A stretch of 45,431 nt of DNA from Hahella ganghwensis DSM 17046. GTDB taxonomy: Bacteria > Pseudomonadota > Gammaproteobacteria > Pseudomonadales > Oleiphilaceae. Made by a program: the position numbers and the translations under genes. Below the pieces are notes generated by a model. The model saw nothing but the letters and a program-made list of their open reading frames with translations. It made no database searches and was not told the origin of the DNA. Positions within the stretch are counted from its first letter, which is position 1. Each line of letters begins with the position of its first letter. This document shows, piece by piece, positions 1 to 45,431 of this stretch. The stretch is taken from contig NZ_AQXX01000088.1 in NCBI RefSeq assembly GCF_000376785.1, forward strand, positions 1 to 45,431, written 5' to 3'.

Positions 1-230
1 GGCTGGAAGACCAGGAGTTATCGGTGCTGGCACTGCACTTGTTGCAGATCTCTTTGGTTTACGTGAATACCTTGATGATCCAGCAGGTGCTTAACGAGCC
101 AAACTGGTTGTCACGGATGAAACTGGAGGACTTCAGGGCGTTGACGCCGTTGATATACGCACATGTGAATCCCTATGGGATATTTGAGCTGGATATGAAC
201 ACGAGACTGCCCATTGAAGTGGCCGCGTAA
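1..230 (+). CDS. tnpA: Tn3-family transposase, C-terminal end (5' part lies outside the window)
   Basis: The reading frame is open from the first bases of the window and ends at TAA 228-230. The last residues carry the Tn3 transposase C-terminal pattern: a YVNTLMIQ helix, then a [12 protein letters not shown] block and a [10 protein letters not shown] ending. Family knowledge: this is the end of the DDE transposase that cuts and joins element ends during replicative transposition. Only about 75 residues of a roughly 950-1000 residue protein are visible, so whether the gene is intact cannot be judged. The stop lies directly before an apparent terminal inverted repeat, the usual arrangement for Tn3 elements whose tnpA reads toward the end of the transposon. 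Confidence 0.85.
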
Positions 231-267
231 AAGTTGGCGGTTATCGCAGCTACCCGGTCACTACCCC
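1..267 (+). mobile_element. Right end of a Tn3-family transposon with terminal inverted repeat at about 230-267
   Basis: Read on the minus strand from position 267, the sequence begins GGGGTAGTGACC and runs about 38 bp to the tnpA stop. Starting with GGGG, being about 38 bp long and abutting the end of tnpA are hallmarks of Tn3-family terminal repeats. HipA homology starts immediately after, at 268. The other terminal repeat is outside the window, so the repeat was inferred from position and its first bases, not by matching a partner. If a 5-bp target duplication exists, its right copy would be GTGAC at 268-272. Confidence 0.65.
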
Positions 268-882
268 GTGACACTGGTCCGGGCAGCAAACCGGGACGTG
301 ATATTGATCGAACGTTTTGACAGGGAAAAGACACCGAATGGCTGGACAAGACGGTCCATGGTTTCCGCGCTGACGATCTTTGAGCTGGATGACATGATGG
401 CACGGTATGCCAGCTATGAGGATTTGGCTGAAATAATCCGCCATCGATTCGATAACCCACAAGCCTCTTTGGAAGAGCTATTCGCTCGACTGACTTTTAA
501 CATCTTGTGCGGTAATACAGACGACCATGCCCGTAATCACGCCGCGTTTTGGGACGGTCACCGGCTCCAGCTGACGCCTGCTTATGACCTTTGTCCTCAG
601 GGTCGAACAGGCAATGAGGCTTCACAAGCAATGAGAATTCTCGGAGATCGAAATCAATCGCAGCTGACTCTCTGCTTGGAGGCGTGTGAGAAGTTCAATC
701 TCAGGAAAGCCGAAGCTCTGAGCATAGTGGCAAAGCAGATTTCCGGCATTCGCCACTACTGGAAAGAAGTTTGTGACGAAGTGGAGCTCAGTGACGCCGA
801 TCGACAACTGCTTTATCAGAGACAGTTTCTGAATCCTTATTCGTTGGAAGGGATAGAGCATCACTTTAAGGCGCATGATTAA
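268..882 (+). pseudogene. hipA: HipA-family serine/threonine kinase toxin, N-terminally truncated
   Basis: From position 268 the frame encodes the C-terminal part of a HipA-like kinase. It shows the hinge motif LIERFDRE, the catalytic loop GNTDDHARNH, and PAYDL in the position of the metal-binding DFG-like motif. HipA phosphorylates glutamyl-tRNA synthetase in the E. coli system and is neutralised by HipB. A full HipA is about 420-440 residues. Here about 205 remain, so the N-terminal subdomain and the glycine-rich ATP loop are missing. The cut coincides with the apparent Tn3 end, so the gene was probably broken by that insertion. No hipB is visible; it could lie beyond the transposon. An open frame runs back to an ATG at 214, but those residues come from the transposon end. 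Probably inactive. Confidence 0.8.
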
Positions 883-908
883 ATCTGAAATTGGAGGCGT
901 GATATCAA

Positions 909-1286
909 CTAAAATATCTCAAATCCATTACAGCTCTCTAAACACTCCACAAACTTTAGCAGTACGGCCTTATTAGTACTGTAGTTCTTTTCTATTTGTT
1001 CTCGGTGAAATTCGCCATCGTCAGGCTCTTCTGTTCTTTCACCATTGAGTAGTATCCGTTCGGTCTCGGATAGCTTTGGAATAACTTGCGCCCTAAGTGT
1101 TTGCGCGACCAATGAACACTCTTCCTTGCTAAGACCATTGTTACAATATGCCTCATGCAGGCTATCCACAAGGGCATCGGAGAATAGATTCAGCCTTCTT
1201 ATTTCTTCAACAATTGCACGCCAATGCCAAAAATTGATGCTGAAACAAATGTCTTCAGTCTCTTTATCAAACAGGCTTATTCCCAT
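909..1286 (-). CDS. Small acidic protein, immunity-like, unrecognised family
   Basis: This 125-residue protein has no signal peptide or membrane segment. An aromatic N-terminal stretch, INFWHWRAIVEEIRR, is followed by a helical, charged C-terminal half. The start is well supported: GGAAGG lies 6 nt upstream of the ATG. It sits 23 nt downstream of the next minus-strand gene, so the two are probably co-transcribed. It stands in a run of minus-strand genes that includes two Imm11-type proteins, which suggests an immunity or accessory role. That is inference from context only; I cannot assign a family. Confidence 0.6.
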   Translation of the reverse strand: MGISLFDKETEDICFSINFWHWRAIVEEIRRLNLFSDALVDSLHEAYCNNGLSKEECSLVAQTLRAQVIPKLSETERILLNGERTEEPDDGEFHREQIEKNYSTNKAVLLKFVECLESCNGFEIF

Positions 1287-1309
1287 GTTCTACCTTCCAG
1301 TTATCCCCA

Positions 1310-1984
1310 CTACACAAATTCAAGAGCCAACAAGACTCGCTCACAGGCTTTGCTATATAGAAAGTGCAGCTCTGGATTCAAATATCCGCAATATAAGCAT
1401 GAATCAGCGTAACCAAGATAATCGTATTCGTTACCCTGACTATCCATCACAATGACGTTACTGTATGGCTTCCCGCTAGGTATTTCATGATCGCGATACT
1501 TCCAAACACTGGAGATTCCGGCAAACCAGTTAGATCCCCAATACGCATACTCTTTGGGGGTAAAAAGAGGGAATCTTGGAGGGCTATAGCTTTTGCTATT
1601 AGGTTTGTAATAAGGGTTTAGAATACAGCCCTTGCGAGCAAAGGCCTCGCGATTCTTCCTGTAGTCCTCAATCGCTCCTTTTTTCGTGCCACCTCCCATC
1701 GTCCAGTCAAATGAACTAAGATCATCTGCCGAACAATCAAGTGACCATTTGTCTCCGTGCCTTGAGTAGGTTACCCACTCTTCGCCACACTCCTCTGAAA
1801 CCGAAGTTTTACCTATCAGCCCTTCTTCATCACCAAAGGGTACGGCCAATAATATCTCTTGTCCCTGATGTGGGCGGTATAATGCTAAAGGCAGCATCAT
1901 TGACTTATCTAAGTCTGTTAAAAACACTTCATCCGGGTCGGGAAACGCCGTGAATTGTTCATTGTTCTCATAGATTGGTTCCAC
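1310..1984 (-). CDS. Hypothetical cytoplasmic protein, 224 aa, in an immunity-like cluster
   Basis: I do not recognise this family. The protein is soluble, acidic and rich in aromatic residues, with several cysteines and no signal peptide or membrane helix. The start is GTG at 1984, preceded by AAAGGAG with a short spacer, a strong ribosome-binding site. An out-of-frame ATG overlaps this region and should not be mistaken for the start. It lies just upstream of the 125-residue gene in the same direction and downstream of two Imm11-like paralogues. A role as an immunity protein against a polymorphic toxin is possible but rests on neighbourhood alone. Confidence 0.6.
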   Translation of the reverse strand: MEPIYENNEQFTAFPDPDEVFLTDLDKSMMLPLALYRPHQGQEILLAVPFGDEEGLIGKTSVSEECGEEWVTYSRHGDKWSLDCSADDLSSFDWTMGGGTKKGAIEDYRKNREAFARKGCILNPYYKPNSKSYSPPRFPLFTPKEYAYWGSNWFAGISSVWKYRDHEIPSGKPYSNVIVMDSQGNEYDYLGYADSCLYCGYLNPELHFLYSKACERVLLALEFV

Positions 1985-2074
1985 ACATACTCCTTTGAGA
2001 CATTGGCTCGATATTTTTTCACTTTATCCGCTTTTTAGCTCAGGATCCTAACCCCATGACGACTCAATACACCT

Positions 2075-2758
2075 TTATACGTGAGCAACCAACTCACCTT
2101 GTCTACCACCATATTGCGTAAATTGTTTGATTCCCTTCATGCCCCGCTCACACAACGCTTTGTACATGACTTCATTCATAAAAAGTGCATGCCCCAGCGA
2201 GTGAGGAGGATAATAGTGAATCCAAAGCGGTAGTGATACCACAAAAGCTCGTACCCGATCATCCTGTTGAATAGTCGCTATATGCTTTCCTTCCAGCTCT
2301 GGGTGAACAGAAAAATCCGTGTCCAGCATGGGTTTTTCTTGGCTTTCAATAGTCACATAACGGCGCATATTCATATGGTAGTAGGGTTTGTTTGTGACTA
2401 ATCCGCCACTTTCATCACAGACTTTGATTGGCCAGAACTGATGACCAAAGGGATCGTGAGACTCAATAATCGTTTTGGCTGGTTCGGACACATAGGTGAT
2501 ACCATTCAATACCAAAACATCCGGCATGTCACAGCCACCGAGGGTGACCTCAAGGGGCACATCCATTCGCCACTCCGCTAAAATTGGCGCCTTATACACA
2601 TGACACAAGGAACACCCGTCAGGAGTGATATCTTCAAAATACTGTTTATATTCACTTGGCGACAGGCGACGATCCATTTTGAACGGTATAGATCGCTGGG
2701 GACTAAAAAAAGTCTCAGAAGGCAAGTTATTGTAGTCAATTTCTAATCGATAGATCAT
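2075..2758 (-). CDS. Imm11 / DUF1629-like immunity family protein
   Basis: The 227-residue protein fits the Imm11 (DUF1629) pattern. Its central DVLVLNGITYVSEPAKTIIE stretch matches the usual segment where a value is followed by 'vS' and a helix. It ends in a MNEVMYKALCERGMKGIKQF helix like the family's C-terminal 'vse-l-al-G' motif. Family knowledge: such proteins accompany polymorphic toxins in contact-dependent or type VI delivery systems. It is a diverged paralogue of the next gene upstream (2797-3513): both share the central block, the SLPLWIHYY/KLPLWQHCA motif and the final helix. No cognate toxin is visible in the window. It may be an orphan immunity gene. Confidence 0.65.
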   Translation of the reverse strand: MIYRLEIDYNNLPSETFFSPQRSIPFKMDRRLSPSEYKQYFEDITPDGCSLCHVYKAPILAEWRMDVPLEVTLGGCDMPDVLVLNGITYVSEPAKTIIESHDPFGHQFWPIKVCDESGGLVTNKPYYHMNMRRYVTIESQEKPMLDTDFSVHPELEGKHIATIQQDDRVRAFVVSLPLWIHYYPPHSLGHALFMNEVMYKALCERGMKGIKQFTQYGGRQGELVAHV

Positions 2759-2796
2759 TTAGAAGAGCCCCCCATCACACCTCACTCCCGCTCGAA

Positions 2797-3513
2797 CTAA
2801 ACTACGCATACCGACTCCTCTCCTACACCGTATTTCTCGCTGTACAATTCTAAACCACTGAGATCGGCTTCTTGAAAGGCGTTAATCAACACCTGACTCA
2901 TGTACAGTATTGAGCGTTCTTTTACACTGCGTTTATCAATATCCTCCGCACAATGCTGCCACAAGGGTAGCTTTCCAAGACACTCCCTCAGAATAGAGTT
3001 GTCCTTTACCCTGGCCATAAAATCCTCACCATGGGGCACAGGATGAAACCCTAGCTCTGTGGCTGTCGCAGTGCGATTGGACGGTGCAATGGTTAAATGT
3101 CGGCGTTGGCAAAACCAGTAATACGACTGATCACTTGTAAATGGTTGTTCCTGATAATCAATTAAATGCACCGGAAAGTATTCATGCGCCAAGTCATCAA
3201 AAGACTCAACAATCGCCCTTGCCCCCTGGGAAATAAACAACTTGCCGCCGACTCCCCATAGATCCGGTAGTGTTTCTGATTCCTTCCCCTGATGAAAGCG
3301 AAGGCAGATTCCGATAGGACGATCAGCAATACTTGGTGCATGAAAAAACTTTACCCCTGGCTGATTGAAAGCCGCTGGCGCAGGCTTGAATTTCCTCTCG
3401 AAATGGATCCAGCCGACGCCCCAGCGCTCGCTTGTGTCACTATTTTGGCGAGGTACTGGAAAGGCCTCCAATCGCTCCTGTGTCGCCAGTTTCGATACAA
3501 ACCGATAAAACAT
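2797..3513 (-). CDS. Imm11 / DUF1629-like immunity family protein, paralogue of the downstream gene
   Basis: This 238-residue soluble protein aligns along its length with the 2075-2758 product. Shared features are an N-terminal MxYR start, a GKLFISQGARAIVESFD block followed by FPVHLID, and a C-terminal SQVLINAFQEADLSGLELY helix. An AGGA sequence about 7 nt before the ATG supports the start. Tandem divergent paralogues of one immunity family are typical of orphan immunity arrays kept to resist toxins of relatives. That function is inferred from the family. No toxin is adjacent, and 220 bp of non-coding DNA precedes the gene. Confidence 0.62.
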   Translation of the reverse strand: MFYRFVSKLATQERLEAFPVPRQNSDTSERWGVGWIHFERKFKPAPAAFNQPGVKFFHAPSIADRPIGICLRFHQGKESETLPDLWGVGGKLFISQGARAIVESFDDLAHEYFPVHLIDYQEQPFTSDQSYYWFCQRRHLTIAPSNRTATATELGFHPVPHGEDFMARVKDNSILRECLGKLPLWQHCAEDIDKRSVKERSILYMSQVLINAFQEADLSGLELYSEKYGVGEESVCVV

Positions 3514-3737
3514 ATGAATATCCTGGTTATAGCCTTGTGCTGTAATTCAAGCAGGCACAATTGACTAGCTGGTAATACATCGTTGATTGAAACTTCGGTG
3601 AGTAGATAGCTTCTGACCTGGTCAATGCGAATGGCGTTATCTTCACTACAGGCAGGTATGCAATAACCTCATGTCGGAGCTATTAGGAAATACATCAACC
3701 TTGGATAAGTGAATAGTGATCTCAACACTTTTCAGAC

Positions 3738-4058
3738 TTATTTGTATCCATAGAGGACAAAGCCATCTTCATTTACTTCAATGGGTAGCTCCCCCAATTG
3801 ACTAAGTTTCTCTAACGCCTCACTAAATCGTTTGTCACACTGATACTTTTTCCCAGTGCCAGAATCTACTCTTTGCTGATATCGCCTACCCTTTATTGCG
3901 TATATTTCCTTTAACTTAAAAGGACCGTGAGCACAGCAATCTTTGGTATGATCGTTTTCACACCCGCCTTCCGGAAACACGGTTTCAGACAAGAACCTCT
4001 CTTGCTCAACAAACGCGAATTGCACAGGCAACCCTACTGAGCCGAGAATATCCAACAC
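3738..4058 (-). CDS. Hypothetical cysteine-containing small protein, possibly a remnant
   Basis: I do not recognise this 106-residue product. It contains a cluster CENDHTKDCCAHG near residues 33-45 that could bind a metal, followed by a basic helical stretch and a short C-terminal strand region. The only early start is GTG at 4058, with no convincing ribosome-binding site, so it may be the 3' part of a longer gene. Its 5' end lies beside a 6-bp inverted repeat (4059-4064 and 4085-4090) and an integrase remnant, which fits a recombination scar. It could be an immunity gene or a toxin tip fragment; neither is shown. Confidence 0.4.
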   Translation of the reverse strand: MLDILGSVGLPVQFAFVEQERFLSETVFPEGGCENDHTKDCCAHGPFKLKEIYAIKGRRYQQRVDSGTGKKYQCDKRFSEALEKLSQLGELPIEVNEDGFVLYGYK

Positions 4059-4086
4059 CTGACGTGATCAACAAAGTTAGGTAGCG

Positions 4087-4329
4087 TCAGCGAGATTCTA
4101 AATTCCCTCTAATATTCGCTGGATGCGTATTCCTGTAAACATCCGTCAGCTTCTTAATCCCCGCATGCGTATAGATCTGCGTGGTCGAAATATCCACGTG
4201 ACCGAGCATAACCTGCACATGCTGAATGTCGGCTCCGTTATCCAGCATTGAGGTCGCCACGGCATGTCTGAATACATGGCAGGCTCCCTTAATTTCCACT
4301 CCGGATCGTCGAATATATTTTTCTTTCAC
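4087..4329 (-). pseudogene. Tyrosine recombinase (phage/integron integrase-like), C-terminal remnant
   Basis: These 80 residues hold the second half of a tyrosine recombinase catalytic domain: HVFRH (the HxxR box), [15 protein letters not shown] containing the LGH motif, and the nucleophilic tyrosine. The first catalytic arginine, the lysine hairpin and the whole N-terminal DNA-binding domain are absent. Full-length enzymes are about 300-400 residues, so this fragment cannot be active. The upstream side is occupied 3 bp away by the alkylsulfatase gene, which has replaced the 5' part. It marks the boundary between the immunity-like cluster and the conserved metabolic block. Confidence 0.75.
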
Positions 4330-4332
4330 GCC

Positions 4333-6363
4333 CTAAGGCACCACAACCTCAAAATCCCCCTTCGGCTTCTCAAACACCAATAAAAACTGCACTAGGTCGA
4401 TAAGGCTCCCTTCAACATTCAAATCATCTGTCGTCACAAGATCCATGATGTCTTTGTTATCGATAAGAATATCGACAAACAGGTCGTGGGTGATTTTCAT
4501 GGAGATGTCGGATTCTGACGCCGCGGCATCCGTATCTTCGAGGAATTTGTGGTGCAACACGGAATTTTCGAACCACAGCAGATAACGCTCATTGATGTCT
4601 GTAAAATGGATCTTTAATTTGGTTGTCTGGTCTTCTGCTTTTTCGGGAATGACGCGTACGGCCATGGAGGTAAAAAACTTTTCGGCGCCTGTATTCTTCA
4701 GCACCTGTTCCATGACTTTGATGTCGATCCCCTCCTCCGGTGCGCCGTTATTCAGCTCATGGGTGGCGGTTAGATAGACGTTTCGCCAGGGGCCGGATTC
4801 GGCTTGATAACCTAATTGGGTATAGGTTTCAGCCAGCAGTGTTTTTGCCTTGATATGGTCTGGTTCGGCAAAGACCAAGTGATTGAGTAGTTCCGCTGCC
4901 CAGCGGTAATCGCCATTGGAGTAGGCTTCCCTGCCTTGTTTGAGAACAGATTCCGCACCGCCCATGGCTTTGACATATTTCTCTGCAGACTGTGCAGGCG
5001 GAAGTGGGTCGAGATTGGCGGGGTTGCCGTCATACCAGCCCATATAGAACTGATAAACCGCCTTGGCATTGTGTTTCAGCGAACCGTAGTAGCCTCGGTT
5101 TGGCCAGTAGTTTGCGAGTGACTTGGGTAACCTGATCTGTTCTGCGATTTCCCTTGAGGTCAGGCCGTTGTTGATCATCCGGACGGTCTGATCGTGAATG
5201 TATTTGTACAGGTCCCGCTGTTTACTCAGAAATGTCTGAATGGCCTGATTTCCCCACAGCGGCCAATGGTGCGACCCAAAGTACACTTCTGCTTCCGAAA
5301 ACAGTTCCTTGGCTTCATTGATGTGATTGCTCCACTTTAATGCATCCCTGACCTTGGCTCCTCTCAGGGTATAGAGGTTGTGCATGTTTCGGGACAGCAA
5401 TTCAGCGCCGCAAAATGCTTTTACCTTGGGAAGATAGAAAGTGAACTCTGTGGGAGATTCGGTTTCAGGGGTATATTGGAAGACCATTTCAACGCCATCG
5501 ACGACGAGCCTTTGACCGGTTTCAGATACGGTGATTGATGGTTCAAGTATCGAAAAAGTGCCCATGACAGGCCCTTTACCCAGGCCAGAGCCGATGTAAC
5601 CCTTGTCGCTTTTCTCCAAGGCAGAGCCATACATATATCCCGCCCGGCGTCCCATGGCTAAACCGACAATCACATTCTCGCTGGTGGCTTCCCCCATAAA
5701 CCCCTCAGGGGCAATGATAGGGATGTTATGTTCAGCAACCTGCTCGGGAGTCACAATGCCCAGTGCGCCACCAAAATGATCGATATGAGCATGGGTGAAG
5801 ATAATCGCGGATACAGGTTTTTCACCCAAGTGCTCGTTAGCCAGAGATAAGGCTAGCCGGGCCGATTCCACGGTTGTCAGTGGATCCACCACGATCCAGC
5901 CTTTATCGCCTTCGATCAGCGTCATATTGGCAAGGTCAAATCCCCTCACCTGATAAACGCCATCGGTGACTTCATATAAGCCTGGCTGGTGATTGAGCGT
6001 TGCCTGTCGCCACAGGCTTGGATTTACCGTATCGGGAGCATCACCTGTGATAAAGTTGAAAGCCTGTGTATTCCAGACACTTTGGCCGTCTTTGATAACA
6101 TTGGCATGCGCCCTTGCGATCAATCCTTTGTTGCTGTCATTGAAGTCTTGTTTATCTTCAAACGGTAGTGCCTCCAGCACCTTGGCATGCTGAGCTTTTG
6201 TGTACTCACTGGCTTCGCTGCTTGACTCGCTGAGAGGGCCTGAGCAGGCGCTCAACAATAAGATGCTTATTACGGCGGACAGATTTTTTGCGGGCAGGTA
6301 TCTTTCTGGGCTATTCGACTGACTGGCTCTTATAGGTTTGGGGTAAATGTGCCGCTTATTCAA
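4333..6363 (-). CDS. Lipoprotein alkylsulfatase, metallo-beta-lactamase fold (SdsA1/YjcS type)
   Basis: The 676-residue protein has a hydrophobic N-terminal segment ending in the lipobox LLSAC (Cys40), so it is probably membrane-anchored in the envelope. The metallo-beta-lactamase motif HAHIDH lies at 191-196, and the order fits linear primary-alkylsulfatases: catalytic domain, alkylsulfatase dimerisation domain (about 410-550), then an SCP2-like C-terminal domain (about 560-676). Such enzymes hydrolyse alkyl sulfates such as SDS to the alcohol and sulfate, as a carbon or sulfur source or for detergent resistance. The start is TTG at 6363 with AAGGA upstream, and no ATG lies between it and the lipobox. 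It stands alone in its orientation, so it is probably monocistronic. Confidence 0.85.
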   Translation of the reverse strand: MNKRHIYPKPIRASQSNSPERYLPAKNLSAVISILLLSACSGPLSESSSEASEYTKAQHAKVLEALPFEDKQDFNDSNKGLIARAHANVIKDGQSVWNTQAFNFITGDAPDTVNPSLWRQATLNHQPGLYEVTDGVYQVRGFDLANMTLIEGDKGWIVVDPLTTVESARLALSLANEHLGEKPVSAIIFTHAHIDHFGGALGIVTPEQVAEHNIPIIAPEGFMGEATSENVIVGLAMGRRAGYMYGSALEKSDKGYIGSGLGKGPVMGTFSILEPSITVSETGQRLVVDGVEMVFQYTPETESPTEFTFYLPKVKAFCGAELLSRNMHNLYTLRGAKVRDALKWSNHINEAKELFSEAEVYFGSHHWPLWGNQAIQTFLSKQRDLYKYIHDQTVRMINNGLTSREIAEQIRLPKSLANYWPNRGYYGSLKHNAKAVYQFYMGWYDGNPANLDPLPPAQSAEKYVKAMGGAESVLKQGREAYSNGDYRWAAELLNHLVFAEPDHIKAKTLLAETYTQLGYQAESGPWRNVYLTATHELNNGAPEEGIDIKVMEQVLKNTGAEKFFTSMAVRVIPEKAEDQTTKLKIHFTDINERYLLWFENSVLHHKFLEDTDAAASESDISMKITHDLFVDILIDNKDIMDLVTTDDLNVEGSLIDLVQFLLVFEKPKGDFEVVVP

Positions 6364-6434
6364 ATCTCATAATCCTTCATTCTGACCAATATCGAGCCCT
6401 ACCATCTCTGATTAGGGGTAGATATCAATAAACG

Positions 6435-7376
6435 CTAATACCCCCTCTGCTTATCAACACATTCCGGTATGATGCCTTTCTGAAAGAAATCATGGATATT
6501 CTGAGAGACGATATCGCTTGCCGTATCATAGTCTGTTGGCGCGGAAATATGCGGTAACACGGTCACTTCTTCGTGATTCCATAGAGGCGAGCTTTCTGGC
6601 AGCGGTTCTGTTTCAAACACGTCCAGCACCGCATGCTTCAGGCCTCCGGCATCCAGTGTTTCCAGTAGGTCATCGGTTTTGACCGTTGCTCCCCGACCAA
6701 AATTGATAAGCGAGGCATCTTTCGGTAATGCTGAAAGCAGCGCTTTATTGATCAAGCCATTTGTCTGAGGCGTCAGAGGTAATAAATTAACCAGAATGTC
6801 CGCCTGTTTAACGGCTTCCTTAAGAGCTTCAGGCCCAGCATAGCATTTCACCCCTGGTACTTGTTTTGGATTTCGACTCCAGCCGGACACCTCAAACCCA
6901 TTCTGTGTCAGACGCAACACACTGGTTAACCCCAACTCCCCCAACCCCAGCACCAGGACCCGGCATTGACTGGCCGAACGGTAGCGAATCTGGTGCCAGA
7001 CTCTCTGCTTCTGTTGTTGCCCATAGGCCGGCATCTCCCGATGCAGATATAGCACCCATGCCAGAACCGCCTCCGACATAACCTGTGCCAGGTTCTGGTC
7101 TTTAAGGCGAACGATCTTGAGCGGGTGATCCTCTAGACTAAGCAGTAAAGCCTCCACACCCGCCCAGAGTGAGTGAACCCATTCCAGTGCGGGCAGCAAT
7201 CTGACCTCTTCCGGATCAGGATTGGCCACGATGGCAACACGGGCTTTCCGGCGTTCATCGTCACTACAGTCCTGAACCTCAAGAATTCGATATCCCGGCA
7301 TTTTTTCCTGCAGTATCTTCAACCATTTTCTGGATTCATCAGGTTCCAGTTGGTGGATAAAAGGGATTAACGTCAT
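6435..7376 (-). CDS. ghrA: D-2-hydroxyacid dehydrogenase, GhrA-like glyoxylate/hydroxypyruvate reductase
   Basis: A 313-residue NAD(P)H-dependent dehydrogenase of normal family length. The Rossmann motif GLGELG is at 144-149. The catalytic triad is visible as Arg228 (INFGRG), Glu257 (DVFETEPLP) and His276 (VLPHISAPT). The overall look, with the short N-terminal substrate domain and the conserved W-H-x-L-W-A-G segment near 67-73, matches GhrA, which reduces glyoxylate and hydroxypyruvate to glycolate and glycerate. The exact substrate is inferred. It follows the VOC-family gene by 89 bp in the same direction and may be in one transcript with it, possibly controlled by the divergent LysR regulator. 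Confidence 0.82.
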   Translation of the reverse strand: MTLIPFIHQLEPDESRKWLKILQEKMPGYRILEVQDCSDDERRKARVAIVANPDPEEVRLLPALEWVHSLWAGVEALLLSLEDHPLKIVRLKDQNLAQVMSEAVLAWVLYLHREMPAYGQQQKQRVWHQIRYRSASQCRVLVLGLGELGLTSVLRLTQNGFEVSGWSRNPKQVPGVKCYAGPEALKEAVKQADILVNLLPLTPQTNGLINKALLSALPKDASLINFGRGATVKTDDLLETLDAGGLKHAVLDVFETEPLPESSPLWNHEEVTVLPHISAPTDYDTASDIVSQNIHDFFQKGIIPECVDKQRGY

Positions 7377-7465
7377 TGGGGTTTTACGTCTCCGGTTTAG
7401 CTCTTCCGATGTATTTTTTTGCTTGCTCTCTTTTCTCTTGTGAGCTGAGCCTGTGCGATAGAGCG

Positions 7466-7879
7466 TTAACTGGCAAAAATTCTGCTCATATCAGTGAATC
7501 CTTTGATCTCAATTGGATTCCCACATGGGTCTCTAAAGAACATGGTGTGCTGCTCACCAGGCTCGCCTTTGAAACGGACAAAAGGCTCAATTTCAAACAC
7601 CAGCTTTGCATCGATTAATCGCTGGGCCAATGCCTTGAACTGTTCCAGAGGCAGTATTACACCAAAGTGTGGCATAGGGACCAGGTGATTGCCTACTTTG
7701 CCAGTGGGTTGGGTGTGAAATGGTTCGCCCAAGTGCAAAGAAACCTGGTGCCCGAAAAAATCAATATCCAGCCAGGTTTCTGTACTACGTCCTTCAGTCG
7801 CTCCCAGAAGATCGACATAAAAGGCCCTGGCCTGCTCCAGGTCCGTTACATTCAGCGCAAGATGAAAAACTGATGCCAT
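7466..7879 (-). CDS. VOC-family (glyoxalase/dioxygenase fold) protein
   Basis: A 137-residue single VOC module with the standard pattern: FHLALNVTDLEQARAFYVDLLG at the N-terminus and MFFRDPCGNPIEIKGF at the C-terminus, with metal ligands expected at the N-terminal His and the C-terminal Glu. The family includes lyases, isomerases and dioxygenases, so the substrate cannot be stated. I chose ATG 7879 over an upstream in-frame ATG at 7918 because GGAGGAG lies 7-8 nt before 7879 and the protein then begins at the conserved first strand. It is divergently transcribed from the LysR gene (118 bp apart) and lies upstream of ghrA. Confidence 0.82.
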   Translation of the reverse strand: MASVFHLALNVTDLEQARAFYVDLLGATEGRSTETWLDIDFFGHQVSLHLGEPFHTQPTGKVGNHLVPMPHFGVILPLEQFKALAQRLIDAKLVFEIEPFVRFKGEPGEQHTMFFRDPCGNPIEIKGFTDMSRIFAS

Positions 7880-7997
7880 TTTCAAACTCCTCCAGACTTT
7901 GGATCTGCTATATGACATTTATGATTCATCAGGAGTTTACCTATGAGGATTGATAAGCGTTACTATATATCTGTTAACCCCATCAAAAGTATTTCTT

Positions 7998-8879
7998 ATG
8001 GATAGTCGATATCTGCAAAGTCTTATTTTCGTCGTTGAACAGGGCTCAATTGCGGCAGCAGCCAGAGCTCAGAATCTGACACCAGCAGCGATCAGCCAGA
8101 GAATTCAGGCTCTGGAGCATGAACTCAACTGCCCATTGCTGGACCGTTCCAGCCACAAAGCCGTACCGACTCACCACGCCGTCAGCCTGCTACCCAGAGC
8201 ACGACACATTGTGCAGCAAACTCAGGCGTTAATGGGAGATATCGACCAGGATGGACTGACAGGCCCGATCAGAATTGGCGCGATTGATAGCGTGCTCAGT
8301 AGTCTGTTCCCAAAAGCCATGGTCCGGATTAATAAAATCGCGCCCCGGGCCAGATGTCAGATTACACCGGGCACCTCCGCTTTGCTCTATGACGCAGTGC
8401 AACAGCAAAACGTGGATATCGCCATTACGGTTGCCCCGACCTTTTCTCTCCCGAAGTCACTGGTTCAGACACACTTGTTTGAAGAGCCTTATGCATTGAT
8501 CAGCCATAAAAAAGCGGAGAGTGTAGAGCAGGCTCTTCGGGAGCAACCATATATTCGTTACGACCAGAATTCCTGGGGCGGACACAAGATCGCGCAATGG
8601 CTGAAGGAAAAGAAAATCGCAACGAATGTCATAGCAGACCTGGATGCATTACATACCATTGCTCAGATGGTTAACGCCGGGGCGGGTGTCTCGGTGATTC
8701 CTCTGTGGGCCGGCATCCGAAAGCAACTGCCACAGCTTAAGATCATTCCCTTAAACAATCCCGAACTCATGCGACCGATCGTTGCAATACACCCACATTA
8801 TCCGGAGCGCCCGGCGTTGGTGAGCGCCCTGATATCGGCACTCGCCGAAGCGGCCTCCGAGGCAACGCCAGCAACCTAA
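7998..8879 (+). CDS. LysR-family transcriptional regulator
   Basis: A 293-residue LysR regulator. The winged helix-turn-helix is at the N-terminus (SLIFVVEQGSIAAAARAQNLTPAAISQRIQALE), followed by a periplasmic-binding-protein-like effector domain from about residue 88. I chose ATG 7998 because it places MDSRYLQSL at the canonical start of LysR proteins; the longer frame would need a TTG at 7950. There is no clear Shine-Dalgarno sequence. LysR proteins usually regulate the divergent neighbour, here the VOC gene and perhaps ghrA. Its stop overlaps the convergent rimK-like gene by 4 bp. Confidence 0.85.
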   Translation: MDSRYLQSLIFVVEQGSIAAAARAQNLTPAAISQRIQALEHELNCPLLDRSSHKAVPTHHAVSLLPRARHIVQQTQALMGDIDQDGLTGPIRIGAIDSVLSSLFPKAMVRINKIAPRARCQITPGTSALLYDAVQQQNVDIAITVAPTFSLPKSLVQTHLFEEPYALISHKKAESVEQALREQPYIRYDQNSWGGHKIAQWLKEKKIATNVIADLDALHTIAQMVNAGAGVSVIPLWAGIRKQLPQLKIIPLNNPELMRPIVAIHPHYPERPALVSALISALAEAASEATPAT

Positions 8880-10099
8880 GCCGATTGTTGGCGATGCACC
8901 TCTTCCGCAATTTCCAGCGCTTCCTTGGGTAATTGCTTGGGTTTGGATTTTTGCTTGCGCTGGTTTTTAGCCGGGATCAGGGAGCGCATGGATTCCAGCT
9001 TGCCAAAACACAAGAGCTTATCATCCGGTTCCAGTTGTCGGCTGGATTTAGGGTTCGGGATGACCTTGGTTCCCCGGTAAAGCGTCAGGACATTGATATC
9101 CTGATCCTGAAAGCCAGAGTCCTGGATAGTGCGGCCGACATAATGTGAACCTGGGGGAATATAAAGTTCGCTGACCCCGTAACCTTTGCTCACCGTGAGA
9201 CGTTGACGTATATCAATCTCTGGAAAGTCCACCTGTGCGGAAATGTAATCGATAATGGCACCGGCAATATCCAGATTGGTGCAGGTTTCTATTCCCTCCA
9301 GACCCGGAGATGAATTGACCTCCATTATCTGTGGCCCATCAGCCCCTTCCAGCATATCCACACCGGCAACATGCAACCCCATAATCTGTGCAGCACGTAC
9401 TGCCGTCTCTTTGTATTGGTCGCTCAATTGAACTGCTTCTGCAACGCCACCCCGGTGCACATTGCTACGAAACTCCTGTCCCTGGGCGACTCTCCTCATC
9501 GCTGCGACCACCTGATTACCAACAACAAACGCCCGGATGTCTTTGCCTTTGCTTTCGGCAACGAATTTCTGCACCAACACGTTCTGTTTCTGGCTCTGAA
9601 GCAGCTCTATCAATGCTTCCGCTGACTTTGTGCTTTCTGCCAGCAGAACCCCGATGCCCTGAGTTCCCTCGATCAATTTGATGATGACCGGCGCATTACC
9701 CACACGGGAAATCGCCGGCAAGACATCTTTCTTGTCGCGCACGTAGTTCGTTTTGGGAATACCAATATAATGCCGACTCAGCAGTTGCAGGCTTCGGAGT
9801 TTATCCCGTGAATTCAATATTCCGTGAGCGCTGTTGGCACAAAACACATTCATTTCCTGAAACTGCCGGACGACAGCGGTGCCATAGTAGGTAATGGACG
9901 CGCCGATACGGGGTAAGACCGCATCAATACCAGAGACTTCTTGCTGGCGGTAGTACAGACTCGGTGAGCCTCTTTCGAGATCAATCGCAAATTTCAGGGT
10001 GTTCATGACTTTGACACTGTGTCCGCGTGCCAGCGCTGATTCCTTCAGTCTTCGGGTGCTGTAACATTTTGGTCCACAGGAGAGTATGGCAAGTTTCAT
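8876..10099 (-). CDS. rimK: RimK-type ATP-grasp ligase fused to a C-terminal RCK_C-like domain
   Basis: Residues 1-290 match RimK, the ATP-grasp enzyme that adds glutamate to ribosomal protein S6. Visible features are the N-terminal MKLAILSCGP strand, the ATP-grasp lysine region VIIKLIEGTQGIGV (136-151), GKDIRAFVVG (185-194) and the metal site MEVNSSPGLEGIE (259-271). RimK is normally about 300 residues. Here about 107 more follow: 303-372 resembles a TrkA-C/RCK_C ligand-binding domain (ELYIPPGSHYVGRTI, ILDKLLCFG-type ending), then a lysine-rich tail. The extra domain suggests control by a small ligand, but that is inference. S6 as substrate is also only by homology. It is convergent with the LysR gene. 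Confidence 0.8.
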   Translation of the reverse strand: MKLAILSCGPKCYSTRRLKESALARGHSVKVMNTLKFAIDLERGSPSLYYRQQEVSGIDAVLPRIGASITYYGTAVVRQFQEMNVFCANSAHGILNSRDKLRSLQLLSRHYIGIPKTNYVRDKKDVLPAISRVGNAPVIIKLIEGTQGIGVLLAESTKSAEALIELLQSQKQNVLVQKFVAESKGKDIRAFVVGNQVVAAMRRVAQGQEFRSNVHRGGVAEAVQLSDQYKETAVRAAQIMGLHVAGVDMLEGADGPQIMEVNSSPGLEGIETCTNLDIAGAIIDYISAQVDFPEIDIRQRLTVSKGYGVSELYIPPGSHYVGRTIQDSGFQDQDINVLTLYRGTKVIPNPKSSRQLEPDDKLLCFGKLESMRSLIPAKNQRKQKSKPKQLPKEALEIAEEVHRQQSA

Positions 10100-10407
10100 T
10101 GGCCTGTCCGATTGGCTAACGTTCTTTTAAGCTTCGTATATTCTGATCAAAATGCAAGCAGACCAAGACCTGCTTTGGCTGCGCAAATGCTAACGGTTTC
10201 CATGGGTCGCGAACGAGTATCCAGCGGCATGCGAAAACATCAAAATAGAAGACATTCATCAGGGAAAACTATCAATAATAGCCACCAAGGATATTTAGCA
10301 ACGATAACCAGCAACGATAATTAGCAACTTCCACAAAACCCAAAAACTCCGCTTATACTTAATCAATCAGAGCTTCCGTCTACCTTTCAGGTTTGGGACG
10401 TCGTAGT
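10100..10407. other. Intergenic region between divergent rimK-like and solute-binding-protein genes
   Basis: No gene is supported here. The stretch carries a direct repeat, AGCAACGATAA, at 10297-10307 and 10310-10320 with a 13-bp period, and a third partial copy (AGCAAC) follows. A TATACT at 10354-10359 could be the -10 element of a promoter for the solute-binding-protein gene, but the -35 region is weak. The repeated motif is a candidate operator. Confidence 0.35.
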
Positions 10408-11184
10408 ATGTGGCGATTAATCTTTACGCTGATTCTGACCTTCTTTCTTGGGCAACCATCCTGTTACGCTGAAGAGCGCCTGGCACTGGCGTCTGCCCTC
10501 CTTCCGCCCTATGTCTACGAAGAGTCCGGGCATGCCAAAGGTGTTGCTGTCGATATTGTGAGGGCCGCACTCAATGAGGAAGGGATAACCCTCAGTATTG
10601 TCATTGTTCCACCAAACAGAGCGATAAACATGCTGGGGGGAAAACAGGTCGCCGGCTTTTTCCCGATTTTGAAGAACGATGACAGAAGCATGTTTCTGCA
10701 TTTCTCCCAACCGCTGGCCTATTATCAAATGACCCTGTTCACACGAGGAACAGGCATCACCTCGTTTGAAGCGCTCAAACATGACAACAAGACATACAAA
10801 ATAGGATTATCCCAGAACTATATCTTTCCAGAAGAATTTCAGTTTCTGTTGGATCCTGATCGACACGATCCAATGTATCTGACCTCCAGGCTGCCGATCG
10901 AGCTGCTTCATCTTCGAATGCTTGCTTCCGGCAGAACCGATATCACCATCATGGACGAAAGTATCGGGGACTATTTTATCCATCAACACAAGAAGGAACT
11001 GGCGGATATCCGGAAGATACCGGGCGCCAGGGTTCCCCAGTTACCCATCTTTTTGGGACTGCTGAAAGCGCTTCCGGAATCAGAGTCCACAATAACCAGG
11101 TTTAATCAAGGACTGTCAAAGCTCTTTAACTCCCCAAGAATCCACGAAATATATCAACGGTACGGTGTTGATTCCCCAAAGTAA
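10408..11184 (+). CDS. Periplasmic substrate-binding protein (SBP_bac_3-like)
   Basis: A 258-residue protein with a clean signal peptide (WRLIFTLILTFFLGQPSCYA, cleavage after about residue 22), so it is periplasmic. The mature part has the type 3 solute-binding layout: LLPPYVYEESGHAKGVAVDIVRAAL at the start, the two-lobe arrangement, and an ending like those of glutamine/amino-acid binding proteins. No permease or ATPase gene is adjacent, so it may be an orphan sensor or binding protein rather than part of a transporter. The ATG at 10408 is preferred to an upstream TTG at 10393 because it puts the charged residue directly before the hydrophobic core. It is monocistronic. Confidence 0.72.
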   Translation: MWRLIFTLILTFFLGQPSCYAEERLALASALLPPYVYEESGHAKGVAVDIVRAALNEEGITLSIVIVPPNRAINMLGGKQVAGFFPILKNDDRSMFLHFSQPLAYYQMTLFTRGTGITSFEALKHDNKTYKIGLSQNYIFPEEFQFLLDPDRHDPMYLTSRLPIELLHLRMLASGRTDITIMDESIGDYFIHQHKKELADIRKIPGARVPQLPIFLGLLKALPESESTITRFNQGLSKLFNSPRIHEIYQRYGVDSPK

Positions 11185-11442
11185 TGGGCTTCGCTGTTGC
11201 TTGCGATCCATTGATATAGACGCCTCATTATTCACCCACCTCGCAATTCCATTCTCCGTTAGCTTTAATCCAGGCGAAGATGCAACAAACCACCTGATAA
11301 AGTGAGAAACACATGCGCTTGTAAAGTACGGGGTGTATAGTAATTGACGGTTGGATTTCCGGGGTGTATTCGGTACGGGATATCAGCGACTAGGACAAAA
11401 ATGGCTGTATCAACTTTTCATATCAACGGAAGGAACCGAACT

Positions 11443-12276
11443 ATGAAAATCTCGAGTTGTTTACTCGTTCTTTTAATCTCTCTCTTTTCTATCGCAGGGG
11501 CAAATGCCGCTCCCACTTCTTTCTATCTGATTGTGATCGACAAAACAGGCTCAATGACCAGCACCCGCTCGACTACCGGAAATTCCCGTTTTCAGGATGC
11601 CATCACTCAAGCCGAAGGTGATCTGCTGGAAGCCATCAATGAAGCGCAAAGTGTCGGCGGTGATCTGCAGGTGTCTGTTGCCACATTCAATTCAACCATT
11701 GGATATCAACAACTCCTGGATTTTGGCAATCCCACCAGCGCGCAAACCGTTTTGAATAACCTGAGATCAAACAGACCGGGGGCCAGAACTAACCTGGCCG
11801 ACTCGCTGTGCACAGGGGCGGATGAACTGTTTGATGAGTCAACCACCGACAGCTACAAAAGAGTGATTGGTTTTTATACGGATCTGGATGAGAACCAAAG
11901 TTCCGGATCCTGTTCTGGTAGTGACTGGATGTCAAAAGTCATTCAGAAGTTTTTCAGCGGATTTCCCAATCCGGTGTTCAATGTCACCTTGTTTGCGACC
12001 GTTGATGATCTAACCGTCTCTTCCATGTTGATGGGGATCGGAAAGGTTGTGAAGGAATCGGATCCACAGCGGAAGGAAATGTCAGGACTCTACGAAGAGT
12101 TGGGACTGGTCGCCCCCGCGCAATTATTGAATATCAAAGATGAAGTGAGGTTTATGATGACGTTAGCCGGCTATACCGGCGGCGCAGTGCTCGGCATTGC
12201 GGATACTCAGGACGACCCGGTTATTGATACTGACAACTCGGATTGCGGCAGATTCTTCCCCTGCCCCAATCAATAA
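11443..12276 (+). CDS. Secreted von Willebrand factor A domain protein
   Basis: The 277-residue product has a signal peptide (residues 1-22, ending ANAA) followed directly by a VWA domain. The first metal-binding MIDAS motif is DKTGS at 33-37, with Thr in place of the first Ser of DxSxS. Later GARTNLADS and YTDLDENQ fit the MIDAS threonine and aspartate. VWA domains bind protein partners through a divalent cation. No transmembrane segment or sorting tail follows, so it is probably periplasmic or released. The start at 11443 has AAGGA upstream. It stands alone before the Fur-controlled heme locus, and no link to it is shown. Confidence 0.75.
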   Translation: MKISSCLLVLLISLFSIAGANAAPTSFYLIVIDKTGSMTSTRSTTGNSRFQDAITQAEGDLLEAINEAQSVGGDLQVSVATFNSTIGYQQLLDFGNPTSAQTVLNNLRSNRPGARTNLADSLCTGADELFDESTTDSYKRVIGFYTDLDENQSSGSCSGSDWMSKVIQKFFSGFPNPVFNVTLFATVDDLTVSSMLMGIGKVVKESDPQRKEMSGLYEELGLVAPAQLLNIKDEVRFMMTLAGYTGGAVLGIADTQDDPVIDTDNSDCGRFFPCPNQ

Positions 12277-12336
12277 ACCTATATAGCAATATACCCGGCA
12301 ACAACTAACCTCATAAAGAATTTAGTTAAAATAACA

Positions 12337-12370
12337 GTCAGGGCGTAGGCCAACGTCCTGACTTCAGCAG
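12337..12370 (+). terminator. Possible terminator after the VWA gene
   Basis: The arms GTCAGGGCG and CGTCCTGAC form a 9-bp stem with one G-U pair and an 8-nt loop. The following sequence is not a clean T-tract (TTTT appears only about 12 nt later), so intrinsic termination is uncertain. Confidence 0.35.
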
Positions 12371-12590
12371 GATCTTTTAATCAGCAGCCTTTTAATAAAT
12401 CGCTAGAGCGTCGCCCGATTAATAATACGTTTCTTTAGCGTATTCTTCCGCCAGAGCCTGCTTCTGTTTACGCTTTATTTTCTTCCATCGCTACCCTGAC
12501 TCAATGCCGAAGATTCTTTCGTCGTATTTGTCGTATTTCAAAAGTGAAGCACGAACATCACTTAATGCTTGCAAAAGCTTCTTAATTATA

Positions 12591-12609
12591 AATAATGATA
12601 ATCATTCTC
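12591..12609 (+). promoter_or_regulatory. Fur box upstream of the ECF sigma factor
   Basis: AATAATGATAATCATTCTC matches the classical 19-bp Fur consensus at 17 of 19 positions, differing only at positions 1 and 17. It lies 56 bp before the sigma-factor start, the expected place for iron repression of a FecI-type regulator. This indicates that the sigma/anti-sigma pair, and through it the heme locus, is switched on by iron starvation. Confidence 0.85.
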
Positions 12610-12664
12610 ACTTATATCCACCACCAACCTTTCGGCACGACCGTAATTCATAGAGATTGAATGG

Positions 12665-13174
12665 ATGTTATCTGATCAGAATGAAGCTGTTTATGCTCTG
12701 TATAGCGAGCATAATGACTGGCTCAAGAGCTGGCTTCGTAAAAAACTTGGATGTTCACATAGTGCGGCTGATATGGCGCAGGACACATTTGTCAGGGTTC
12801 TCTCTGCCGCGCCCAATCTGTTTACGATAAAAGAGCCAAGAGCTTATCTGACGACGATTGCCGGGCGATTGATTATCGATAATGCCAGGCGCAAAAAGAT
12901 AGAACAGTCCTATCTGGAGACCTGGTCCGCTTTGTACGGCGAGCACGCGGTTGCCCCCTCTTCTCAGGATCTGGTTGAAGTAGTAGAACTGTTGGTAGAG
13001 GTCGCCAATTTACTTGAGGGACTGCCTGAGAAACCCCGCCAAGCCTTTCTCATGAGCCGACTTGAAGGGAAAGCCTATAGTGAAATCGGTGAGATTCTTG
13101 GCGTATCCGTCAGTATGGTGAAAAAATATGTCGCTCAGGCATTGCTGCATTGCCATGACTTTATGAAAACCTGA
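12665..13174 (+). CDS. fecI: ECF RNA polymerase sigma factor, FecI type
   Basis: This 169-residue protein has sigma region 2 (YALYSEHNDWLKSWLRKKLG with AADMAQDTFVRVL) and region 4 (LEGLPEKPRQAFLMSRLEGKAYSEIGEILGVS) with no extra domains, typical of FecI/HasI iron-starvation sigma factors. It would direct RNA polymerase to the receptor and downstream promoters once the surface signal is relayed by the FecR partner 45 bp downstream. In the Has system of Serratia the equivalent pair is HasI/HasS. The ATG at 12665 lies behind a Fur box, so transcription is probably iron-repressed. Confidence 0.85.
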   Translation: MLSDQNEAVYALYSEHNDWLKSWLRKKLGCSHSAADMAQDTFVRVLSAAPNLFTIKEPRAYLTTIAGRLIIDNARRKKIEQSYLETWSALYGEHAVAPSSQDLVEVVELLVEVANLLEGLPEKPRQAFLMSRLEGKAYSEIGEILGVSVSMVKKYVAQALLHCHDFMKT

Positions 13175-13219
13175 TTAAGAGCTCTGTTACCTTACTTAAT
13201 TGCTGCTACCTCACTAAAT

Positions 13220-14248
13220 ATGAACCATCACACCGAGCAAAGTGTCGTTAATGATCGCGAAGTAATCGAAAAGGCAGCGGAATGGCATGCCACTTTGACC
13301 TCCGGAGAAGCCACTCAAGATGAGCGTGAGGCATGCAATCGTTGGCGAAATGCCCACCCGGCTAACGAGGAGGCTTATCAGAAGCTTTACGCGCTATCCC
13401 ACCGGTTTGACTGCCTATCCCCTGAGATGCGCAAGCCAGTGGGTTCGGTGCTGAATGAAGTGCTCAAGGAAGATACGGTTCCCGTAACATCAGGATTTAA
13501 AGCCACGGTGCTTGTGCTCACGTTTCTCGTGGTCTCAATTCTTGGCGTGCAATCCTTGACTTCATCGTCGTTGGCGATTGACTACCATACCAGCGTGGGC
13601 GAGCGAAGGAGCATCACTTTGAGTGACGGCACTCAGTTGATACTTAATACCGATTCCGCTGTAAAACTGGCATTTGATGATTATGAGCGCCGGCTGTTGC
13701 TGCCTCATGGTGAGATTCTGGTAGAGGTTGCCCATGACCCGACAAGGCCGTTCGTCATCGAAACGTCTCAAGGAACTGCGCGAGCCCTTGGTACTCGTTA
13801 TAGTGTCCGGACTCTGGATGATGTAATGGATGTCGTTGTAACAGAGTCCAAGGTGGAAGTCTGTCGCAGTGAAAGTTCTTCTCTTGATTCCCCCTCCTGC
13901 GTGACAACTCATCAGGGCGAGATGGCCCGAGTGCACCACAACAGCGTTGAATGGTCGCAGCACCATGACACCTTTGGATCCACTGCCTGGAGCCAGGGAC
14001 GCCTGGTGGTGGATGAATGGCCTTTACCTCGTGTCTTGGAAGAGCTCAAACGTTACCGTCCTGGCATCATGCACTTTAACGCTGATGACCTTGCCGACAT
14101 AAAAGTTTCCGGTGTTTTTCCATTGGACGATACCGAACAGACACTGGATATTCTCAGCCAGAACCTGCCTGTTCAGGTAAATCGATTTACGCGTTTCATT
14201 ACACTTGTGCGTAAATTGCAAACCAAATTACACTTGCCGCCGGACTGA
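13220..14248 (+). CDS. fecR: FecR-family transmembrane anti-sigma regulator
   Basis: A 342-residue FecR/HasS-like protein. The cytoplasmic N-terminal domain (1-90) has the DUF4880 pattern AAEWHATLTSGEATQDEREACNRW...HPANEEAY. A single membrane helix is at about 95-113. The periplasmic FecR domain contains GERRSITLSDGTQLILNTDSAV (127-148) and ALGTRYSV, and a final STN-like/DUF4974 segment starts near 255. The family senses substrate-loaded receptor through the receptor's N-terminal signalling domain and controls its sigma factor. The receptor at 15667-18195 has such a domain, so the signalling chain is complete. No clear Shine-Dalgarno sequence precedes the ATG. Confidence 0.85.
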   Translation: MNHHTEQSVVNDREVIEKAAEWHATLTSGEATQDEREACNRWRNAHPANEEAYQKLYALSHRFDCLSPEMRKPVGSVLNEVLKEDTVPVTSGFKATVLVLTFLVVSILGVQSLTSSSLAIDYHTSVGERRSITLSDGTQLILNTDSAVKLAFDDYERRLLLPHGEILVEVAHDPTRPFVIETSQGTARALGTRYSVRTLDDVMDVVVTESKVEVCRSESSSLDSPSCVTTHQGEMARVHHNSVEWSQHHDTFGSTAWSQGRLVVDEWPLPRVLEELKRYRPGIMHFNADDLADIKVSGVFPLDDTEQTLDILSQNLPVQVNRFTRFITLVRKLQTKLHLPPD

Positions 14249-14565
14249 AAATTATTGACGAGAAAAAATTAAAATCGGGCTCCGTATGCTGCACCCGATG
14301 GATCTTTGTGCATCGTGATATAGCGGATGGCTAATGCTCTTACTCTTTCTCACCCTTGTATGAAAGTTCTGTATAACTGAGCCATAAACTCGTTATTTTT
14401 CGGCTACGCTTGCAAGTATTACTTATTAATACCTAACGACCCGACTGACTGAACTTTACGCTCTATCGTTCAGGAATACTCTGCAGTTCGTATGATGAGC
14501 CTCGTCTCAAGTCTGAAGGCTCACTCTTCTTCAGGCGACAATTAAAATAACCAGGAAGAAACGAC
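14249..14565. other. Intergenic region between fecR and the rhombotarget-type lipoprotein gene
   Basis: No gene is supported in 317 bp. A short inverted repeat, ATCGGG/CCCGAT (14274-14279 and 14294-14299), may form a weak hairpin after fecR. The region probably contains the promoter recognised by the upstream ECF sigma factor, but I cannot identify its elements by eye. Confidence 0.35.
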
Positions 14566-15465
14566 ATGCGAACTCACAAGAGTATTACGGCTTTGCTGCT
14601 AACGATTGCCATTACCTTCTTTATCCAAGGGTGTGCAACCAGCCCTAGAAATGTGGCATCTCAGGATATCGATCAGGTTCTCAATCCGGTCACAGATTCC
14701 CTGCTATCCAAAGAAAAAGCGCCTTTAGTATTTCCTGCCTCCGTAGGCATTCTCATGATCCCCTCTAATAATTCACTTAAGCTTCCGAACACAACATTAC
14801 GTTTGGCTGCCGACAGTCTAAAAAAGGAGCTGTTGAAGAATAGCCGCTATATCAACCGTGTGGCTATTGTGAACAATAGTGACCTTGGCAAGAAGTTTTC
14901 ACTTGAGGATATCAGACAGGCTTATGCGGTGGATATCGTCGCTGTGATCACCTTTGAGCAAGATCAGAGAAGCCGTCGCAGTGGCATAGCTGCCTTGTCA
15001 GATATCGCCGTGATTCCAGCGTTCACCGTTCCCACAGTCGAGCTCAAAACCACGTCTGTTGTTGAGGGAACCATCGTTCACGTTCCAAGCAATGCGGTCA
15101 TTTTTAGAACGACAGGAATAGATGATCGATCCACCAATATGCCCTCCTTTACTGCTCAGGAAAACGGAATGAGAGAGGAGTCCATTAAAGGATTAGCGGC
15201 TTCTGCGGAAAACTTTGGCATGGAAGTCAGCCAAGTCCTGACAGGGCTCACCAATTTCAGAATGTCGAATGCCGTTTCCATGAATGATGTTATTGGAGGT
15301 GACCTCACTTCAACTGAACAGTCCTCCGCCAACAAAAAAAAAGGGCCTGAAAACCAATGGGAACAAGTTAACGATTACAAAAGAACAGGTGGCACTACAA
15401 CTCCTTGGAATCTTATTGTATTGGTCTCGTTTTTTGCTCTGATCAAGAGAAGGTTTATCCGATAG
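14566..15465 (+). CDS. Rhombotarget-type lipoprotein with GlyGly-CTERM-like tail
   Basis: This 299-residue protein has a signal peptide ending at Cys23 (FFIQGC, a slightly irregular lipobox). The body carries the pattern of rhombotarget lipoproteins (PASVGILMIP, AYAVDIVAVITFEQDQRS). The C-terminus has GG at 275-276, a hydrophobic segment (WNLIVLVSFFALI) and a basic end (KRRFIR), the layout of a GlyGly-CTERM signal cut by rhombosortase. So both ends carry a processing signal. Its function is unknown. It lies between the regulatory genes and the HasR-like receptor and is closed by a good terminator, so it may have its own promoter. No rhombosortase gene is visible in the window. Confidence 0.72.
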   Translation: MRTHKSITALLLTIAITFFIQGCATSPRNVASQDIDQVLNPVTDSLLSKEKAPLVFPASVGILMIPSNNSLKLPNTTLRLAADSLKKELLKNSRYINRVAIVNNSDLGKKFSLEDIRQAYAVDIVAVITFEQDQRSRRSGIAALSDIAVIPAFTVPTVELKTTSVVEGTIVHVPSNAVIFRTTGIDDRSTNMPSFTAQENGMREESIKGLAASAENFGMEVSQVLTGLTNFRMSNAVSMNDVIGGDLTSTEQSSANKKKGPENQWEQVNDYKRTGGTTTPWNLIVLVSFFALIKRRFIR

Positions 15466-15475
15466 ATCCCCCGGG

Positions 15476-15514
15476 CCAAGTGTGGTGTTCTTTCAAGCTG
15501 CACTTGGTTTTATT
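15476..15514 (+). terminator. Rho-independent terminator after the lipoprotein gene
   Basis: The perfect 7-bp arms CCAAGTG (15476-15482) and CACTTGG (15501-15507) are followed at once by TTTTATT. This separates the lipoprotein transcript from the receptor gene. Confidence 0.6.
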
Positions 15515-15666
15515 GGTTACACAAACTCCTGCCACCTTCTTGTTGCTAGGTGCTTCAAACTTTCCTCGCCCGAATAAATTCTAAAAAAACTTTACCTCTA
15601 CTGTCCCTTTCCGGATTTCGCACGTCATCACTAGTGTATCAACAGAGATGTAAATGCGAATTATTA

Positions 15667-18195
15667 ATGATTAGAAGATGTAAGTTCCTGGTTGTTCTGG
15701 GACTGATGCTGAGTTTTGCCAATCTGACTTGGGGAGAAGCGCCTGGATCATCGCAACGCCCCTCTTCGGGCTCGTCCGCGGTACCTCTGTATCAATTTGA
15801 TATTCCCGCCGGCCCCCTTGGTCCTGCGTTAAACCGGTTGGCGATGGAGGCGGGTCTGGTGATGTATTTTGATCCTTACCTGGTTCAGGGCAAGGAAACG
15901 ATGGGCATACAGGGGCGTTACTCCATCACCCAGGGATTCTCTGCGTTGCTGAAGGGGTCCGGACTCATCGCCATCCGCAGCGCTTCCGGGCATTACACAG
16001 TGAGCCCGGTGATCTCGGGTGAATCATCGCCATCAGAAGTGTTTGTGACATTGGACGCCCTGGAAGTCTATGCCAGCACAGAGACTGGTAAGGTCTACCA
16101 GACGCCCGCTGCAGTCAGCGTCGTTAGCCAGGAACAGATAAAGCGTCTGCCGCCCAGAAATACGTCCGATGTGCTCACTGCTGTCCCCGGTGTCAATACT
16201 TCTCAAAGTCGCCAGGACCCCGGAGTTTCAGTGAACATTCGTGGATTGCAGGACTTCGGACGGGTCAACATGATGATTGATGGCACCCGACAAAATTTCC
16301 AGCGCAGCGGCCATGGGTCTAACGGTGCTCTGTACATGGACCCTCAATTACTGGGAGGTGTAGAGGTATCCAAGGGGCCGTCGTCGACACTGGGCGGAGC
16401 AGCAGTCATTGGGGGCGTCGTAAACTTCCGGACACTGGAATTTGAAGACCTCGTATCGGACGACAAAGATTATGGCGGTCGTTTAAATGCCACCACAGGC
16501 AGCAACGCCTATCACTTTTCCGGCAGTTTGGCCGGCGCGGCCAGAATAACCGAGGATCTTGATCTGGTGATCGCTGCGGGCCGCAAAAATGTCGGCGCCT
16601 TTGAGAAGGGTCGACAGGGCGGCAATGCGGACAACGGAAGTTACTGGGAAGGCACCAGTCAGTATACCGGCCAGGATCAATGGTCAGGGCTGTTGAAAGG
16701 AACATGGCGTTTTACTGAGGAGCAACAGGTAAAACTGAGCTACATCGGCTTCAATGCCGACTTTGAAGAAGGTAGCAACACGGATGAAGGGGCCATCGAC
16801 AGCAAAAGCAGAATCCGAACGGATACCTTCCTGACCAACTATGAATGGTCCCCATCAACAGACTGGGTTGATCTGAAAAGCAGCCTCTATTATACCCGCA
16901 CCCGAAACGATCAGTACCGCCCGGAAACCCAGGATCCTTCAAACCCCTACGGGGAATTCAACGTACGTTATGAAACCAATACCCTGGGCGGAACATTGGT
17001 GAATCAGTCGCTACTTGATCTACCAGAATACGAGTCAATCATCACCTTCAACTACGGAACAGAGTTTTACTACGACTGGACCCGCCCACAAACAGAACAA
17101 CTCAGTGAAGGCGAAGGCCGCGCAGAGTGGATTTCAGGCCCCACACCCGAGGGCGATCGGTGGCTGACGAGTCTTTTTACCCGAACTGAATTTTCTCACG
17201 CTTCAGGATTGGATCTGATTGCCGGATTACGTTACGACTATTTCAGCCTGGAAGGCAATGGCGAAATGTATGTGGGCTCCATAGACAATCCACCGGGTGT
17301 TCGCCCTTCCTCCACAGCCATTTATACTGACTTCAATGTTGCCCGTCATCAGGGATATTTTTCTCCGACATTTACCGCTGCTTACCAGTTCAAGAATATT
17401 CAGGTTTTTGCCAATTACGGCCTGGGGATTCGTCCACCGTCGATCACCGAAACCCTCATGTGGGGCACGCACGTGGGGAACTCATTTCCTTTTTTCCCGA
17501 ATCCCGGACTGGAACCAGAGCGCTCTCATAATCTGGATGTCGGAATGAACATGCGTTGGCAGGCCCTGCTAGGTAACCAGGATCAATTGAATCTTAAGGC
17601 GGTGTGGTTTGATAACCGGGTGGACAACTACATCACTCAGGCTCAGATCATGGGTCCGGCATCCACCAACAGCAATTCAATGGCCGTCGCTTTCGTCAAT
17701 CTCGAAGATCGGGTAAGGAACTATGGCATCGAGTTTCAGGCCGAATATGAAAGCCGTTATTACTTTGCCGAATTCAGCCTGACCCGTACTCACAGTGATC
17801 TGGGACGTGGCGGCTATGATCCCTTCCCGCTGGGTAGCATTGTCGGATATCCACCTACTGATCATGGTGAAGCTAATGGTGGCGGTCTGATGTATGTCCC
17901 TCCTCCCAGTAAAAAGATTGTGTTTACCAATGGCCTCTATCTGCTTGACCGGTCACTGATCCTGGGGGCTCGGCTTCGTCTTGAGGACAACGAAGGACGC
18001 GGAGGAACGGCATACGAGAGCGTTGTCGACTGGGAAGTCTACGACCTCTGGCTGAGGTATGAGGCAAGCCACTGGCTGACATTAAATGTTGCCGTCGACA
18101 ACCTGACAGATCGCAATTACGCGGAACTTAACGGCACCTCTTATTGGATCGCCCCCGGCCGCACAGCGACAGCCACGATAACTCTGACTTACTGA
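15667..18195 (+). CDS. hasR: HasR-like TonB-dependent heme/hemophore receptor with signalling domain
   Basis: The 842-residue precursor has a signal peptide (1-23), then an STN signalling domain (about 41-115, YQFDIPAGPLGPALNRLAMEAG). A TonB-box-like LDALEVYAS follows, then a plug domain (NIRGLQDFGRVNMMIDGTRQ, VEVSKGPSS, GGVVNFRTL), and a 22-strand barrel ending in an aromatic residue (ITLTY). Plug motifs are those of the hemoglobin/heme receptor group. The heme-receptor FRAP/NPNL region is present as IRPPSITET and NPGLEPERS with His602 between them. Its STN domain pairs with the FecR protein upstream, and hasA lies downstream. The ATG at 15667 gives a proper signal peptide; an upstream GTG at 15550 would not. 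A weak Fur-like sequence overlaps 15655-15670. Confidence 0.88.
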   Translation: MIRRCKFLVVLGLMLSFANLTWGEAPGSSQRPSSGSSAVPLYQFDIPAGPLGPALNRLAMEAGLVMYFDPYLVQGKETMGIQGRYSITQGFSALLKGSGLIAIRSASGHYTVSPVISGESSPSEVFVTLDALEVYASTETGKVYQTPAAVSVVSQEQIKRLPPRNTSDVLTAVPGVNTSQSRQDPGVSVNIRGLQDFGRVNMMIDGTRQNFQRSGHGSNGALYMDPQLLGGVEVSKGPSSTLGGAAVIGGVVNFRTLEFEDLVSDDKDYGGRLNATTGSNAYHFSGSLAGAARITEDLDLVIAAGRKNVGAFEKGRQGGNADNGSYWEGTSQYTGQDQWSGLLKGTWRFTEEQQVKLSYIGFNADFEEGSNTDEGAIDSKSRIRTDTFLTNYEWSPSTDWVDLKSSLYYTRTRNDQYRPETQDPSNPYGEFNVRYETNTLGGTLVNQSLLDLPEYESIITFNYGTEFYYDWTRPQTEQLSEGEGRAEWISGPTPEGDRWLTSLFTRTEFSHASGLDLIAGLRYDYFSLEGNGEMYVGSIDNPPGVRPSSTAIYTDFNVARHQGYFSPTFTAAYQFKNIQVFANYGLGIRPPSITETLMWGTHVGNSFPFFPNPGLEPERSHNLDVGMNMRWQALLGNQDQLNLKAVWFDNRVDNYITQAQIMGPASTNSNSMAVAFVNLEDRVRNYGIEFQAEYESRYYFAEFSLTRTHSDLGRGGYDPFPLGSIVGYPPTDHGEANGGGLMYVPPPSKKIVFTNGLYLLDRSLILGARLRLEDNEGRGGTAYESVVDWEVYDLWLRYEASHWLTLNVAVDNLTDRNYAELNGTSYWIAPGRTATATITLTY

Positions 18196-18254
18196 AAACA
18201 ATGGCCTTTCAAGGCATGACATTGATAAGAAAAGCAATTCAAAGGAGACTCCCA

Positions 18255-19958
18255 GTGTTATTTTCATCATCCATTAGCGTCACTCGTCCTCGTTCGCGCC
18301 CTCGCTCGCTTCGGGGAACCAGGACAATATTCTTTGTCAAAAAACTGCTCTGTTCGATGATGTTGCTTGGGTTGGGAAATGCCGTTGCAGCAGATTTTTC
18401 CCCTGAAGTTCTGCATCGTTTTTCGGTGGAGGCAGCCACCGGCGGTACTGGCGAGCTGGTAGGAGCGAAGCCTCATACCCCGCCCGCATACAACCCTGTT
18501 GACGGCAGGCTCTATGGCGTCACGCCTGAAGGTGGATTGCTGGGCATCTACAGCACCCAATATCGTTTTACACCAGGCGCCGATATTCCTGACTATGAAG
18601 GCCGCTCCAATGAAGTGAGCGTCGTTGGAGGTTTTTATACTGGTTTGGTAGTTAACAGTGACGGTATCGTATTCGGTGGGGCCAATCCTCTGGTGGTTCC
18701 CTCCCCCTTCCCCTACCCGACAGCTGTTACCGGGCTTCTATTTCAATGGTCGGATATCGAAGGCATGAAAAATGCCTTTCCTGGCGAACCAACAAAAACC
18801 GAATATGGCAGCGCATTCGATTTACGGGGCCTGATGGACGTAGATATGGACGGCAATACCTATTTTGGCGGTGGCTCCGGCCGTGCCGGCATGGCGTTGT
18901 ACCGGCGTACTTCCGATGGAGAACTCCAACAGCTTGTCGATTTCTCACGTGCAGAATATGTGCAGGGGTCAGGATCTTCCAGCGTGTACCTAAAAGGCCA
19001 GTATCCGGCAGCGGTTCTCTTCAGTGATATTGATCGCGCCGTTTATGGAATAACCGTCCAGACGCAATCTGGCGGAGCCGGTGATCCAAATTCAGTCCCC
19101 CTTGGAGACGAGGCTGCCGGCACCTTGATTCGTATTGCTGAAGCGGACTTTACCCATGACGGTAGCAGCACGGTAGATGTCCTGCATACCTTTGCCAGGA
19201 ACGCCGAAGGTGAAATTCTGGCCAGTGATTCCGGGCAACACAGTCTTGTTGAAGTGGGTCATTGGCTCTACGGCACCACAAACAAAGCAATTTGGCGAAT
19301 CCGCAAAAATGAACCAGGCAGTTTCACCCTGTTGCATCGCTTCGGCAACGGAGAAGGCGTTGACGCAAATGACGATGGCAGCCAACCACATGGACCTTTG
19401 GTGTTGGCGGAGGATGGCCACCTTTACGGCACTACCCGAACGTCTTTCGCCAAAGGCAGCCCGGCGCAGGCCGGCACCCTGTTTCGTATACGACTGGGAT
19501 CGGAACCGGATCATTCCGACGACACCTATGAACAGCTTCATCAGTTTGATATCGAAACAGATGGCGCGTGGCCGGTCGGACTCACCCCAGGCCCTTCCGC
19601 CAATGGCATTCACACCCTTTACGGGGCCACAGCGCGAGGGGGAAGTACGGGCAACACCCTGACCAACACCAGCGCTGAAGGTCTCGGGACCGTTTACGCT
19701 TTGAACATTAAAATCCCCGGCAACCTGGCGCTGAACGTCGATCAGGAGGAAATCAACTATGGTGACAAAGTGAACCTCACCTGGAACGGCGACTATCTGG
19801 ACAACTGTATAGCCACAGGAGAGTGGGAAGGGGAAAAACTCGTCGACGGCACCGAAACCATTACTCCCAATCAGGTTGGTGAGGCGGTGTATATCCTCGA
19901 TTGTCAGGATATTCACGGTAACGACCTCACGGCAACCGCAAGGGTTCAGGTCAATTAA
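18255..19958 (+). CDS. GloVer-repeat surface protein with Ig-like domain; ends at an in-frame TAA before its anchor
   Basis: The 567-residue product has a long N-terminal leader (signal core VKKLLCSMMLLGLGNAVAA, about 34-52). About seven GloVer-type repeats follow (LYGVTPEGG, YFGGGSGRAGMALYR, LYGTTRTSFAKG...GTLFRI, LYGATARGGSTG...GTVYAL), probably forming a beta-propeller. An Ig-like domain with a Cys pair comes next (from about residue 488). Translation stops at TAA 19956-19958, but the same frame continues with a complete GlyGly-CTERM tail to 20117. The start is GTG 18255, with AAAGGAG 7 nt upstream. It is a paralogue of the 21079-23058 gene and lies between hasR and hasA. As read, the protein would be secreted without its anchor. 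Confidence 0.8.
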   Translation: MLFSSSISVTRPRSRPRSLRGTRTIFFVKKLLCSMMLLGLGNAVAADFSPEVLHRFSVEAATGGTGELVGAKPHTPPAYNPVDGRLYGVTPEGGLLGIYSTQYRFTPGADIPDYEGRSNEVSVVGGFYTGLVVNSDGIVFGGANPLVVPSPFPYPTAVTGLLFQWSDIEGMKNAFPGEPTKTEYGSAFDLRGLMDVDMDGNTYFGGGSGRAGMALYRRTSDGELQQLVDFSRAEYVQGSGSSSVYLKGQYPAAVLFSDIDRAVYGITVQTQSGGAGDPNSVPLGDEAAGTLIRIAEADFTHDGSSTVDVLHTFARNAEGEILASDSGQHSLVEVGHWLYGTTNKAIWRIRKNEPGSFTLLHRFGNGEGVDANDDGSQPHGPLVLAEDGHLYGTTRTSFAKGSPAQAGTLFRIRLGSEPDHSDDTYEQLHQFDIETDGAWPVGLTPGPSANGIHTLYGATARGGSTGNTLTNTSAEGLGTVYALNIKIPGNLALNVDQEEINYGDKVNLTWNGDYLDNCIATGEWEGEKLVDGTETITPNQVGEAVYILDCQDIHGNDLTATARVQVN

Positions 19959-20117
19959 ATCGACACGAATGATGGATCAGAAGGTGAAGACGACAACGGT
20001 GGTGCTTCCAGTGGCGGAGCTTCCGGTGGCGGCGCTATCAACCCCTTGATGATCCTGCTGCTGGGCCTGGCCGGAATCCTTGGCAGAACCTGCAAACACC
20101 CATCTGCCCCAAATTGA
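19959..20117 (+). other. In-frame GlyGly-CTERM tail beyond the stop codon of the GloVer gene
   Basis: Continuing in the same frame after TAA 19956-19958 gives 52 residues to TGA 20115-20117: an acidic linker, a Gly/Ser-rich stretch (GGASSGGASGGGAINP), a hydrophobic helix (LMILLLGLAGILG) and a basic end (RTCKH). This matches the tail of the paralogue downstream. The frame is undamaged, so only one codon separates the gene from a full-length anchored form. Confidence 0.85.
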
Positions 20118-20226
20118 TCTTCAAAATCTCACCATGAGAAATGGCTGAATATTTGGGCAGACATATAAATGGAACAAACGATTTTTCGGGTCAGCCTCCA
20201 ATTAAGGCAGCATCCGAAAAAATAAC

Positions 20227-20246
20227 GGCGGCCCGGCAAGGCCGCC
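20227..20246 (+). other. Perfect stem-loop in the leader upstream of hasA
   Basis: GGCGGCC (20227-20233) and GGCCGCC (20240-20246) form a perfect 7-bp GC stem with a 6-nt loop. No T-run follows, so this is not a standard terminator. It lies 63 bp before the hasA start and could stabilise the hasA message or mark a processing site. Confidence 0.5.
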
Positions 20247-20309
20247 ATAACCTAAGTAGCAAGTTAAAAGCCGCTACCAGTATATAACAGTCATTAAGGA
20301 GAAATCATT

Positions 20310-20963
20310 ATGGCCATTACAGTGACCTATGGCGATACCTTTTACGATTATGACAACGCAACACCTGTGTCCTGGGCTGATCTTGACAGTTTCTTTACTG
20401 CTTACGAAAGCCATTTCGATGTCGCTGATCATAGTGAAAATCCAGGCGCTTTTGCGGGACAGGAAGATCCTGACCCGGTAGTTGATACTGGCATATGGGG
20501 GAATATTTTTGGCCCCTTCTCCGGTACCCAATATGTCCTTGAAGGAGAGGCTGACGGCCTGGATCTCGGATTTATTGTCGAAGCCGCCGATGGCAGCTAC
20601 CTGAACTACACCTTCTTCTCCGGCCCTTCTCACACGATGTACGGCGAAATAGCTTCCATTACTTTCGGTAGCGGTTTGGAGCAGGACTCAACAACTGGAG
20701 AGTACAGCTTCAGCGAAGAACTGGTCAGCATCGACGGTTTGAACAGCATTGGTCTCAACGGTGGGCTGGACGCTAATGGCGATGTCATTGGTCGCAATAC
20801 CGGCAACAACGATACCCATAACCTGATCAATGCACTGAAAGACGGTGATGCCTCTGATCTGGTTAACATCCTCGCCGACAATGGTTATACCGAAGCGAAC
20901 CAGTTGGCTGAAATACTGGGTGTTGCAGAAACCACAGAGTCTGAACTGGCATTTGCTGCCTGA
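20310..20963 (+). CDS. hasA: HasA hemophore (secreted heme-binding protein)
   Basis: This 217-residue protein resembles Serratia HasA throughout: a MAITVTYG start, the FSGTQYVLEG segment, LNYTFFSGPSHTMYGEIASITFG around the heme-binding tyrosine, and a C-terminus (SELAFAA) like the HasA type I secretion signal. By alignment the heme ligands would be Tyr100 and His41, with His108 as the tyrosine's partner. There is no N-terminal signal peptide, as expected for type I export. HasA captures heme, also from hemoglobin, and hands it to HasR. AAGGAG lies 8 nt upstream of the start. It sits between two GloVer genes and upstream of its exporter. At 217 residues it is longer than Serratia HasA (188). 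Confidence 0.93.
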   Translation: MAITVTYGDTFYDYDNATPVSWADLDSFFTAYESHFDVADHSENPGAFAGQEDPDPVVDTGIWGNIFGPFSGTQYVLEGEADGLDLGFIVEAADGSYLNYTFFSGPSHTMYGEIASITFGSGLEQDSTTGEYSFSEELVSIDGLNSIGLNGGLDANGDVIGRNTGNNDTHNLINALKDGDASDLVNILADNGYTEANQLAEILGVAETTESELAFAA

Positions 20964-20986
20964 CTTTAGAATATTTTTGAACCAAC

Positions 20987-21015
20987 GGTGCCTCCTTTAT
21001 AGGGGCACCTTATTC
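20987..21015 (+). terminator. Hairpin after hasA, likely partial terminator
   Basis: GGTGCCTC (20987-20994) pairs with GGGGCACC (21002-21009), 8 bp with one G-U pair and a 7-nt loop, followed by TTATT. A weak terminator here would let hasA be made in excess over the downstream exporter genes, an arrangement known for type I secretion substrates. Confidence 0.5.
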
Positions 21016-21078
21016 AGGCTACGAGCTTGCTTTGTTAAGCGCACCTTTTACACATTCATTTATACAACTGGAAACACC

Positions 21079-23058
21079 ATGGCTGATCTCCCCAAACTGC
21101 GCCCGTTAACTGCTCTGTTATGTCTGCTGGGCACTATGTCCGGTTTACCGGTACAGGCGGAAAGCGCGGATGTCCGGGTCAATTACCTTACCTCATTGCA
21201 CAACAGTGGTCCCAGCGGCTGGCCGGCCGCCTCTTCTCCCCTGGCACCTCCAATAGAGGCGAACAATAAACAACTATATGGACTCGCTAGCGGAGGTATT
21301 TTTACCCTACCAACGACACCTTCCCATTATTCATTGTTCGGAGCCATTCACGAGGATACGGAACTAAGGGATTTTCCCGGAGCCATGGTCGAGAGTTCCT
21401 TAACCGGCCATCATTACGGTAGCGCCTATTCAGGAAAAGCGACCAGCGACTATCAGAGTGATGTCCTGAATGGTGCAGTATTCAGAGTGGAGTTTGACGG
21501 CACGGGATTCGAGCTGCTGGACTCTACCATCGGTACAGTGAAACACCCCAACGGGGCCGTATTACTGGACGAAGAAGACAATCTCTACGGTTTGGATCGC
21601 GGACCGGATAACAATGGACGGCTCTTTAAAGTCTCTCATTCCGGCGAGTTTTCCGTCATTCACCAGTTCAGTGCCGGCCCCGCTGGGCAAATGCAGTTTC
21701 CCAACGGCATGACTTTAGCCAGCAACGGCTGGCTTTACGGTATTACAGCCTATCGAAGAGGCATTCCCTATGTTGATGGCACTCCCACAGACCAAGACAC
21801 GCCGGTAGGTACCCTGTATCGAATTGATCCAAAAGACCCCGACACCTTTGAGATACTGCACACCTTTACCCTAAAAGAAGGGGAAATTCCCTGGTATGAC
21901 CTGGCTTACAACGGTTTGGGGGTTGCCCGTCTGCCAAGTAACGGTGCTACCCTTGCTCATCTGGCGGAAGGCCCTGACGGTTATTTCTACGGCACCACCT
22001 CTATCGGCAGTTGCCTGAGTCAGGGACGATTCGTCAGCGGAACTCTGACTCTCCGGGAAGCTCCGTTGTGTGGAGGCGCCTATCGTGCCACTTTCAGTAA
22101 AAACGGCGAGTCTGCCATGACCAGCCCTTATCCTCACTACGATGGTCCCATGGTTCACGGGGCAATTTATCGCATCGCACCGGATGGCAGTGAATTTACT
22201 ATCCTGCATCGCTTTAACGGCGAAGATGGCAGTCAGCCAAGGGGCTATCTGGCCATTGCTCAAGACGGTTTTCTCTACGGCACCACGTTGAGCGGAGGTC
22301 AACACCAAAGTGATGTTGACCGATATCTACAGGGAGAAAACTATCCCGGCGGACTCTACGACCTCACCTATGACGGTACACTTTACCGGCTCAGGATACC
22401 CGAAATCGACGTCACCGTTGACGGCAAGGTGATTAACAGTGGATTTGAGCACCTGCATTCATTCCGGGCAGGTGTCGCCGAAGACAGTGACGGCAAAGCC
22501 CCGAACGGGGTGTTAATGGGTAGTAGTGGCAAACTTTACGGCACGACAAGATACGGAGGACGAGGTTTTACCAGTGCCAATGGCAAAATCTGGCAGAACG
22601 ACCAGAGTGGCACCGTATTCGAGGTAGACCTACAGGGGGACATTCCCGGAGCCAGCATTAGGATCACTGCCACACCAGGTGTCGCAAAGGCTGGAGAAAC
22701 TGTGCAAATCACCTGGACCACCAATGCAGCTTCCAACTGCATTGCCAGCGGTGGCACACCCAGTGACGGATGGAGTGGCAACCAAAATACAATGGGTAGC
22801 ATCGAAGTCAGTCCTGATCCCGGTGTTTACTACTATACCCTGACCTGCGATGACGATATCAAGGGAGGTCAGGTCGGCGAAGTAGTCCCCCTCAGGGTCG
22901 ATGCAGACGATGTGACCAATGACGGAAATAATGTGAATTATGGAAACGGTGGAGGCAGTTTGTCCCCCTACTCCTTGCTGATCTTACTATTAACCGGTGT
23001 TGCAGCAGGAAGAATCAGGAGGCGTTCAAGCGCTTCCAGTGGAGATATCCTGGCATGA
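21079..23058 (+). CDS. GloVer-repeat surface protein with Ig-like domain and GlyGly-CTERM anchor
   Basis: A 659-residue protein with a signal peptide (LTALLCLLGTMSGLPVQAES). It has about seven GloVer-type repeats (LYGLASGG, LYGLDRGPDNNGRLFKV, FYGTTSIGS, FLYGTTLSGG, KLYGTTRYGGRG...GTVFEV), and an Ig-like domain with a Cys pair (NCIAS...YTLTCDDD). It ends in a GlyGly-CTERM tail: GNGGGSLSP, hydrophobic YSLLILLLTGVAAG, basic RIRRR. The tail implies rhombosortase cleavage and surface attachment or release by type II secretion. Its last 4 bp overlap hasD (ATGA), so it is translationally coupled to the hemophore exporter. Its role in heme uptake is unknown. ATG 21079 was chosen over earlier in-frame starts because it gives the signal peptide. 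Confidence 0.85.
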   Translation: MADLPKLRPLTALLCLLGTMSGLPVQAESADVRVNYLTSLHNSGPSGWPAASSPLAPPIEANNKQLYGLASGGIFTLPTTPSHYSLFGAIHEDTELRDFPGAMVESSLTGHHYGSAYSGKATSDYQSDVLNGAVFRVEFDGTGFELLDSTIGTVKHPNGAVLLDEEDNLYGLDRGPDNNGRLFKVSHSGEFSVIHQFSAGPAGQMQFPNGMTLASNGWLYGITAYRRGIPYVDGTPTDQDTPVGTLYRIDPKDPDTFEILHTFTLKEGEIPWYDLAYNGLGVARLPSNGATLAHLAEGPDGYFYGTTSIGSCLSQGRFVSGTLTLREAPLCGGAYRATFSKNGESAMTSPYPHYDGPMVHGAIYRIAPDGSEFTILHRFNGEDGSQPRGYLAIAQDGFLYGTTLSGGQHQSDVDRYLQGENYPGGLYDLTYDGTLYRLRIPEIDVTVDGKVINSGFEHLHSFRAGVAEDSDGKAPNGVLMGSSGKLYGTTRYGGRGFTSANGKIWQNDQSGTVFEVDLQGDIPGASIRITATPGVAKAGETVQITWTTNAASNCIASGGTPSDGWSGNQNTMGSIEVSPDPGVYYYTLTCDDDIKGGQVGEVVPLRVDADDVTNDGNNVNYGNGGGSLSPYSLLILLLTGVAAGRIRRRSSASSGDILA

Positions 23059-24863
23059 AGGCCGCGACAGCCCGCGGAGCAATCCGCCAGGCATTATTGC
23101 TGCATAAGTCGGCCTTTCGCAGTGTGGGTGTTTTCAGTGCTGTTATCAATCTTCTCATGTTGGTGCCGGCCATTTATATGCTGCAGGTCTATGACCGGGT
23201 GCTGGCATCGGGCAATGGCTATACATTGTTAATGCTGACCTTATTGGCGACAGGTCTCTACATGTTGATGGGAGCACTGGAATGGGTACGAAGCCTGCTG
23301 GTGATCCGTATCGGTGATCAACTTGATTATCATCTCAGCGCAAGGGTCTACAACGCCAGTTTTCGTCATCAGCTCAATGGCGCCCAAACCGACGCTTCAC
23401 AAGGCGTCAATGATCTGAACCAGGTGCGTCAGTTTATGACGGGCAGCACCTTGTTCGCTTTTTTCGATGCGCCCTGGTTTCCGTTTTACCTACTGGTGAT
23501 TTTTCTGTTTCATCCATGGCTGGGGAGTCTCGCCCTGGCTGGAGGAATGCTGCTATTGATCCTGGCCTGTGTCAATGAGCGCTGGTCAAAAAACTCATTA
23601 CAAAAAGCCAGTGAATATATGGCGTCATCCAGTCAGTTGGCCGCCAGCCAATTGCGTCATGCGGAAACGATTGAAGCCATGGGGCTCCTAGGCCAGTTGC
23701 GTCAACGCTGGCAACGCATTCATCGCCAATCTCTCCTTCATCAGAGTGACGCCAGCGAACGCTCGGCCCTTATCAATGCGATAACCAAAACCACTCGGAC
23801 GGCGCTGCAATCTTTTATGCTCGGTCTCGGTGCTTACCTGGCACTGCAAGGAGAAATCACTCCGGGCATGATGGTCGCAGGTTCCATTCTGGTTGGGCGT
23901 ATGCTCTCTCCTGTGGAACAGTTGGTGAGTGTCTGGCGTCAATGGGCCAATACTCAGATTGCCAAGCGCCGCTTGCAAGCGCTGTTAGACGCCTATCCTC
24001 CAAAATCGGCCGGTCTGTCTCTGGCCAAGCCTAAAGGTGCCCTACGAGTAGAAGGCGTTAGTGTGATTGCGCCGGGGGGTAAAATACCAAGCCTGGTGAA
24101 CGTCTCATTTACTTTAGGTGCTGGAGAGGTACTTGGGGTTGTCGGCGCATCTGGATCTGGAAAATCCTCTCTGTTGCGCGCCCTTGTGGGTGCCTGGCCG
24201 CCCAGGTTGGGGAACATTCGTCTGGACGGGGCCGATATTCGGCAATGGGACAAGTCCGAACTGGGGCCAAGTATCGGCTATCTGCCACAGGATGTTTCCC
24301 TCTTCAGCGGTACCGTCGGAGAAAATATCGCCCGGTTTGGCGATCTGGATACTGGCAAAATTGTGGAAGCCGCCAAACTGGCAGGGGTTCATGATTTAAT
24401 TTTAACGCTCCCTGGTGGCTACGACACCATGCTTGCGGAGGGGGGAGCCGGACTATCCGGTGGACAGAAGCAAAGAATCGCCCTGGCCAGAGCCCTGTAT
24501 GGCAAACCTTCTCTCGTCGTACTGGATGAGCCCAACGCCAATCTCGATGAAACCGGTGAAGCCGCATTGGCCAATGCTATCCGACAATTAAAATCCTCAG
24601 GCCAGACCGTAATTCTGGCCACTCATCGGGTCGGCGTACTGGCGCATACCGATAAGATTCTGGCCTTACGCGGCGGGGAACTGCAATCCTTCGATTCAAC
24701 GTCCAAGGTTTTATCCGCACTAAAAGGGCAAAAGGCTCAGACAGGCACTCCCCCTTCGTCACAGCAACCATCGCCTTCGACGCCACCAGACTCCGGCAAT
24801 CCCGGCGTGAAGATCTCTTATCGCTTCGGCGCTCAGACATCGGTACCTGAGGCTCAGGAATAA
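23055..24863 (+). CDS. hasD: HasD-like type I secretion ABC transporter (PrtD family)
   Basis: The 602-residue protein fuses a membrane domain (helices from about 23 to 300) to an ATPase domain. It has Walker A GASGSGKSS with Lys370, the signature LSGGQ at 467-471, and Walker B ending LDEPNANLD with Asp491/Glu492. It lacks an N-terminal peptidase or C39-like domain, as in the PrtD/HasD group that exports proteins with C-terminal signals. The expected substrate is HasA. A Pro/Ser-rich tail of about 40 residues follows the ATPase core. The start overlaps the preceding GloVer gene by 4 bp; hasE follows 69 bp later. Confidence 0.9.
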   Translation: MKAATARGAIRQALLLHKSAFRSVGVFSAVINLLMLVPAIYMLQVYDRVLASGNGYTLLMLTLLATGLYMLMGALEWVRSLLVIRIGDQLDYHLSARVYNASFRHQLNGAQTDASQGVNDLNQVRQFMTGSTLFAFFDAPWFPFYLLVIFLFHPWLGSLALAGGMLLLILACVNERWSKNSLQKASEYMASSSQLAASQLRHAETIEAMGLLGQLRQRWQRIHRQSLLHQSDASERSALINAITKTTRTALQSFMLGLGAYLALQGEITPGMMVAGSILVGRMLSPVEQLVSVWRQWANTQIAKRRLQALLDAYPPKSAGLSLAKPKGALRVEGVSVIAPGGKIPSLVNVSFTLGAGEVLGVVGASGSGKSSLLRALVGAWPPRLGNIRLDGADIRQWDKSELGPSIGYLPQDVSLFSGTVGENIARFGDLDTGKIVEAAKLAGVHDLILTLPGGYDTMLAEGGAGLSGGQKQRIALARALYGKPSLVVLDEPNANLDETGEAALANAIRQLKSSGQTVILATHRVGVLAHTDKILALRGGELQSFDSTSKVLSALKGQKAQTGTPPSSQQPSPSTPPDSGNPGVKISYRFGAQTSVPEAQE

Positions 24864-24932
24864 AACTATCGGGTTCGCCCTTGGTTCTTCTATTAAATCA
24901 CCCAATCACTAGCAAGTTATTTAAGCCATCCT

Positions 24933-26084
24933 ATGACTACTGCAATGAGCACTGAAAAGCACACAACAAGCGCACCAGGTTCGCAACCCATCTATGCAGA
25001 CTCGATTCAGGAGAGCCCCCGTGCTCTGTCAGAATATCCGGATAGCAGACGATATAGCCGAATAGGCTGGATGATTGTGATAGCTGGCTTCGTCGGCTTT
25101 GTCGCCTGGGCAGCATTGGCGCCGCTGGACCGTGGCGTGGTGGTTGAAGGCGCTGTCACCGTCGCGGGCAATCGAAAAGCGGTGCAGCACCCTAGTGGCG
25201 GTGTTATCAAAAACATTCTGATACAGGAGGGTGACTACGTTCAACAGGGGCAAATACTGGTGTTGATGGACAGCACCGTCCCGCAGGTCAAAGTTCAAGC
25301 TGCGCAAAGTCATTATTTTACCGCTCTGGCCACTGAAGCCCGACTGATGGCAGAGAAAGAAGGCCTTGCAGAAATCGACTTTCCCGCCTTATTGCAAAAC
25401 TTGGAATACGCTGCCCCAGGGAAGGAAACACAGGACAGCGCCGCGCTCCCAAGCCCAAGCCTTGCCACCACTATTCGACAGACTCAAGAACTTCAACGAC
25501 AGTTGTTTATCAGTCGTCGACAGGCCAGCTACCAGCAAGATCTGCGGACGCAATTGGCCGAGATTCGCCTGGACATTGAAAGTCAGCGTGAGCGAAAGAT
25601 CACAGCAGAGCAGACTCTATTACAGAGCCGTATTATTGCCCCGGTGGCTGGCCGTGTAGTGGATTTAAAGGTCTTCACAGAAGGAGGCGTGGTCAGCGCA
25701 GCAGAAAAACTGATGGAAATTGTGCCTGATAACCAGCCTTTACTAGTAGAAGCACGTCTTCCGTTGGATGTGGTGGATAGCATGAGACTGCAACAGCCTG
25801 TGGACCTTATGTTTACGGCTTTTAACCGCAGCCAAACACCAAAGGTCACTGGTAAGGTGGTACAACTCTCTGCCGATCGCCTGACCGACCCAGCCACTCA
25901 ACAGGCTTATTACGGTTTAAAAATTGAGGTGACTGGGAGTGCCATGGCGGAGCTGAATGGGTTAAAGATTATTCCCGGTATGCCAGTGCAGGCTTTTATC
26001 CGCAACGGTGAACGCTCATTGCTGAGCTATCTTTTTAAACCGTTGCTTGATCGCATACCTCTCGCAATGGCGGGGGAAGTATAA
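24933..26084 (+). CDS. hasE: HasE-like periplasmic adaptor (HlyD/PrtE family), shortened coiled coil
   Basis: A 383-residue membrane-fusion protein linking the HasD transporter to the outer-membrane channel. It has a cytoplasmic tail, one membrane helix (about 46-66), a lipoyl half-motif (VQHPSGGVIKNILIQEGDYVQQGQIL), a helical hairpin, then the second half-motif (SRIIAPVAGRVVDLKVFTEGGVV) and a beta-barrel domain. PrtE/HasE proteins are usually about 440 residues. The deficit lies in the helical hairpin (about 125-225), part of which is a Pro/Ser-containing linker rather than heptads. The remaining motifs are intact, so it is probably functional. No clear Shine-Dalgarno sequence precedes the start. 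Confidence 0.87.
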   Translation: MTTAMSTEKHTTSAPGSQPIYADSIQESPRALSEYPDSRRYSRIGWMIVIAGFVGFVAWAALAPLDRGVVVEGAVTVAGNRKAVQHPSGGVIKNILIQEGDYVQQGQILVLMDSTVPQVKVQAAQSHYFTALATEARLMAEKEGLAEIDFPALLQNLEYAAPGKETQDSAALPSPSLATTIRQTQELQRQLFISRRQASYQQDLRTQLAEIRLDIESQRERKITAEQTLLQSRIIAPVAGRVVDLKVFTEGGVVSAAEKLMEIVPDNQPLLVEARLPLDVVDSMRLQQPVDLMFTAFNRSQTPKVTGKVVQLSADRLTDPATQQAYYGLKIEVTGSAMAELNGLKIIPGMPVQAFIRNGERSLLSYLFKPLLDRIPLAMAGEV

Positions 26085-27434
26085 ATGCGCTGGCTAACGA
26101 CCATTTGGGTGCTTTTCGCCTCTTTCTGCTCGAACGCGCTGGATTATCAGGAAGCCTATACTTTGGCGCTACACCAAAACCCAGACTACCTTGCCGCCCA
26201 GGAAGAGCACAAAGCTGCGCAGGAATATATCGCACGAGGCCGTGCGGGCCTGCTTCCCTCGTTATCTTTGAACTACAGCCAGGCGCAGAATTGGTCGGAT
26301 GTCGAGCAGCAATCCGGTACCTTTGCGAATAGTGAAAAGCGAGACTATCAGAGCCATAACGCAAGCCTGGTTTTGCAGCAACCGCTGTTTGACTACAGTG
26401 CGTGGGCTGCCTATCAGAAAGCCAAACAGCAGACGCTGGAATCGGATTTTCGTCTGATTGGCAAAAACTCCGCCTTGGCCATGACAGTCCTCGAAGCGTT
26501 TACCAAAGCTTTACTGGCGCGAGATCAGTTGGACCTGGCGAAACAGCAACTGTCGTCCTATGAGGCTTTACTGGTCCGGAAGGAAGCCCTGAAAGACCAT
26601 GGCGAAGGAACTCAGACTGAAGTACTGGAAACCCAATCCCGCCTGTATATCGCTGAAACCGAACTCATTGAAGCTCAGGATGAATTTGAGTTGTCGCTTA
26701 GAGAACTGTCCAGCCTGATTGAGCAGCCAGTAGCCATGGCCGCCCTTCCCCGTTTAAAGGAATCGCAGAAAGATCTGCCCATGCTGTCTAACGATATAAG
26801 ACGCTGGCTTAGTCTGGCCTTGAGTCAGAATCCTGAATTACGTGCCCTGAACCATAAAGTCAGGGCGGCCAGTCATGAGGTGGACGCCCAGCGAGGCGGA
26901 CATCTTCCCAGAGTCAGCCTCTATGCAACGGCAAGAGACACTGAATCAGATACAGAAAACACTTACCAACAACGGTATGACACCCATAGTGTGGGCATCA
27001 GAATTCAGATGCCACTGTACTCCGGTGGCAAAGTTTCTTCCGCCACCAGGCAGGCCAGTGCAACCAAATCACAATTTCGCTATGAACTGGATGCCAGACG
27101 GCAGGAAATAAAGCTCCAGATCAGACGCTACTACCGAAAGTGCATGAGCAGCCTGTCCAGCCTTAAAGCGCGTTCGTTTGCTGTTATCAGCGCTGAGGCA
27201 CTGGTGGAGGCCACACAAAAAAGTGTGCAGGGAGGCGAACGGGACAACCAGGACATTCTGAATGCCGAGCGACAGCTTTTCCAGGCCAGACGTGATCTGG
27301 TAGAGACCCGATATGACTACCTGAAATCCTGGCTTGGGCTTTATGCCGTCGCCGGAATGCTCGCAGAAGAACATATTCAGCTGGTATCCAGCCAGTTTCA
27401 GACAGCCAAAGAACCTAGTGCCCTCTCCCAATAA
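26085..27434 (+). CDS. hasF: TolC-family outer-membrane channel of the Has exporter
   Basis: This 449-residue outer-membrane efflux protein has a signal peptide (MRWLTTIWVLFASFCSNA) and the two internal repeats typical of TolC. Motifs include YTLALHQNPDYLAAQEEHKAAQEYIARGRAGLLPSLSL in the first repeat and LSQNPELRALNHKVRAASHEVDAQRGGHLPRVSL in the second. It forms the exit duct for HasA with HasD and HasE. Its ATG follows the hasE stop with no gap, so the two are translationally coupled. A dedicated channel gene in the has cluster differs from Serratia, where the channel gene lies elsewhere. Confidence 0.88.
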   Translation: MRWLTTIWVLFASFCSNALDYQEAYTLALHQNPDYLAAQEEHKAAQEYIARGRAGLLPSLSLNYSQAQNWSDVEQQSGTFANSEKRDYQSHNASLVLQQPLFDYSAWAAYQKAKQQTLESDFRLIGKNSALAMTVLEAFTKALLARDQLDLAKQQLSSYEALLVRKEALKDHGEGTQTEVLETQSRLYIAETELIEAQDEFELSLRELSSLIEQPVAMAALPRLKESQKDLPMLSNDIRRWLSLALSQNPELRALNHKVRAASHEVDAQRGGHLPRVSLYATARDTESDTENTYQQRYDTHSVGIRIQMPLYSGGKVSSATRQASATKSQFRYELDARRQEIKLQIRRYYRKCMSSLSSLKARSFAVISAEALVEATQKSVQGGERDNQDILNAERQLFQARRDLVETRYDYLKSWLGLYAVAGMLAEEHIQLVSSQFQTAKEPSALSQ

Positions 27435-27579
27435 ACAAGAGCTCCCAATAAACAAGCGAGACCTTCGGGGACTCTAAAAAATAACATTCGATCGATGCTG
27501 AGCGCTGTCCCTTTTCTATCGTTATACGTCATAACCCAAAAGGGAAATAAAAACAGACCATCAACTGAGGTATCCGATA

Positions 27580-28215
27580 GTGACTGTTCATGTCCAGGTT
27601 AAAGACTTCCCGGCATCAAAAGCCATCGTATCAAACAGCAATAAACCGCTTTCCGTATTGCTGAAAGAGAAAACTACCACCGACCATGAAAGTCTGGATC
27701 GTCGCATCATGCGTGCCGACCCCTTCGGTGATCCGGGACGTTACCAGGGATTCCTCAAAATGCAGTACTGCTTTCATTGGATGACGGCCCCGCTCTACCA
27801 CATTGAATCACTAAATCAATGGATTCCCAATCTGTCAGACTCTTGTCGGCTGGAACAGGTGATTCAGGACTGCCTGGATCTGGGCATCACCAAGCATCAA
27901 CTGGAAGAAATGGCACTAAAACTGAAACCCGCAGCAGTGAACAAGGTGGCGGCATTAGGTTGGCTCTACACACTGGAGGGCTCTAATCTTGGAGCTGCAT
28001 TTCTGTTCAAACACGCCAAAGCCATCGGTTTCTCAGCGACCTATGGTGCTGCACATCTGGCCGGCCACAGTGAGGGACGAGGACGTCACTGGCGTATGTT
28101 CAAATCCTGCCTTGACGCCATCCCCCTCAACGACGATGACATCGCCATGGCCTGTGCCGGCGGTCAATCAGCCTTCCAATATGTTCGCAATCTGGTGGAA
28201 CAACATCTGCCATGA
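27580..28215 (+). CDS. hemO: Biliverdin-producing heme oxygenase, HemO/PigA type
   Basis: A 211-residue cytoplasmic all-helical heme oxygenase. The N-terminal helix LKEKTTTDHESLDRRIM carries the candidate proximal heme ligand His36, and the distal region shows ALGWLYTLEGSNLGAAFLF, the conserved EGSNLGA element. The enzyme opens imported heme to release iron, CO and biliverdin. The start is GTG 27580 with a weak GAGG upstream. It follows the channel gene by 145 bp and overlaps the DUF454 gene by 4 bp. Together with hasA/hasR it completes the path from heme capture to iron release. Confidence 0.87.
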   Translation: MTVHVQVKDFPASKAIVSNSNKPLSVLLKEKTTTDHESLDRRIMRADPFGDPGRYQGFLKMQYCFHWMTAPLYHIESLNQWIPNLSDSCRLEQVIQDCLDLGITKHQLEEMALKLKPAAVNKVAALGWLYTLEGSNLGAAFLFKHAKAIGFSATYGAAHLAGHSEGRGRHWRMFKSCLDAIPLNDDDIAMACAGGQSAFQYVRNLVEQHLP

Positions 28216-28769
28216 GATTGTTAAAGGGACGGAATGCGGGTTCCTCAGTGTTTAGATCTCCTGGCTATAGCGCCTTTGCATACCGGATGTTGGCTTACCT
28301 GAGTCTTGCCATCGCCGCGATTGGCGTCGTCACACCCGGGTTGCCGACAACTGAATTCGTACTTCTGGCTGCCTGGGCGTCGGCAAAAGGGTCGCCGAGA
28401 CTGCATCAATGGATGAAGAGCCACACGGTTTTTGGACCGATCATCGAAAACTGGCAGGAGCACGGCGCGATCAGTCGTCATACCAAATGGCTTGCCAGCA
28501 TGATGATGGGGGTTGCGGTTCTATTAATGTTGCTCTGGTCGCTTCACCCGCTCTGGATTCTGACGGCAGTGGTTACGATGCTTTTGGGCTCAATCTGGAT
28601 GTGGACACGACCTGAAACAATGACTCAGGCCCCTCTGGATGATACAGGTAAGGAATCTGAAGCATATTTGAGGACGCCATATTTGAGGACACCCAAGCAA
28701 ACGCTGCCCGACAGAACGCTGCCCGACAGAACGCTGCCCGACAGAACGCCTTCAAAAGGAATTCATTGA
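28212..28769 (+). CDS. DUF454 (YbaN-like) inner-membrane protein with repetitive C-terminus
   Basis: The 185-residue protein has DUF454 features: the LAYLSLAIAAIGVVTPGLPTTEFVLLAAWASAKGSPRLHQWMKSH block and further hydrophobic helices near 90-130. DUF454 genes often accompany heme oxygenase genes, but their role is not established. The C-terminal tail is unusual: two copies of YLRTP, then three copies of TLPDR, encoded by 15-bp tandem DNA repeats. The gene overlaps hemO by 4 bp at its start and the ExbB gene by 4 bp at its end (if that gene starts at TTG 28766), so the three are co-translated. Confidence 0.82.
   Translation: MRLLKGRNAGSSVFRSPGYSAFAYRMLAYLSLAIAAIGVVTPGLPTTEFVLLAAWASAKGSPRLHQWMKSHTVFGPIIENWQEHGAISRHTKWLASMMMGVAVLLMLLWSLHPLWILTAVVTMLLGSIWMWTRPETMTQAPLDDTGKESEAYLRTPYLRTPKQTLPDRTLPDRTLPDRTPSKGIH
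28670..28748 (+). repeat. 15-bp tandem repeats in the 3' end of the DUF454 gene
   Basis: Two copies of TATTTGAGGAC plus 4 bp are followed by three exact copies of ACGCTGCCCGACAGA at 28701-28715, 28716-28730 and 28731-28745. The period of 15 keeps the frame, so copy number could vary by slippage without disrupting the protein. Confidence 0.9.
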
Positions 28770-29893
28770 ATAGCATGAACAAGAAAATACGGTTAGGCGA
28801 ATGTGTTTTCCTGGTTGGCCTGGCTCTTTCTGCCATGGCAGCAGGTGCAGTCGATAATGGCATTACCAGGGCTGCTTCCGACACCGCGGCATCAGAGAAT
28901 TTTGCCTCACATACCTCGTTGACGGAATCTCCTGCGATAAAAAATCAGGCGCCCGAGGCCGAAGAAGCCAACACCAGAACAGTTGATATCGCTGAATCAG
29001 AGACCAAAGCTCTCGCGTCTACCGACAGCAAAAAGACAAGACCTGACGGAGTCGTCACAGACAACAAACTGGTACTGCACGACCTTTCACCTTTGACCAT
29101 GTTCCGTAAGGCCGATTGGGTGGTACAGAGCGTTATGGTGATTTTGATTTGGGCGTCGGTCCTTAGTTGGACTGTGTGGCTGGTAAAAACCTTGCAGTTG
29201 CGTTCAGCCCGTATCCGCACCACCAGAATGATCAGAACCCTTAAGAATATGGACCGGCTGGAGGAGGCCTTTGATAGCCTACTGGCTGTCTACATCCCTG
29301 AACGACAAATGCTGGAGGCCGCCCAGCGTGAGGTATCTGTAAGACAAGAAGCCTGTATAAAGCAGAGCGCCCTCTGGCCAACAGATAGCAGAGCCTCTTT
29401 GCCTTCCGAAGGAATCAAGGAGCGAGTTTCCCTCCGTCTGACCAATGCTGAAACACAGCAAACCGCAAGTCTCGGCAGGGGGATTGGCATCCTCGCGTCC
29501 GTTAGCTCCACAGCGCCCTTTGTCGGACTTTTCGGTACAGTCTGGGGCATTATGAACAGCTTTATCGGTATAGCCAGCACCCAGACGACCAACCTGGCGG
29601 TGGTCGCTCCCGGCATTGCCGAGGCCTTGCTTGCCACCGCAGCCGGGTTGATCGCCGCAATTCCTGCTGCGCTGTTTTACAACCTTTTTTCCCGCAAACT
29701 CGCTGATTATCGGCGCAATGTGGCCGAAATCTCCTCGGAACTGGTTGTACTTCTGAGTCGTCACCTTGACCAACAACTGCTTGAGACTCAGGGGCCTGAT
29801 TTCGTCAACCGGGACTCTACCATGAGAAAAGTTTCAAGTAATTCCGCGGAGGATCAGCGCCATGGCCATGTTGCTGCCGCAAAAACAGGATGA
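28766..29893 (+). CDS. exbB: ExbB-family proton channel protein with periplasmic N-terminal extension
   Basis: This 375-residue MotA/TolQ/ExbB protein is longer than E. coli ExbB (244). Residues 4-30 form a signal-like hydrophobic segment, followed by about 80 low-complexity residues (probably periplasmic) and the three-helix core: VMVILIWASVLSWTVWLVKTL (about 118-138), SSTAPFVGLFGTVWGIMNSFIGIAS, and a last helix AEALLATAAGLIAAIPAALFYN. ExbB with ExbD energises TonB using the proton gradient. I chose TTG 28766 because AAAAGGA lies 5 nt upstream; ATG 28775 is the alternative. It overlaps exbD. Confidence 0.85.
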   Translation: MNSMNKKIRLGECVFLVGLALSAMAAGAVDNGITRAASDTAASENFASHTSLTESPAIKNQAPEAEEANTRTVDIAESETKALASTDSKKTRPDGVVTDNKLVLHDLSPLTMFRKADWVVQSVMVILIWASVLSWTVWLVKTLQLRSARIRTTRMIRTLKNMDRLEEAFDSLLAVYIPERQMLEAAQREVSVRQEACIKQSALWPTDSRASLPSEGIKERVSLRLTNAETQQTASLGRGIGILASVSSTAPFVGLFGTVWGIMNSFIGIASTQTTNLAVVAPGIAEALLATAAGLIAAIPAALFYNLFSRKLADYRRNVAEISSELVVLLSRHLDQQLLETQGPDFVNRDSTMRKVSSNSAEDQRHGHVAAAKTG

Positions 29894-30293
29894 TTATCCG
29901 GAAAATCATGATATCAACGTCACACCTTTTATTGATGTCATGTTGGTGTTACTGATTATTTTTATGGTCGTTGCGCCTTTGTCCACCGTGTCAGTGAACG
30001 TGGATTTGCCTTCATCTACGGCCGAACCTCAAGTGCAGGAGAACGACCCTGTGATTCTGACGCTGAACACTGATGGGACACTGCTGCTGGGAGAGGATAG
30101 AAGGGTTTCTCGCCCCGAACTGTCAGAGATCCTGAATACCGCTACCCAGAATGACAAGCAACAGGTGATCTTTATTCAGGCCGACAAACGTGTGGATTAC
30201 GATTCCCTGATGAGTTTGCTTAATGACTTGCGCGGCGCTGGCTATCTCAAAATTGCTCTGATGGGATTGGAGCATTCCACTGCCGCCAGATGA
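29862..30293 (+). CDS. exbD: ExbD, TonB-energising transport protein
   Basis: A 143-residue ExbD with a short cytoplasmic tail, one membrane helix preceded by the conserved NVTPFIDVMLVLLIIFMV, and a periplasmic domain. Asp25 is the conserved proton-carrying residue. It overlaps the end of exbB and, by 4 bp (ATGA), the start of tonB. GGAGG lies upstream of the ATG. Its place in the heme operon indicates that the system carries its own energising complex. Confidence 0.92.
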   Translation: MAMLLPQKQDDYPENHDINVTPFIDVMLVLLIIFMVVAPLSTVSVNVDLPSSTAEPQVQENDPVILTLNTDGTLLLGEDRRVSRPELSEILNTATQNDKQQVIFIQADKRVDYDSLMSLLNDLRGAGYLKIALMGLEHSTAAR

Positions 30294-31150
30294 AGAATGA
30301 CGCTCAAGCCCTGCCCCATCGTTTCTTGAGATCCGCCACTGTTCATTGGATCGGAGCGTTTGTGGCGATACTTCTGTGCCATGCTGGCATTGCCTTTACC
30401 TTGCTGCTAAAGCCCGCCATTCATAGGCCCGCCGCCGTATCCACTGCCATCCCTGTCATGATGAGTGTTGTGGTAAGCTCGCCTTCACAGGTATTGAACG
30501 ACACTCAGAAGGCAAAGACCGTTTCAGAGCCAACCACCAAAACAGAGAGCCCCCAAAAACAAAAATCAAAACCAGTCCCTACCAACCCTCTTCCCCAAAT
30601 GGAGCCCTCTATAACAGACTCTGCCGACATTTATTTACCAAAACGAAAAGACTTCAAAACAGACACGGATGAGGCGGATAAAACGAGTGAAAAGATTTCG
30701 CCTGACATAAATGATGAAAAACCTACGCCAACCCGTGAGCCTGAATGGGATAAGCCTGAGTCAACATCCCCCCCATCTGCCCCCCGGTCAACCCAGGTTT
30801 CGCAGGAGACAGACCTGTCCGTAGCGCCTGCCCAGAGCTACAGTGTGGCGAAAATTGCGACGGCAAAATACCACTGGCAAAGTGAGTTAATGGCTTACCT
30901 CGCCCGAGAAAAGCACTACCCACGACTCTCGCGAAAGAAAAGAGAACAAGGAACCGTCATAGCGCGCTTTGTGATTAATCGGCAGGGCCAGTTACTTCAG
31001 GCAGAACTGTTGCAACCCACTCAATACACCGCTCTTAACCAGGAGGCTATCAATCTTTTACATCGTGCATCTCCTCTGCCTCCTCCCCCAAATGAAGTTC
31101 CCGGAGCTGAAGTGGAGCTAGTTGTTCCGATTGAGTTTCTGATTCGTTGA
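30290..31150 (+). CDS. tonB: TonB energy transducer
   Basis: The 286-residue protein has an N-terminal membrane anchor (VHWIGAFVAILLCHAGIAFTLLL, about 17-40), a long Pro/Lys/Ser-rich spacer across the periplasm (50-185), and the TonB C-terminal domain from about 205 (YLAREKHYPRLSRKKREQGTVIARFVINRQG, ending VELVVPIEFLIR). It transmits force from ExbBD to outer-membrane receptors, here presumably the HasR-like protein. It is the last gene of the block that begins at hasR. Confidence 0.9.
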   Translation: MKNDAQALPHRFLRSATVHWIGAFVAILLCHAGIAFTLLLKPAIHRPAAVSTAIPVMMSVVVSSPSQVLNDTQKAKTVSEPTTKTESPQKQKSKPVPTNPLPQMEPSITDSADIYLPKRKDFKTDTDEADKTSEKISPDINDEKPTPTREPEWDKPESTSPPSAPRSTQVSQETDLSVAPAQSYSVAKIATAKYHWQSELMAYLAREKHYPRLSRKKREQGTVIARFVINRQGQLLQAELLQPTQYTALNQEAINLLHRASPLPPPPNEVPGAEVELVVPIEFLIR

Positions 31151-31525
31151 TGCGTCAGGGTTAGCTAAAATGCTCAACCATTTTTAATGTAATATATTAG
31201 AAATACCTTCTATCTCATTGTTTTTATATAGATTAATCGTAACACCTTCAGCTTCATAAGAGCCCACTAACCATCGCAGTATTTTGCCTCTTAATTGTCT
31301 TTGACCCTTTACCAAACGAATTCTCTGTTCAAACCACCCGAAACGTAACCTACAAGCGTTAAAAGTTAGACTTTTGTAACGCCGCCAATCAGTTCTCAAA
31401 TAGGCCGATATAGGCCAAATGGACGGCGAAGTTAAAGAGCTTCTTATTTAAAATTGCGCTTTGCTCCGTTTGCCTTGATATTCACCGGCGAATATCGTTT
31501 TGGCAGCTTTATCTGAGGATGTCAT
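31151..31525. other. AT-rich intergenic region between tonB and the prodomain-like gene
   Basis: I support no gene here. A weak hairpin, AAAATG/CATTTT, just after tonB is followed by T residues and may terminate the operon. A 71-codon minus-strand frame (31184-31399) has no recognisable domain and no convincing ribosome-binding site. The promoter of the following gene should be near 31440-31510. Confidence 0.35.
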
Positions 31526-32251
31526 GTGCAGTTAATGGCTATTTTTTACACCCGCCCGGTTCTGGCATTTGGGCGCTTCCCTTTTCTTTCTGGCGTAATG
31601 CTTGCAATGTCTCTCAATGTTGAGGCCGACGATCGTTTTTGGGTGCCTTTGGACACGCCCCCGGAAGCTCAGGATTTCCCCTTTTTCGCTGTCGCACTGA
31701 ACGCCGACGAACTGCGCGAACACCTGCGAGGCGCACCGGAAGAGACATCACCACAAGGCTTGAAGTTAACTCTCCCCTTGCCTGATCGACGCTTCACCGA
31801 GATGGAAGCCTTTTATTCTCCAGTAATGGCTCCAGAACTTGCCGAAAAGTTTCCCCAGATTCGCACCTACAAGGTCAAGGGACTGGATCTTCCCACCCTG
31901 TCCGGGCGAATTGATTTTACGAATGCAGGATTTAAAGCGTTTTTGACGACAGAAGGACAAAGCATTCTGATAGAGCCGGAAAAAACCTTTGATCCGTCAG
32001 CTCACCAAAAACAGTACCGGGTATTCTTCAAACGTGACCTCCCCGATGTTCCAAGACCTATAAACGAAGGTGCTCAACAGGAAGTCAATAATCAGTCCAA
32101 TGAGCAGACCCGCGGACAGAAGGCAGACGCTCAGGAAACTGACAGACAGATCAACACTGAAGAAGCCTCCCGCACACCCAGCCAGTCTTCAGCCCAAAAA
32201 GATACCGGATTTCTGAGCAGACTCTGGAGATCTTTGACGAACTGGTTTTAA
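31526..32251 (+). CDS. Secreted stand-alone protease-prodomain homologue
   Basis: A 241-residue protein with a signal peptide (FLSGVMLAMSLNVEA). Residues about 35-175 align with the prodomain of the metallopeptidase encoded directly downstream. Shared blocks are EAFYSPVMAPEL, FPQIRTYKV, LSGRID, a GF segment, IEPE and QYRVFFKRDLP. No catalytic domain follows; instead there is a Gln/Glu/Asn-rich linker (about 176-225) and a short amphipathic end (FLSRLWRSLTNWF). Prodomains of this type often inhibit or help fold their protease, so this may be a dedicated inhibitor or chaperone. That is inference. The start is GTG 31526 with GAGG upstream; ATG 31535 is possible. Confidence 0.72.
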   Translation: MQLMAIFYTRPVLAFGRFPFLSGVMLAMSLNVEADDRFWVPLDTPPEAQDFPFFAVALNADELREHLRGAPEETSPQGLKLTLPLPDRRFTEMEAFYSPVMAPELAEKFPQIRTYKVKGLDLPTLSGRIDFTNAGFKAFLTTEGQSILIEPEKTFDPSAHQKQYRVFFKRDLPDVPRPINEGAQQEVNNQSNEQTRGQKADAQETDRQINTEEASRTPSQSSAQKDTGFLSRLWRSLTNWF

Positions 32252-32319
32252 AAAAATCAAAAAAAATGCAATCAGCACTTTTATTAACGAGACATTATCC
32301 AGGAAAAAAACTTTCCAGC

Positions 32320-34851
32320 ATGAAAAAGGTAATCTTATTCGCCGCCCCACTTTCGCTGATGATAGCGAGTATCGCCCACGCAGAATCGCCTGATGGTTTA
32401 TGGCTGGACCTGAGAGGGAAAGCTGTTGCAGACAGCTCATTCCAGTATCGCGGCATCGCAACTGACATTGATCGCCTGAAGACTTATCTTCAGGATGCGC
32501 CCCTTGAAGGTCAGCCGGAGGGCCTGACGTTCTATTATCCTCGACCTGATGGCGGATACATCCACCTGGAAGCTTTTTATTCACCGATCATGGCACCAGA
32601 ACTGGAAGCAAAGTATCCGGATATCAGAACGTATAAAGTCTTCGGCGTTGACGACAAAGGTATCAGCGGACGTATAGATACTACCCCTCAAGGATTTCAT
32701 GGCTATGTGAATACCGGCGGGGAAACCATCATTATTGAACCGGAAGGCAGTTTTGGTTCCACTGGAAATGTTTCTCAATATCGCGGCTTCTTTAAGGAAG
32801 ACATTCCCGCTACAGAGCCTGTCGCCTGTGAAACCGAGGTGCACGAACACGAAGCAGAAAAGGAATTCTCCTACCTCAGATCTCTTGCTCAGCCAACCGT
32901 TGCCGCCAAAATCACCTCCGGTGACAGTTATCGGATATACAGAATGGCCATGGCTGCGACGGCAGAGTTTACCGCTTCTGTCAGCAGTGATTCCTCCAAT
33001 CCCACCGTTGCGGAAGGCCAGGCATTTATCGTGTCGGCAATTAACCGAATCAATCAGATCTATGAAAAAGAAGTCGCTGTACGCTTCCAGCTCGTCGGCA
33101 ACAACGACGAAATTGTCTACACCAACGCCAGCACGGACCCTTATACCACATCAGGTAGCCTCCTGAATGAGAACCAAACGAATCTGGATTCCGTGATCGG
33201 CTCGGCGAACTACGATATCGGCCATGTTTTGAATCAGTATGGCGGCGGTCTGGCCACACTGGGAGTGACATGCTGGGATGGTGGCAAAGCCAAAGGACGC
33301 ACAGGTCTATCCAACCCGGACGGGCGTTTCGAATACTTTGTCACCGGATTGCTGGCCCATGAAATCGGGCACCAGATGGACGCTGACCATACCTTTAACG
33401 CCATCAGTGGCAGCTGCTCCGGGAACCGTTCTGGCAGCAGCGCCTGGGAGGTGGGTTCCGGCTCGACCATCATGTCCTACGCAGGGCTCTGCGGCTCACA
33501 AAACATTCAAAACAGCTCTGACGACTTCTTCCACGGCGGAAGCCTGGAGCAAATGCGTGAATTCATCACAGATTACGCGTCCAGTTGCGGCACGCTGGTC
33601 AATACTGGCAATACGCCACCCACAGTCGATGGTGGCGAGGATTATGTAATTCCGGCCAGCACTCCCTTTATGCTCACAGCCCAGGCTTATGATGTGGATG
33701 CCGGGGACCTTTCCGGTCTAACTTACATCTGGGAGCAGATGGATACCGGGGAGTCGTCTTCCACCACCACCCAGATGTCGACTGATGATGGAACCCGACC
33801 ACTGTTTCGTTCCTTTCAGGGAAGCACTTCCCCTACCCGTTACTTTCCTGACTTAAGCGCGGTGATTTCCGGGGACCTGAACTCTTCCTTTGGTGAAACT
33901 CTGCCAACAACTGATCGTAATCTGAATTTCAGAGTTACTGTCAGATCTGGTGATTATGGTGTCAACCAGGACGATGTTCGCCTCACCGTAGACCGTGATT
34001 CCGGCCCATTCCGCGTCACTGCACCCGGTTTCGGCAACTATACCGGCGGACAGTCACTGGAGGTGATATGGAATGTCGCCAACACCGATCTTGCACCCGT
34101 GAGCTGCTCCCAGGTGGACATTACCCTTTCCAAAGATGGTGGAGTGACTTTCCCGGTTGAGATTGCCTCCGGCGTTAACAACGACGGGGCAGAAACCGTG
34201 ATTATGCCGAATACCGATACTGTGGAAGGCCGAATCAGAGTTAAATGCAGTGATAACGTCTTTTACGCTATGTCCCCGTCAGATTTCACTCTGACATCCA
34301 TCGACACCTCTGGCAGCATCTCTCTCTCTGTTGTTGATACAGGCAAAACCGAAGGCAACAGCGGCTCAACTCTCCACACATTCAGAGTGACCCGGGAGTG
34401 GGCTGTGAATAATATGAGTGTTGACTTTTCTGTGGAAGGTATCGGAGAAAATCCAGCAGATAAAACCGATTTCGGGGGGGCTTTCCCTGAAGGAAATCTG
34501 TCTCTTGCCATTGGAGAGCTCTCCGGTACCTTTACAGTTGAGGCAACCGGCGACACGATTTACGAAAGCAATGAATCATTCCGTGTCACGATCAGCAATC
34601 CTACGTCAGGGTATCTGAATCAGACGACAGCAGATGGTGAAATCCTGAATGACGACGCATTACCGGTACCGGTTACCACAGGCACAGGCTCTACCGATTC
34701 CGGCTCAAGCTCCGGCTCAAGTTCCGGCTCATCCAGCAGTAACTCTAATGATGACGGTGGTGGCGGTTCCGCCTCCTGGTGGCTACTGAGCTTATTGCTG
34801 CTTATAAGAGGCATGCAGCGCAGAGATTCTGAAGAAACCAGAATGTCTTAA
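32320..34851 (+). CDS. Reprolysin-like zinc metallopeptidase with Calx-beta domain and GlyGly-CTERM
   Basis: An 843-residue exported protease. In order: signal peptide (1-21), prodomain (about 30-160), metzincin catalytic domain, a PKD/Ig-like region, a Calx-beta domain (about 665-770), a Gly/Ser-rich linker and a GlyGly-CTERM tail (GGGGSASWW, helix, RGMQRR). The zinc motif is HEIGHQMDADH with His347, Glu348, His351 and His357; Asp replaces the usual Gly of HExxHxxGxxH. The Met-turn is TIMSYAGLC. Such enzymes degrade extracellular proteins and in a heme-scavenging bacterium could release heme from host proteins, but that link is inference. ATG 32320 is preferred for its signal peptide. The gene follows the stand-alone prodomain gene by 68 bp. 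Confidence 0.85.
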   Translation: MKKVILFAAPLSLMIASIAHAESPDGLWLDLRGKAVADSSFQYRGIATDIDRLKTYLQDAPLEGQPEGLTFYYPRPDGGYIHLEAFYSPIMAPELEAKYPDIRTYKVFGVDDKGISGRIDTTPQGFHGYVNTGGETIIIEPEGSFGSTGNVSQYRGFFKEDIPATEPVACETEVHEHEAEKEFSYLRSLAQPTVAAKITSGDSYRIYRMAMAATAEFTASVSSDSSNPTVAEGQAFIVSAINRINQIYEKEVAVRFQLVGNNDEIVYTNASTDPYTTSGSLLNENQTNLDSVIGSANYDIGHVLNQYGGGLATLGVTCWDGGKAKGRTGLSNPDGRFEYFVTGLLAHEIGHQMDADHTFNAISGSCSGNRSGSSAWEVGSGSTIMSYAGLCGSQNIQNSSDDFFHGGSLEQMREFITDYASSCGTLVNTGNTPPTVDGGEDYVIPASTPFMLTAQAYDVDAGDLSGLTYIWEQMDTGESSSTTTQMSTDDGTRPLFRSFQGSTSPTRYFPDLSAVISGDLNSSFGETLPTTDRNLNFRVTVRSGDYGVNQDDVRLTVDRDSGPFRVTAPGFGNYTGGQSLEVIWNVANTDLAPVSCSQVDITLSKDGGVTFPVEIASGVNNDGAETVIMPNTDTVEGRIRVKCSDNVFYAMSPSDFTLTSIDTSGSISLSVVDTGKTEGNSGSTLHTFRVTREWAVNNMSVDFSVEGIGENPADKTDFGGAFPEGNLSLAIGELSGTFTVEATGDTIYESNESFRVTISNPTSGYLNQTTADGEILNDDALPVPVTTGTGSTDSGSSSGSSSGSSSSNSNDDGGGGSASWWLLSLLLLIRGMQRRDSEETRMS

Positions 34852-34875
34852 CGGGTTTATCCTGCCTGCTGATAC

Positions 34876-34900
34876 AAGGAGCGGCTTCATACCGCTCCTT
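34876..34900 (+). terminator. Hairpin terminator after the metallopeptidase gene
   Basis: A perfect 9-bp stem AAGGAGCGG (34876-34884) / CCGCTCCTT (34892-34900) with a 7-nt loop lies 24 bp past the stop. The T-run is short, so it could also serve the convergent gene as a bidirectional hairpin. Confidence 0.6.
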
Positions 34901-34993
34901 CATTACCTTGCAATACAAGCCTCCCTGTCAAAAAGCCCATACTTTGGTAAAGAGTTGTGGCGACCCTTTTCAGCGAATGAATGCGCATTTTCC

Positions 34994-35731
34994 CTAAGGA
35001 ATATAGGCATCAATCTGTTGCCTGAGCTGTTCCGGCATAGAAACTGATCCATCAGGGTTTTCGGCACCATGATACTCCCACTCTTCGCCACAACTATCCG
35101 TGTCTTCGCAGTATTCAATCAGAATACCGCTTTCAGTATCTGCCCGGAGAGTCAGCATCCCTTCTAGGGCCGGAAAATAGGTCTGTCGCTTTCCTGACCT
35201 GGAGTGGACTACCGTCAACTGCGCATCTCCTCGGTAATAAACGTCATTATTGAAAAAATCACTCTGCCACTTATCGGCTTCAATCATTATGTCGACCGAG
35301 CCGAGATCGCAAACGATCGGCTCTGGCGAATAGCGCCCCCATTTGGCACCAAAGCTGTATAGCCCATAGGCGTCCTCAATCTGTTTCAGAGCCTCCTCAT
35401 GATCGACCCAATTGCGTGCGGCAACGATCGTTTTGTGCTGCTTATAAAGATCTTCGATTCTGGCAAGGGTCTTTTCATCTTCTTTGGTCACCCCCACTTC
35501 AGGAATGGTCTTTTCAAGCGCCTCAGCCTGTGCCGAGAACTCTGTTTCATGCGAGGAGTAGAAACCTGGAAAAAGCAGGCTATCTATATTCCAGATCACG
35601 ACATCTCGAGTGTGAAATACTCGCTTTTCAGAATCACACATCACCAACCGAAAGACATAGCCAACATCGGCCTGAGCAGAGACTGCATAGGCAGCACAAA
35701 AAAAGACAACAGAAAAGCGTAGATTCAACAT
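34994..35731 (-). CDS. Exported hypothetical protein, 245 aa
   Basis: I do not recognise this family. The protein starts with a signal peptide (MLNLRFSVVFFCAAYAVSAQA), so it is probably periplasmic. The mature part has a charged helical section (about 55-110) followed by a beta-rich half with four or more cysteines (VMCDSEK, IVCDLGS, IEYCEDTDSCGEEW). I chose ATG 35731 because it begins the signal peptide; the frame stays open further upstream. It is convergent with the metallopeptidase gene and divergent from the next gene. No function can be inferred from context. Confidence 0.6.
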   Translation of the reverse strand: MLNLRFSVVFFCAAYAVSAQADVGYVFRLVMCDSEKRVFHTRDVVIWNIDSLLFPGFYSSHETEFSAQAEALEKTIPEVGVTKEDEKTLARIEDLYKQHKTIVAARNWVDHEEALKQIEDAYGLYSFGAKWGRYSPEPIVCDLGSVDIMIEADKWQSDFFNNDVYYRGDAQLTVVHSRSGKRQTYFPALEGMLTLRADTESGILIEYCEDTDSCGEEWEYHGAENPDGSVSMPEQLRQQIDAYIP

Positions 35732-35910
35732 ATTCGGGAAATTCCCCATCTGGCAAAACAATACAAAACAAACGAACTACGGCCTAAAGAGCCCTCGTTA
35801 AAAAGTTACAAAAAAGGGCACCAGGCGATGCGGCAGGGAGTATAGCGGTTCATGGAGGAGAAAAGCATGCCAGCGAATCTCGACTATAGTTAGTAACACT
35901 CTGCAGTTTT

Positions 35911-36828
35911 ATGGTGAACGCCATGCTCTCTCTCAGGAGCCGTCTGAAAGCATTACAGCTGGGACTATTTTTGCTGGCCTTTCAGTGCTTTGCGGATAGC
36001 GAAAACAAACCTCCAATTCATTGGCTGATGGTCGACTGGCCACCCTACACCTATACCGACCAGGATGATCAATGGCGCGGATATGGCGCTAACTTTCTGT
36101 TTAAGATTATCGAGCACCTGCCTGAATATAAACATTATTTTCTCAAATCAAAGTTCTCCTACCTGAACAGCAGCAAGTTTGTCAGGGAGAGAAATATCTG
36201 CTCTATCGGAATTTATCCCACACAACAGAGAGAGGAGATTTTAACCTTTTCACTTCCGGATCAGATCTTTCCCCCAATGCAACTCTGGATGCGGAAGGAT
36301 ACCTACTCAAGCCTCGGAAGACCTGACTACCTTTCTCTGGATGCACTAATGGACAGCCGTTTGGGGGTACTTGGACTAAAAGCGGGAGTCGCTTACAGTC
36401 CGGAACTGAGGACTGTCATCAGTCGCTACGAACATACAAAAAACGTTTTGCGACTCACTCAATCGGAAATGACAATCCCATTGGCTGGCATGCTGCACCT
36501 TGGACGTATCGATTTTATGCTCGAGTATGCAGATATGATGCACTACACATTAGCCTCAGAGGAGTTAAGGCACCTGAAAGGTATAGTGCCAGTTTCCGTT
36601 GAAGAGGAGAGAGGTATTCTTCACTACACGCGCGTCGGATGCCCCAAGACCCCTGTCGGTGCAAAAATCATCGAGACCATCAATGCTGTACTACCTTCCC
36701 TGTACGCAGATGAAAGTTACTGGGCGCCATTTATGCAGTACCTGACACCCCAGCAAAAGATTGAATTTGACCGCTACTTAAATAGACTGATTGAGAATCC
36801 GGCCGACTGGCGTTACATCGCACCTTGA
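35911..36828 (+). CDS. Periplasmic solute-binding-like protein, TIGR02285-like
   Basis: A 305-residue protein with a signal peptide (LKALQLGLFLLAFQCFA). The mature part opens with HWLMVDWPPYTYTDQDDQWRGYGANFLFKIIEHLP, the pattern of TIGR02285-type proteins related to type 3 solute-binding proteins, and keeps the C-R-x-IGI-type segment (NICSIGIYPTQQREEILTFS). There are no transport genes nearby. Similar orphan proteins are often found in gammaproteobacteria without an assigned ligand. ATG 35911 and ATG 35923 are both possible starts; neither has a good ribosome-binding site. Confidence 0.68.
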   Translation: MVNAMLSLRSRLKALQLGLFLLAFQCFADSENKPPIHWLMVDWPPYTYTDQDDQWRGYGANFLFKIIEHLPEYKHYFLKSKFSYLNSSKFVRERNICSIGIYPTQQREEILTFSLPDQIFPPMQLWMRKDTYSSLGRPDYLSLDALMDSRLGVLGLKAGVAYSPELRTVISRYEHTKNVLRLTQSEMTIPLAGMLHLGRIDFMLEYADMMHYTLASEELRHLKGIVPVSVEEERGILHYTRVGCPKTPVGAKIIETINAVLPSLYADESYWAPFMQYLTPQQKIEFDRYLNRLIENPADWRYIAP

Positions 36829-36876
36829 TCGATCCCATTGGATAACCAGTTTTACCGGATCAGCATCCACAGAAGC

Positions 36877-37842
36877 TTATTCAGGGCAGGTCATCACATT
36901 CCTGCCATCCAAATCATACCCTTGCTTCCAAAGGGCTGAAATTCCCGCACTGAGAAAGTAGGCGCAGGCGTTATTGAGAAATTGTGCCTGACCAATCTCA
37001 CCTTCTGCGCCATCCTCATAGTATTCCTGATTAAAAACCGCTTTGCCGGCAGCCAGAAACGTATCTTCATAGAGGACACATTCGTTGCCGTAGGCAAAAC
37101 ACTGCTCATTCACCGCGAAATCATAATGGTCGACCAACTCATCCAGCTGATCCAGATCGTTTTTCAGACCTATACTCAGGTTTCGGTTGTGCGCAGCTTC
37201 TGCCAGCCAAAGGTTGAAGGCGAGCTGGTCAGCCGCAGATATCATCCCCCGGGTTTCTTCAACATTGGCATAACCATCCACATTATCTGGTTCCACTGCA
37301 TCACAGCCACTATCCCTGGCCAGGTCTAGCCTTGCTTCTAAAATGGGTTTTATAGTGCCGCTCAAAGCCTCCGAGTCACCAATATTCAACCAGGTCTCAT
37401 CAGGCCAATTTTCCAAACCACCCTCCGCGATGACGGATGCTTCCGTAAATTTGTCAGCATCAGGGCGCCAGTCTTCGCGAGTTCCGGCGCTGAAGTAGCA
37501 GATCACTTTTTTTCCACGAGCTTTTAACTGCTTTACGAGGCTTTCCGCGCCTTCAAAGAGATCGATATCATAGACTTCCGTATTCTCATCAACATCCAGA
37601 TTGTCATAATCCTGCAGATGCCAGACCCATAAAGCTCCCGGAGTCGGCACCCAGCGTTGGGAGGAATTGTCTGCGGATGGTTCTCCAGTGTTTTCAGTAT
37701 CTTTTGAACTTCCGACCGAACTGCCGGAACTGCAGGCACTCAAAACGGCTGCAAACATCAGGATTGGGATGGTACGTTTCAATCGAATGAAATGATTATG
37801 CTGGGGGTTCTTTTGGAGGAAGAAACAAATAGTTCGATACAT
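36877..37842 (-). CDS. GH114-family glycoside hydrolase lipoprotein (polygalactosaminidase-like)
   Basis: The 321-residue protein carries a lipoprotein signal ending at Cys37 (AAVLSAC), a Ser/Gly/Glu-rich linker, and a TIM-barrel domain of the GH114 (endo-alpha-1,4-polygalactosaminidase) type. Motifs are WVWHLQDYDN, VICYFSAGTREDWRPD, CDAVEPDNVDGY and ending VFNQEYYEDG. Such enzymes cut galactosamine-containing exopolysaccharide. The N-terminus is long before the hydrophobic core, so a TTG near residue 21 could be the real start. It is a single gene with no polysaccharide cluster around it. Confidence 0.8.
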   Translation of the reverse strand: MYRTICFFLQKNPQHNHFIRLKRTIPILMFAAVLSACSSGSSVGSSKDTENTGEPSADNSSQRWVPTPGALWVWHLQDYDNLDVDENTEVYDIDLFEGAESLVKQLKARGKKVICYFSAGTREDWRPDADKFTEASVIAEGGLENWPDETWLNIGDSEALSGTIKPILEARLDLARDSGCDAVEPDNVDGYANVEETRGMISAADQLAFNLWLAEAAHNRNLSIGLKNDLDQLDELVDHYDFAVNEQCFAYGNECVLYEDTFLAAGKAVFNQEYYEDGAEGEIGQAQFLNNACAYFLSAGISALWKQGYDLDGRNVMTCPE

Positions 37843-38186
37843 TATCAGCTACTGCATGCAAATAAAGTAACCATCGTAGCCCAATAAAAGTTATGAGAAG
37901 GTTATGATCCAATAACCTGTCCGCCAAAGTGCATAGAAGGCACTATGGCAGACAGCAGCGCGCTCTATATTAGCTGTACCCGTCCTATTGCTTGGCCGTA
38001 TATTTCGTCTTGCCGTAAATGTTTTTTAGGGAAAAGCAGGATGGGAGTATTCACTCCCTCTCTCAAATAAGGAAGGAGCGAATCATAGATGCATAAATAT
38101 CACCAAGGCGCCTGTTACTATACCTCGCGATTTTTTATGATTGACGATATATTTTTAATCGAAACCCTAAAGAACTGAAAAGCCGA
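37843..38186. other. Intergenic region with three inverted repeats and a possible small ORF
   Basis: No established gene. It holds the inverted repeat AGGTTAT/ATAACCT (37899-37905, 37912-37918), an imperfect 12-bp-pair hairpin at 37919-37953 directly after it, and a perfect 6-bp hairpin GGGAGT/ACTCCC at 38043-38058. A 29-codon ORF (38089-38178, plus strand) follows GGAAGGAG, at a spacing of about 11 nt. A small RNA or a small peptide gene is possible. Confidence 0.45.
38089..38178 (+). CDS. Possible 29-residue small protein
   Basis: ATG 38089 to TGA 38176-38178, preceded by GGAAGGAG at 38071-38078. The peptide is mixed hydrophobic and aromatic (FFMIDDIFLI in the second half) and resembles nothing I know. 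Support is only the ribosome-binding site, which is slightly far from the ATG. Confidence 0.2.
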   Translation: MHKYHQGACYYTSRFFMIDDIFLIETLKN

Positions 38187-38885
38187 CTAAAACAATCCGC
38201 TTCCCCCTGAACCGAAGTTTGGAAAGAAGTGCGATGAAACACTCGCATCATCAGGCAAACTGATACCTGAAAGCCCTCCCGGAAAGCTCATCCCTGAACC
38301 TTGCCCTGACAGCAGAGGCAGATTACCCGGAGCAACCTGAGCCTGCGGCAGTTTCGCAGCAGCACGTATTGCCTCTACCTGTCCAGGCCTCTCAACACCA
38401 AAGTTATCTCCCAAGACAGTCTGATTGCACATTGCATTGATATCAACACCTGCCTGTTTCGGCATATGCTTCGTCATTGCCCACCCGGCAACAACAGTCC
38501 CCGTGCGCCCTTGACCAAAGCCGCAATACACAAGAGCGGCGCCTTTTTTTCTGTTTGTTTCAATGATGTCCGCTGCTATTAAAAGCTGTTCTGGTGATGC
38601 AGCCCTAAAATCACCAATTTTGAAATGATAGTAGGAGATACCATAGGTTTTCAGCAGGGTTTTACTGTGCTCTACCATCGGATATTCATTTGAGCTGATA
38701 ATACAGGTAATCCCTTTTCTTTTTAAAAAATCGACCTGAAGGAAGCTCAACTCCTGCGGCTGATCATGCCCCCTATAATTGGGCTGTGAAGATCTCGCCA
38801 ACGTCCCTGGAAGCACCCATTGAAAGTTTTTGAACCCTAACTGAATGGTGTTGTTGCTTTGATATTTGTTTAGGCCGTAAGCCAT
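38187..38885 (-). CDS. Cysteine-dependent protein phosphatase (dual-specificity PTP fold)
   Basis: A 232-residue protein with a phosphatase domain at about 25-165. The signature loop is VYCGFGQGRTGT with nucleophile Cys121 and Arg127 (CX5R); the residue before Cys is Tyr instead of the usual His. Asp92 in IGDFRAAS is the likely general acid. The last 65 residues are Gly/Pro/Ser-rich and look disordered. There is no signal peptide. The start is firm, with AAGGAG 6-7 nt upstream. Members of this fold act on phosphotyrosine, phosphoserine or phosphoinositides, and some are secreted effectors; the target here is unknown. It is a single-gene unit. Confidence 0.75.
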   Translation of the reverse strand: MAYGLNKYQSNNTIQLGFKNFQWVLPGTLARSSQPNYRGHDQPQELSFLQVDFLKRKGITCIISSNEYPMVEHSKTLLKTYGISYYHFKIGDFRAASPEQLLIAADIIETNRKKGAALVYCGFGQGRTGTVVAGWAMTKHMPKQAGVDINAMCNQTVLGDNFGVERPGQVEAIRAAAKLPQAQVAPGNLPLLSGQGSGMSFPGGLSGISLPDDASVSSHFFPNFGSGGSGLF

Positions 38886-39012
38886 GATGTTCTCCTTAAT
38901 GAGCGTTCATGTATCTTTTCTTGTTATTTTTAAAGACGACCATCAGGAGCGATTTGGATGCAGGCTCTTAAATTATTTACAAAAAACACGATCTAAATAA
39001 TCTCAAGTAGAC

Positions 39013-39642
39013 TCATCTATTTCTTTCATCTGGCAAAGATTCAATCAATTCAGATAAATCACGATTTCCCTGCCCGGCAGCCAAGGATGCCGCATCACTA
39101 CCGGACATATCTTTCTTGGACAAATCAGCTCCCCGCTTTTTTAATTCCAACAAAACATCTTCACGTCCGAACAACGCAGCAAACATAGCAGCGGTCATAC
39201 CCCTTTTGTTTGTCTGGTCCGGATTGCAGTCTGCAGAGATCAGGCGTTTGGAAATGCGTAGCTCACCACGAAACACCGCTGCCATCAGTGCGGTATTCCC
39301 TCGTTTATCTTCTGCGCAAGCATCCGCACCATACTGCAGCAGATAATCAACCATCACCTCCTGGCCGTTATAAGCGGCGACCATCAATGGAGTGTAGCCT
39401 TTATGGTTTCTGAGGTTCAGGGAAATACCGGAGCTTCTGAACGCTTCCATCAGCTCCAGATCACCAACCCGTGCGGCGGCGAAATAATAGTCAATGAGTT
39501 CTTCGGTTTGCCTGGAGAGGTAGTTTGATATTTCAGCAGGGCTTTGCGTTTCTTTGACATCCTCAACTGAAGCCCCATGGCTAACAAATGAATGCCCAAG
39601 ACAAGTGACAACCAGCAAGAAAATCGCCAGAATTCTGGTCAT
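39013..39642 (-). CDS. ankB: Exported ankyrin-repeat protein, AnkB-like
   Basis: The 209-residue protein has a signal peptide (TRILAIFLLVVTCLGHSFVSHG) and about five ankyrin repeats (NLRNHKGYTPLMVAAYNGQEVMVDYLLQYGADACAEDKRGNTALMAAVFRG and on). ATG 39642 was chosen since it starts the signal peptide and has GAAGG upstream. It lies downstream of the exported catalase gene in the same direction. In Pseudomonas aeruginosa the periplasmic ankyrin protein AnkB is encoded next to katB and supports catalase activity, so a similar role is likely here. A hairpin terminator sits between the two genes. Confidence 0.8.
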   Translation of the reverse strand: MTRILAIFLLVVTCLGHSFVSHGASVEDVKETQSPAEISNYLSRQTEELIDYYFAAARVGDLELMEAFRSSGISLNLRNHKGYTPLMVAAYNGQEVMVDYLLQYGADACAEDKRGNTALMAAVFRGELRISKRLISADCNPDQTNKRGMTAAMFAALFGREDVLLELKKRGADLSKKDMSGSDAASLAAGQGNRDLSELIESLPDERNR

Positions 39643-39695
39643 AATATTACCTTCTTTATAGCTTCCCCCCCTCAAGTCTAAGGGGATAATGCTCT

Positions 39696-39746
39696 AAAAA
39701 AAGCCTGCCGAACTGTAGAAGTGAGAGCGACTCAGCCCGGCAGACT
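39696..39746 (-). terminator. Terminator or attenuator between the catalase and ankyrin genes
   Basis: On the minus strand, AGTCTGCCG (39746-39738) pairs with CGGCAGGCT (39710-39702), 9 bp with one G-U pair, followed by a run of seven T residues. The loop is long (27 nt). It may lower ankyrin expression relative to catalase. Confidence 0.6.
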
Positions 39747-39763
39747 TCCCCCTCGCCAAAAGG

Positions 39764-41278
39764 CTAGAGAGACTGTGCCAGCTGTTTCACTTTCCCAAGA
39801 TCAGCATTCAATGCTGCGGCCAGCCGTTGACCATAGTCGTTATCAGCCTTAAAAAAATGGCTAATCATGATCAATTTCGTTTGCTCATCCTTTACTTTAC
39901 CCAGGTCTCCCGCAAGATTGCTGATCAGATTCTTTCTCTCGGAATCACTGAAGCTTCGGTAAAGCACACCTGCCTGGTGAAAGGGTAAGGTCTTGTTAAT
40001 TGCTTGCTGTTGGTAGCTGCCGGATAAGCTTTTCCGACTCCACTTTTCACGAATATCCTCGGGGCGTGGATCAAGCCTACTGGGCTGATAATTGACATCA
40101 GAGGTCTGGGAACCATAATTGCCCTTACCATCCTGATTCCAGTTACTTACCGGTACACGAGGCCGGTTGATCGGCAATTGTTGATGGTTAGCTCCCAATC
40201 GGTAGAGTTGTGTATCGGCATAAGAAAAGACACGCCCCTGTAGCAACCGGTCCTCAGAAGGTTCGATGCCGGGCACCAGATTGGCCGGAGCAAAAGCGGA
40301 CTGTTCTGTTTCCTGAAAAAAGTTGTCAGGTGTACGATTCAGGGTCATGGTCCCTACCTTGACCTCTTCAATATCCAGCCACATTTTCGTGGCATCCAGA
40401 GGGTTATAATCAAAGTCATTCAAGTCAGACGGCTCCAGCACTTTTATATAGAGATCCCACTTGGGAAAATTTCCAGCCGCAATCTGCCCATACATATCAT
40501 TGGTGGCATGACTGAAATCTTTTGACTGAATTTCACCCGCTTCTTCTGCCGTCAGGTTCTTAATTCCCTGCTGGCTTTTCCAGTGGAATTTGACATAACT
40601 GACGTCACCGTCCGTATCGACGAACTTATATGCATGCACTCCCCAGCCGTCCATTTGCCTGAGATTCGCAGGAGTTCCGTAATCGGAATAAACCCAGGTC
40701 AACATGTGAGTTGACTCAGGCACATGACTGAAGAAATCAAAAAAGCGGTTAGGATGCTGTTGATTGGTAACAGGAGATGGTTTCAGCGAGTGAACCATGT
40801 CGGGAAACTTGATTGCATCGCGGATAAAGAATACCGGAAGATTATTACCCACCAGATCCCAGTTACCTTCATCGGTATAGAATTTAGTGGCGAACCCTCG
40901 CGGATCCCTCAGAGTTTCAGGAGACCCTTTTGAGTGAATAACTGTAGAAAACCTGACAAATACTGGCGTGACTTTACCTTCTTCAAACAAAGAAGCCTTG
41001 GTTAATTCTTTGAGGTCACGAGTCGCCACAAACTCCCCATGCACTCCGGTTCCACGAGCATGAACGACACGTTCGGGAATACGTTCCCGGGCAAACCGCT
41101 GGAGTTTTTGGATAAGTTGAACATCCTGTAACAGGACGGCACCATCGCTTCCGGCAGTATAGGAATTCTGGTTATCTCCAACCGGAGCGCCGTTGTCACG
41201 GGTTAATGGGTTATTTTCTGCGCTTACCGACATTGAAAGCGACAATGCCATTACGGCCAAAGAGGCTGATTTGAGCAT
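39764..41278 (-). CDS. katB: Exported monofunctional heme catalase, KatB-like
   Basis: A 504-residue small-subunit catalase preceded by a signal peptide (KSASLAVMALSLSMSVSA, cleavage after about residue 21), so it acts in the periplasm. It has the catalytic histidine motif RIPERVVHARGTGVHGEF, the distal asparagine region DLVGNNLPVFFIRDA, and the proximal heme tyrosine motif RVFSYADTQLYRLG. It degrades hydrogen peroxide. ATG 41278 has AGGAG at a proper distance; an upstream in-frame start at 41308 is less likely. The ankyrin protein downstream is its probable partner. Confidence 0.9.
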   Translation of the reverse strand: MLKSASLAVMALSLSMSVSAENNPLTRDNGAPVGDNQNSYTAGSDGAVLLQDVQLIQKLQRFARERIPERVVHARGTGVHGEFVATRDLKELTKASLFEEGKVTPVFVRFSTVIHSKGSPETLRDPRGFATKFYTDEGNWDLVGNNLPVFFIRDAIKFPDMVHSLKPSPVTNQQHPNRFFDFFSHVPESTHMLTWVYSDYGTPANLRQMDGWGVHAYKFVDTDGDVSYVKFHWKSQQGIKNLTAEEAGEIQSKDFSHATNDMYGQIAAGNFPKWDLYIKVLEPSDLNDFDYNPLDATKMWLDIEEVKVGTMTLNRTPDNFFQETEQSAFAPANLVPGIEPSEDRLLQGRVFSYADTQLYRLGANHQQLPINRPRVPVSNWNQDGKGNYGSQTSDVNYQPSRLDPRPEDIREKWSRKSLSGSYQQQAINKTLPFHQAGVLYRSFSDSERKNLISNLAGDLGKVKDEQTKLIMISHFFKADNDYGQRLAAALNADLGKVKQLAQSL

Positions 41279-41490
41279 AGGGTCTCCTGACTCATTCTGA
41301 GTATCCAATGAAATTTCTTTTTTGTCGCTCTCGGAAGGAATCCTAACGATATTCAGAATTCATAGAAGTTGAATAGCGCAATGGAATTGATAGGAAATAA
41401 TTATTGGCTTCAGCGGCGCTTTAGGAGACTGATATTGCTTAAAATTTGACGACCAGATGTATCGCCTGAAAGACTGATACAGATAAATAT

Positions 41491-41898
41491 TCACGCCAAA
41501 CCGTACCTAAAGTAAACCTCACCAAAGCCCGTACCCAGCTCCTGATTAAGGTATTCCGTCAATTCAGACATGCTGTTTATCGATTTAAGATCCTGATAAT
41601 CACATGCATTCCATGCTATCAAGCCTGCTCCCGCATTCATCAACTCATTCAGCAGCACACCAAGCTCTGTTTCAGACAGCATGGTACCGCGGGTCATTTC
41701 AAATCCAGCGCCGGAAAATAGATTATGGGAGGTATCACCAGTATCATCCAGCACAGCCCAAGCCTGGGATGGGTCAATTCCGTAGTGCCCTATGACTTCT
41801 GAGAATATTGACTGCGGGTGTTTTGGGTCACTGAATGTAATATTGGGGACAGTAGTTTTTGGGTTTTCTTTTTTAATAACGATCAGAAATTGGCTCAT
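41491..41898 (-). CDS. Hypothetical protein, 135 aa, accessory region
   Basis: I do not recognise this family. The protein is soluble and acidic, without signal peptide or membrane helix. A helical segment, LSETELGVLLNELMNAGAGLIAWNAC, lies at about 75-100. It begins an accessory stretch of small minus-strand genes, one of which is DUF4240, so an immunity-like role is possible but not shown. Confidence 0.55.
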   Translation of the reverse strand: MSQFLIVIKKENPKTTVPNITFSDPKHPQSIFSEVIGHYGIDPSQAWAVLDDTGDTSHNLFSGAGFEMTRGTMLSETELGVLLNELMNAGAGLIAWNACDYQDLKSINSMSELTEYLNQELGTGFGEVYFRYGLA

Positions 41899-41980
41899 AA
41901 CTGCTTAAGATACTTCTGGGCGGATAGCTTTGGGGGTCTCAGCATTCTTATATACTGGCTGATAGAGATATAACAAAGCT

Positions 41981-42427
41981 TTATTGCCAACCACTGATAT
42001 TTTTATAGGTTTCATAGTCTGTTGGAGACACATACTCCCACTCTTTACCATTTTTTTGTTCGTAGGCTTCCTGCGCGACATAGAGTATCGCCTCGAACTC
42101 CATATTCTTCGGAAAGTCTGCAGGATTTCTCAAGGTACGCTCAAACAAGTCATTCCCGTTAGCCACAACAACACATCTTGCATACAAAAAGGCATCTAAA
42201 GAGAAGTACTGCTCTTCATTGACGTATGCGTCTTCACCTATTTCTTTAGCATGAGACCTAGTATCAAGTGCATGAAGCTTCTGAGCTAATATCTCTTCAA
42301 ACTGAAAGATTTCTTCGTCGGATTTACTGGATAAATAGTTGACCAAAGGCTCGACAACAGCTTCGTCATCCCCAACCTCTTCCCAATTGAGCATACCGAT
42401 AATGCTCCAGAATTCATTCTCGTTCAT
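41981..42427 (-). CDS. DUF4240 domain protein
   Basis: A 148-residue protein starting MNENEFWSIIGMLNWEEVGDDEAVVEPLVNYLS and continuing IFQFEEILAQKLHALDTRSHA, the DUF4240 signature. Function is not established; family members are frequent near polymorphic toxins and other accessory genes. ATG 42427 was chosen over 42433 because AAGG then lies 6 nt upstream instead of touching the start codon. It is a separate gene 82 bp before the 135-residue gene in the same direction. Confidence 0.75.
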   Translation of the reverse strand: MNENEFWSIIGMLNWEEVGDDEAVVEPLVNYLSSKSDEEIFQFEEILAQKLHALDTRSHAKEIGEDAYVNEEQYFSLDAFLYARCVVVANGNDLFERTLRNPADFPKNMEFEAILYVAQEAYEQKNGKEWEYVSPTDYETYKNISGWQ

Positions 42428-42526
42428 GACCATCCTTCCGGGTATCTTTGATTGTAATTTGATTTAACGGATATGAATTTTGCCCCGCTCAACGCAAATC
42501 TGTGTCTGCAATCTCCTCATCCATGT

Positions 42527-43282
42527 TTAAGTGGAAGGGAGACTAATGAGTAGCCTCGGATCAAACTCGGCATTGCGTTCATCCACGTACCCTCTAGGAT
42601 TGCAACGAATATTGCAGCAACCTACATAGTAGTTGCTTGAATTATGAAGGTGACCATGAAGCCAGAGATCTGGTTTGAATTCTTCAATAAAACTCTCGAG
42701 GTTCGAAGCATACGCTGCCGTGACGATATTTTCTTTATACCTTTGCGGTACTGATTTGATACTTGGCGCATGATGCGTAACGACCACATTTAAAGCCGCG
42801 GGGGAATCATTCAGACTTTGGGAAAGCCAGTGCATGGAGTGGGCATGAATTATGGCAACATCCAGAGATCGCAATTTTGAATAAGAAGGCTCCTTTCTGA
42901 TCTTCTTAAAATCAGTCATCACCTGCTGACACTCATAACCGGCGACCTTTGGATTACCATAAAGTTCAAAGTTTGTCCAAAGTGTCGCACCATGAAACCT
43001 GACACCATTGATATCGACACTCTCGTTTTCCAGCACATGTATATTGGTGCCAGCAACCCTGGCTTTCACCTTACGAATAAGACTCGGATATTTATGCCGA
43101 TAATATTCATGGTTACCCAGAACATAAATAATTGGGCAATTAATGTTCTGGCGTTCGATCCATTCAATTCCTTTTACACCAATATGGATATCACCTGCGA
43201 AAACAACAACATCTGCACCATCACAATGCGCCTCAAAATCTTCGAATTCAATGTGCAAATCGCTAAAAAGCTGAATATTCAT
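42527..43282 (-). CDS. Calcineurin-like metallophosphoesterase
   Basis: This 251-residue protein has all metallophosphoesterase motifs in order: SDLHIEF (Asp8, His10), AGDIHIG (Asp31), LGNHEYY (Asn57, His58), VVTHHAPS and LHGHLHNS. No signal peptide is present, so it is cytoplasmic. Substrates in the family range from nucleic acids to cyclic nucleotides, and I cannot choose. It is flanked by accessory genes and separated from DUF4240 by 99 bp. Confidence 0.85.
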   Translation of the reverse strand: MNIQLFSDLHIEFEDFEAHCDGADVVVFAGDIHIGVKGIEWIERQNINCPIIYVLGNHEYYRHKYPSLIRKVKARVAGTNIHVLENESVDINGVRFHGATLWTNFELYGNPKVAGYECQQVMTDFKKIRKEPSYSKLRSLDVAIIHAHSMHWLSQSLNDSPAALNVVVTHHAPSIKSVPQRYKENIVTAAYASNLESFIEEFKPDLWLHGHLHNSSNYYVGCCNIRCNPRGYVDERNAEFDPRLLISLPST

Positions 43283-43449
43283 ACGTTGCCTGAATTAAAT
43301 TAAGCACCACTAGTAAGCTTAGATATGCTTCTCTACTCTAAAGTAGATAAAGACCGTCGCCAAGCCAGACACAATGCAGTAGTATCAAAATCGCACGGGG
43401 CCTTGAACTGATTTAGGCCCACCTTATTTTTATAAAGGAGCGGTAATTA

Positions 43450-43692
43450 ATGGATAAAGGTGATTGTTTCAGCTGTGGTAGAAAGATTCAGAAAACACTC
43501 ACGTCGACCTGTATCTATTGCGGCGAACCACTGCCCGAATCTCAATTATTTAGCGAAGAAGAAATAAAGCAAATTCAAAAAGAAAAAAATGCACGAGATA
43601 TGGCCCGAGCCAAGCACAATGATTCAAATAGAGCAGACTTTAGCCCTTATTCTTCTCCAGAATCACCCTGTGATTTCGATCTGTCCTGGTAA
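43450..43692 (+). CDS. Small zinc-ribbon protein
   Basis: An 80-residue protein with two CxxC pairs near the N-terminus (CFSCGRK and CIYCGEP, residues 6-25), expected to bind one zinc ion, followed by a charged helix (EEEIKQIQKEKNARDMARAK) and a disordered end. AAAGGAG lies 9 nt before the ATG. It is the only plus-strand gene in this part and is divergent from the metallophosphoesterase. Function unknown. Confidence 0.7.
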   Translation: MDKGDCFSCGRKIQKTLTSTCIYCGEPLPESQLFSEEEIKQIQKEKNARDMARAKHNDSNRADFSPYSSPESPCDFDLSW

Positions 43693-43777
43693 GAGCTGAC
43701 GAATAGAAGGATTTAGAATACGTCTAAAACGCCTCCCGCTTCGCCCTTATATACCCGTGCAATTTCACGGCGCTCCA

Positions 43778-44293
43778 TTATTGATTTGCCGCCATTTTAT
43801 GCGCTTCTCGACACAGTTGATCTACTCGCTTCAACAGGACTGGTATCCGATGCTTGCCGTGCATGCTGGCAATGAGTTCTTTCGCAACACCCAATTCACC
43901 AGTCGCCGTTACATAAAGAGGCTTGCTGCTTTCACCCCGGTATATTTCACACTCATGACCAATACCGGCGAAAGGCTTCTTTGCCACACCTATTACATCA
44001 ACCTCTTCTTTCAGAGAATCAAAGAGATGCTTTCCCAAACCTGGCCTTTGATCGCCATCAAGATACACGTAGCCATCAACAATAATCGTTGATGGCTTCA
44101 GTGCATGTTCTTCAAGCAGCTTCAGGATGCAGGGAAGCTCCCTTTTGTAGAATTTACCGGGCTCATATTCCGCAACCTGATGCAGAACGCTGACAAATTC
44201 CTTATCCGGAGAGGCGGCATCCCATTCTCGAAATAATACACCTGCGACGAATGCAGAATCGTCTGCGTATTGGACATCTACTGCGAGGATCAT
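43778..44293 (-). CDS. nfi: Compact endonuclease V family protein
   Basis: The 171-residue protein matches endonuclease V: ILAVDVQY (Asp6), YEPGKFYKRELPCIL (Glu52), IIVDGYVYLDGDQRPGLGKHL (Asp73) and VIGVAKKPF (Lys105), followed by PLYVTATGE and RIPVLLKRVDQLCRE. Endonuclease V cuts DNA or RNA near deoxyinosine or inosine. Bacterial enzymes are usually about 220 residues; here the N-terminal region before the first Asp is almost absent, so wedge contacts may differ. ATG 44293 follows GTG 44299 and starts just before the first strand. It may be an accessory nuclease rather than the housekeeping repair enzyme. Confidence 0.75.
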   Translation of the reverse strand: MILAVDVQYADDSAFVAGVLFREWDAASPDKEFVSVLHQVAEYEPGKFYKRELPCILKLLEEHALKPSTIIVDGYVYLDGDQRPGLGKHLFDSLKEEVDVIGVAKKPFAGIGHECEIYRGESSKPLYVTATGELGVAKELIASMHGKHRIPVLLKRVDQLCREAHKMAANQ

Positions 44294-44330
44294 AAACACA
44301 CCATCTCAATCATCGAGTTTAGATTGATCA

Positions 44331-44717
44331 TTATCCGTCACGCTCTCTCGCGAATTGCTCATATCGGTCACCAAACTCAATTTCCATTGCTATTCTGACC
44401 AGAGCTGGATAGCAAAACCAATATTGCCTACGGATAGCATCGAGATATCTTTCATCTCCCATATCTTCTCTATACAGACGCTGATGAAAGGCATCCAAAG
44501 GCTCTTTATCGATGATTAACAATTGGCGTCGATGTTTCTTAAGTAAAGTCCTGACCTGCAACCTGGTAGTAATGGAAAATAACCTTAACTCGTCCACCAC
44601 CTCTGCCAAATCGCTCAACGTGGCGCAGTCATTCTTCCTGGGAAATAATGACCTCATCATCTTGTATAGATAATGGAGATCAAACTCTTGTCGATCGATC
44701 AATGCTCTTCTATTCAC
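44331..44717 (-). CDS. Hypothetical helical protein, 128 aa
   Basis: I do not recognise this family. It is a soluble, highly charged, mostly helical protein (LYKMMRSLFPRK, LRLFSITTRLQVRTLLKKHRRQ, RYLDAIRRQYWFCYPALVRIAMEIEFGDRYEQFARE) without signal peptide or motifs. It lies 37 bp upstream of the endonuclease V-like gene in the same direction and may be co-transcribed with it. Confidence 0.5.
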   Translation of the reverse strand: MNRRALIDRQEFDLHYLYKMMRSLFPRKNDCATLSDLAEVVDELRLFSITTRLQVRTLLKKHRRQLLIIDKEPLDAFHQRLYREDMGDERYLDAIRRQYWFCYPALVRIAMEIEFGDRYEQFARERDG

Positions 44718-44829
44718 TACAACGTCTCAAACCGTGTTCTAGTGGCCGGCATACCAGCCCCCGCTTAACTCTCAAAGCCATTACATTCTCCAGCCAGGCT
44801 TCCCTGCCCAACAGGAATTTTTACTGAGA

Positions 44830-45177
44830 TTACTGCAGAATCGGCTTTCTTGGGACAAAAATTTCAACCAGCTTGTCATCAAAGCTCGCCATTTCCATAT
44901 CCTTGAACACCTGAGTATAGAAGCGCCACTCTCCCTGACTCGCCCTTATGCCAATAATAAAAGCGGCCCTACCTGGAACATAATCGGCCTCATCTTTACT
45001 GGTAATGGAGAAGCGCCTGGACAAGTTTCCACCTATATTGCTGAAGTTTGCCTCTTCGTCGATATTTCTGGCCTGAGGGCCGGATTTATTTACCTGTCCC
45101 CATTTCCCCTGCACCTGCTTCTTCAGGTTTCCGGCAATATGAAGCACGGTGACTGATTTTTTGGAGGCGTCATGACG
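44830..45177 (-). pseudogene. Unrecognised gene truncated at its 5' end by an IS3-family element
   Basis: The open frame ends at 44830 and encodes about 115 residues of a beta-rich protein (VTVLHIAGNLKKQVQGKWGQV...GRAAFIIGIRASQGEWRFYTQVFKDMEM...VEIFVPRK) with no good start codon. The frame continues past about 45178 into the insertion element, giving a lipobox-like string that I regard as accidental. Function unknown. Confidence 0.5.
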
Positions 45178-45431
45178 TGGCCTAATAGAACAGACCAACC
45201 CAGTTAAGGATAATACCCCTAACTGGAGATGAAGAAATTGACCACACGAAAGAAGTACTCAAAAGAATTTAAATTGGATGCCATCAGCCTGGTTCTGGAT
45301 CAAGGCTACAGTCAAACCGATGCTGCTCGAAGCCTTGGGATTACCCCCAATATGCTGGGCCGCTGGATAAGGGAACATCGCAGAGATGACGGCCAGGCTT
45401 TTCGAGGCAATGGGAAGCTAACTCCCGAGCA
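45178..45431 (+). mobile_element. IS3-family insertion sequence, left end (runs out of the window)
   Basis: The IS3-type orfA begins at 45229. The left boundary is a guess at a TG dinucleotide near 45178, where the flanking gene's reading frame stops making sense. An inverted repeat CCAGTTA/TAACTGG (45200-45206, 45220-45226) lies just before the orfA start. Confidence 0.55.
45229..45431 (+). CDS. IS3-family transposase OrfA, partial (3' end outside window)
   Basis: The visible 67 residues start MKKLTTRKKYSKEFKLDAIS and continue with a helix-turn-helix (LDQGYSQTDAARSLGITPNMLGRWIREHRRD) and DDGQAFRGNGKLTPE, the standard N-terminal part of IS3-family OrfA. OrfA binds the element's ends, and with OrfB made by frameshift it forms the transposase. 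The reading frame is open to the last base of the window. Confidence 0.88.
   Translation, partial: MKKLTTRKKYSKEFKLDAISLVLDQGYSQTDAARSLGITPNMLGRWIREHRRDDGQAFRGNGKLTPE

Follow-up and report, generated by a model that had tools for sequence, protein, structure and literature searches.

A has locus of Hahella ganghwensis in which hasA is flanked by two conserved GloVer-repeat genes

The Has heme-acquisition system, known as hasISRADEB in Serratia and hasRADEF in Pseudomonas, comprises a sigma/anti-sigma pair, the receptor HasR with its signalling domain and heme histidines, the hemophore HasA, a type I exporter and its own TonB. The locus described here shares all of these elements and adds two conserved GloVer proteins, GloV1 and GloV2, whose genes flank hasA; the same block also holds genes for heme oxygenase, a DUF454 protein and ExbBD. 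To our knowledge, no GloVer protein has been counted among the surface partners or hemophores of heme receptors. With regard to such partners, XusAB of Bacteroides is comparable as the gene for an iron-uptake receptor lies next to one for a predicted beta-propeller surface partner, and a seven-bladed propeller has been shown to act as a lid on the TonB receptor (PMC13142918). XusB is a siderophore-binding lipoprotein (DUF4374) from Bacteroidota, whereas the GloVers belong to another family, are two different proteins, bear GlyGly-CTERM-like tails and accompany a heme receptor. HpuAB, HphA/HphR and further heme receptors likewise combine a TonB receptor with an exposed accessory protein dedicated to heme or hemoproteins, these partners being lipoproteins or Slam-exported proteins (PMC8560813 and PMC3475125). 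VesB and further GlyGly-CTERM proteins of Vibrio cholerae resemble the GloVers in their tripartite C-terminal tail and in the presence of a rhombosortase in the genome; in the GloVers no protease or nuclease domain was found and they are linked to a heme receptor. For VesB, surface display via GlyGly-CTERM, rhombosortase and type II secretion has been shown (PMC6219818).

The window, i.e., the whole 45,431-nucleotide stretch of H. ganghwensis DSM 17046 that was analysed, contains a complete has locus at 12665-31150 with all named genes on the plus strand. An earlier note on this DNA had proposed a Has-type locus forming one plus-strand block from sigma/anti-sigma factors to ExbBD-TonB, and family profiles agree with this assignment. 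A FecI/HasI-type ECF sigma factor (12665-13174; TIGR02937, 73.3 bits, cut-off 42.9; Sigma70_r2/r4) and a FecR/HasS-type anti-sigma factor (13220-14248; PF04773, 80.1 bits) precede the HasR-type TonB-dependent heme receptor with its STN signalling domain (15550-18195, translation probably starting at about 15664; TIGR01785, 474 bits, cut-off 317). These are followed by GloV1 (18255-19958), HasA with a C-terminal type I secretion signal recognized by eye (20310-20963; PF06438, 44.7 bits, cut-off 26.3), GloV2 (21079-23058) and the exporter proteins HasD (ATPase, 23055-24863; TIGR01842, 737 bits), HasE (membrane fusion protein, 24933-26084; TIGR01843, 284 bits) and HasF/TolC (outer membrane channel, 26085-27434; TIGR01844, 315 bits), all three over the respective cut-offs. 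The distal part encodes heme oxygenase (27580-28215; PF01126, 71.1 bits), the DUF454 membrane protein (28212-28769; PF04304, 117 bits), ExbB (28766-29893; TIGR02797, 250 bits), ExbD (29862-30293; TIGR02803, 160.5 bits) and a TonB/HasB-type energy transducer (30290-31150; TIGR01352, TonB C-terminus, 60.7 bits). The gloV2 stop and the hasD start share the four base pairs ATGA at 23055-23058, an overlap of the length given in the earlier note, and by position its placing of the GloVer genes in the has operon is supported.

HasA matches the PDB structures of HasAp (E = 8e-11), and its residues H41, Y100 and H108 are invariant in all eight aligned HasA sequences. The heme ligands of HasA are, in the numbering that we assume, Tyr75, His83 and His32; the equivalence of H41 and His32 depends on the alignment, as phmmer places that region elsewhere. 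The receptor matches HasR (5c58_A) with a phmmer E-value of 1.7e-95. For the heme histidines of HasR, which we take to be His189 and His603, pairwise alignment aligned the first and placed the second one column off, while in the multiple alignment 19 of 20 receptors have a histidine in the His603 column, the exception being L050. Equivalents of both residues are present in all 14 main receptors and in both aligned receptors from loci without HasA.

GloV1, which likely starts at GTG 18255, combines a signal peptide (judged by eye), a predicted beta-propeller and an Ig/PKD-like domain; GloV2, with ATG 21079 as the likely start, has a signal peptide (again by eye), a beta-propeller-like body, an Ig-like domain and a GlyGly-CTERM-like tail. 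On the repeat model TIGR03803 (cut-off 44) GloV2 reaches 111.1 bits and GloV1, at 39.8 bits, stays just below. AF2 models have pTM values of 0.82 for GloV1, with 28 strands (equalling seven times four) ahead of the Ig-like domain, and 0.78 for GloV2, with 30 strands and a C-terminal helix (630-646) within a low-confidence stretch. Taking repeats, strand count and family together, both proteins are predicted to be beta-propellers. Searched against PDB sequences, the GloV2 profile found nothing at E ≤ 1. With the GloV1 profile, a KIAA0319-like protein was matched in two chains, with 3e-4 as the best E-value and the Ig/PKD-like domain as the matching region.

The tails are less uniform than the earlier note had suggested when it ascribed GlyGly-CTERM-like ends to both GloVers and to a lipoprotein encoded upstream of the receptor. 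The GloV1 reading frame stops at TAA 19956-19958, while the GlyGly-CTERM-like tail (19959-20114, or to 20117 including TGA 20115-20117) lies beyond this stop in the same frame; this segment scores 15.7 bits with TIGR03501 (cut-off 15.5), the GloV2 tail only 10.9 bits, so that no GloVer as translated from the window passes the model. Body and tail of GloV1 form a single frame in all 13 gloV1 genes of a HasA-anchored scan and also in L051 and L145. Among six tails from relatives one passes TIGR03501 (GloV1 of L061, 18.0 bits), four score 12.6-15.3 bits and one is not matched, and on some relatives' tails MYXO-CTERM or LPXTG models outscore GlyGly-CTERM. A rhombosortase is encoded in the same genome (G000:C91; TIGR03902, 143 bits, cut-off 84). 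Rhombosortase was over the cut-off in 17 of 17 GloVer-containing genomes tested and in one of five with HasA and no GloVer; it is not specific for GloVers, since six of seven genomes of the genus exceed the cut-off and just one of them has GloVer.

The pairing of GloVer genes with hasA, for which a lack of conservation in other genomes had been named as the refuting outcome, proved conserved. In an order-wide sample of 390 genomes HasA was found in eight and GloVer in seven, all seven being HasA-positive with adjacent genes (7/8 vs. 0/382; Fisher 3e-14, ignoring kinship), and among 108 Pseudoalteromonas genomes the same eight have HasA and full-length GloV2 (8/8 vs. 0/100), whereas in G862 the GloV2 profile matched over its C-terminal, Ig-like portion only; the data sets overlap and include sister species. 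In the HasA-anchored scan, GloV2 followed immediately downstream of HasA in 15 of 19 loci and GloV1 lay between HasR and HasA in every locus with upstream DNA (13/13), while the four GloVer-less loci encode HasA proteins at most 44% identical to that of the window. The conserved order is HasR-GloV1-HasA-GloV2-HasD, and each of the 16 clusters examined offers a hasD start codon that reaches into the gloV2 stop, with 4 bp shared in 13 clusters and 1 bp in three. In a sample of the class, GloVer occurred in three further genomes outside the order (G108, G193 and G316), none with a HasA match, and neither HasR nor HasA matched among the ORFs kept from the 20-kb GloVer regions of G108 and G193. No HasA was detected in plasmids and viral contigs, and the GloV2 search of plasmids returned four records, in which the GloVer proteins are only distantly related (25-29% identity).

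Two paralogous loci, L055 and L056, encode receptor, GloV1 and GloV2 and lack both HasA and exporter. In a quick receptor tree with flagged long branches, GloVer-linked receptors form one branch (98) separate from classical HasR. GloV1 and GloV2 form two branches (99), each including the copies from the HasA-less loci. GloV1 and GloV2 are inherited together with a HasR-clade heme receptor that has a sigma/anti-sigma pair of its own, and usually also with HasA and a type I exporter. Because of the two HasA-less loci, the GloVer pair seems to go with the receptor and not with HasA, and the recurrence of the arrangement in unrelated marine bacteria suggests that a known iron-uptake machine has a working component not described so far.

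The most likely explanation, which we hold at about even odds, is that the GloVers are surface-displayed propellers which capture heme or hemoproteins for HasR. Expression of the operon would respond to iron starvation via Fur and to heme via HasI/HasS, and HasA, exported by HasDEF, would scavenge heme. Directed to the periplasm by signal peptides, GloV1 and GloV2 would undergo processing of the GlyGly-like tails by rhombosortase and arrive at the cell surface through type II secretion. There the propellers may serve HasR as a lid or as capture proteins, like XusB on XusA, and keep heme, holo-HasA or a hemoprotein beside the receptor, thereby preventing loss by diffusion. In the strain studied GloV1 would be released instead of anchored, if the stop codon is real. 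If true, this would provide a function for some members of a family that has so far carried only the label 'choice-of-anchor tandem repeat' proteins, define a new class of surface partners for TonB-dependent heme receptors and connect the GlyGly-CTERM/rhombosortase route, whose study has centred on secreted hydrolases, with nutrient capture. It would also be relevant to the question of how cells in open water retain the benefit of a hemophore that can diffuse away. A more far-reaching version of the capture proposal, which we hold tentatively and at somewhat less than even chances, is a marine gammaproteobacterial class of heme receptors with a rhombosortase-displayed propeller pair as extracellular capture head and HasA as optional third part. 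Such a head would be the counterpart of the SusD, XusB and HpuA lipoproteins, from another protein family and by another sorting route, and GloV1, HasA and GloV2 would constitute an allele-exchange cassette diversifying between conserved receptor and exporter genes.

The docking of HasA by GloVers suggested by the earlier note is, given the HasA-less loci, not the simplest role and is weakened as the sole one. That the GloVers act as surface docks holding the hemophore near the cell and denying it to other cells appears unlikely, even though hasA lies between both GloVer genes in each main cluster with upstream DNA. In four Alloalcanivorax species GloV1-HasA-GloV2 forms a variable island (61.7-87.2% nucleotide identity by gene and pair) between better conserved flanks (HasR 89.9-95.8%, HasD 91.9-97.5%), with dS of 0.40-1.25 vs. 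0.16-0.36 in the three of these species with computed values, as if the three exposed proteins changed together; the pairs L060/L061 and L067/L069 showed no such island. Partial Mantel correlations were 0.38 for GloV1-HasA, 0.42 for GloV1-GloV2 and -0.03 for HasA-GloV2, the residual distances of the last pair thus being uncorrelated, and the control HasE reached 0.41 with GloV1 and 0.49 with GloV2, so that GloVer-HasA co-evolution is not separated from the control.

Rather improbable, too, is a role of the GloVers as enzymes releasing heme or as adhesins for heme-rich surfaces, co-regulated with heme uptake and making no contact with HasR or HasA. Rapid sequence change would fit an outside partner, and hydrolases make up most of the GlyGly-CTERM proteins that have been named in V. 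cholerae (PMC13393428); on the other hand, neither Pfam nor NCBIfam detected a catalytic family in the GloVers at E ≤ 0.01, and both kinds of loci keep the receptor with GloV1 and GloV2. An aid in secretion or folding of HasA, to which the overlap in 16/16 clusters and the apparent translational coupling of gloV2 to hasD would correspond, is very doubtful, as has loci with HasA and exporter exist that lack GloVers (L054, L073-L076), HasA-less loci without exporter still possess them, signal peptides and sorting-type tails argue against a type I path, and classical HasA is secreted without GloVers. Finally, hitchhiking of the GloVer genes by chance in one strain, although HasA and GloVer occur in only one of seven genomes of the genus, that of the window, is rejected with next to no residual probability, as the same order and overlaps are found in Alloalcanivorax, Alcanivorax, a Saccharospirillaceae MAG and Pseudoalteromonas, and whole-gene dN/dS of GloV1 and GloV2 is 0.07-0.34 (pairs with computable dS). 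The placement of G578 in Alloalcanivorax is based on DNA that it has in common with named contigs.

The rhombotarget-type lipoprotein (14566-15465, plus strand) that the earlier note had included in the system was rejected as a component. It scores 127.2 bits with TIGR04179, below the curated cut-off of 150, its tail matches no sorting model, and between FecR and HasR it was present in the window only, without a match in the other annotated clusters (the interval is absent from the contigs of L062, L063 and L072). In G004, the one relative from the genus that has the lipoprotein, the 20-kb region analysed gave no match for HasR, HasA or GloVer.

With respect to regulation, the best Fur-box match near the sigma start reached at least 13/19 in 13 of the 14 main GloVer-type clusters examined, equally good matches occurring also elsewhere in L065 (4/62 pieces) and L066 (2/62 pieces). 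In the window, the Fur-box-like site that precedes the sigma gene (12591-12609) agrees in 17 of 19 positions with what we take to be the Fur-box consensus, against an expectation of 0 from 100 shuffles.

Profile searches for gene families bear out the complete has block that an earlier note had described on the plus strand: between positions 12591 and 31150 (+ strand), a Fur-box-like site is followed by genes for a FecI-type sigma factor, FecR, a rhombotarget-type lipoprotein, HasR, GloV1, HasA, GloV2, the exporter components HasD, HasE and TolC, heme oxygenase, a DUF454 protein, ExbB, ExbD and TonB. Judged by its sequence, HasA is a true member of its family; it scores above the PF06438 cut-off, matches HasAp structures (E=8e-11) and carries H41, Y100 and H108, invariant in 8/8 aligned HasA proteins, which correspond to the heme-binding Tyr and His of known HasA. 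HasR matches the solved HasR structure across 800 residues (E=1.7e-95) and retains both heme histidines in the alignment. The proteins encoded on either side of hasA are a clear GloVer-repeat protein (GloV2) and one slightly below the GloVer profile cut-off (GloV1). In excerpts of published work the has operon is given as hasISRADEB (PMC11633176) or HasRADEF (PMC3475125). Among the matches listed, titles and abstract beginnings of open-licence papers held no account of GloVers in a has operon, and no paper was found for the GloVer names in the open-licence literature.

By their position the GloVer genes would be part of the operon. In 16/16 clusters the gloV2 stop shares bases with a hasD start codon, 4 bp (ATGA) in 13 and 1 bp in three (L058, L062 and L071, the value for L062 resting on an uncertain GloV2 end); for the window, the overlap reads ATGA and has the 4 bp given in the earlier note. 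The gap between HasR and GloV1 measures 7-59 bp, or becomes an overlap when the longest frame is taken. Close to the sigma factor start, 13 of the 14 HasA-bearing GloVer-type clusters examined have a Fur-box match of 13/19 or better, with equally good matches also elsewhere in the locus in L065 and L066; L061 scores 7/19, and its called sigma start is over-long. Two loci that lack HasA score 16 (L056) and 10 (L055), and two Pseudomonas clusters tested score 12, near chance.

The pairing of GloVers with HasA is conserved in the sequences of other genomes, as a co-occurrence check across order, class, genus and Pseudoalteromonas samples established. Among 390 genomes of the order, HasA occurs in eight and GloVers in seven, all seven among those eight and with adjacent genes, the GloVer search having scored only some candidates in genomes with many first-look candidates; the cluster of the eighth genome, G586, is without GloVer. 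In the class sample (369 genomes) HasA is present solely in the window's genome, and GloVers in that genome and three others. Within the window's genus (seven genomes) both are confined to the window's genome, where all five GloVer matches fall within the has locus. Seven of 13 genomes of Alloalcanivorax and kin, the genus of G578, contain GloVers, each in the complete order HasR-GloV1-HasA-GloV2. Of 108 Pseudoalteromonas genomes, eight encode HasA and the same eight full-length GloV2 (>900 bits), while in a ninth with a GloV2-profile match (G862) the Ig-like part alone was matched. A HasA-anchored scan across the species genomes, whose two short patterns find close relatives and under-sample classical HasA, yielded 19 loci with GloV2 immediately 3' of HasA in 15 and GloV1 5' of HasA in 13/13 with upstream DNA present; the four without GloVer stem from Moritella and three Pseudomonas and have HasA at most 44% identical to that of the window. 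Because the order, Alloalcanivorax, Pseudoalteromonas and HasA-anchored samples share genomes and sister species are not independent, Fisher values overstate the co-occurrence. The arrangement is shared by Alloalcanivorax/Alcanivorax, Pseudoalteromonas, the window's genus and a Saccharospirillaceae MAG. From HasA on it also occurs in L062, a 'Paracidovorax' MAG contig whose GloV2 end is odd and whose binning is doubtful; Paracidovorax is a betaproteobacterium, and the cluster there would be due either to transfer or to misbinning. G108, one of the three other class-sample genomes with GloVers, encodes a stand-alone GloVer protein (L108, G108:C21, 10339-11703) whose tail looks GlyGly-like by eye, and heme genes were not found nearby.

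The genomes G578 and G764 each contain a second locus (L055 and L056, respectively) that encodes a sigma factor, FecR, GloV1, GloV2 and a receptor resembling HasR (737-746 bits), whereas the 20 kb examined gave no match to HasA or the exporter; the one HasA match per genome is located in the main locus. These receptors retain both heme histidines. In trees built by a quick method, with long branches flagged, they fall in the GloVer-linked HasR branch (98), separate from that of classical HasR (99), and the accompanying GloVers group with the other GloV1 and GloV2 proteins, respectively (both branches 99). The divergent genome G508 combines a HasA-like protein, a single GloVer and HasD/HasE with a receptor on the classical side of the tree. 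Receptor, GloV1 and GloV2 thus look like the older unit, with the receptor as the constant partner of the GloVers, and HasA can be lost. In locus L050, positions 9222-10133 encode a HasA-like protein with an extended, RTX-repeat-like C-terminus, followed by one divergent GloVer, HasD and HasE.

In four Alloalcanivorax species (loci L051, L063, L064 and L065) GloV1-HasA-GloV2 form a hypervariable island, with nucleotide identities of 62.4-73.9% (GloV1), 75.2-80.0% (HasA) and 61.7-87.2% (GloV2), between conserved HasR (89.9-95.8%) and HasD (91.9-97.5%). Among L063, L064 and L065, dS is 0.16-0.36 in HasR and HasD, 0.80-1.03 in GloV1, 0.76-1.09 in HasA and 0.40-1.25 in GloV2, and dN/dS of the three island genes is 0.15-0.34; high dS together with low dN/dS suggests replacement with divergent alleles rather than decay. 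No such island was seen in the pairs L060/L061 and L067/L069. In six Pseudoalteromonas clusters GloV1 and GloV2 (mean identity 69.8 and 73.0%) are only moderately less conserved than HasR (81.4%), HasA (82.3%) and HasD (84.8%). One Pseudoalteromonas genome has a second GloV2 copy 3' of HasE (L068:15763-17640), and another a GloV2 remnant with two stops in a similar place (G836:C1:4819417-4819671).

The earlier note had regarded the lipoprotein as part of the system and all three surface proteins as tailed. The former did not hold: none of the other annotated clusters gave a match to the lipoprotein (the L062, L063 and L072 contigs are without the FecR-HasR interval), and 20 kb around the homologue in G004, its sole carrier among genus relatives, gave no HasR, HasA or GloVer match and a weak sigma-factor match as the only hit. 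The latter is not supported either: the GloV2 tail scores below the cut-off, and the GloV1 tail lies behind a stop. This TAA (19956-19958, + strand) is followed in the same frame by 52 codons for a GlyGly-CTERM-like tail (TIGR03501 15.7 bits, cut-off 15.5; stop and tail 19956-20117, + strand). Body and tail form a single frame in 13/13 GloV1 clusters of the HasA-anchored scan and likewise in L051 and L145; the distance to hasA, 351 bp without the tail, becomes 192 bp with it, inside the 90-203 bp of those 13 clusters. The stop is thus either a derived feature of this strain or an error of sequencing. VesB is released if its tail is not intact (PMC6219818, in excerpt), and by analogy GloV1 of this strain would be released instead of anchored.

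Of eight GloVer tails searched with TIGR03501, two pass (GloV1 of the window, behind the stop, and of L061), five score 10.9-15.3, below the cut-off, and GloV2 of L058 gave no match. For GloV1 of L058 and L070 and GloV2 of L061, it is a MYXO-CTERM or LPXTG model whose cut-off the tail passes. Rhombosortase is above cut-off in 17/17 GloVer-containing genomes tested, that of L058 left out, and in one of five with HasA and without GloVer (that of Moritella, the negative ones being G586 and three Pseudomonas). It is not specific to GloVer carriers: in the window's genus six of seven genomes encode it, and GloVers are confined to a single genome.

The AF2 model of GloV1 (pLDDT 80, pTM 0.82) has 28 strands, then an Ig-like domain, which fits a seven-bladed propeller (28 = 7 x 4); that of GloV2 (pLDDT 76, pTM 0.78) is almost all-beta with a C-terminal helix. 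Y/F-G motifs number eight and nine in the two proteins, about seven regular by eye. By analogy with the display route in excerpts of PMC6219818 and PMC13393428, GloVers would be exposed at the cell surface via rhombosortase and the T2SS. There they could act as partner of the heme receptor, the predicted propellers with a HasR-type receptor resembling the seven-bladed XusB seated lid-like on the TonB-dependent transporter XusA (PMC13142918, in excerpt). Candidate ligands are heme, holo-HasA and a hemoprotein; the receptor-GloV1-GloV2 loci without HasA argue that HasA would not be the sole one.

Positions 32266-34851 encode a reprolysin-like (M12B) metallopeptidase whose tail resembles GlyGly-CTERM (14.6 bits, cut-off 15.5). 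The small protein encoded 5' of it (31526-32251) shares 44% identity with the protease N-terminal region across 151 residues and resembles a stand-alone propeptide.
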